A stretch of DNA of 27,582 nucleotides, from IMG/VR virus record IMGVR_UViG_3300030202_001758, positions 1 to 27,582 of that record; one strand, 5' to 3'. The notes beneath the pieces are model-generated. The model did not search any database and was not told the origin of the DNA. It worked only from the letters and a program-made list of their open reading frames with translations. Each line of letters opens with the position of its first letter. The stretch's first letter is position 1. The position numbers and the translations under genes are program-made. Shown here one piece after another: positions 1 through 27,582 of the stretch. The stretch comes from a virus.

Positions 1-294
1 TATTTATTTGATGATTTAGGTAATGTAGATAAAAGCACTTTGTTCTCTACTGATGAAGAAACAGGGGAACGAATTCCCTTGTATCCAAATTTAGGTCAAA
101 TGTCTGAAGGGTTTGCAGAAAAAATGGCAGCAAACCCTGAGTTATATAAAGTTGCAAGTTCAAGTACCGTGTCTTATGGTGGTATGCCCGGAGGAGCAGA
201 AGGATTAGCCCCTAACGGAAATGCTTTTCCAACTGTACAAAATGGGCAGATTAATGAGAATATAACGGAAGAACTTGATCCATTTGATAGATAG
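1..294 (+). CDS. 3' end of an unrecognised phage gene (partial)
   Basis: The reading frame is open from the first base of the window and ends at TAG (292-294), so only the last 97 residues of a longer protein are present. The segment is acidic and Gly/Pro-rich with no motif I recognise, and it ends in ELDPFDR. It lies directly upstream of the large virion-like gene, and the capsid genes follow after that. In phages of this layout a portal or other head-proximal protein would be expected here, but that is inference from position only. A TTG at 40 is in frame, but there is no reason to treat it as the start because the frame continues upstream. The stop codon shares its last base with the palindrome at 294-309. 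Confidence 0.75.
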   Translation, partial: YLFDDLGNVDKSTLFSTDEETGERIPLYPNLGQMSEGFAEKMAANPELYKVASSSTVSYGGMPGGAEGLAPNGNAFPTVQNGQINENITEELDPFDR

Positions 295-309
295 TGGGTC
301 GTGACCCAC
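294..309. repeat. Palindrome copy 1, GTGGGTC-GT-GACCCAC
   Basis: A perfect inverted repeat with 7-bp arms and a 2-bp centre (GT). It starts on the last base of the upstream stop codon and is followed by the SD sequence AAGGA and an ATG 12 bases after its end. It is one of seven such sites in the window. Confidence 0.9.
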
Positions 310-321
310 AAAGGAATTTAA

Positions 322-3300
322 ATGCCACATCATTTAAGAGAATTTTACCAAGATAAAGACTCTAACGAAACAGATTTATCTGTTCCGGGTGAATATGCCG
401 ACATGGAAGTTGCACGTAAAACTCAAATTCCTGCAAGAACTAACTTTGAAATTGATTCTTTTTTAGGTGGTTTAATGCCATCGAGTTTTATTACGGATAC
501 TCTTACTGGCAAATCAATTGATCCTAAAGTAAGAATGGAAAATGAAGAAGCTTTTAAACAACGTGACGCAGAGTTAGCACGAAATCTTTATGTTGGTAGA
601 GCTGAAGCAGAACCCGGAGTAAGAGAACGAATGGTTCAAGAAGGATTACCTAATTGGGTAAAGGGATTGCAGTATGGTGCAAATGCTTCACAAGGTACTC
701 CATCTGCAGCAATGGCTTTACAGTCTCCAACATATGCAAAAGATTTTGGTACAGCAGTTGGAACTGCAATGACTCCAATTAATTATGTAAGTAGTATGGC
801 TGCTGGCCATGTTTTAGATACTTTATCTCCTTTAGCAAATCAAACTGAGGAAGGATTTTGGCATCCTCAAGAAGGGCAACAATTAATTACTCAAGATAGT
901 ATGAGTAATCCAACAGCTGTTTACGCTTTTATTGATTATATTGGCAGAACAAAACTTCAAGAATTTGAAGAAAAAAAAGAACAATACAGGAAACAAGGTT
1001 TAAACAGAGCAGAATCAATTAGAAAAGCTTATGACGAAACTGAATTACCTACAGGTGCTAAGTTAGCATTAGAAGTAATTTTTGATCCTCTTGCAACAAT
1101 ATTACCCGGTGGGGTTGCATTTAAAGGTGGTAAAGCACTTGGATCAGTCGGAGCAAAAGTAGGTAAATCTTTTGTTCAAGATATGGATTTTTATGCAAAA
1201 AATTTATACAGAACAGACCCTAGAGTTTTAGTTAACAGCCAAGAATGGCAATCTACATTTGCTCCTAAGTTAAAACAAAGCTTTGATGATTTGTTAAACG
1301 AAAGCGATACTTATATTGACGCTAGAGCATTTGAAGAAGCAGGAACAGGGGTTTATGATCCTAGTAGTCCTACCCAAGCTTTAGGTGCTTCAGATGTGGG
1401 CAGAGAAATTTCAAAACGTAATGCTTCTGAACGATACGCTAATGCACAAGCCGAATCAGAATATATTAGAGATGTTGAATTTCAACAACAATTAGCAAAA
1501 TCAACAGGCATACCAACAGTAAGAGTAGTTAACGCTACACCTGATGTTCCTAGTTATTTATATCCTGAACAACCAATGTTAGCGTTTGATAATTTCTTAC
1601 AAGGTAAAGGTATGTACAGCCGACTAGATACTTCAACTGTAAGAAAATCAAAAGACGGTCAAATTATTTACGCCCAACCTAATGTTATTAGAGAACTTAT
1701 TGGAAAGTCTGCAATAAGAAAAGCTATCCATCCTTCAATGGATAATTTAATTGACCCTAAACAAATTGCATCTTTAGCTACAGGTGAAACAAGAATTTAT
1801 GGTGGAGATAGATTTTTATCAGGAAATGAAATTGAAGATTTATCTAAGTTTTTAACTACTTATGGAGTTGATCCTAGAACTACTACTGATGAATTGTTAA
1901 CAGGTGGTGGGCATTTTCATGTAGATAAATATACTGGTGAAAGACAATTCATTATGGGAGCATATGACGATCCTTCAAAAGTTAGGCGTTACGTTACTTA
2001 TTCTCCTACAACAAGACAATGGGGAATAACAGATTTACCTGAACCTAAAAAGCAATTAATTAATATTGAAACTGGGCGAAACATTAATGAAAGCCTTAAC
2101 AAAATACGAAATAGTTTTGATGGACAAATTGCTGCAGTTGAAGCACAAATGGCAAACGAAGTTGTTGGTTCTGTAGATTACAAACATTTAGCTAGGCAGT
2201 TTGTTGGTTTACAACAACAAAAAATGTATCAAATAAAACGATTAAAAAATAAACCTACTACTGTAGATTCACATTCTGTAGATATAGAACCTAAATATCA
2301 ATTAGAAGAAGTTGAAGATATGATGAAAATGTACGAAAGGTTATATTTTGATCCTAAAGGTGTTGGGGCAAACAAATATAAAGCTAGTCAAAAAACTGGT
2401 TTTACTCATCCTAATGATAGAAATCCTTTTGTAGTAGTTGCTGGAAATGGTGGAAATGATGTTGATGGTAGTAACTTTTTTAATTACTACAGGACTGATA
2501 GAACTTTACATGATCAAGTTTTGTTTGAATTTTATGATGGTACTGTTCCTAGTTTCCAACAATCATGGCAAAACGCAGTAAACAAAACTGCAGCTAGTAA
2601 AGGATTGCCAACTCCACCTAACGCTCCCGGAGCAACTTTAGAGTTAGGAGCAACGCCCGGTGACCCTGTTGGGCATATGGATGAACTTATTAATTCAGTA
2701 CCTGATTCTCCAAATGTTAGACAAAGCGTACAAGAAACAAATGCGTTTGGGCGATGGTCAGGAGCAAGAAAAATTGCAGGTACTGAAATTAAAAACTTTT
2801 ATGAAGATGGCGTAAAGTTATTAAAAGAACTTGGCCAAACTCAAATGTATAAAGGCAGACTTGTAATTCCTGAAGAAGTTGGCGTAAAGCTATTAAAGGC
2901 TTTGCATGGAGAAGGAGAAGTTCCTCAAGGGTATCAAAAATTTATAGATCATGTGTTAGAACTTAAAAAACAAGAAGAAGCTGCGTACATAGCTTTTGAT
3001 AACGGAAGTGGTAGTGGGGAAATAGTAAATGCTTTTGTTCAAAACCCTAACTATTTTCCTAGAATGTGGCAACGATTAGACCCAAAAACAAATAAATATG
3101 TAAACGTAGGTGATCTAGACGAAACAACAATTCCCCCTCATTTAAGAGCAAGAACTGACATGAGTTTTACTCAATTGTTAGCAGCTGGTTACAGACCTGT
3201 TTCTTACAACCCATTAGATTTAATGACAATAAGACGAGTTAAGGGAGTTGAACATAGAGAAACAGTATTGTTAGTAGAACGTTTAAAGAAAACAGGAATT

Positions 3301-5691
3301 GCTGTACCTGAAGATGAATTAACAGATGCTATGAGGTCTGCAGGATATAGGATTCCTGAAATAGGCCCGGCATTTGAAGGTATGAAAATTGCTGCAGCGG
3401 CAGGAGGGCATGCAAATATTGGAAGATTTGCTGTTCCAAAACAAGTAGCAGATCAACTTGAAGTAATTTACGGAAAATCTACTAGCTTTAATGTTGGAGG
3501 AATAGATTTATTTCAAGGATTAAGTAAATTTAACAATGTTGCAAAAAGAAGTATTTTAAGTTTTAGTGGATTTCAGCATCAAGATATGTTTTTTAGAGCA
3601 GGAGCATTTGCGTCTAGTCCATTAGGTCTGAGAAGAGGTGCACCTGTAAAATTATTTAGTAGTTTAGCTGGAAGAATTATAGCTTCAAGTTTTTATAAAG
3701 GTGACTTTAAAGGATTAGGAAGAAGAGGTGTAAGTAGACGAGCCTTAGATGATTCCCCAATATACCAAGATTCTGATCTTAGTTTTAAAATGATTGCTGA
3801 ACAAGGATGGAACTATGGTGGTGACACTAGCATAATAAAAAGACATGCTATTGACTCTGTTGAAGAACTTGAAAAATCAATTGATTTAAAAGGTATTAAA
3901 GGCAACCTAAAGTTAGTTAAAGACAGATTAGGTGGTGCAATTAAATTTTGGGAAAGTGGTTTGTTTGATGGAGTATACGCTGAAACCCAAATGTTTATGT
4001 TAGAAAATGCAATATTACCTTTCTTAAGGAAACAATACCCTAGTGAATCATCTCAACAATTAGCTAGACGAGCAGCATCAGAAGTTAACATGTTTAGTTC
4101 TAGTTTGGGAGATTGGGAAAGTGTATTTACTAATGCTACGGCTAAAGATTTTATGAGGTTGGCTGCGTTTAGTACAAACGAAACTGAGTCTTGGTTAAGA
4201 AGTATTTCAAGATCAATCCCAAGAGGAGATAAAGCAAATGATTCTAGTGGTTTGTATAGGCAATATTGGCTAGGTTATGCTACTTGGTTAGCAGCAGTAG
4301 GTAATGCAGTTAATCTTATGAGAACAGGGGAATTGTTACCAATGCAATCATATTCTCCTTTAGCATTTGGGCCGCCTGATGATCCTGAAGGAATAATTCA
4401 ATTTAGCACTAGATATAATAGTAAATTTTTGTCTCCTAAAATAATGCATGGAAGAAATGGACAACCAATATATTTAGATATTGTTGGTCAGGCAGACACT
4501 CCATTTCAATGGTTATTTTCTCCATTATCAGCAGCTCAAGGCCGTACATCGCCTTTACTAAATGTTTTTAAACCATTTGCAACAGGCAAAACATTTTACG
4601 GAAACGCCTTACCTTCTGCGTTAGATAAGGCACAATATTCTCTTTTGCAATCTTTACCTATAGGTGCATTTCAAGCTATAGATTTAGGGGCTGAACATAA
4701 CCAAGCATTAAGAGAATTTATACCTGAAGGAGAATCAGGCATTGGTACAAAAGGAAGACTTTTCCAAATAGGTGGGTTTAATGTTCGTAAAGAAACAACT
4801 AGAGAATTATTAAATGAATTAGCTAGACGAGAAGGATTTAAAAAAATTCCTGCTAAATGGAATAACCCAATGACATGGTTTAATAGAAATGATGCTTATA
4901 AAGAATTTACTATTAATTTAACTTCTGATCAAAGAAGAAAAGCTGAACAAAGAAACCAAGACATTGTTAATGAACTAAGTTATCGAGCTCAAACAGGCGA
5001 TGAGAGAGGACAAGAATGGCAAAGCCGTCAAATTGATTTAAATGCAATTGAATTAGACAGACGAGATCACCAAAATAAATTGGCTCAAGCTGTACGCAAT
5101 GAAGAAGTTAAACTTAAAGACTGGTACAACGAATACAGAGATATACAAAATGCAGCATTTTTAAAAAGACGAGGTGTAGATTCAGTATATAAAGATTTAT
5201 TAGACAATAAAGTACCTAAAGAAGATTTACCTAGAGCAAGATATGAATGGTACAAATCTTATGAAGAACATACAAATGAGTATGGTAAATTAAATTATGA
5301 TTTACTTGATGAAGCAAGAGAAGATTTATACAACTCTTGGACACCTGAACAACGTGAACATATTGATATGTTACGACAAAAAGACCATTCAGTTCATTAT
5401 GATGATCCTTTTATAATTAAAGCTTTAAACCTTAAAGATAAATATCAAGATTATTTTGACGTTTATAAAAATTATTTTAAACGTACAGGGCAATATAATG
5501 TTTACAAGCAATACAGATCAAGTAATTTTCCTAATGACTTTTTAGATAATAATCCTCAGTTTGCACAACAATTAAAAAGCGTAGAGGAATATCGAAAACA
5601 ACAACGAGAATCTAACCTTGAATTAGCTTATACGTTAGTTTTGTTAGGTTACATGGAAATGTCTACATACTTAAATATTAAGAATAATTAA
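322..5691 (+). CDS. Very large (1789 aa) putative virion-internal / ejected protein
   Basis: The largest gene of the window, with a good SD (AAGGA) seven bases or so before the ATG. It is a single intact frame without a recognisable enzyme motif. The N-terminal 250 residues are polar. A hydrophobic, glycine-rich stretch follows near residues 250-285 (FDPLATILPGGVAFKGGKAL). The central part (about 950-1500) contains aromatic, Gly-rich segments such as NYFPRMW, SFSGFQHQDMFFRAGAF and NGQPIYLDIVGQ. The last 250 residues are charged and probably helical or coiled-coil. It sits just before the scaffold and capsid genes. Very large proteins in this position are commonly internal virion proteins or polyvalent proteins delivered with DNA, and that is my inference. 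A tape-measure role is less likely because no long-tail genes are seen and it lies in the head module. The function is unproven. Confidence 0.85.
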   Translation: MPHHLREFYQDKDSNETDLSVPGEYADMEVARKTQIPARTNFEIDSFLGGLMPSSFITDTLTGKSIDPKVRMENEEAFKQRDAELARNLYVGRAEAEPGVRERMVQEGLPNWVKGLQYGANASQGTPSAAMALQSPTYAKDFGTAVGTAMTPINYVSSMAAGHVLDTLSPLANQTEEGFWHPQEGQQLITQDSMSNPTAVYAFIDYIGRTKLQEFEEKKEQYRKQGLNRAESIRKAYDETELPTGAKLALEVIFDPLATILPGGVAFKGGKALGSVGAKVGKSFVQDMDFYAKNLYRTDPRVLVNSQEWQSTFAPKLKQSFDDLLNESDTYIDARAFEEAGTGVYDPSSPTQALGASDVGREISKRNASERYANAQAESEYIRDVEFQQQLAKSTGIPTVRVVNATPDVPSYLYPEQPMLAFDNFLQGKGMYSRLDTSTVRKSKDGQIIYAQPNVIRELIGKSAIRKAIHPSMDNLIDPKQIASLATGETRIYGGDRFLSGNEIEDLSKFLTTYGVDPRTTTDELLTGGGHFHVDKYTGERQFIMGAYDDPSKVRRYVTYSPTTRQWGITDLPEPKKQLINIETGRNINESLNKIRNSFDGQIAAVEAQMANEVVGSVDYKHLARQFVGLQQQKMYQIKRLKNKPTTVDSHSVDIEPKYQLEEVEDMMKMYERLYFDPKGVGANKYKASQKTGFTHPNDRNPFVVVAGNGGNDVDGSNFFNYYRTDRTLHDQVLFEFYDGTVPSFQQSWQNAVNKTAASKGLPTPPNAPGATLELGATPGDPVGHMDELINSVPDSPNVRQSVQETNAFGRWSGARKIAGTEIKNFYEDGVKLLKELGQTQMYKGRLVIPEEVGVKLLKALHGEGEVPQGYQKFIDHVLELKKQEEAAYIAFDNGSGSGEIVNAFVQNPNYFPRMWQRLDPKTNKYVNVGDLDETTIPPHLRARTDMSFTQLLAAGYRPVSYNPLDLMTIRRVKGVEHRETVLLVERLKKTGIAVPEDELTDAMRSAGYRIPEIGPAFEGMKIAAAAGGHANIGRFAVPKQVADQLEVIYGKSTSFNVGGIDLFQGLSKFNNVAKRSILSFSGFQHQDMFFRAGAFASSPLGLRRGAPVKLFSSLAGRIIASSFYKGDFKGLGRRGVSRRALDDSPIYQDSDLSFKMIAEQGWNYGGDTSIIKRHAIDSVEELEKSIDLKGIKGNLKLVKDRLGGAIKFWESGLFDGVYAETQMFMLENAILPFLRKQYPSESSQQLARRAASEVNMFSSSLGDWESVFTNATAKDFMRLAAFSTNETESWLRSISRSIPRGDKANDSSGLYRQYWLGYATWLAAVGNAVNLMRTGELLPMQSYSPLAFGPPDDPEGIIQFSTRYNSKFLSPKIMHGRNGQPIYLDIVGQADTPFQWLFSPLSAAQGRTSPLLNVFKPFATGKTFYGNALPSALDKAQYSLLQSLPIGAFQAIDLGAEHNQALREFIPEGESGIGTKGRLFQIGGFNVRKETTRELLNELARREGFKKIPAKWNNPMTWFNRNDAYKEFTINLTSDQRRKAEQRNQDIVNELSYRAQTGDERGQEWQSRQIDLNAIELDRRDHQNKLAQAVRNEEVKLKDWYNEYRDIQNAAFLKRRGVDSVYKDLLDNKVPKEDLPRARYEWYKSYEEHTNEYGKLNYDLLDEAREDLYNSWTPEQREHIDMLRQKDHSVHYDDPFIIKALNLKDKYQDYFDVYKNYFKRTGQYNVYKQYRSSNFPNDFLDNNPQFAQQLKSVEEYRKQQRESNLELAYTLVLLGYMEMSTYLNIKNN

Positions 5692-5699
5692 TAATTTAT

Positions 5700-5729
5700 T
5701 TGACAGAACATATATGCTAAACCTAAACT
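5700..5729 (+). promoter_or_regulatory. Possible sigma70-type promoter before the scaffold/capsid genes
   Basis: A perfect -35 TTGACA (5700-5705) is followed after 18 bases by TAAACT (5724-5729), a 4/6 match to TATAAT. It lies in the 84-base gap between the 1789-aa gene and the scaffold-like gene, the only sizeable gap in this part of the operon. The weak -10 leaves doubt. Confidence 0.45.
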
Positions 5730-5775
5730 GTATTCAGAATGTTACAGTAACTCATCAAAAGATAGGAGAAACTCG

Positions 5776-6522
5776 GTGACTACAGACAATACAGATATGA
5801 CATCTGCGATAGATCAAGATCAGGCTCAGCTGGATTCAGTTCAGGAGGGATCACCTCAAACAGAAGACAGTCCGTTAACTGGAGAATTAAGGCAACTGAA
5901 GGAATTGGTTGAAAACCAAAACCGACAAATAGCTGGTTTACAGTCTAAACAAGATAGAGCTTTAAATGCGATACGTAGAGATGCAGAGGATTCTGCACGC
6001 AGGCAATCAGAACAAGCAGCACAAAGATATATTCAGGATTTACCTGAAGAACATCAAGGTGCTTTTAATTCTATGTTGCAAGCAAATCAAGCTTATCATC
6101 AGGAAAATCAAAGACTTAGAGAACAACAAGAAGTGGGTCAAGACCCACAAGAACAAGTTCAATACGCTCAACCACAAGACGAGTGGGATCAAGTTTATGC
6201 AATTCCTAGAAGTTTAGGTATTGATCCACAGAGTCCGGGTATCGACTATAAAGCTTTTACTGATCCCGGTTTAGACGAGACTCAACGTAGAGATAGATTC
6301 TTTGCTAGTTTAAAACCTTTGATGGGTGCTACCAATCAGGCATCTACTGGTCAAGCTAGTCAGGCATCAACATCACAAATACAGAGCCCACCAACAAGTG
6401 GCACTCCTGCAAGTGGTGCATCTTCTAACATGAGGTCATTAGATCAAGTACAAGCAGCCTACATTGAAGGTCGCTTATCAAAACAAGAATATCAAGACCA
6501 ACTTAATAGGTTTGGTCAATAG
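5776..6522 (+). CDS. Putative capsid scaffold protein
   Basis: 248 residues starting at GTG, which is chosen because AGGAG lies seven bases upstream and no ATG is better placed. The protein is strongly polar, very rich in Gln, and acidic in its first 30 residues. A helical or coiled-coil part is likely (about 35-120), then a low-complexity Gln/Ser/Thr stretch (about 190-220), and a short C-terminal helix ending SKQEYQDQLNRFGQ. Size, composition and position directly before the major capsid gene are those of phage scaffolding proteins, whose C-terminal helix usually contacts the coat. No protease motif is visible. It contains a perfect copy of the window's 16-bp palindrome in mid-gene (6133-6148), which codes for part of VGQDPQ. 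Confidence 0.65.
   Translation: MTTDNTDMTSAIDQDQAQLDSVQEGSPQTEDSPLTGELRQLKELVENQNRQIAGLQSKQDRALNAIRRDAEDSARRQSEQAAQRYIQDLPEEHQGAFNSMLQANQAYHQENQRLREQQEVGQDPQEQVQYAQPQDEWDQVYAIPRSLGIDPQSPGIDYKAFTDPGLDETQRRDRFFASLKPLMGATNQASTGQASQASTSQIQSPPTSGTPASGASSNMRSLDQVQAAYIEGRLSKQEYQDQLNRFGQ
6133..6148. repeat. Palindrome copy 2, GTGGGTC-AA-GACCCAC, inside the scaffold gene
   Basis: A perfect 7-bp-arm palindrome embedded in the coding sequence, read as VGQDPQ. The same 16-mer, in the same reading frame and also giving VGQDPQ, occurs on the opposite strand at 25215-25230 in an unrelated gene. Confidence 0.9.
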
Positions 6523-6531
6523 GAGAATAAA

Positions 6532-7416
6532 ATGGCAACAGGACTATCTTTGTCTAGTACGTCTAATTTGACTAATGGACAACGCATAATGATTGCGTCT
6601 GCGAAAGAAGCTTTTGAGCCCGCAGCACCTGATCCTGATTTAATTGAGAGTGAAAGAATCCCAACTGGAACAAAACAATGGGATATCAGCACATATGCTC
6701 GATTAACAGATGCACAGGCTTTAACTGAAGGTGTTGATCTTTCATCAGTTCAGCAACTTGCAACTAACACACTACAATTGACACCAGCTGAACACGGCAT
6801 ACTTGTTACATTGTCAAACCGACTTATTAGAAGGCAAGGCGATAGTAGCGTAGTAACCGTAGCAGGGCGTCAAATTGGTGCGTCACTAAGACGCAGAATG
6901 GCTAAAGATGTTATCGCTCTATATGATGGCTTTTCAAAGTCAGCACCCGGAGCAACTAATGCTTTAGACATTACACACTTTAGAGGTGCAGTAGCCTACT
7001 TAATGACTGATAACAATTCGTCATTCGGCCCGGCTCCTATGCCTGTAAATGCTGCACTGCACGTAGAACAGATTTCAGACATCATAGCTGACATTACCGA
7101 CACTGCTCCAAGAGGAACAACAACTGGTTTATCTGAAGACCTTATTCAAAGGTGGTACAGAGGATCAGACAGACTTTACGGTGTTCCAATTGTTCATAGT
7201 GGAAATATCCAAAGAGACAGTGGAGACGATGCTAAAGGTGCAATATTTGCATCTGAAGCTTTGTACATGGTTATTGCTAGTGATGCCGATGTAACCGAAG
7301 AAGATGACAATTCTCTCAGAGCGAAAGAATATGGAATCTTCCAAGAATGGGCTGAAGGCGAAAGAGCCGATGCTCACGGTGTTGAAATCTTTTCTGACGC
7401 AGCAGCAACTATCTAA
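6532..7416 (+). CDS. Major capsid protein (HK97-like fold)
   Basis: 294 residues, with SD AGGAGA and ATG. The sequence has the general pattern of HK97-fold coat proteins. There is a short N-terminal arm, a region about 40-75 where substrate-like beta strands alternate (TGTKQWDISTYARLTDAQAL), a long helix (about 110-130, RQIGASLRRRMAKDVIALYDGF), and a central A-domain-like part with small Ala/Gly-rich helices. A C-terminal beta hairpin follows (YGIFQEWAEGERADAHGVEIF). It lies immediately behind the scaffold-like gene and ahead of decoration-like genes, the usual order. The identification rests on this pattern and context rather than on a catalytic motif. The length is typical for small tailed-phage coat proteins. 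Confidence 0.75.
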   Translation: MATGLSLSSTSNLTNGQRIMIASAKEAFEPAAPDPDLIESERIPTGTKQWDISTYARLTDAQALTEGVDLSSVQQLATNTLQLTPAEHGILVTLSNRLIRRQGDSSVVTVAGRQIGASLRRRMAKDVIALYDGFSKSAPGATNALDITHFRGAVAYLMTDNNSSFGPAPMPVNAALHVEQISDIIADITDTAPRGTTTGLSEDLIQRWYRGSDRLYGVPIVHSGNIQRDSGDDAKGAIFASEALYMVIASDADVTEEDDNSLRAKEYGIFQEWAEGERADAHGVEIFSDAAATI

Positions 7417-7428
7417 TCGAGGTGATTT

Positions 7429-8049
7429 TTGGTTAATGACGTAAAAGAATATCAGGGCGAGTTACCATCTTCTAGAGAAAGGCAACGTATCGTAAACGAA
7501 AGTGGACGAGATGCTGTTATGTTTGACGTTACATCCGAAAGTAACAAAATAAAGTTATGGGATTTAATTGATAACACTTGGACTGCTCCTTTAGAAAGAG
7601 ATACAGCTATGAATCATTATCTTAGAAAGATGGTTTATAAATGTTCTGTTTGTACAGAAGCATCTTTGTTTGAAGATGATATTAAACGTCATCTTGCACA
7701 AGTAAAATCAGGGCATGAGACTCATGCTGATGCTGAATTAATAAGAGGGATTGCCGAACATGGTCAACCTTCTACTACTTGTTCAGGGTGTGGTGCTCCG
7801 ATGTCAATGCGTAAGAATCAAGGTCAACGACATATAGATGGTATTAATGATAAATACGATACCCATACAGAAGCAGGGGATGTAAACATATTACTTACTC
7901 ATAGATATACAACATCACCTTCGGTGTCAATGCCTGAACAAATTGTTGAAACAATACAGTTTGGTGGCGAAAAACCTGTCGTACAACAGGAGAGTCGGAA
8001 CGCAACCGAAGTTATACGTAAACCTCGCAAGCGTAGAAGGAGAAGATGA
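7429..8049 (+). CDS. Virion-region protein with C2H2-like zinc finger
   Basis: 206 residues beginning at TTG, supported by the SD GAGGTGA (7419-7425) and the absence of a usable ATG. Residues about 66-92 read YKCSVC, then F, I and H, and then a further H: Y-x-C-x2-C-x5-F-x3-I-x2-H-x7-H, close to the classical C2H2 finger apart from the long His-His spacing. A second CSGC pair follows about 35 residues later (near 120-123). The C-terminus is a basic tail (RKPRKRRRRR). Zinc and nucleic-acid binding is therefore likely. The position directly after the capsid gene suggests a head or head-completion role with DNA contact. The stop overlaps the next start by ATGA. Confidence 0.8.
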   Translation: MVNDVKEYQGELPSSRERQRIVNESGRDAVMFDVTSESNKIKLWDLIDNTWTAPLERDTAMNHYLRKMVYKCSVCTEASLFEDDIKRHLAQVKSGHETHADAELIRGIAEHGQPSTTCSGCGAPMSMRKNQGQRHIDGINDKYDTHTEAGDVNILLTHRYTTSPSVSMPEQIVETIQFGGEKPVVQQESRNATEVIRKPRKRRRRR

Positions 8050-8768
8050 TGACTACCAAAACTCAAAAACTGCCAACTATCGATGCTTGGGATTATTTTT
8101 TAGAAGACGATTCAGCATCAGAACACGTTGAAAAGTTTAGAGAGTGGGAATGGCCACAAATGCGACAACAGTTGCAAAACGACTATGATTACAAAATAGG
8201 CGTGGGTCAAGAACCACATTGGGTAACACCCGGTACAGCTGTCCTTTACCATGAAGTAATTAACATTAGTTACGGTAGAGAAGAGAATACTGGTTGGCAA
8301 CCCACTAATCCGTTACCAATAAGTAACGCTGTACAGTTATTAAATTATCTTAAGAAGGGTTTCCGACTCCGGGCTAATGTTGACCCATTAGTTGACGTTG
8401 AGTTGTTAGAGACTGCCGATTCCACCGAAGGTGATCCGTATGAGAATACTCCTTATGTAGTCCCTACTGCTAAAGGACATCGTAAATTTATTAATTGGGA
8501 TGCTTATAGAAATTATTGTATGAATCGTGGTATTGCCCCAACACTTGAACCACCAAAAGAAATTTTGGACAAGATGGGAAAATATGAATATTACTGTTTA
8601 ATTCATGATCATGGATTTGATAATGAAAGAGCAGTTAAACAACACAGATCATACTATATAGCAAGACCTCCTAGAGGGAGGGGTATATCCCATAGTACAA
8701 TTGAGCAGATGAAGGTTACAAAACCCAAGTCTACTCAAACTAAAAAAACAACAACTAAATCAGAATAG
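8046..8768 (+). CDS. Virion-region protein with degenerate C2H2-like finger
   Basis: 240 residues. The start ATGATG overlaps the previous stop by four bases, so translation is probably coupled. The body is rich in Trp and Tyr and unrecognised. Near residues 185-207 the pattern Y-x2-C-x2-H-x12-H (YYCLIHDHGFDNERAVKQH) resembles a C2H2 finger with the second Cys replaced by His. The tail is Lys/Thr-rich (KPKSTQTKKTTTKSE). It may act together with the preceding zinc-finger protein in the head or neck, but no specific function can be assigned. A one-mismatch relative of the window's palindrome lies inside it (8202-8217). Confidence 0.8.
   Translation: MMTTKTQKLPTIDAWDYFLEDDSASEHVEKFREWEWPQMRQQLQNDYDYKIGVGQEPHWVTPGTAVLYHEVINISYGREENTGWQPTNPLPISNAVQLLNYLKKGFRLRANVDPLVDVELLETADSTEGDPYENTPYVVPTAKGHRKFINWDAYRNYCMNRGIAPTLEPPKEILDKMGKYEYYCLIHDHGFDNERAVKQHRSYYIARPPRGRGISHSTIEQMKVTKPKSTQTKKTTTKSE
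8202..8217. repeat. Decayed palindrome copy, GTGGGTC-AA-GAACCAC
   Basis: It matches the 16-bp palindrome family with one base changed in the right arm (GAACCAC). It is in coding sequence (VGQEPH), so chance or relaxed constraint is possible. Confidence 0.4.
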
Positions 8769-8777
8769 GATAATAAA

Positions 8778-9521
8778 ATGGCTTTTACTTATGGAACTAT
8801 ATATGGAGATCCCGGTGATGAAAAGACTACTGGGACAACACAACTACACCCATTGGGAACAAGAATGTCTACTGGTGACGGTAGAATTTTTTACTATGGA
8901 CAAACTAATGGTGCAATAGCTGCAGGATCAATTTGTCAAAGTGCTGTAGGTGTAGCAAATCACGACATGGACTTAGCTGTTAACACAGCTTCTGCTGGAG
9001 ACAAAAGCGTAGACGTTACTGTTGGAGGTACTGCTGTTACAGAAGACCAATACAAAGACGGATTCTTATATGTCAACGATGGGCTAGGTCAAGGGCACAA
9101 TTACAAAATCCGACAACACGATGCTATAAGCAGTAGTGGATCAGGAACAATAAATCTTTATGATAGCGACCCAATTGCAGTAGCTTTTGAAGCTGCAACT
9201 ATTGTTGGTCTTGCTAAGAATCCTTATCATGACTTTATTATTTTCCCTACTACAGCTACAGGGCATGCTGTTGGCGTTACTTCTACAACTTTTGCTGACG
9301 ATGAATACGGATGGCTTCAAACTTGGGGCCCGGCTGCTGTTCTTTGTGACGTAGCTTTTGTAGTTGGTAATCACGTTAGAGTATCTGACAATACTGCTGG
9401 ATCAGGTGAACCACTCGACAGAGATGGCACACATGAAAACGAAGTAACTATTGGTGTTGCTTCATTGATTGCTCCTGTGACAACAGACTTTGGATACGTT
9501 AACTTAACTATCGCACCTTAG
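8778..9521 (+). CDS. Putative capsid decoration / minor virion protein
   Basis: 247 residues, with an SD-like AGGA before the ATG. It is almost entirely beta-strand and turn in character, rich in Gly, Thr, Ala and Asp, with alternating hydrophobic stretches (GFLYVNDGLGQGHNYKI, EVTIGVASLIAPVTTDFGYV). There are no Cys clusters or membrane segments. The location two genes after the major capsid protein and the composition fit head decoration or head-fibre proteins of marine phages. I cannot assign a fold more exactly. It is followed by a structured leader (9527-9574) rather than by an ordinary close junction. Confidence 0.65.
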   Translation: MAFTYGTIYGDPGDEKTTGTTQLHPLGTRMSTGDGRIFYYGQTNGAIAAGSICQSAVGVANHDMDLAVNTASAGDKSVDVTVGGTAVTEDQYKDGFLYVNDGLGQGHNYKIRQHDAISSSGSGTINLYDSDPIAVAFEAATIVGLAKNPYHDFIIFPTTATGHAVGVTSTTFADDEYGWLQTWGPAAVLCDVAFVVGNHVRVSDNTAGSGEPLDRDGTHENEVTIGVASLIAPVTTDFGYVNLTIAP

Positions 9522-9526
9522 TGATT

Positions 9527-9574
9527 AGGAGATTAGACTGGGGGAGTTGTAAAAGATTCCCCTAGTCGATAAAT
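9527..9574 (+). promoter_or_regulatory. Hairpin-bridged ribosome binding site
   Basis: AGGAGA (9527-9532) is 42 bases from the ATG at 9575, too far for normal initiation, and no nearer SD exists. Between them lies a 10-bp stem, 9536-9545 with 9558-9567 (GACTGGGGGA / TCCCCTAGTC, one G-U pair), with a 12-base loop. Folding removes 32 bases and leaves about 10 between SD and ATG, an ideal spacing. There is no U-run, so a terminator is unlikely. Confidence 0.55.
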
Positions 9575-10096
9575 ATGTATGACATTGACAATAAATATCA
9601 TCCATCATTTGTATCATTAATTCCTAAAATTAATGAAAGGGGATATCGTTCCCCTTATGCGTATGTCTCTTTTGAAACAGAAGAAGGGCATATCCACCAT
9701 ATGCCAATAGGCAATGGAACTGACAATTTAATTGTAATGGGTGATAGTATAGAGGACATTGCGAATGAATTTATAAAAGTCTTGGCCGCATGCAACCCAA
9801 GTAAACACAAGGGTAAAGGCAGACAACACAATCCATCGCAATACAAAGATGCTTATCATGCAGTTATTACACAGTTGATGAATACTGATTTTGATACAGA
9901 GCATGCTCATCAAGTATGGTTGGAAAAAATGTACAAGAAATGGGGTGGCCATATACCAGCGGCAGTATTAATGCCTGTTGAAGAACAGTGGCAAATGGTA
10001 GTGCCTGACTTTAAAGGTGATCCTGAATTTTATAAAATAAAAGAAGGGGCATTAGATAATTTACCAATGCCTGTTAAGGAGAAACGTAATGGCTAG
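9575..10096 (+). CDS. Unrecognised virion-region protein (173 aa)
   Basis: An ATG start after the structured leader. The protein is mixed alpha/beta. It has a beta-rich N-terminal part (YAYVSFETEEGHIHHMPIG), a middle with Lys/His-rich KHKGKGRQHNPSQYKDAYH, and a proline-rich end. I do not recognise a family. It lies between a decoration-like and a small beta protein in a structural operon, so it may be a head-completion or assembly factor, but this is only positional. The end overlaps the next gene by eight bases (10089-10096). Confidence 0.7.
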   Translation: MYDIDNKYHPSFVSLIPKINERGYRSPYAYVSFETEEGHIHHMPIGNGTDNLIVMGDSIEDIANEFIKVLAACNPSKHKGKGRQHNPSQYKDAYHAVITQLMNTDFDTEHAHQVWLEKMYKKWGGHIPAAVLMPVEEQWQMVVPDFKGDPEFYKIKEGALDNLPMPVKEKRNG

Positions 10097-10427
10097 ACAA
10101 CCTGAAGCTATAGATTATACATCAGGCACAGTTAGTGACTCAGCAGTAACCCTATTTGAAATGGGTTCTGTGTTAGTTAGTAGTATTCCAACTGGTGCTC
10201 GATCTTTTTGTGGAACAGTTGAAGAAGCAGCAATACGTGCTAGAGGAGACGGAACAGACCCAACGACCTCTGAAGGACAATTGATTGCACAAAACGGAAT
10301 TATTTATTTAGGCGAATCAGAATTTGAATCAATGCATTTTATTAGAGACACAAGCACAGATGCAAAAATTAGAGGACACTTCTACAACGTAGAGGTTGAT
10401 GTTCTAATTGGGAAGGTGGGATCATGA
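10089..10427 (+). CDS. Small beta-rich virion-like protein (112 aa)
   Basis: It starts at ATG behind a strong AAGGAG. It is nearly all beta in character, with the pattern AIDYTSGTVSDSAVTLFEMG at the start and AAIRARGDGTDPTTSEGQLI in the middle. This layout resembles small phage structural proteins that decorate the head or neck. No Cys pairs, no charged tail and no enzyme motif are seen. The stop overlaps the next start by ATGA, which suggests that the two products are made together, possibly as partners with the fibre that follows. Confidence 0.65.
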   Translation: MARQPEAIDYTSGTVSDSAVTLFEMGSVLVSSIPTGARSFCGTVEEAAIRARGDGTDPTTSEGQLIAQNGIIYLGESEFESMHFIRDTSTDAKIRGHFYNVEVDVLIGKVGS

Positions 10428-11275
10428 TAATTGTACCCGGTGGATCAGCAGGAGATATTGAAGGCGTTACCGCTGGTGACGGTTTATCAGGAACAGCGAC
10501 ATCAGGAACAGCTTCTTTAGCAGTAGATTTGGGTACAAACCCCGGATTAGAATTTGCTAGTAACAAACTACAGATAGCTAAAGGTATTGCTCAACATGAT
10601 GTGGCTCAGTTTACATCAGGTGTAGCTGACAATGACTTCCTTAGAGTTGATGGCTCAGTAGTAGAAGGGAGAAGTGCTTCTGAGGTTTTATCAGACATAG
10701 GAGCTGGAGCTGCAGCAGGTAGTTCAAGCATAGTAACTACAGGTGCATTAGACGCAGGATCAATTACTTCTAACTTTGGAGCAATTAACAATGGGGCTAG
10801 TGCTATCACTACTACAGGAACTCTTTCAGGTGGGATTGTAGATGTAGCACAAGAAGCACATTTAGACTCATCACCAGCTGACGAAACGGTATCAGGTATT
10901 ACTGCTACATTTACAGCAGGAGAAGATTTGGTACGAGGTGAGGTAGTTTACTTCAAAGCATCTGATTCCAAGATGCACAAAGCTGTTGCGACAGCAGCAG
11001 GAACGATGCCTGCAGTAGCTATGGCAGCAGCAGATGTATCAGCAGACGCTACAGCTAAATTTTTATTATTTGGATTTCTTCAGGACAATGGAACATTTCC
11101 TGCTTACACAGTAGGTGGAACTATCTATGCTCCTGAAGCAGAAACGTCTTCACAGAATGTACCTGAACAAACAGCACCTGACAGTGATGGTGACTTTGTT
11201 CAAGTTCTTGGATATGCAGTAACAGCTAACTCAGTATTTTTTAACCCATCAAATGACGTTATAGAACACGCTTAA
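10424..11275 (+). CDS. Putative tail fibre protein
   Basis: 283 residues, translationally coupled to the previous gene through a 4-base overlap. The N-terminal half consists of short Gly/Ser/Thr/Ala-rich repeats (GVTAGDGLSGTATSGTASL and FLRVDGSVVEGRSASEVLSDIGA), typical of trimeric phage fibre shafts. The C-terminal half (from about 155, TFTAGEDLVRGEVVYFKA) looks like a compact beta domain and could be the receptor-binding or tip part. The junction to the next gene is TAATG. The fibre identity is inferred from repeat character and place in the tail module. Confidence 0.65.
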   Translation: MIIVPGGSAGDIEGVTAGDGLSGTATSGTASLAVDLGTNPGLEFASNKLQIAKGIAQHDVAQFTSGVADNDFLRVDGSVVEGRSASEVLSDIGAGAAAGSSSIVTTGALDAGSITSNFGAINNGASAITTTGTLSGGIVDVAQEAHLDSSPADETVSGITATFTAGEDLVRGEVVYFKASDSKMHKAVATAAGTMPAVAMAAADVSADATAKFLLFGFLQDNGTFPAYTVGGTIYAPEAETSSQNVPEQTAPDSDGDFVQVLGYAVTANSVFFNPSNDVIEHA

Positions 11276-12354
11276 TGGCTAACGAAATAGAGAAGCTCAA
11301 CACCATAGCAATAGCAGACATTGAGAAATTCAATGGCAAGACTGATAACAACATTGAGAAGTTAAATGCTTTTGAATTTGTAGCTATAGTAGACCCTTTA
11401 TTTGCAGGAACTAGAGCTGTAATTGCAGGTGGAGATGATGGAACAAGTCTTGAAGATACAACTAATGTAATTGGCTACAAAACAATTACAACAGATGGAA
11501 ACACAGCTGATTTTGGCGATTTAGTTTCAGCAAGAGGTAAGTTTAAGGGAGCAGGCTCTAATATTTCTAGAGGGGTTTGGGTCAGTGGAAGAACAGATGG
11601 ATACCCAAATACTAATACTCATGTTACTGATATGGATTTTGTAACAGTAGGAAGTACAGGCAACGCAACTGACTTTGGCAATTGTAATGTTGCTTCTTCT
11701 GATGGAGCAAGAGATGGGTCAAGTAATGGAACATTATTGTTTTCCTGTGGAGGGTTTCGTTCAGGTGCTGGAAACCAACAAGATGACATGGAATATATAA
11801 CTATTGCTTCTACAGGTAACGGCACAAATGCTGGAGATTTAATGGAAGTAAATAATGGTTGTGTTGGTACACATGGTAATACTCGGTATTTAGTGGCAGG
11901 TGGATATGATGGGGGTGCAGCACAATTAAATAGAATCCAATACAACGATTTTTCTACTTCTGCTGATTGCCAAGATTTTGGTGATTTAACTGCAATCAAT
12001 CAATATCCGGGAAGTGCTAGCTCTGTAACTAGAGCTTGCATTTGGCTTTCTTCTGCATATAGCGTAGCAGGTGGTGGAACGCTAAGTATAGACTTTGTGA
12101 CTGTTGCTTCAACAGGAAATGCAAGTGATTTTGGAGACAAAGCAATACAAACGGCTGAAAGTACAGGAACTAGTAACGGTACTAGAGGAGAACTTTATGG
12201 TGGAGAAATAAGTGGGGGTGAAGGTGGAAGTGAAAGTGGTATTCCTGCTGTAAATGTTATCCAAAAAATTACTATAGATTCTGCAGGTGATGCTACTAAT
12301 ATTGGAGATTTAACTGTTGACGTAAAGTCAGCAGGGGCTTTATCAGGAACATAA
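11275..12354 (+). CDS. Tail/fibre protein with six propeller-like repeats
   Basis: 359 residues, starting in a TAATG overlap. Residues 3-33 carry two or three copies of an IEKLN-type motif (IEKLNT, IEKFNG, IEKLNA). Then follow six repeats of a beta motif of the form (I/M)xxφTφxSTGNATDFGDL, starting near residues 67, 119, 171, 220, 270 and 328, so the period is about 50-58. Each is followed by a Gly-rich strand such as TRYLVAGGYDGG. Six repeats of this size suggest a six-bladed beta-propeller, which would suit receptor or glycan binding at the tail. No catalytic residues can be named. Propeller assignment is an inference from the repeat spacing. Confidence 0.7.
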   Translation: MANEIEKLNTIAIADIEKFNGKTDNNIEKLNAFEFVAIVDPLFAGTRAVIAGGDDGTSLEDTTNVIGYKTITTDGNTADFGDLVSARGKFKGAGSNISRGVWVSGRTDGYPNTNTHVTDMDFVTVGSTGNATDFGNCNVASSDGARDGSSNGTLLFSCGGFRSGAGNQQDDMEYITIASTGNGTNAGDLMEVNNGCVGTHGNTRYLVAGGYDGGAAQLNRIQYNDFSTSADCQDFGDLTAINQYPGSASSVTRACIWLSSAYSVAGGGTLSIDFVTVASTGNASDFGDKAIQTAESTGTSNGTRGELYGGEISGGEGGSESGIPAVNVIQKITIDSAGDATNIGDLTVDVKSAGALSGT

Positions 12355-12355
12355 T

Positions 12356-13147
12356 ATGGAAGAATTAGTTCACATACAAAATACTATAACTGGCATGGCA
12401 ACCATGACCCCTGACAAGATTCAGAAAATTTCTGAACGCATGGTAGAAATGGAACGAGCCAACAATTCTTTAGGTAGAAGTAATACACAAACTACCAATC
12501 AGTTAATGACTCTTACAATGCTTACTGATAGTCCGTACAGAAGACTAAGGCAATGTCTTGCACAGATTGAAAAAAAGAAAGGTGCATTAAGACAGAGTTA
12601 CTTTAACCATCAAAAACTAGAATTAGAAATAAAAGAATGGGAAGAAGAAGATACAGAACTTTCTCATATAAAAATTGCTGAAGCAAGAACAGGTATGGAA
12701 AACGGCAAAATTTATATAGAAGGTGCATTAAAAGAAATTGCTATCTTTCAAGAAGCATACGAAGAAATTAGAAAGAACAATAACATTCCACTCTTATGGG
12801 ATGAAGAAGATGCAGAGTTAGATGAGATAAGACATCACATCAGGCAAGCGTTTAGACAATCCCATAGAGACATGATTCTTACAGGAAGCATTAGTCAGGG
12901 TAATGCTGAGTACTTAGAACAGTACGGCATACATCTACAGACTGCTCGCAATTACATTAAACAATACATAGACCAATGCGAAGGGTTAATTGCAGAAAAA
13001 GCATACCCATCTATAGACCACTTGTATGAGTTCTTAGATAAGTGTGTGGAAACATTTGGAGAAGAGTACATAAAAACAATGAACCATATTGGTATTACTG
13101 AATTAGTTAGAAGTGAATGGTTGTTTAAGAATGGAGTTAATAAGTAA
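12356..13147 (+). CDS. Coiled-coil / helical protein of the tail module
   Basis: 263 residues, ATG two bases after the previous stop. It is highly charged and helical throughout, with heptad-like stretches at about 60-150 (EIKEWEEEDTELSHIKIAEA; ALKEIAIFQEAYEEIRKNN). There are no membrane segments and only two cysteines. The position between propeller and neck genes suggests an assembly chaperone or an internal structural rod. It could instead be an ejection protein. No family is recognised. The end overlaps the next start as TAATG. Confidence 0.75.
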   Translation: MEELVHIQNTITGMATMTPDKIQKISERMVEMERANNSLGRSNTQTTNQLMTLTMLTDSPYRRLRQCLAQIEKKKGALRQSYFNHQKLELEIKEWEEEDTELSHIKIAEARTGMENGKIYIEGALKEIAIFQEAYEEIRKNNNIPLLWDEEDAELDEIRHHIRQAFRQSHRDMILTGSISQGNAEYLEQYGIHLQTARNYIKQYIDQCEGLIAEKAYPSIDHLYEFLDKCVETFGEEYIKTMNHIGITELVRSEWLFKNGVNK

Positions 13148-13446
13148 TGGCAATAATAAAGTACACATTAGTAAACGGACAAACTCCTTCAGGTATGACT
13201 GATCCCGGTTATTGGCAACACGCTACAGACAATACTTATATAGGTGTTGGTTCAGGTGTAGGGACAGAACTTTCAATAACTCAACTTAAAACTTATGTAA
13301 AAAGTGTTTTTAGTAATTCAGGATTTAAGTGGAGTGAAAACAATCCTGATAAACCTAACTCAGGAACATATTCAGAAAGAAATTTTACAGATGCAGAAAT
13401 AGAAACAATAGTAGATAACTGGTGTACAGCAAGGGGTATAAGTTAA
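13147..13446 (+). CDS. Small unrecognised protein (99 aa)
   Basis: It starts in the TAATG overlap with the coiled-coil gene and ends in another TAATG overlap with the neck gene. The first 45 residues are beta-like (KYTLVNGQTPSGM, NTYIGVGSGVG). The rest contains helical pieces (TQLKTYVKSVF, DAEIETIVDNWCTARG). The tight coupling on both sides argues that it is a true gene and probably a minor virion or assembly component. Function unknown. Confidence 0.7.
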   Translation: MAIIKYTLVNGQTPSGMTDPGYWQHATDNTYIGVGSGVGTELSITQLKTYVKSVFSNSGFKWSENNPDKPNSGTYSERNFTDAEIETIVDNWCTARGIS

Positions 13447-14783
13447 TGCCAACAACAACATGGAGCACAGCTAGACAAGAAATAGTACGACCTTTTGGAT
13501 TAGTAACAGGTACAGTTTCAGCAGCATTAGAAGCTGACACATCTTTAGTAGATGAAGACTTAACAGATGCTTATTCATCAAATGATTTCTTTAATAATAA
13601 CTGGCACGTATTAGTAACTAGTGGAAACAATGCTGGTGAAGCTAGGCGAGTTACAGATTACGTAGGTTCATCAGGTACTCTTACAGTATCAAAAGCATGG
13701 GCTGATGATGGGTCTACGCTAGCAACTTTTGAGTTAACAACTCTTGATCCTAAGCATGTGCTAAGAGCATACAACAGAGCACGAGCAATAGCATGGCCCT
13801 GGGTAGGAATAGTACGTGACGTAGAGACTGTTGTTACAGGCAACAGACAATTTACTTATGAAGTTCCATCTACAATACGTAGAGTAAATAACATTTACTT
13901 GGGAGAACGATACGAAGCACAGCATGATTCAGAAAACCTATTACTTAATGGGTCATTTGAAGATTGGACTGATGCAACCTCATGCGATAACTGGTCTGTA
14001 ACAGGTGGTGGAGCGTCAATGAATCGTGAAGATCAAACGTACTCACCAAACAATTACGCAGTATTATCAGGAGACAGGTCACTTAGATTACTAGTACCGG
14101 GATCTACAGCAGTAACTTTAGTACAGACTTTTGACAGTACAAGTAGTAGCTATACAGCTGTTGCTACTGAAGGAATGACTGCAAGTTTGTCAACATATGT
14201 ATATTGCAACACAGCATCTCGTGTATCTCTTACTATTGATGGGGATGTACAATCAGCTACACATGGTGGCACAGGGTGGGAATTGATGACTGCATCTAAT
14301 AACTTAGACGCTACAGACACATCAACTGTAGTAGGAATATCAGTAACTTCAGGTGCAGCAATACCTGTATTTGTAGACGAAATGTTTTTAACTCTTGGGC
14401 AATCAGGAGTTATAGATAAACCTTACACACCAATTACTAATTGGGAATTTATTCCTCCTGTAGATGGTGCTAGCACAGGTGGAACTATTAGGTTTAAGAA
14501 CCAAGTTCCTGAACAACGAAGACTTAGAATAGTAGGTACTGATATGTTATCAGTAGCATCAGCTGACACCGATACATTAGAAATAGACGGTGATTTACTA
14601 GAACCTATATACAATAAAACAAGACAGTTACTTGCTGATGAAAAAGCTATGGGTAATCCACAATCTTATTGGTTTACTATGGCTAGACAGTTTGAACAAG
14701 AATATAATAGTGCAATTGAAAGTGGCAGCGTAGGTGTTAGACCACCAAGAGGTAGATTTAAATCCCCTAGCATGCCGTATTAG
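13446..14783 (+). CDS. Neck/adaptor-like protein with inserted carbohydrate-binding module
   Basis: 445 residues from the ATG of the TAATG junction. A GTG at 13422 in the same frame is rejected because it lies inside the previous gene without an SD. Residues 1-155 and about 330-445 have the look of a phage head-tail adaptor or tail tubular protein, including an Arg-rich helix (VLRAYNRARAIAW) and a C-terminal helix (IYNKTRQLLADEKAM). Between them, about 164-320, sits a beta-sandwich-like segment opening with NLLLNGSFEDW and later RSLRLL. That pattern is typical of CBM4/9-type carbohydrate-binding modules (N(L/P)xxNGSFE...W). The virion role is inferred. The CBM-like insert is well supported by its signature. 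Confidence 0.65.
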   Translation: MPTTTWSTARQEIVRPFGLVTGTVSAALEADTSLVDEDLTDAYSSNDFFNNNWHVLVTSGNNAGEARRVTDYVGSSGTLTVSKAWADDGSTLATFELTTLDPKHVLRAYNRARAIAWPWVGIVRDVETVVTGNRQFTYEVPSTIRRVNNIYLGERYEAQHDSENLLLNGSFEDWTDATSCDNWSVTGGGASMNREDQTYSPNNYAVLSGDRSLRLLVPGSTAVTLVQTFDSTSSSYTAVATEGMTASLSTYVYCNTASRVSLTIDGDVQSATHGGTGWELMTASNNLDATDTSTVVGISVTSGAAIPVFVDEMFLTLGQSGVIDKPYTPITNWEFIPPVDGASTGGTIRFKNQVPEQRRLRIVGTDMLSVASADTDTLEIDGDLLEPIYNKTRQLLADEKAMGNPQSYWFTMARQFEQEYNSAIESGSVGVRPPRGRFKSPSMPY

Positions 14784-14790
14784 GTGAACA

Positions 14791-17430
14791 ATGGCCGGAG
14801 TAGATATAAGACTCAATAGTCAGAATTACGTGCTTGCTCCTAGAGAAGACGGTAGTAAAATTTCTACTCGACCAACTAGGCAATTCGTACAGAAAGTCCA
14901 AGACTCAGGGCAAACAAGACCTGACTCTGTAGCAGGATACGAAACATTTATTCACCCAAATCTTACTCATGGTTTTGGAAGAAGTAGAATTAATTCTGAT
15001 GCTGCATTTGATCCAAAAGAATACAGGAAGTTTAGGGATAGCACATGTGATACCCGGTGGGCTGATGCTGTATATCTTCCTATACTTTCAGAATCAGCTA
15101 CTGCTACAAACCTCGATATAGCAAGGGCTAGTGTTGAGTTTAAAGGCGAGACAAATGCCTTGTTTGAATCGGCAGGAACTGTAGTCAACAGACAATTTAC
15201 AGGGGCTAACGATACTTGGGAAAATGGTGGGAATGTAAACTTTCCATATAGAAGCATAACTTCAGCATCAGCATCTACTGGAGCTTCAGGGTACACAATT
15301 TCTCACACAACTGTTGGTGAAAACCGATGTTTAGTAGTTGTGTTACAGGCAAATGCCCAATTTGCTGATCCTAGTGGAATCACCTATGACGGAACATCTT
15401 TGACAAAGGCTGGTTCTGTTGTTGGAGCAGGAGCAGGAAGTACATCTGTAGCTGTTTATTATCTAGCTAACCCCACAATCGGAACAAATAACATCATAAT
15501 AAGTGGTTGGAATAAAGGTGGTAGTGGTAATTTTTCAGGTGGGGATGTAGCTATAGCATCTGCAATTAATTTAGTTGGTATAGATCAAGATTCTCCAGTA
15601 AGAAACACTGAGACAACTTCAGTTAGTCCTGCAACATCAATAACAGATGATATTACAACTGTAGCTGGGGACTTGGTTATTGCTGCTTTAACTGTCGATG
15701 ATGGCCCAACTATTACAGCAGGTGCAAACCAAACAGAAATTTATGACATTATTGGTAGTGGCGATTATAGTTATAATATTTCAACTGAAACAGCTACTAC
15801 AACAACTACTACTATGAGTTACGATTTTGGGGCATCAGAACCTGGTCGAATGGTTTCAGTAGCATTTGTTCCCGGCAGATCAGGCGATGAAGCATCTGTC
15901 GCACTAGACATGATTACCCACAAAAACAAACTAATCGCTTTAGTAGCAGAAGAAGAAACTCATGAAGTTCACACATCAGAAGATGGGGCTACATGGACTC
16001 CTTCAACTACTCAGATTACACAAAATTTATTAGCAAACAACATTACCTCAGATGAGAACATTGACGCAGGATTATTAGCTGAAATAAACAATGAATTGGT
16101 AGCACTGGTTTGGCATGAAGATGATGGAACTATTACTGCGTTCACATCTACAAACGGTGGCACTGCATTTGGTGACGAATCCAACTTTGATATAGGTTCA
16201 ACTAATGGGCCGCAAGGAGTTGCAGTTTACCCTGACATAGATTCAAAAAATAAATTGTATGTAGGAACTGCTGAAGGATTGTACATAGTAGACACATCAG
16301 TTTCAGACTGGACATTTGAATTAGTATTCCCTATGCCCCACTCTACTGATAACTGTAGAAGAATGGTAGTGCATGAAGGCAGCTTATGGTTTGCACAAGG
16401 AGTAGACAACGGTACGCCAGCTCCTATTTACCGTTTAACTGTACAAGGAAATTCAAGAAGAATTGAATCAGGGTATGGATTAAATACAGGCGATGGAGTT
16501 GTTGACGATATGCTTGGCCCGGTTAAGTGGATGCGTAGTTCAGGAGATCAATTGTTTATTTCTGTAGGTGGAGGAGCTGCTAACAGAAAGGCTAGGATTT
16601 TATCTTGGAACGGAAGAGGTTGGCATCATATGACTAGAAGCACTACAGCCAATCAAGTTATTAATTGGTTTGATATAGGATCAGGTGATGATTCAACTTT
16701 AAGATTGCATTACGGAATTAAAACTTCTGCTAGTGCTTCATCGTTTAAGTTTCTAGAACAACCATTAGTTAATCCAAGATCAGGAGTAACTATTAAAAGA
16801 GAAGATGACTCTGTTGGAGTTACAGGATTTATTGATCTTCCTTACATTGACTTAGGTATGCCACATGAAACCAAAAACTTTTTGCGAGCTCACGTTAATG
16901 CAGAAAGTTTAGATGCGTCTGACGAAAACATATTAATTAAATTTGGAACAGATGGGGCTGTTAGAACTGGCAACACTTTAGGAACTTTTACTGACTCAGT
17001 AACAGCAATTACATTTGCTAGTAATGCTGGAGTTTCAGCTAAAAGTATTGGCATGCAAATTAATTTAACACGAGGTAGTACAAACACAAATACTCCTAAA
17101 CTAAAAGACATTATCGTAGAAGGAATGGTAGTCCCCGGTAATGGCAACTTAACGTATCAACACGAGATGGTCATAGACATTGATCAAACTGCAACGGCCT
17201 TAGACGTAGGCACAGAAACAATATACGACAATCTTAAAACACTACTAGCTACAGTGACGTTAGTAGACTTCGAGTTTGGTGGAGAATCTAGAAAGGTAGC
17301 AGTAGATAGAGAAGCTAGTGGCTTCCTAACTTACCTAGACGGTGATGCCTACTCAAGTGCTCCCAACAGTCTAGCTGCTAGGCGTGGTGTGTTAAGGTTG
17401 GTATTAGCAGAAAGGATACCGTTAAGTTAA
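14791..17430 (+). CDS. Large tail protein, propeller/nozzle-like with beta-sandwich insert
   Basis: 879 residues, with SD AGGTGA and ATG. The N-terminal 100 residues (DIRLNSQNYVLAPREDGSK) resemble the start of tail nozzle or hub proteins. Residues about 145-365 form a separate Ser/Thr/Gly-rich beta domain of the Ig/fibronectin-like type (TYDGTSLTKAGSVVG ... SVAFVPGRSGDEA). Behind it comes a propeller-like region with repeated sensor-type strands (NKLIALVAEEE, NELVALVWHEDDG, NKLYVGTAEGLYIVD, DQLFISVGGGAANRKARIL). The remaining C-terminal third is beta-rich. In podovirus-like particles such proteins form the tail nozzle. This is inference from architecture and from its place after the adaptor-like gene. 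No lytic motif is seen. Confidence 0.65.
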   Translation: MAGVDIRLNSQNYVLAPREDGSKISTRPTRQFVQKVQDSGQTRPDSVAGYETFIHPNLTHGFGRSRINSDAAFDPKEYRKFRDSTCDTRWADAVYLPILSESATATNLDIARASVEFKGETNALFESAGTVVNRQFTGANDTWENGGNVNFPYRSITSASASTGASGYTISHTTVGENRCLVVVLQANAQFADPSGITYDGTSLTKAGSVVGAGAGSTSVAVYYLANPTIGTNNIIISGWNKGGSGNFSGGDVAIASAINLVGIDQDSPVRNTETTSVSPATSITDDITTVAGDLVIAALTVDDGPTITAGANQTEIYDIIGSGDYSYNISTETATTTTTTMSYDFGASEPGRMVSVAFVPGRSGDEASVALDMITHKNKLIALVAEEETHEVHTSEDGATWTPSTTQITQNLLANNITSDENIDAGLLAEINNELVALVWHEDDGTITAFTSTNGGTAFGDESNFDIGSTNGPQGVAVYPDIDSKNKLYVGTAEGLYIVDTSVSDWTFELVFPMPHSTDNCRRMVVHEGSLWFAQGVDNGTPAPIYRLTVQGNSRRIESGYGLNTGDGVVDDMLGPVKWMRSSGDQLFISVGGGAANRKARILSWNGRGWHHMTRSTTANQVINWFDIGSGDDSTLRLHYGIKTSASASSFKFLEQPLVNPRSGVTIKREDDSVGVTGFIDLPYIDLGMPHETKNFLRAHVNAESLDASDENILIKFGTDGAVRTGNTLGTFTDSVTAITFASNAGVSAKSIGMQINLTRGSTNTNTPKLKDIIVEGMVVPGNGNLTYQHEMVIDIDQTATALDVGTETIYDNLKTLLATVTLVDFEFGGESRKVAVDREASGFLTYLDGDAYSSAPNSLAARRGVLRLVLAERIPLS

Positions 17431-17443
17431 TTAGGAGATAATC

Positions 17444-18886
17444 ATGAGATCAAGACTAGACAAGGTGTTGTTTAAGTTACTTGGTAAAGACGTTACTTTT
17501 CCTCCTGAAAATTACAAAGCCCCAAAGTTTTTAAAAGTAATTACTAAGATAGTAAGTTACATATTTACTATCTCTCTTTTATTACTGGGTGCTGTTGGAT
17601 TAGTAAGTGCGTATCTTAATCCATTTACCTATGCATTACCTTATGTAAACAATTGTTATTCATACTTGGGTGTTACCGGGTGTGGAGCAGAAACCAGTTT
17701 GATTCAGTTGGAAACTTTGTCCACAATTTTGTACAACAACATGTTGTATACGCTAGTTGGTTCTGTAGCTATGATTAGCATAGGTCTACTACAACCTGAA
17801 GCTAGGAGAACTTACTTTTCTCTACCTAGAAAAACCATGCAAACATACAGAGCAATGGTTACTGCTAGAGATTGGTTGATAGCAAAGATTGAATACCTGA
17901 ACAGTGAATCAGGTAAATGGAAGACAATTTTTAATGTGGTCAAATCCCCCTATTTATTACTAACTAAGGCAGGGTTCAGTCCAAATTTTGCAATATCACT
18001 GCTAGCTGTTGGTGGTGTGGCTACCACATCTGTAGCCGTGAACGAAACTGTGTTTGCAGACAAATCTTTCTTTCGTGGTGACGCAGGCGTATACTCGGCG
18101 CCGCGTGATGTACCTTTAGAATTAACAGCTAAGAATGTTACAGAAGAAATAGAGAAAGTATTAAAGACAGAACAGAATACTTTAGCTATCACTCTTGGTG
18201 CGATTCCTGTACGTGAGATCAAGATTGAAAATGTTTCTGTAGGAGAAATCTACAAAGGTAGTGCAGGAAGTGACGCAGGCAATTCATCAGTTATTCCATC
18301 TACTTGTGATGCTACTAATCCTGCTAAAACAGGCACAGCTAAATGTCCTGCAATATTAGTTTCCGGGATCCCAGCAAATGGAGATGTGAACCCTGCAATC
18401 GTAGCTACTAGATTACGAATAGCAGAGATGACACTATCTCGTTCAAGGTGTAAAGAAATAATCTTTGAAGATGTGGATAGTCATACAGTCAACATTTCAT
18501 ATAACACGGCTGATGGAATAAGCATCTATCAACAAGCAGGAACTGCACCTCGTAGAAATGCAATGGGTGGCCATCACCAGGCTGAAAATATGACTACGAG
18601 TGGCGGCACGTATGATCGACTGCTTATTATAGCCAACTCATCAGGAGTTAATGGAGAGATAGGTAAGCTAGACCTATCTAACATTTACAGTAAGGGTGGC
18701 ATATGTCTTTTCAAAAACTTAGACATTGGAACTTTAACTATTACTGAGAATGAAGCAGGTGATGACAATACTCTCAGCACTAAAGAGTTTCAAATAAAGA
18801 ACACTGTATTAGGTGCTAATTGGACAGTTGTTGATAACGTAGAAATAAATATGATTGAACCAACAATCGAAGTAGCAAACCCATAG
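17444..18886 (+). CDS. Membrane-anchored protein with beta-rich C-terminal domain
   Basis: 480 residues, SD AGGAGA and ATG. The N-terminal half contains three hydrophobic segments near 35-58 (SYIFTISLLLLGAVGLVSAY), 99-116 and 181-199, with a Cys pair between the first two (C71, C80). The C-terminal half, from about 215, is polar and beta-rich, with four further cysteines (in STCDATNPAKTGTAKCP, SRSRCKEI and GGICLF). This suggests an inner-membrane protein with a large exported or virion-exposed domain. Possibilities are a membrane-piercing tail component, a superinfection-exclusion factor or part of the lysis machinery. I recognise no family. It leads into the small membrane genes. Confidence 0.7.
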   Translation: MRSRLDKVLFKLLGKDVTFPPENYKAPKFLKVITKIVSYIFTISLLLLGAVGLVSAYLNPFTYALPYVNNCYSYLGVTGCGAETSLIQLETLSTILYNNMLYTLVGSVAMISIGLLQPEARRTYFSLPRKTMQTYRAMVTARDWLIAKIEYLNSESGKWKTIFNVVKSPYLLLTKAGFSPNFAISLLAVGGVATTSVAVNETVFADKSFFRGDAGVYSAPRDVPLELTAKNVTEEIEKVLKTEQNTLAITLGAIPVREIKIENVSVGEIYKGSAGSDAGNSSVIPSTCDATNPAKTGTAKCPAILVSGIPANGDVNPAIVATRLRIAEMTLSRSRCKEIIFEDVDSHTVNISYNTADGISIYQQAGTAPRRNAMGGHHQAENMTTSGGTYDRLLIIANSSGVNGEIGKLDLSNIYSKGGICLFKNLDIGTLTITENEAGDDNTLSTKEFQIKNTVLGANWTVVDNVEINMIEPTIEVANP

Positions 18887-18894
18887 GAGAAATT

Positions 18895-19026
18895 ATGTTA
18901 GGAAAAATAGTATTTGGAATAGCTGCAACAATTATTGCAGTAGAAGCTGTCGAGTTGGCAGTTAAATATAAAACATGGCGTTATTGGGAACGTGCTATCA
19001 AAGACATTCCCTGGCCGATTAAATAG
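18895..19026 (+). CDS. 43-aa membrane micro-protein
   Basis: A short frame with a clear SD (AGGAGA, 18885-18890) five bases or so before the ATG. The product MLGKIVFGIAATIIAVEAVE... has one hydrophobic helix (residues 2-23) followed by a basic, aromatic tail (KYKTWRYWERAIKDIPWPIK). It lies at the head of the small-gene lysis-like cluster. One-helix proteins with such tails occur among phage holin- or spanin-like factors, but no function can be proved. Its stop codon shares the first base of palindrome copy 3. Confidence 0.65.
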   Translation: MLGKIVFGIAATIIAVEAVELAVKYKTWRYWERAIKDIPWPIK

Positions 19027-19041
19027 TGGGTCTTGACCCAC
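19026..19041. repeat. Palindrome copy 3, GTGGGTC-TT-GACCCAC
   Basis: A perfect copy that starts on the last base of the 43-aa gene's TAG and lies 11 bases before the next ATG, with SD GAGGAG in between. The arrangement is almost identical to copy 1 at 294-309. Confidence 0.9.
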
Positions 19042-19052
19042 GAGGAGTAGGA

Positions 19053-19241
19053 ATGAATAAGTATATTGGGAAGATAAGGCCACAAATATTTTTAGCGTTA
19101 ATTACTCTTGCAGTTATTGCTATCTTAGGAATACAAAATGAACTTACAGAAATAGCTGTTGGTTGTATTGCAGGTATCATAGCTTTAGCAAAAGATGTAC
19201 TTCAAAGCGATAATGATAGTAGTGATGGAGGAGCAGGTTAA
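19053..19241 (+). CDS. Putative holin (62 aa, two hydrophobic helices)
   Basis: The start is the ATG at 19053 because GAGGAG precedes it at good spacing. The in-frame GTG at 19026 lies inside the palindrome and has no SD. The product has a short basic N-terminus (MNKYIGKIRPQ), a hydrophobic helix at about 12-28 (IFLALITLAVIAILGI), and a second one at about 34-48 (IAVGCIAGIIALAKDVL). An acidic, flexible tail follows (QSDNDSSDGGAG). Two-helix proteins of this size are typical of small holins, and its neighbours fit a lysis cassette. No endolysin is nearby, which weakens the assignment. It ends in a TAATG overlap. Confidence 0.55.
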   Translation: MNKYIGKIRPQIFLALITLAVIAILGIQNELTEIAVGCIAGIIALAKDVLQSDNDSSDGGAG

Positions 19242-19474
19242 TGTTTAAAGCAATCAGATTAGTTATGCAGTATCAACACGTAATGCCTTTAGCAATTGAT
19301 CTTATCCAAGAAATAGAAAGGTCTATAAAAGATGATGGTGCTATTTCAAAAGAAGAAAGAAGCAAATTGCTAAAAAGATTTTGGGCTATAGTACGTGCTC
19401 TTCAAGAACCAAAAAAGGTTGAAGCCAGAAATAAAAAAATTCTTTCAGAGAACAAACTCCCTCCAAGAATGTAA
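19241..19474 (+). CDS. Small basic helical protein (77 aa)
   Basis: Coupled on both sides by TAATG. It is helical, with a semi-hydrophobic N-terminus (FKAIRLVMQYQHVMPLAIDLIQEI) and a basic second half (SKEERSKLLKRFWAIVRAL; KKVEARNKKIL). No clear membrane helix is present. It belongs to the lysis-like cluster by position only. Function unknown. Confidence 0.65.
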   Translation: MFKAIRLVMQYQHVMPLAIDLIQEIERSIKDDGAISKEERSKLLKRFWAIVRALQEPKKVEARNKKILSENKLPPRM

Positions 19475-19674
19475 TGGAAGAACACCGATCTAGACAAAAA
19501 GCTGAAGACATTCATTTGATTCTGCAACACATAAAAGATTTAAAGAACAATGACTTGTCTCATATAGACAAACGTCTTACAAAATTAGAAGTTGCAAGTA
19601 AGTTCCATACTGCCTTGTTATTTATGGTTCTAGCTACGATTGTAGCTTTTGGCTTTGCTGGAATCACTTCCTGA
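19474..19674 (+). CDS. XhlA-like lysis accessory protein (66 aa)
   Basis: Starts in a TAATG overlap. The N-terminal 45 residues form a charged coiled-coil-like helix containing SHIDKRLTKLEV. The C-terminus is a single hydrophobic helix (about 45-64, ALLFMVLATIVAFGFAGI). This layout, coiled coil plus C-terminal anchor, is that of XhlA-type cell-lysis proteins and of some anchored virion factors. It is the last gene of the rightward arm. The assignment is by architecture, not by a diagnostic motif. Confidence 0.5.
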   Translation: MEEHRSRQKAEDIHLILQHIKDLKNNDLSHIDKRLTKLEVASKFHTALLFMVLATIVAFGFAGITS

Positions 19675-19712
19675 CACCCCTCTACAAGGCTCGTACAGCG
19701 TTTTATTTAAAC

Positions 19713-19736
19713 GAAGTGGTACTTGTATACCACCTC
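19713..19736. terminator. Hairpin between the converging arms
   Basis: GTGGTA (19716-19721) and TACCAC (19728-19733) form a 6-bp stem with a 6-base loop, extendable by two pairs across one mismatch. It lies where rightward and leftward transcription meet. The U-runs are poor on both strands (ATTCTTT rightward, TTTAAAT leftward). It is a weak, possibly bidirectional terminator. It overlaps the last codon of the leftward 58-aa gene. Confidence 0.4.
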
Positions 19737-19911
19737 ATTCTTTAAATCCATTTGCAAAATGACCTTTCTTTAAATCTAATTGATTTTTATTAAAATTTTT
19801 AATTTTATAATTGTAATGTTCTTTTGTTTCATTACATTTTTTACAACGACCTATAGATATAGTTCCGTTTGGTGGGTCTAATATAAAATGATGTTCGCAT
19901 TTTTTAGTCAT
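19735..19911 (-). CDS. Small zinc-ribbon protein (58 aa)
   Basis: The frame begins at ATG 19911, overlapping the end of the RusA gene by eight bases (ATGACTAA). The product begins MTKKCEHHFILDPPNG and continues SIGRCKKCNETKEHYNY, that is, a C-x-H-H pair, a DPPNG turn, and a CxxC about 19 residues later. This is the pattern of a small zinc-binding domain found repeatedly in phages and some bacteria. The rest is basic, Asn/Lys-rich. The base composition is more AT-rich than in neighbouring genes. Function unknown; it is the last gene of the leftward operon. Confidence 0.7.
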   Translation of the reverse strand: MTKKCEHHFILDPPNGTISIGRCKKCNETKEHYNYKIKNFNKNQLDLKKGHFANGFKE

Positions 19912-20275
19912 GTACTTTAAAAACCTCCATAATTAATTTAATCTGATTCTTATGGGGCACTCGGTGGTATTCAACTTCCATACCTACAACGTGTTCAGGG
20001 TTATCGTCTTTGATAATCCCCTCGATAGCTAAACAATCTTGAGCATACTTCATGCCAGTAATCAAGTTGTCTATATCAATCGGTCTTCCCGCATAAAACG
20101 CAGTGTATTTTATTTTTACTTTTCCCATACATCCGGGATCTACTTCTCTAAGCTTGGCTATTGTTGTGTCTTGTAATATTTTCTTTGGCTTTATTTTCCC
20201 TGTCCAATGTGTTCGACTATTTCCACGCAACTCTTTAGGTGGCATATCGTCAAACTGTATTTTAAATTTATCCAT
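19904..20275 (-). CDS. rusA: RusA-family Holliday junction resolvase
   Basis: 123 residues from the ATG in the TAATG junction with the upstream gene. The in-frame ATG at 20284 is rejected because an SD (AGGATGG) fits the inner start better. Near residues 65-91 the family signature is clear: RPIDIDNL (D67, D69, N70) and IKDDN (D90, D91), matching the metal-binding acidic residues of RusA, with the helix between them (GMKYAQDCLAIEGI). RusA cleaves four-way junctions symmetrically during recombination and replication, and it resolves branched DNA before packaging. The neighbours (helicase-like ATPase, annealing protein) fit this. The length is near the usual 120 residues. Confidence 0.85.
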   Translation of the reverse strand: MDKFKIQFDDMPPKELRGNSRTHWTGKIKPKKILQDTTIAKLREVDPGCMGKVKIKYTAFYAGRPIDIDNLITGMKYAQDCLAIEGIIKDDNPEHVVGMEVEYHRVPHKNQIKLIMEVFKVHD

Positions 20276-20637
20276 TACCACCATCCTACTATTTTTTTAT
20301 CTAATCCATACTTCAAAACAACTTGGTGATCTTGCACACATTTAAAGATTGTGCTTAGATGCCTGTCCTTGTGATACCCATGTGAAGTTTTAATCATGTA
20401 CTGATTACAGTATGGACAACGTGGTCTAAGCTGAATCGTTGATCCTTTCTCAGTGACATGTGAAAAAACAACTAATGGTTCTTTACCTTCTTGTCTAATA
20501 AGTTGAATGTTTCCTTTGAACGCTTCTAATTTTGCACCAGTACGCTTTTTAGGTATGTAAGTTTCTTTACCACATGTAAAGCATTGGTAACTGTCTTGAT
20601 TAAAAATTACTTTTCCATCACATCTATCGCATCTCAT
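20275..20637 (-). CDS. Double zinc-ribbon protein (120 aa)
   Basis: An ATG start behind GAGAGGGA. The N-terminus carries CDRC (residues 3-6) and CFTCG (19-23), a four-Cys zinc ribbon. A second possible zinc site is CPYC (74-77) with C and H later (FKCVQDH). Basic residues are spread between them. Such ribbons bind DNA or RNA or hold complexes together. Placed between the helicase-like gene and RusA, it is probably a replication or recombination accessory, but no specific role can be assigned. Confidence 0.75.
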   Translation of the reverse strand: MRCDRCDGKVIFNQDSYQCFTCGKETYIPKKRTGAKLEAFKGNIQLIRQEGKEPLVVFSHVTEKGSTIQLRPRCPYCNQYMIKTSHGYHKDRHLSTIFKCVQDHQVVLKYGLDKKIVGWW

Positions 20638-20651
20638 ACTTCCCTCTCATT

Positions 20652-20715
20652 CTTACCCTATAGCACTACCCCCCCGTAGGGGGGGTGCATTAGGTAAGAG
20701 GTAAAAACTTACCTA
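20652..20715 (-). promoter_or_regulatory. Nested, mutually exclusive hairpins in an intergenic leader
   Basis: On the leftward transcript TAGGTAAG (20715-20708) can pair with CTTACCTA (20698-20691). Alternatively CTTACC (20698-20693) can pair with GGTAAG (20657-20652) and enclose a strong 8-bp stem, ACCCCCCC/GGGGGGGT with a 3-base loop (20668-20686). The two outer stems share a strand and exclude each other. No U-run follows. The leader ends at the SD of the 120-aa gene, so an attenuator or RNA-processing site is possible. Confidence 0.5.
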
Positions 20716-22076
20716 TTACTATGTTCTGATTGATATCCCATATTCATTTTAGGTTTTTGTTTAACTTCTTCATTGGCATTGTATTCGTCTTGCAATCTCG
20801 AATAAGTGTGATCCCAATAACCATTACCCAACTTAACCAAAATGTTTTTCTTTAGACCTGTGTTTAAATTTTTACTAATAATATTATTAGCCACTGACTC
20901 TAAGCTGTAGAAGTCAATGACGGTTTGAATTCTAATTCCTTCAAACGGCCTTCTAATATCTTGCTTTCTAGTTTCATTAATCACGTTTATTATTTTATCC
21001 ATCCAACTCATGTTCTCCATTAACGCATCATTGGACGATATATCAATCCGTTCTACTTCAACCTTCTTTGCAATTCTTGGGTCATCAAAAGTAAACCTCA
21101 ACCCTATGGGTCTTTCTCCACCACCTGAGTTAAATTTAGTTTGATGAAGTGCAAACTCTTTTACTTTATTGTCATAGGTTTCGCCCGCTTCTATAACCCA
21201 AATGTTTCTTGCTTCGTTCCACCAAAATATAGAACCAAAAGGTTTGCCATGACCCTTGTCTTTGGCATCATCCTTACTCACGTGACCTATGGTCAATGAA
21301 GTAATTCCAGCGGCAGATAATGCATTAAAATAATCGAGTGCTGTTCCTGATTTTTCAGGTTCACCACCCGCCGCAGGAGCTGCAGAGTCTATGATGACTA
21401 GTGTTATATCTCTCTCGTCTATGATCTCTAGTAATCTCTCTACATCCATAGGAATTGATTGAGACATTCTTCTGTAGTCAAACTGAGGTTGCTTGATGTT
21501 GAGTCCTTCACACAAAGCTTTGAATCTTGCGTTCATGTCTTGTGCATCTGATTCGTAATCAAGATATAAAACTTTTCCGGGTTCAGGTGTAAACCCTTGA
21601 TGAGTGTGACCCGCCGCCATAAGTACAGCAAAGTAAAGTGACACCCATGACTTACCAAGTCCACCATTACCATAGAATAAGTTTGCTTGGTTCTGTAACA
21701 AGAATGGTTCAATGGCAAATCTTGATGACTCGGACAACTCTAGTTCACGCAAGTCTTGAACAGGTGAGCCTTGTCTCTTTGTGTCTCGTACAGCTGAACA
21801 TGCATCATCAATTGCCATCTCCCAAATCTCAACCTCAGGAACTTTTCCAGTGCAACTTTTTACAGCTTGACCAATACTTGTGGGTGAATTTAAGTTGACT
21901 CTTCTGTCAAACAAAGACTTCTTTTTTGATGAATGTTTTATAATAACTTCAGGTCTTGGATCACCACGATCAGTCTCAAAATTATGGAACTTCATCCATA
22001 TTCCTTCGTATCTCTCATCCCCTGTAAATGTAACAGTAAACCCTAACCCTGATTTTGTAATAACAATATCACTCAT
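20709..22076 (-). CDS. RecA-like ATPase / replicative helicase of the RepA (AAA_25) type
   Basis: 455 residues, ATG behind AAGGAAAG and overlapping the upstream stop by eight bases (ATGAGTGA). The P-loop is GNGGLGKS (136-143), Walker B is TLVIIDS (225-231), and a sensor-like His lies in LTIGHVSKDDAKDKGHGKPFGS (262 onward). This order and spacing match the RepA/AAA_25 branch of the RecA superfamily, ring helicases used by phages and plasmids. The first 115 residues form an extra N-terminal domain, and about 370-455 form a C-terminal part, possibly helix-turn-helix-like. It probably unwinds DNA at phage replication forks. No DnaB- or primase-type domain is seen. Confidence 0.8.
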   Translation of the reverse strand: MSDIVITKSGLGFTVTFTGDERYEGIWMKFHNFETDRGDPRPEVIIKHSSKKKSLFDRRVNLNSPTSIGQAVKSCTGKVPEVEIWEMAIDDACSAVRDTKRQGSPVQDLRELELSESSRFAIEPFLLQNQANLFYGNGGLGKSWVSLYFAVLMAAGHTHQGFTPEPGKVLYLDYESDAQDMNARFKALCEGLNIKQPQFDYRRMSQSIPMDVERLLEIIDERDITLVIIDSAAPAAGGEPEKSGTALDYFNALSAAGITSLTIGHVSKDDAKDKGHGKPFGSIFWWNEARNIWVIEAGETYDNKVKEFALHQTKFNSGGGERPIGLRFTFDDPRIAKKVEVERIDISSNDALMENMSWMDKIINVINETRKQDIRRPFEGIRIQTVIDFYSLESVANNIISKNLNTGLKKNILVKLGNGYWDHTYSRLQDEYNANEEVKQKPKMNMGYQSEHSNR

Positions 22077-22314
22077 AAACTTGCTTTCCTTTGTTTACTT
22101 GCGTGGGTCTAGACCCACTGTTTTTTACTTGTTGTGGTGGTGAGTTATGCATGACTTCGTATAGTTTCTGTAGTGTATCTTCAAGAAGTTTTTCAATGCG
22201 TTCATCTCTTCTCTTGCGTTGTAATTTTGCATACTCGTATTCGCAATACACAGGTGAAACTTTGTAGTCGTGAAGTGTGCAACCATTCTCACCACAATAA
22301 AGTGGTGAGGTCAT
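22069..22314 (-). CDS. Small Cys/His protein (81 aa)
   Basis: Start chosen at ATG 22314 in the TAATG junction with the annealing-protein gene. An ATG 12 bases further upstream lacks an SD. MTSPLYCGENGCTLHDYKVSPVYC gives C-x4-C-x2-H-x8-C, a possible zinc site. The middle is a charged helix (AKLQRKRRDERIEKLLEDTLQKLYEV). Near the C-terminus the palindrome copy 4 is read as SGSRPTQ. It lies between annealing protein and helicase, so a replication accessory is likely. The family is unknown. Confidence 0.65.
   Translation of the reverse strand: MTSPLYCGENGCTLHDYKVSPVYCEYEYAKLQRKRRDERIEKLLEDTLQKLYEVMHNSPPQQVKNSGSRPTQVNKGKQVYE
22103..22118. repeat. Palindrome copy 4, GTGGGTC-TA-GACCCAC
   Basis: A perfect 16-bp palindrome in the 3' end of the 81-aa gene, 26 bases before the start codon of the helicase gene on the leftward strand. 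Since the centre is TA, the whole 16-mer is fully self-complementary. Confidence 0.9.
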
Positions 22315-23426
22315 TACTCCCACCATACTATAGAGTCATCATCTAAGACAATGTCCATAGCCTTTCTCATTAAACCACCGACTGTTGTTACCCCATGTAT
22401 ATCCATCACACTTTTAATATCTTCAACATTATTGTTTGTATTAAAGATGTTTATCATAGCAACATTGGCATCATTAAATGTGTTACCCAAGATAAGCCAT
22501 AAATAGTTTATGCCAATCTCTTTAGGTATCTTGCCTGTGTGACTATCACCTAACATAATTGGGTAGCCTTCATTAACCATGTGACAGTATCTGCCATAGC
22601 CATTAGCATTTTGTAAGGCATAGTTTTTAACCTCTTCTTTTTTAAGGTTAACAAGGTCAGGGCTGTGTCCTCTCTCTGCTGTGATCCAATGGCCATAGCC
22701 TTTGTATTTTTCAAAACTCCAAGCTTCATTATGCAAAGGACACCAATACAAATCAGCAACATCACGATCATCAACTTGAGGTTCTTCTTCCACTACCTCA
22801 TCTTCAAACAAAGGTTGGGGTTTAAACTCATCTTCAATCGACCATTCTTTCTGCTGTTTAACAGGGCTCTTAGGCTCAGAGACAGCTTTAATCTCAGTCT
22901 TGGTAGTGTTGCCTATGTCTCCATTATCAGACACAGTTATTTTTGTTGCATGAGGTATGGTTTCTGTCTCTGTTTCGTCTAGCCAACCAAGACCACAAAC
23001 TCTTAACACTGCCCTACGAGATGCTTTGGTTTCTGCCTTCATCAATTGGTTTGAAAGTGCATCACCTTTAAGTCCTTCTATGGACACAACACCTGACGCA
23101 TCAGCAAACCGACCTGTTGCATCTGTTGCTCTGTAAACAACAATGCGTTGTCCTTCTATTGTTTCGGTGCTTCGCATCTCTAGTGAGAGATTATTGATCC
23201 TTGCTAACTGTTCTGTAGCATCCTTAGTTGCATACAAAGTTAGCTTTCTGTTTAGTTCTATGTACTGAAATGGTCTAGTTAAAGGGTTCAACCCTAGTGA
23301 ACTACATACAGCTTGTACATACTTCATTCTCTCTTCAGGTTTTAATTGCTTTAAGTCTCCTTCAAGAACTACCTTCTCTAGTAACTCTGCTCCTATAGCA
23401 TCTGCTTGTGGTATAAGCTGTGTCAT
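22314..23426 (-). CDS. Putative single-strand annealing recombinase (RecT/Rad52-like) with C-terminal extension
   Basis: 370 residues. The ATG overlaps the previous stop (ATGA). Residues about 25-155 have the order seen in phage RecT/Rad52-superfamily annealing proteins: a helix with YVQAVCSSLGLNPLTRPFQYI, then LYATKDATEQLARINNLS, a beta segment (RIVVYRATDATGRFADASG), and the helix NQLMKAETKASRRAVLRVCGLGWLDE. A flexible acidic linker (about 165-225) leads to a second domain (YWCPLHNEAW ... GHWITAERGHSPDLV) with Cys and His that may bind metal. Such proteins coat and anneal ssDNA with an exonuclease or helicase partner. The neighbours RusA, RepA-like ATPase and an HTH protein fit. The exact subfamily is unsure. 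Confidence 0.6.
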   Translation of the reverse strand: MTQLIPQADAIGAELLEKVVLEGDLKQLKPEERMKYVQAVCSSLGLNPLTRPFQYIELNRKLTLYATKDATEQLARINNLSLEMRSTETIEGQRIVVYRATDATGRFADASGVVSIEGLKGDALSNQLMKAETKASRRAVLRVCGLGWLDETETETIPHATKITVSDNGDIGNTTKTEIKAVSEPKSPVKQQKEWSIEDEFKPQPLFEDEVVEEEPQVDDRDVADLYWCPLHNEAWSFEKYKGYGHWITAERGHSPDLVNLKKEEVKNYALQNANGYGRYCHMVNEGYPIMLGDSHTGKIPKEIGINYLWLILGNTFNDANVAMINIFNTNNNVEDIKSVMDIHGVTTVGGLMRKAMDIVLDDDSIVWWE

Positions 23427-23596
23427 TCTGTCACCTCTTGCCTTTCTTCTATTTTTTGTATGTCAGATGCTTTGAATCGAATAGTTCCGTTAAACTTACT
23501 GAAACTTATCGCTCCTTCAGCCATCCATCTGTCGATAGTACCTATCGTTACGCCTAACATTTCTGCCACTTCTTTTCTACTGTAATACTGTTCCAT
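23423..23596 (-). CDS. MerR/excisionase-type HTH protein (57 aa)
   Basis: The ATG overlaps the previous stop as TAATG, and the TGA overlaps the next start as ATGA. The product MEQYYSRKEVAEMLGVTIGT... continues IDRWMAEGAISFSKFNGTIRF and KASDIQKIEE. This is the compact winged HTH of the HTH_17/excisionase group: helix (RKEVAEML), turn, recognition helix (GTIDRWMAEG), then the wing (NGTIRF). Such proteins act as recombination directionality factors or small transcription regulators. No integrase is in the window, so a regulatory role in the early operon is equally likely. Confidence 0.85.
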   Translation of the reverse strand: MEQYYSRKEVAEMLGVTIGTIDRWMAEGAISFSKFNGTIRFKASDIQKIEERQEVTE

Positions 23597-24024
23597 TAGA
23601 TCACCCTTTTGTATTCCATTCTGAACGCTTCTTCAAACCTAGCGTTCTTAATTGTCCGACCTATTTCACCATTGCCATCTTTACGTTCTAGTACAGCTAG
23701 TTGTTTACCATCCCAAGACTCAGGGTGAGTTACTGTTTCTTCCCATTTATCTTTGAATACTTTTTTTAATACATCAGTGGGTAACATTTCTTTTAAAGAA
23801 TTTAGTTGGGTTGCATCAAAAGTTCCTGATCTGTTGGGGATCTTTTTTAATCCAACTGTATAACTGTCACCTTCTACTACGAAAGTATCAATGTATCCCT
23901 TTGAGTCTTTCTCCATCAGATCAAACTGTAACTCTCTATCTATTTCGTACTGTGCCAACTTTAGTATTTCTATCTGCTTGTCTAGCAGTATTCTTTCTTT
24001 TACTTTCTCTTCTATGGAAGCCAT
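23596..24024 (-). CDS. Unrecognised early protein with N-terminal coiled coil (142 aa)
   Basis: An ATG start with a strong SD (AAGGAG, eight bases upstream). The first 40 residues form a charged helix (EEKVKERILLDKQIEILKLAQYEIDRELQFDL). A beta segment follows (DTFVVEGDSYTVGLKKIP), and then a basic C-terminal half. It is the first gene after a 70-base gap and leads the group HTH, annealing protein, Cys/His protein and helicase, so it may be a replication or recombination accessory. I do not recognise a family. Confidence 0.7.
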   Translation of the reverse strand: MASIEEKVKERILLDKQIEILKLAQYEIDRELQFDLMEKDSKGYIDTFVVEGDSYTVGLKKIPNRSGTFDATQLNSLKEMLPTDVLKKVFKDKWEETVTHPESWDGKQLAVLERKDGNGEIGRTIKNARFEEAFRMEYKRVI

Positions 24025-24066
24025 AAAATCTCCTTGTGCTATAATTAATCTACTCCGTTGTGTATG

Positions 24067-24094
24067 GGGGGTAACTTAGTGTTGGTTATCCCCC
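24067..24094. terminator. GC-rich hairpin after the Mom-like gene
   Basis: GGGGGTAAC (24067-24075) pairs with GTTA-T-CCCCC (24085-24094), giving nine pairs with one bulged base and a 9-base loop. It begins two bases after the stop of the Mom-like gene on the leftward strand. No U-run follows, so it may act as a processing or stability hairpin, or as a factor-dependent terminator. Confidence 0.45.
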
Positions 24095-24095
24095 T

Positions 24096-24758
24096 CTACA
24101 ACATTGAAATCTGTAACGGAACATCAGATTCGTTTACATACTTCTCACTATCTCCTTTGGGATATGGTTCTATTGGGTAGTTCAAACAGTCCAACAACTC
24201 CCTTTTTTGTTTACGATTTCCTGTGATGTACACATACCTATGCTTTCTAGGTCTATCAATCATTGCAAACCTATCGTCTTCTTGGCGTTGCTCTAGTGAG
24301 TAATGCCTAACTACGCTACGACTGTGGCTGTTGACTCCTACCTCTCGCCATTCGGTTCTCTTGGCTGATAGTCCTGTGTATATAAAGTTAGTTGCTTGAT
24401 AAATGTAGCCAACGTGATTCATGCTAGTGTCTGCATATGACACAACAATCAATGGTTTAGGTAACATCTTTAGTGTTTGTGCTACAAAGTATGACGCTAG
24501 ATTTTTATCGTGTCCGTCTATCATTGATAGTCTGTTTAGTTCTACCACTTTGTCTTTGTGTTCTTGACCACAAATTCCAACTGTTAAACTTGGTGAAGCT
24601 GGTATGCCATATGTGATTACACCTTGCATTACATGCTCTACAAAAATTCCGTAAGCATGCACAATAGATGGGATTCTTTTTGCATAGTGCTTGTTAAGTA
24701 GCCATGTATGTGTGGTGTCAAATGGTATAGCCAATACCTTCCAACTTTTATTACTCAT
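24096..24758 (-). CDS. Mom-like DNA modification enzyme (GNAT-fold family)
   Basis: 220 residues, ATG with SD GGAGAA and a promoter candidate just upstream (24777-24805). The order of conserved blocks follows the Mom family of phage Mu and its relatives: LLNKHYAKRIP (20-30), a beta hairpin (YGIFVEHVMQGVITYG), VELNRLSMIDGHDKNLAS (72-89), VVSYAD (105-110), and NHVGYIYQATNFIYTG (114-129). Mu Mom adds a modified group to adenines and so protects phage DNA from many restriction enzymes. A GNAT-like acyltransferase fold was predicted for the family. Anti-restriction by DNA modification is therefore the likely role. The remaining C-terminal 70 residues (DRPRKHRYVYITGNRKQKREL) are basic and could contact DNA. 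Confidence 0.75.
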   Translation of the reverse strand: MSNKSWKVLAIPFDTTHTWLLNKHYAKRIPSIVHAYGIFVEHVMQGVITYGIPASPSLTVGICGQEHKDKVVELNRLSMIDGHDKNLASYFVAQTLKMLPKPLIVVSYADTSMNHVGYIYQATNFIYTGLSAKRTEWREVGVNSHSRSVVRHYSLEQRQEDDRFAMIDRPRKHRYVYITGNRKQKRELLDCLNYPIEPYPKGDSEKYVNESDVPLQISML

Positions 24759-24776
24759 AGTGTTCTCCGTCTAAGG

Positions 24777-24805
24777 ATTGTATCATATGATTTGATATTA
24801 ATCAA
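24777..24805 (-). promoter_or_regulatory. Promoter for the Mom-like gene
   Basis: On the leftward strand TTGATT (24805-24800) is followed after exactly 17 bases by TACAAT (24782-24777). This gives 4/6 and 5/6 matches to the sigma70 consensus. It ends 18 bases before the start codon. The -35 lies inside the palindrome 24794-24809, so a repressor there would block it. Confidence 0.5.
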
Positions 24806-24809
24806 TATC
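24794..24809. promoter_or_regulatory. Palindrome over the -35 of the Mom-gene promoter
   Basis: GATATT-AATC-AATATC, a perfect 6-bp inverted repeat with a 4-bp centre. It overlaps the end of the 67-aa gene and covers the proposed -35. A second small palindrome ATCATATGAT (24782-24791) follows inside the spacer. An operator is possible, but AT-rich palindromes also arise by chance. Confidence 0.35.
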
Positions 24810-25001
24810 ATTTATCTTGTCTTGATCTTCCATCTCTTTCTTAAATTTATCGTTAAGCAATTCGGTTTCGTGGCTTGCAATAAGTTTGTTTTTCTTTACA
24901 AACTCTTCGTCAGTTTCCTCAATATCTGTTCGTCTGACGTTGGATAAAATGTCAATGGCCGTTACTAAATGATGCATCCTGAATTGTTCAAAGCTACCCA
25001 T
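24798..25001 (-). CDS. Small acidic protein (67 aa)
   Basis: The ATG overlaps the previous stop by eight bases (ATGGGTAG). The product is helical and strongly charged (ETDEEFVKKNKLIASHETELLNDKFKKEMEDQDKINDID), without cysteine or membrane segments. Its end overlaps the promoter region of the Mom-like gene. Function unknown. Coupling to the zinc-ribbon gene suggests a shared role. Confidence 0.6.
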   Translation of the reverse strand: MGSFEQFRMHHLVTAIDILSNVRRTDIEETDEEFVKKNKLIASHETELLNDKFKKEMEDQDKINDID

Positions 25002-25437
25002 GTGGTTCTCCTAAATTTTTAACTAGTTTGTCTACTAATGTTTGTATCTTGGTAAGTAAATTCTTTTTGTCTAACTTGTAGTTCCAATAGAACTCATACA
25101 GTTCTTCATCTGAATGATCTGACTCTAAAAATTTATCACGATTACTGCCAAGTTCTATAAGTTTTCGGTTCAGTTCCATGACATCATCAAAGTCTTTTTC
25201 GCTTGGGTATGGTTGTGGGTCTTGACCCACTTGATTGTTCCACCATTCAGATTGTTCTACTCTACGGATTCTTTCTAGTAAAACTAAGCCATTGCATGTG
25301 TCACAGACTTGCCCTTCTACTAAAGGTTGTCCGTTGTTGCCATGACCATGTTCTACCTCTGTGCATACTCCACATTGAAACATATCAACTTCTTCTAATT
25401 CTTTTTCTTCTATCCAATCATTACCTTCGTGACTCAT
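24994..25437 (-). CDS. Zinc-ribbon protein (147 aa)
   Basis: The start is placed at ATG 25437, with SD AGGTGGG seven bases upstream. The in-frame GTG at 25449 overlaps the previous gene without an SD. Residues 22-25 (CGVC) and about 45-48 (CDTC) form a zinc ribbon with His residues between. The C-terminal half is helical (DDVMELNRKLIELGSNRDKFL; LLTKIQTLVDKLVKNL). The palindrome copy 5 lies inside and is read VGQDPQ, as in the scaffold gene. Unknown function in the early operon. Confidence 0.7.
   Translation of the reverse strand: MSHEGNDWIEEKELEEVDMFQCGVCTEVEHGHGNNGQPLVEGQVCDTCNGLVLLERIRRVEQSEWWNNQVGQDPQPYPSEKDFDDVMELNRKLIELGSNRDKFLESDHSDEELYEFYWNYKLDKKNLLTKIQTLVDKLVKNLGEPHG
25215..25230. 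repeat. Palindrome copy 5, GTGGGTC-TT-GACCCAC (reads AA centre leftward)
   Basis: A perfect copy in mid-gene. On the coding (leftward) strand it is GTGGGTC-AA-GACCCAC followed by AA, identical in sequence, frame and 3' flank to copy 2, although the host genes are unrelated. Confidence 0.9.
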
Positions 25438-25439
25438 AC

Positions 25440-25856
25440 TTACACCCACCTTGACTTATGGATTATTAATACGTTCCCAAATAATGTGTGACCTTCAAAG
25501 TAAAGTGATGATACATTTGGGGGTAGGTCTTCGAGCATGCCTTCTTCGTTTACAAGGATCACAAAGTCTTTCCATTCACTAGCTTGATCAGGGATTAAAG
25601 GCACTACTTGTATCAACCCACCTACTTCTTTTTGCATTTCTTCTAATGTAAAAAACTCTTGATTCTCAGCAAAAACAAATTCAATGGATACTATCCAATC
25701 ATTACCTTGAGTAGCTGTAAAAGAATCTGAATTGTCTATGGGTTCACTAGTTCTGATAACTACAGATGGGCGTTCTTGTGGGTCTATATAATTGTATCCA
25801 CCATCTTTGAACACATCAAGAAAAGTTTCTAATTGTTTCTGTGATTGACTACTCAA
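25440..25856 (-). CDS. DUF3846-domain protein
   Basis: The best start is TTG 25856, with AAGGAG six bases before it and an 8-base TTGAGTAG overlap with the upstream stop, the junction style seen elsewhere here. Starting at ATG 25892 would need a 44-base overlap and has no SD. From about residue 75 the sequence GGLIQVVPLIP ... FVILVNEEGMLEDLPPN ... LFGNVLII has the block order of the DUF3846 family (GGyIevvpl, NEeGkl..LPpN, GnvlI), common in phages and plasmids. The N-terminal half is an unrelated extension. No biochemical function is established for the family. Confidence 0.75.
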   Translation of the reverse strand: MSSQSQKQLETFLDVFKDGGYNYIDPQERPSVVIRTSEPIDNSDSFTATQGNDWIVSIEFVFAENQEFFTLEEMQKEVGGLIQVVPLIPDQASEWKDFVILVNEEGMLEDLPPNVSSLYFEGHTLFGNVLIIHKSRWV

Positions 25857-26181
25857 TGTCTTCTCCTTTTGTCCATTTTCTATATGCATCAACAGTTCCT
25901 ATCTCTGACATTTTGTCTATTCGTTCTTTGGTTTGAATAGATAGTTGAACATGCTCTAGGTTTGGTAGTGAGGGCATCACCCAATTCAATTCCTCTACTG
26001 AGAAACTTGAATAATGTTCCATGATTATTAGCAATAGGTTTTCTTTTATCGTTGCTTCTTCGAGTATCTCATTGATACTTCGCTTGTCATGGGGTAAAAC
26101 TTCCGTTGACCAAAAGTATTCTATGTCATGTTCAGGTGGGTCTGTTGCTAAAAAGTCTCTGATCTTACTTACTAAATCCAT
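25849..26181 (-). CDS. Unrecognised early protein (110 aa)
   Basis: ATG with a good SD (CAGGAGAA). Helical and acidic, with several Trp and His residues (EHDIEYFWSTEVLPHDK; FSVEELNWVMPSLPNLEHVQL). No cysteine clusters or membrane segments. First gene after the leader that carries palindrome copy 6. Function unknown. Confidence 0.65.
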   Translation of the reverse strand: MDLVSKIRDFLATDPPEHDIEYFWSTEVLPHDKRSINEILEEATIKENLLLIIMEHYSSFSVEELNWVMPSLPNLEHVQLSIQTKERIDKMSEIGTVDAYRKWTKGEDIE

Positions 26182-26231
26182 ACTATTCTCCTGTTATTGT
26201 GTATGATTTTTGATATGTACATGGTGCGAAT

Positions 26232-26247
26232 ATGGGTCATGACCCAC
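26232..26247. repeat. Palindrome copy 6, ATGGGTC-AT-GACCCAC (one mismatch)
   Basis: It differs from the family only in the outermost base (A for G at 26232). It contains the stop codon (TGA) of the 68-aa gene on the leftward strand and lies 50 bases before the ATG of the 110-aa gene. Confidence 0.8.
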
Positions 26248-26443
26248 TTGGAAATCTGTTGCCATAGTACATACGCTGATGTTCACAGTATGTGTTCATG
26301 TGATATGCCCTATTGCCACAGTCAAAACAAACTACCGATCTTGCATATGGCTTTCTATAATCAGGTTGTTTCTTACCTATGTAAGTAACCCAGTTTAGAT
26401 GCACATGTTCTGTAAATGGTAGTTGATATTGGTAACTAACCAT
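26237..26443 (-). CDS. Small aromatic Cys/His protein (68 aa)
   Basis: ATG preceded by AAAAGGAGTAG, a strong SD. CFDCG (residues 39-43) with H48, C53 and H55 (YHMNTYCEHQRMYYG) suggests a small zinc-binding domain. Tyr and His are unusually frequent. Its leader holds a 17-bp palindrome and the left inverted repeat of the gene upstream. Function unknown. Confidence 0.65.
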   Translation of the reverse strand: MVSYQYQLPFTEHVHLNWVTYIGKKQPDYRKPYARSVVCFDCGNRAYHMNTYCEHQRMYYGNRFPSGS

Positions 26444-26473
26444 ACGCTACTCCTTTTGATTTGTTTGACGCTC

Positions 26474-26490
26474 TGAATCAATTTGATTCA
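26474..26490. promoter_or_regulatory. 17-bp palindrome in the leader of the 68-aa gene
   Basis: TGAATCAA-T-TTGATTCA, 8-bp arms with a single central base. It overlaps the outer end of the left inverted repeat (26481-26509). Possible operator for the gene that follows leftward. Confidence 0.5.
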
Positions 26491-26509
26491 TACAAAGTCA
26501 CTGAGAGTG
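26481..26509. repeat. Left copy of a 29-bp inverted repeat
   Basis: Its reverse complement begins CACTCTCAGTGACTTTGTAT and continues GAATCAAAT. It pairs with 27314-27342 at 27 of 29 positions, the two differences being G/A. It starts seven bases beyond the stop of the gene it brackets. Confidence 0.8.
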
Positions 26510-26515
26510 GGCTGA

Positions 26516-27298
26516 CTAAGCCTTGATTAATTCTTTCTCGGTTTCTTTTTGTTCTTTTAGTTCTACTAGTTTCTGAATCTGCTTAAACTCATGCGAATAC
26601 ACTGGCTTAATTTCTTTGTTACATTCCCCACATACTGCGTAAGTTTTTAAGTTGGGTTCTTTACCATCTGCAAATTGCCACTTACGAAGTTTGTTCTCTA
26701 TGCAACCCTCCCTACATTGGTACTTGATCTTCTCAGGTTTGGGATCACTGTCATGATCTTCTAACTGTTTCTCTGCACCACTGCTAATTGGGATAGATTT
26801 TCTAATTATTTCTAGTGTATCTCTGTGTTGTGTTGCTAGTGCTTTTACTGCATCATCAATAACAATTTTAGAATCAGAACATTTGAAGCCTAGAGTAGTT
26901 GCAATCTCTCTAAATTCTTTGGTCAACTTACCCTTTGAATGTTTGTGGGGGATTTTGTTTTCGTTAAGAATAAGAGCAATTGAAAGTTTAATAATTGATG
27001 CCATTAAAGCATTGTAATTACCTTTCCTAAGTGTTGGGTGTAGTAACCAAACTATAACTGTCCATGCGTTATCAATTCCGTTGTCTTGGATCAATGCAAC
27101 TTCGGAATTTTCTTGGTGTTTTTGTTGGTTAGTTGTACCTTTAGCTGATGGATCGGCGTAAACTTTTGTGGTTAACTTGTCTAATACTTCAACTTTTTTG
27201 ATGTCTAAGTTTGAGAATATCGCATTAGCTAATGTAAATAATGCATTGCTAAATCCTGATATTTTGTTAGTGGTGCTGTCTACAAATGTATTTTTCAT
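26516..27298 (-). CDS. Unrecognised 260-aa protein with C-terminal zinc ribbon, bracketed by inverted repeats
   Basis: Start placed at ATG 27298 (AAGGG seven bases before). An in-frame TTG at 27340 with AGGAAG in front would add 14 residues and cannot be excluded. The N-terminal part is mixed. The middle (about 75-175) is helical with hydrophobic stretches (IDNAWTVIVWLLHPTL, LMASIIKLSIALILNENKIPHKHSKGKLTKEFREI), not long enough for sure membrane anchors. Near the end C-x3-C (CREGC) and CGEC form a likely zinc ribbon, followed by a charged helix. First gene of the early operon. It lacks transposase motifs despite the flanking 29-bp inverted repeats. Confidence 0.75.
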   Translation of the reverse strand: MKNTFVDSTTNKISGFSNALFTLANAIFSNLDIKKVEVLDKLTTKVYADPSAKGTTNQQKHQENSEVALIQDNGIDNAWTVIVWLLHPTLRKGNYNALMASIIKLSIALILNENKIPHKHSKGKLTKEFREIATTLGFKCSDSKIVIDDAVKALATQHRDTLEIIRKSIPISSGAEKQLEDHDSDPKPEKIKYQCREGCIENKLRKWQFADGKEPNLKTYAVCGECNKEIKPVYSHEFKQIQKLVELKEQKETEKELIKA

Positions 27299-27313
27299 TG
27301 GATACCCTTGATG

Positions 27314-27342
27314 CACTCTCAGTAACTTTGTATAAATCAAAT
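27314..27342. repeat. Right copy of the 29-bp inverted repeat
   Basis: CACTCTCAGTAACTTTGTAT continued by AAATCAAAT. It lies in the 5' leader of the 260-aa gene, 15 bases before its ATG. In the transcript the two copies could pair and enclose the whole gene. Confidence 0.8.
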
Positions 27343-27387
27343 CTTCCTATTCAGTTTTGCATATGTTCTTATCGTCCTCCTCATAGT

Positions 27388-27403
27388 GTGGGTCTGTACC
27401 CAC
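27388..27403. repeat. Palindrome copy 7, GTGGGTC-TG-TACCCAC (one mismatch)
   Basis: One base differs in the right arm (T for G). It lies 16 to 31 bases downstream of the proposed -10 of the leftward promoter, that is, about +10 to +25, a position where a bound protein could block transcription. Confidence 0.8.
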
Positions 27404-27418
27404 TTATTTATATTTCTA

Positions 27419-27446
27419 ATTATGGGGGTAGTTTTGCTATTGTCAA
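27419..27446 (-). promoter_or_regulatory. Promoter of the leftward early operon
   Basis: On the leftward strand a perfect TTGACA (27446-27441) is followed after 16 bases by CATAAT (27424-27419), 5/6 to consensus. It sits between the terminator at 27538-27568 and the first leftward gene. The leader then carries palindrome copy 7, an AGGAGG (27380-27375) and the right inverted repeat. No other gene is seen in 27299-27582. Confidence 0.65.
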
Positions 27447-27537
27447 CCCCTTTTTGATACCAATTCCTATGAAATCTTGTTCATGCAATCTAATTCATGA
27501 ATCAAACTTCAAGATCAGATGTTCTAAAAGAGGGCAT

Positions 27538-27568
27538 AAAAAAAGGGGATCAAAATTAATTAACCCCC
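27538..27568 (-). terminator. Rho-independent terminator of an operon beyond the right edge
   Basis: On the leftward strand GGGGGTTA (27568-27561) pairs with TGATCCCC (27552-27545), eight pairs with two G-U, and an 8-base loop. A run of seven T follows (27544-27538). It implies another leftward operon to the right of the window. Confidence 0.75.
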
Positions 27569-27582
27569 TAAATATTAAGTTT

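Follow-up and report, generated by a model that had tools for sequence, protein, structure and literature searches.

A dispersed palindrome near gene starts, private to one uncultivated low-GC phage

Dispersed palindromes at gene starts have been described in actinobacterial phages and have never been explained. In Cluster EG Microbacterium phages (Hyperion, Squash, OneinaGillian) the repeated element is an 18-bp inverted repeat, GATCAACC-NN-GGTTGATC (PMC7302621). Its copies are located 14-22 bp upstream of starts, in phages that have neither a repressor nor an integrase (PMC7302621; PMC9224216), and have been likened to the repeats of Cluster O (PMC7302621). The latter, found in mycobacteriophages such as Corndog, are 17-bp dyads, TGTTCGG-NNN-CCGAACA, for which the authors proposed dimeric DNA-binding proteins and a process other than transcription initiation (PMC4351075). 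Three further systems are relevant here. The stoperators of Cluster A are asymmetric 13-bp sites oriented with transcription (PMC4351075). Cluster K mycobacteriophages carry Start Associated Sequences in two forms: the SAS, asymmetric and placed over the ribosome binding site, and the ESAS, an imperfect inverted repeat of 17 bp whose variable spacer is longer (PMC3203893). The SPBRE of Bacillus phage SPbeta are promoter-located sites bound by MrpR (PMC10516654).

Here we analyse a palindrome, GTGGGTC-NN-GACCCAC, that is repeated in an uncultivated virus of bacteria from a low-GC phage group. The stretch of DNA examined, referred to below as the window, is an IMG/VR virus record of 27,582 nt.

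Copies, sequence and distribution of the palindrome

A pattern search of the window found five perfect copies and three copies with one mismatch, at the eight coordinates listed in the original prediction (Table 1). That prediction had counted five perfect, two one-mismatch and one decayed copy; the five perfect copies stand, whereas the supposedly decayed copy at 8202 has just one mismatch. Its statement that chance copies are essentially excluded agrees with dinucleotide shuffles of the window, in which 0.27 matches are expected at up to three mismatches, and with third-order simulations (n = 300), which produced no copies at up to one mismatch. When families of palindromes with identical arms were sought de novo, the GTGGGTC-NN-GACCCAC set was recovered in the window. 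No family of at least three palindromes with identical 6- or 7-bp arms was found in 73 unrelated viral loci (557 kb).

A near-identical strain (99.7-100% identity) is represented by two contigs, which cover part of the window and extend it leftward by 8,852 bases. The strain contig L095 adds one perfect copy and one outer-base variant, so that the set comprises eight palindromes in the window and two in the strain extension. Contig L111, also near-identical, corresponds to the left extension, and its terminal 48 bases match window positions 27535-27582 with one mismatch. Since L111 joins the left extension to the right end of the window, the genome is in all likelihood circular, at about 37 kb, as judged from a short overlap between contigs of different strains. 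Large terminase, portal and small early genes are on the left extension. In the window, capsid and structural genes point rightward, and RusA-like, AAA ATPase and Mom-like genes point leftward. Scans of the ~37 kb that included Pfam and PHROGs were negative for an integrase, a recognisable repressor, an HTH protein and ParAB. The Mom-like DNA modification gene (24096-24758; Pfam PF25680, E 3e-36) has relatives in 275 phage records. In the early operon, two 29-bp inverted repeats (26481-26509 and 27314-27342, 93% complementary) bracket gene 26516-27340 and could possibly delimit an invertible or mobile cassette or form a long-range RNA stem.

Table 1. Palindrome copies and nearby transcription signals, in window coordinates unless prefixed L095
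Feature	Position	Strand	Sequence	Placement	Distance to predicted start (nt)
Copy 1	294..309	+	perfect, centre GT	after the stop of a 688-aa gene (TAG 292-294), before the SD/ATG of the gene at 322	12
Copy 2	6133..6148	+	perfect, centre AA	within scaffold-like gene 5776-6522	383 (next start)
Doubtful copy	8202..8217	+	one mismatch	within gene 8046-8768, over conserved peptide GVGQEPHW	
Copy 3	19026..19041	+	perfect, centre TT	overlaps the stop codon of small ORF 18895-19026; upstream of the ATG at 19053	11
Copy 4	22103..22118	-	perfect, centre TA	in the 3' end of 22069-22326; precedes the ATG of AAA ATPase gene 20709-22076	26
Copy 5	25215..25230	-	perfect, centre AA on sense strand	within gene 24994-25449	
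Copy 6	26232..26247	-	one mismatch, outermost base (sense GTGGGTCATGACCCAT)	holds the stop codon of gene 26237-26443; upstream of gene 25849-26181	50
Copy 7	27388..27403	-	one mismatch (sense GTGGGTACAGACCCAC)	upstream of gene 26516-27340	47 (to the TTG start used for this gene)
Strain copy	L095:16368-16383		perfect		30
Strain copy	L095:19340-19355		outer-base variant	next gene off contig	
Sigma-70-like promoter	27419..27446	-	TTGACA-16-CATAAT, 11/12 consensus positions	leftward early operon	
Terminator-like hairpin	27544..27569	-		upstream of the 27446-27419 promoter	

The 7-bp arms are near-invariant across nine sense-oriented copies. The outermost C is changed to T twice and C7 to A once, and none of the changes is compensatory. 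On the transcribed strand an A stands on both sides of most copies, and these flanks are not dyad-symmetric; the A said to precede the site is present at the seven copies originally named and absent at 8202 and at the two L095 copies, both of which have G. The 8202 site lies over a conserved peptide motif, G[VK]GQEPHW, which reads GVGQEPHW here and in the relative L006 and GKGQEPHW in L008, and the palindrome is present in neither relative. Because this copy overlies a conserved coding motif whose relatives show no palindrome, it may be coincidental with the coding sequence.

Extending the search to the rest of the genome and to related phages, as had been proposed, yielded the two further copies in the recovered extension and none in relatives. 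The motif is missing from the relatives found by capsid (12 loci) and by portal (50 loci), among them relatives at 67-90% nucleotide identity, and is missing even where the DNA is 80-90% identical. When the whole viral collection was scanned, each of the other contigs with a match carried a single exact copy, which is at chance level, and in no other record was there a second. The A-flanked form of the motif gave 69 scattered hits in 84,980 bacterial and archaeal genomes, approximately the number expected by chance, spread over many phyla and with two hits in one genome; no multi-copy family of this form was found in the sampled bacterial genomes. Two pelagiphages and phage DSL-LC06, in which remote capsid homologues occur, have no palindrome family, and among the relatives' loci only one, G009, has a dispersed palindrome of another kind. 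From the absence in relatives, the single viral matches and the chance-level bacterial hits we conclude that, by these sequence comparisons, the motif is confined to this phage and subject to rapid turnover.

Placement relative to genes and promoters

On the transcribed strand, six of the eight testable copies precede a predicted start codon by 11-50 nt. The 60 nt upstream of starts make up 7.4% of the genome, which gives P ~4e-6, a value that is approximate because the start codons are predicted. The test omits the L095:19340 copy, whose next gene is beyond the contig end, and the 8202 copy, which lies on the conserved peptide. The copies at 6133, a site missing in relatives, and at 25215 are mid-gene. 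A distance of 11-12 nt to the ATG had been claimed for two copies and is true of those at 294 and 19026. Likewise, the copy that had been placed at about +10 to +25 of the best promoter is that at 27388, provided that transcription starts 7 nt past the -10 box; it is the only copy with a strong promoter nearby. The A-rich 5' flank gives some copies the look of a terminator on the antisense strand, a reading that we rejected, since most copies have poor T tracts.

The divergent intergenic region L095 17940-18625 (686 bp), where the main promoters are expected, contains no copy of the palindrome. Within it are an AT-rich segment and short repeats of CTTACC/GGTAAG, CTATTTCA and ATGTTCTAAAATGTTCT, and the region is a candidate origin or control region. 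Nearby, L095 19005-19377 and L111 8628-9450 show that near-identical strains carry different early genes just past a common SD; the palindrome at L095:19340 accompanies only the L095 version of these genes and not that of L111.

Recognition as duplex DNA or as RNA

We lean towards the view that the palindrome is a repeated site for a dimeric, sequence-specific DNA-binding protein that acts after transcription initiation at gene starts. A dimeric DNA site is the best reading because the arms are near-invariant, no compensatory changes are seen, an inner C/G that cannot pair in RNA is kept, and the Cluster EG analogue is dyad-like. The dimeric site put forward in the original prediction is thus retained, whereas the repressor-run operator or stoperator system proposed with it is not supported. 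Two 7-bp half-sites would flank the free 2-bp centre. Since most sites are in transcribed DNA where genes adjoin, just upstream of an SD, and one is just past the early promoter, the dimer would act after initiation; once bound it could serve as a roadblock or pausing site, tuning, for example, selected genes in both operons, a role distinct from that of a lysogeny repressor. We infer that the form recognised is duplex DNA rather than RNA, that the protein is a dimer of phage origin and that its effect is regulatory. The protein would probably be encoded by the phage itself, in an early gene that lacks annotation. No candidate binding protein was matched to an HTH or repressor family in the Pfam and PHROGs scans, and the structure predictions of two candidate binders (genes 26516-27340 and 20275-20637) had a pLDDT of ~38 and were unusable. 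A DNA-binding protein beyond family recognition is possible among the early genes. The asymmetric A flanks, the G.U outer variants and compensatory changes in the distant relative G009 are evidence against a dimeric DNA site.

The main rival is a hairpin in the mRNA upstream of the SD, which would act on translation initiation or guard the 5' end of processed transcripts, possibly together with a phage RNA-binding protein. We consider it possible but rather doubtful. Association with starts and placement upstream of the SD suit this explanation, as do the A-rich flanks of the sense strand, whose asymmetry is unexpected for a symmetric dimer. As RNA, the palindrome would form a 6-bp stem with a 4-nt CNNG loop; this hairpin is the local fold predicted at all nine copies tested, and the stem of the L095:19340 copy is extended on the sense strand. 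However, the fold z-scores are mostly near zero. Rfam covariance models gave no match in the window. The inner C/G (position 7/10) is kept in eight of nine copies even though a 2-nt loop cannot close in RNA. What is more, the absence of compensatory changes and the two mid-gene copies argue against a hairpin. Both outer-base variants are G.U pairs on the sense strand, which would favour RNA.

In the Cluster EG repeats, the best-known analogue, we re-measured 95 sites from 12 phages, with identical contexts removed. Their inner arms are invariant, the centre is pyrimidine-purine (mostly CG, CA or TG), and the flanks, pyrimidine on the 5' side and purine on the 3' side, are dyad-symmetric. The outer pairs are GC at 73 sites, AT at 7, G.U at 9 and A.C at 6, with no strand preference. 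The dyad-symmetric flanks and the lack of a G.U preference favour recognition of duplex DNA in Cluster EG, a signature that we carry over to the present palindrome by analogy only. With G.U not favoured over A.C in that count, the G.U argument for RNA is weak and we set it aside.

G009 (contig L109, 41 kb; portal 37% identical) bears on the same question. Its own palindrome family, GGAAAGTGTGACACGTGTCACACTTTCC, has nine copies of 20-28 bp in the early region (L109 619-14771), several of them directly upstream of an SD/ATG. Five pairs in this family show double, compensatory changes, which point to a putative hairpin in G009. On the other hand, the single-sided changes of the inner pair give three A.C mismatches on the sense strand, contrary to what a hairpin would predict. 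G009 also has an array of 35-bp periodicity in which GAGGTAACA blocks are conserved (L109 9142-10483), a candidate CRISPR-like or coding repeat.

The remaining explanations are much less probable than either a dimeric DNA site or an mRNA hairpin. A small mobile or recombinogenic repeat, spreading between gene junctions without a regulatory function, seems improbable to us. It would account for the absence from close relatives, for the 20 identical bp that the two mid-gene copies have in common and for copies at mosaic boundaries, such as that at L095:16368, about 30 bp past which similarity to relatives starts. The flanks of the copies are otherwise unrelated, however, and 6133 is no clean insertion, as a relative has a different sequence of similar length there.

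Operators or stoperators of a lysogeny repressor are unlikely, and we rate them slightly below a mobile repeat. Cluster A stoperators are asymmetric and oriented, whereas the present site is palindromic (PMC4351075). Copies are dispersed in both operons and one is positioned just downstream of the best promoter, which would suit such a system, but this is the only copy at a good promoter and none is found in the divergent control region. The repressor had been suggested to be encoded beyond the window; the missing ~9 kb was recovered from the near-identical contigs and contains no recognisable repressor or integrase, leaving a near-complete genome devoid of both. A portal alignment search of 84,980 species genomes found no prophage relative. 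With no recognisable repressor, integrase or ParAB in ~37 kb, a stoperator or immunity function is not supported.

Least probable of all are partition (parS-like) or nucleoid-organisation sites for a phage or host protein: ParB-, SlmA- and MatP-type sites are likewise dispersed perfect palindromes with short spacers, but the genome lacks ParAB, the bias towards gene starts is strong and the A-flanked form makes up no multi-copy family in the sampled bacterial genomes.

Comparison with known repeated elements

The present phage and G009 are distantly related members of one group and have two unrelated palindrome sets. An independent case in an uncultivated low-GC phage, together with the unrelated set in G009, suggests convergent use of such sites. 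Tentatively, and with less confidence than we place in the dimeric site itself, unrelated lytic phages may repeatedly evolve private, genome-wide sets of short gene-start palindromes, each read by the phage's own factor after initiation. If this were true, it would amount to a widespread and unrecognised layer of lytic gene regulation. The set described here offers a concrete test, namely whether duplex DNA or RNA is recognised and which early protein binds.

Unlike the genomes with Cluster A stoperators, the ~37 kb studied here encodes no recognisable immunity repressor. As with the SAS and ESAS of Cluster K, the repeats are tied to the translation starts of some genes; the SAS, however, is asymmetric and sits on the ribosome binding site, and the ESAS is imperfect with a longer spacer. 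The SPBRE, too, recurs at scattered places in a phage genome and is bound by a phage protein, but SPbeta is temperate, MrpR is tyrosine-recombinase-like and no such protein was found here, and the present sites are not in promoter regions, the 27388 copy excepted.

The Cluster O repeats share the 7-bp invariant arms, the variable centre, genome-wide dispersal, some coding copies and the lack of an integrase; they differ in having more than 30 copies, a 3-bp centre, no tie to start codons and a different sequence. Closely analogous are the Cluster EG repeats. Like the present set, these have invariant short arms that enclose a free centre of 2 bp, number about 8-10 copies, most of them shortly before starts, and come from phages with no identified repressor or integrase. 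Their sequence is unrelated and their arms are 8 bp rather than 7 bp; their copies are mostly confined to right-end genes, whereas ours are in both operons and two are mid-gene; and their spacing to starts is 14-22 nt, as against 11, 12, 26, 30, 47 and 50 nt (to predicted starts) here. Because no sequence is common to the present palindrome and the EG or O repeats, it is, on this comparison, their analogue and not their homologue. The set is real, private to this phage and composed of dyad sites at gene starts, and as such it joins a known but unexplained kind of phage element.
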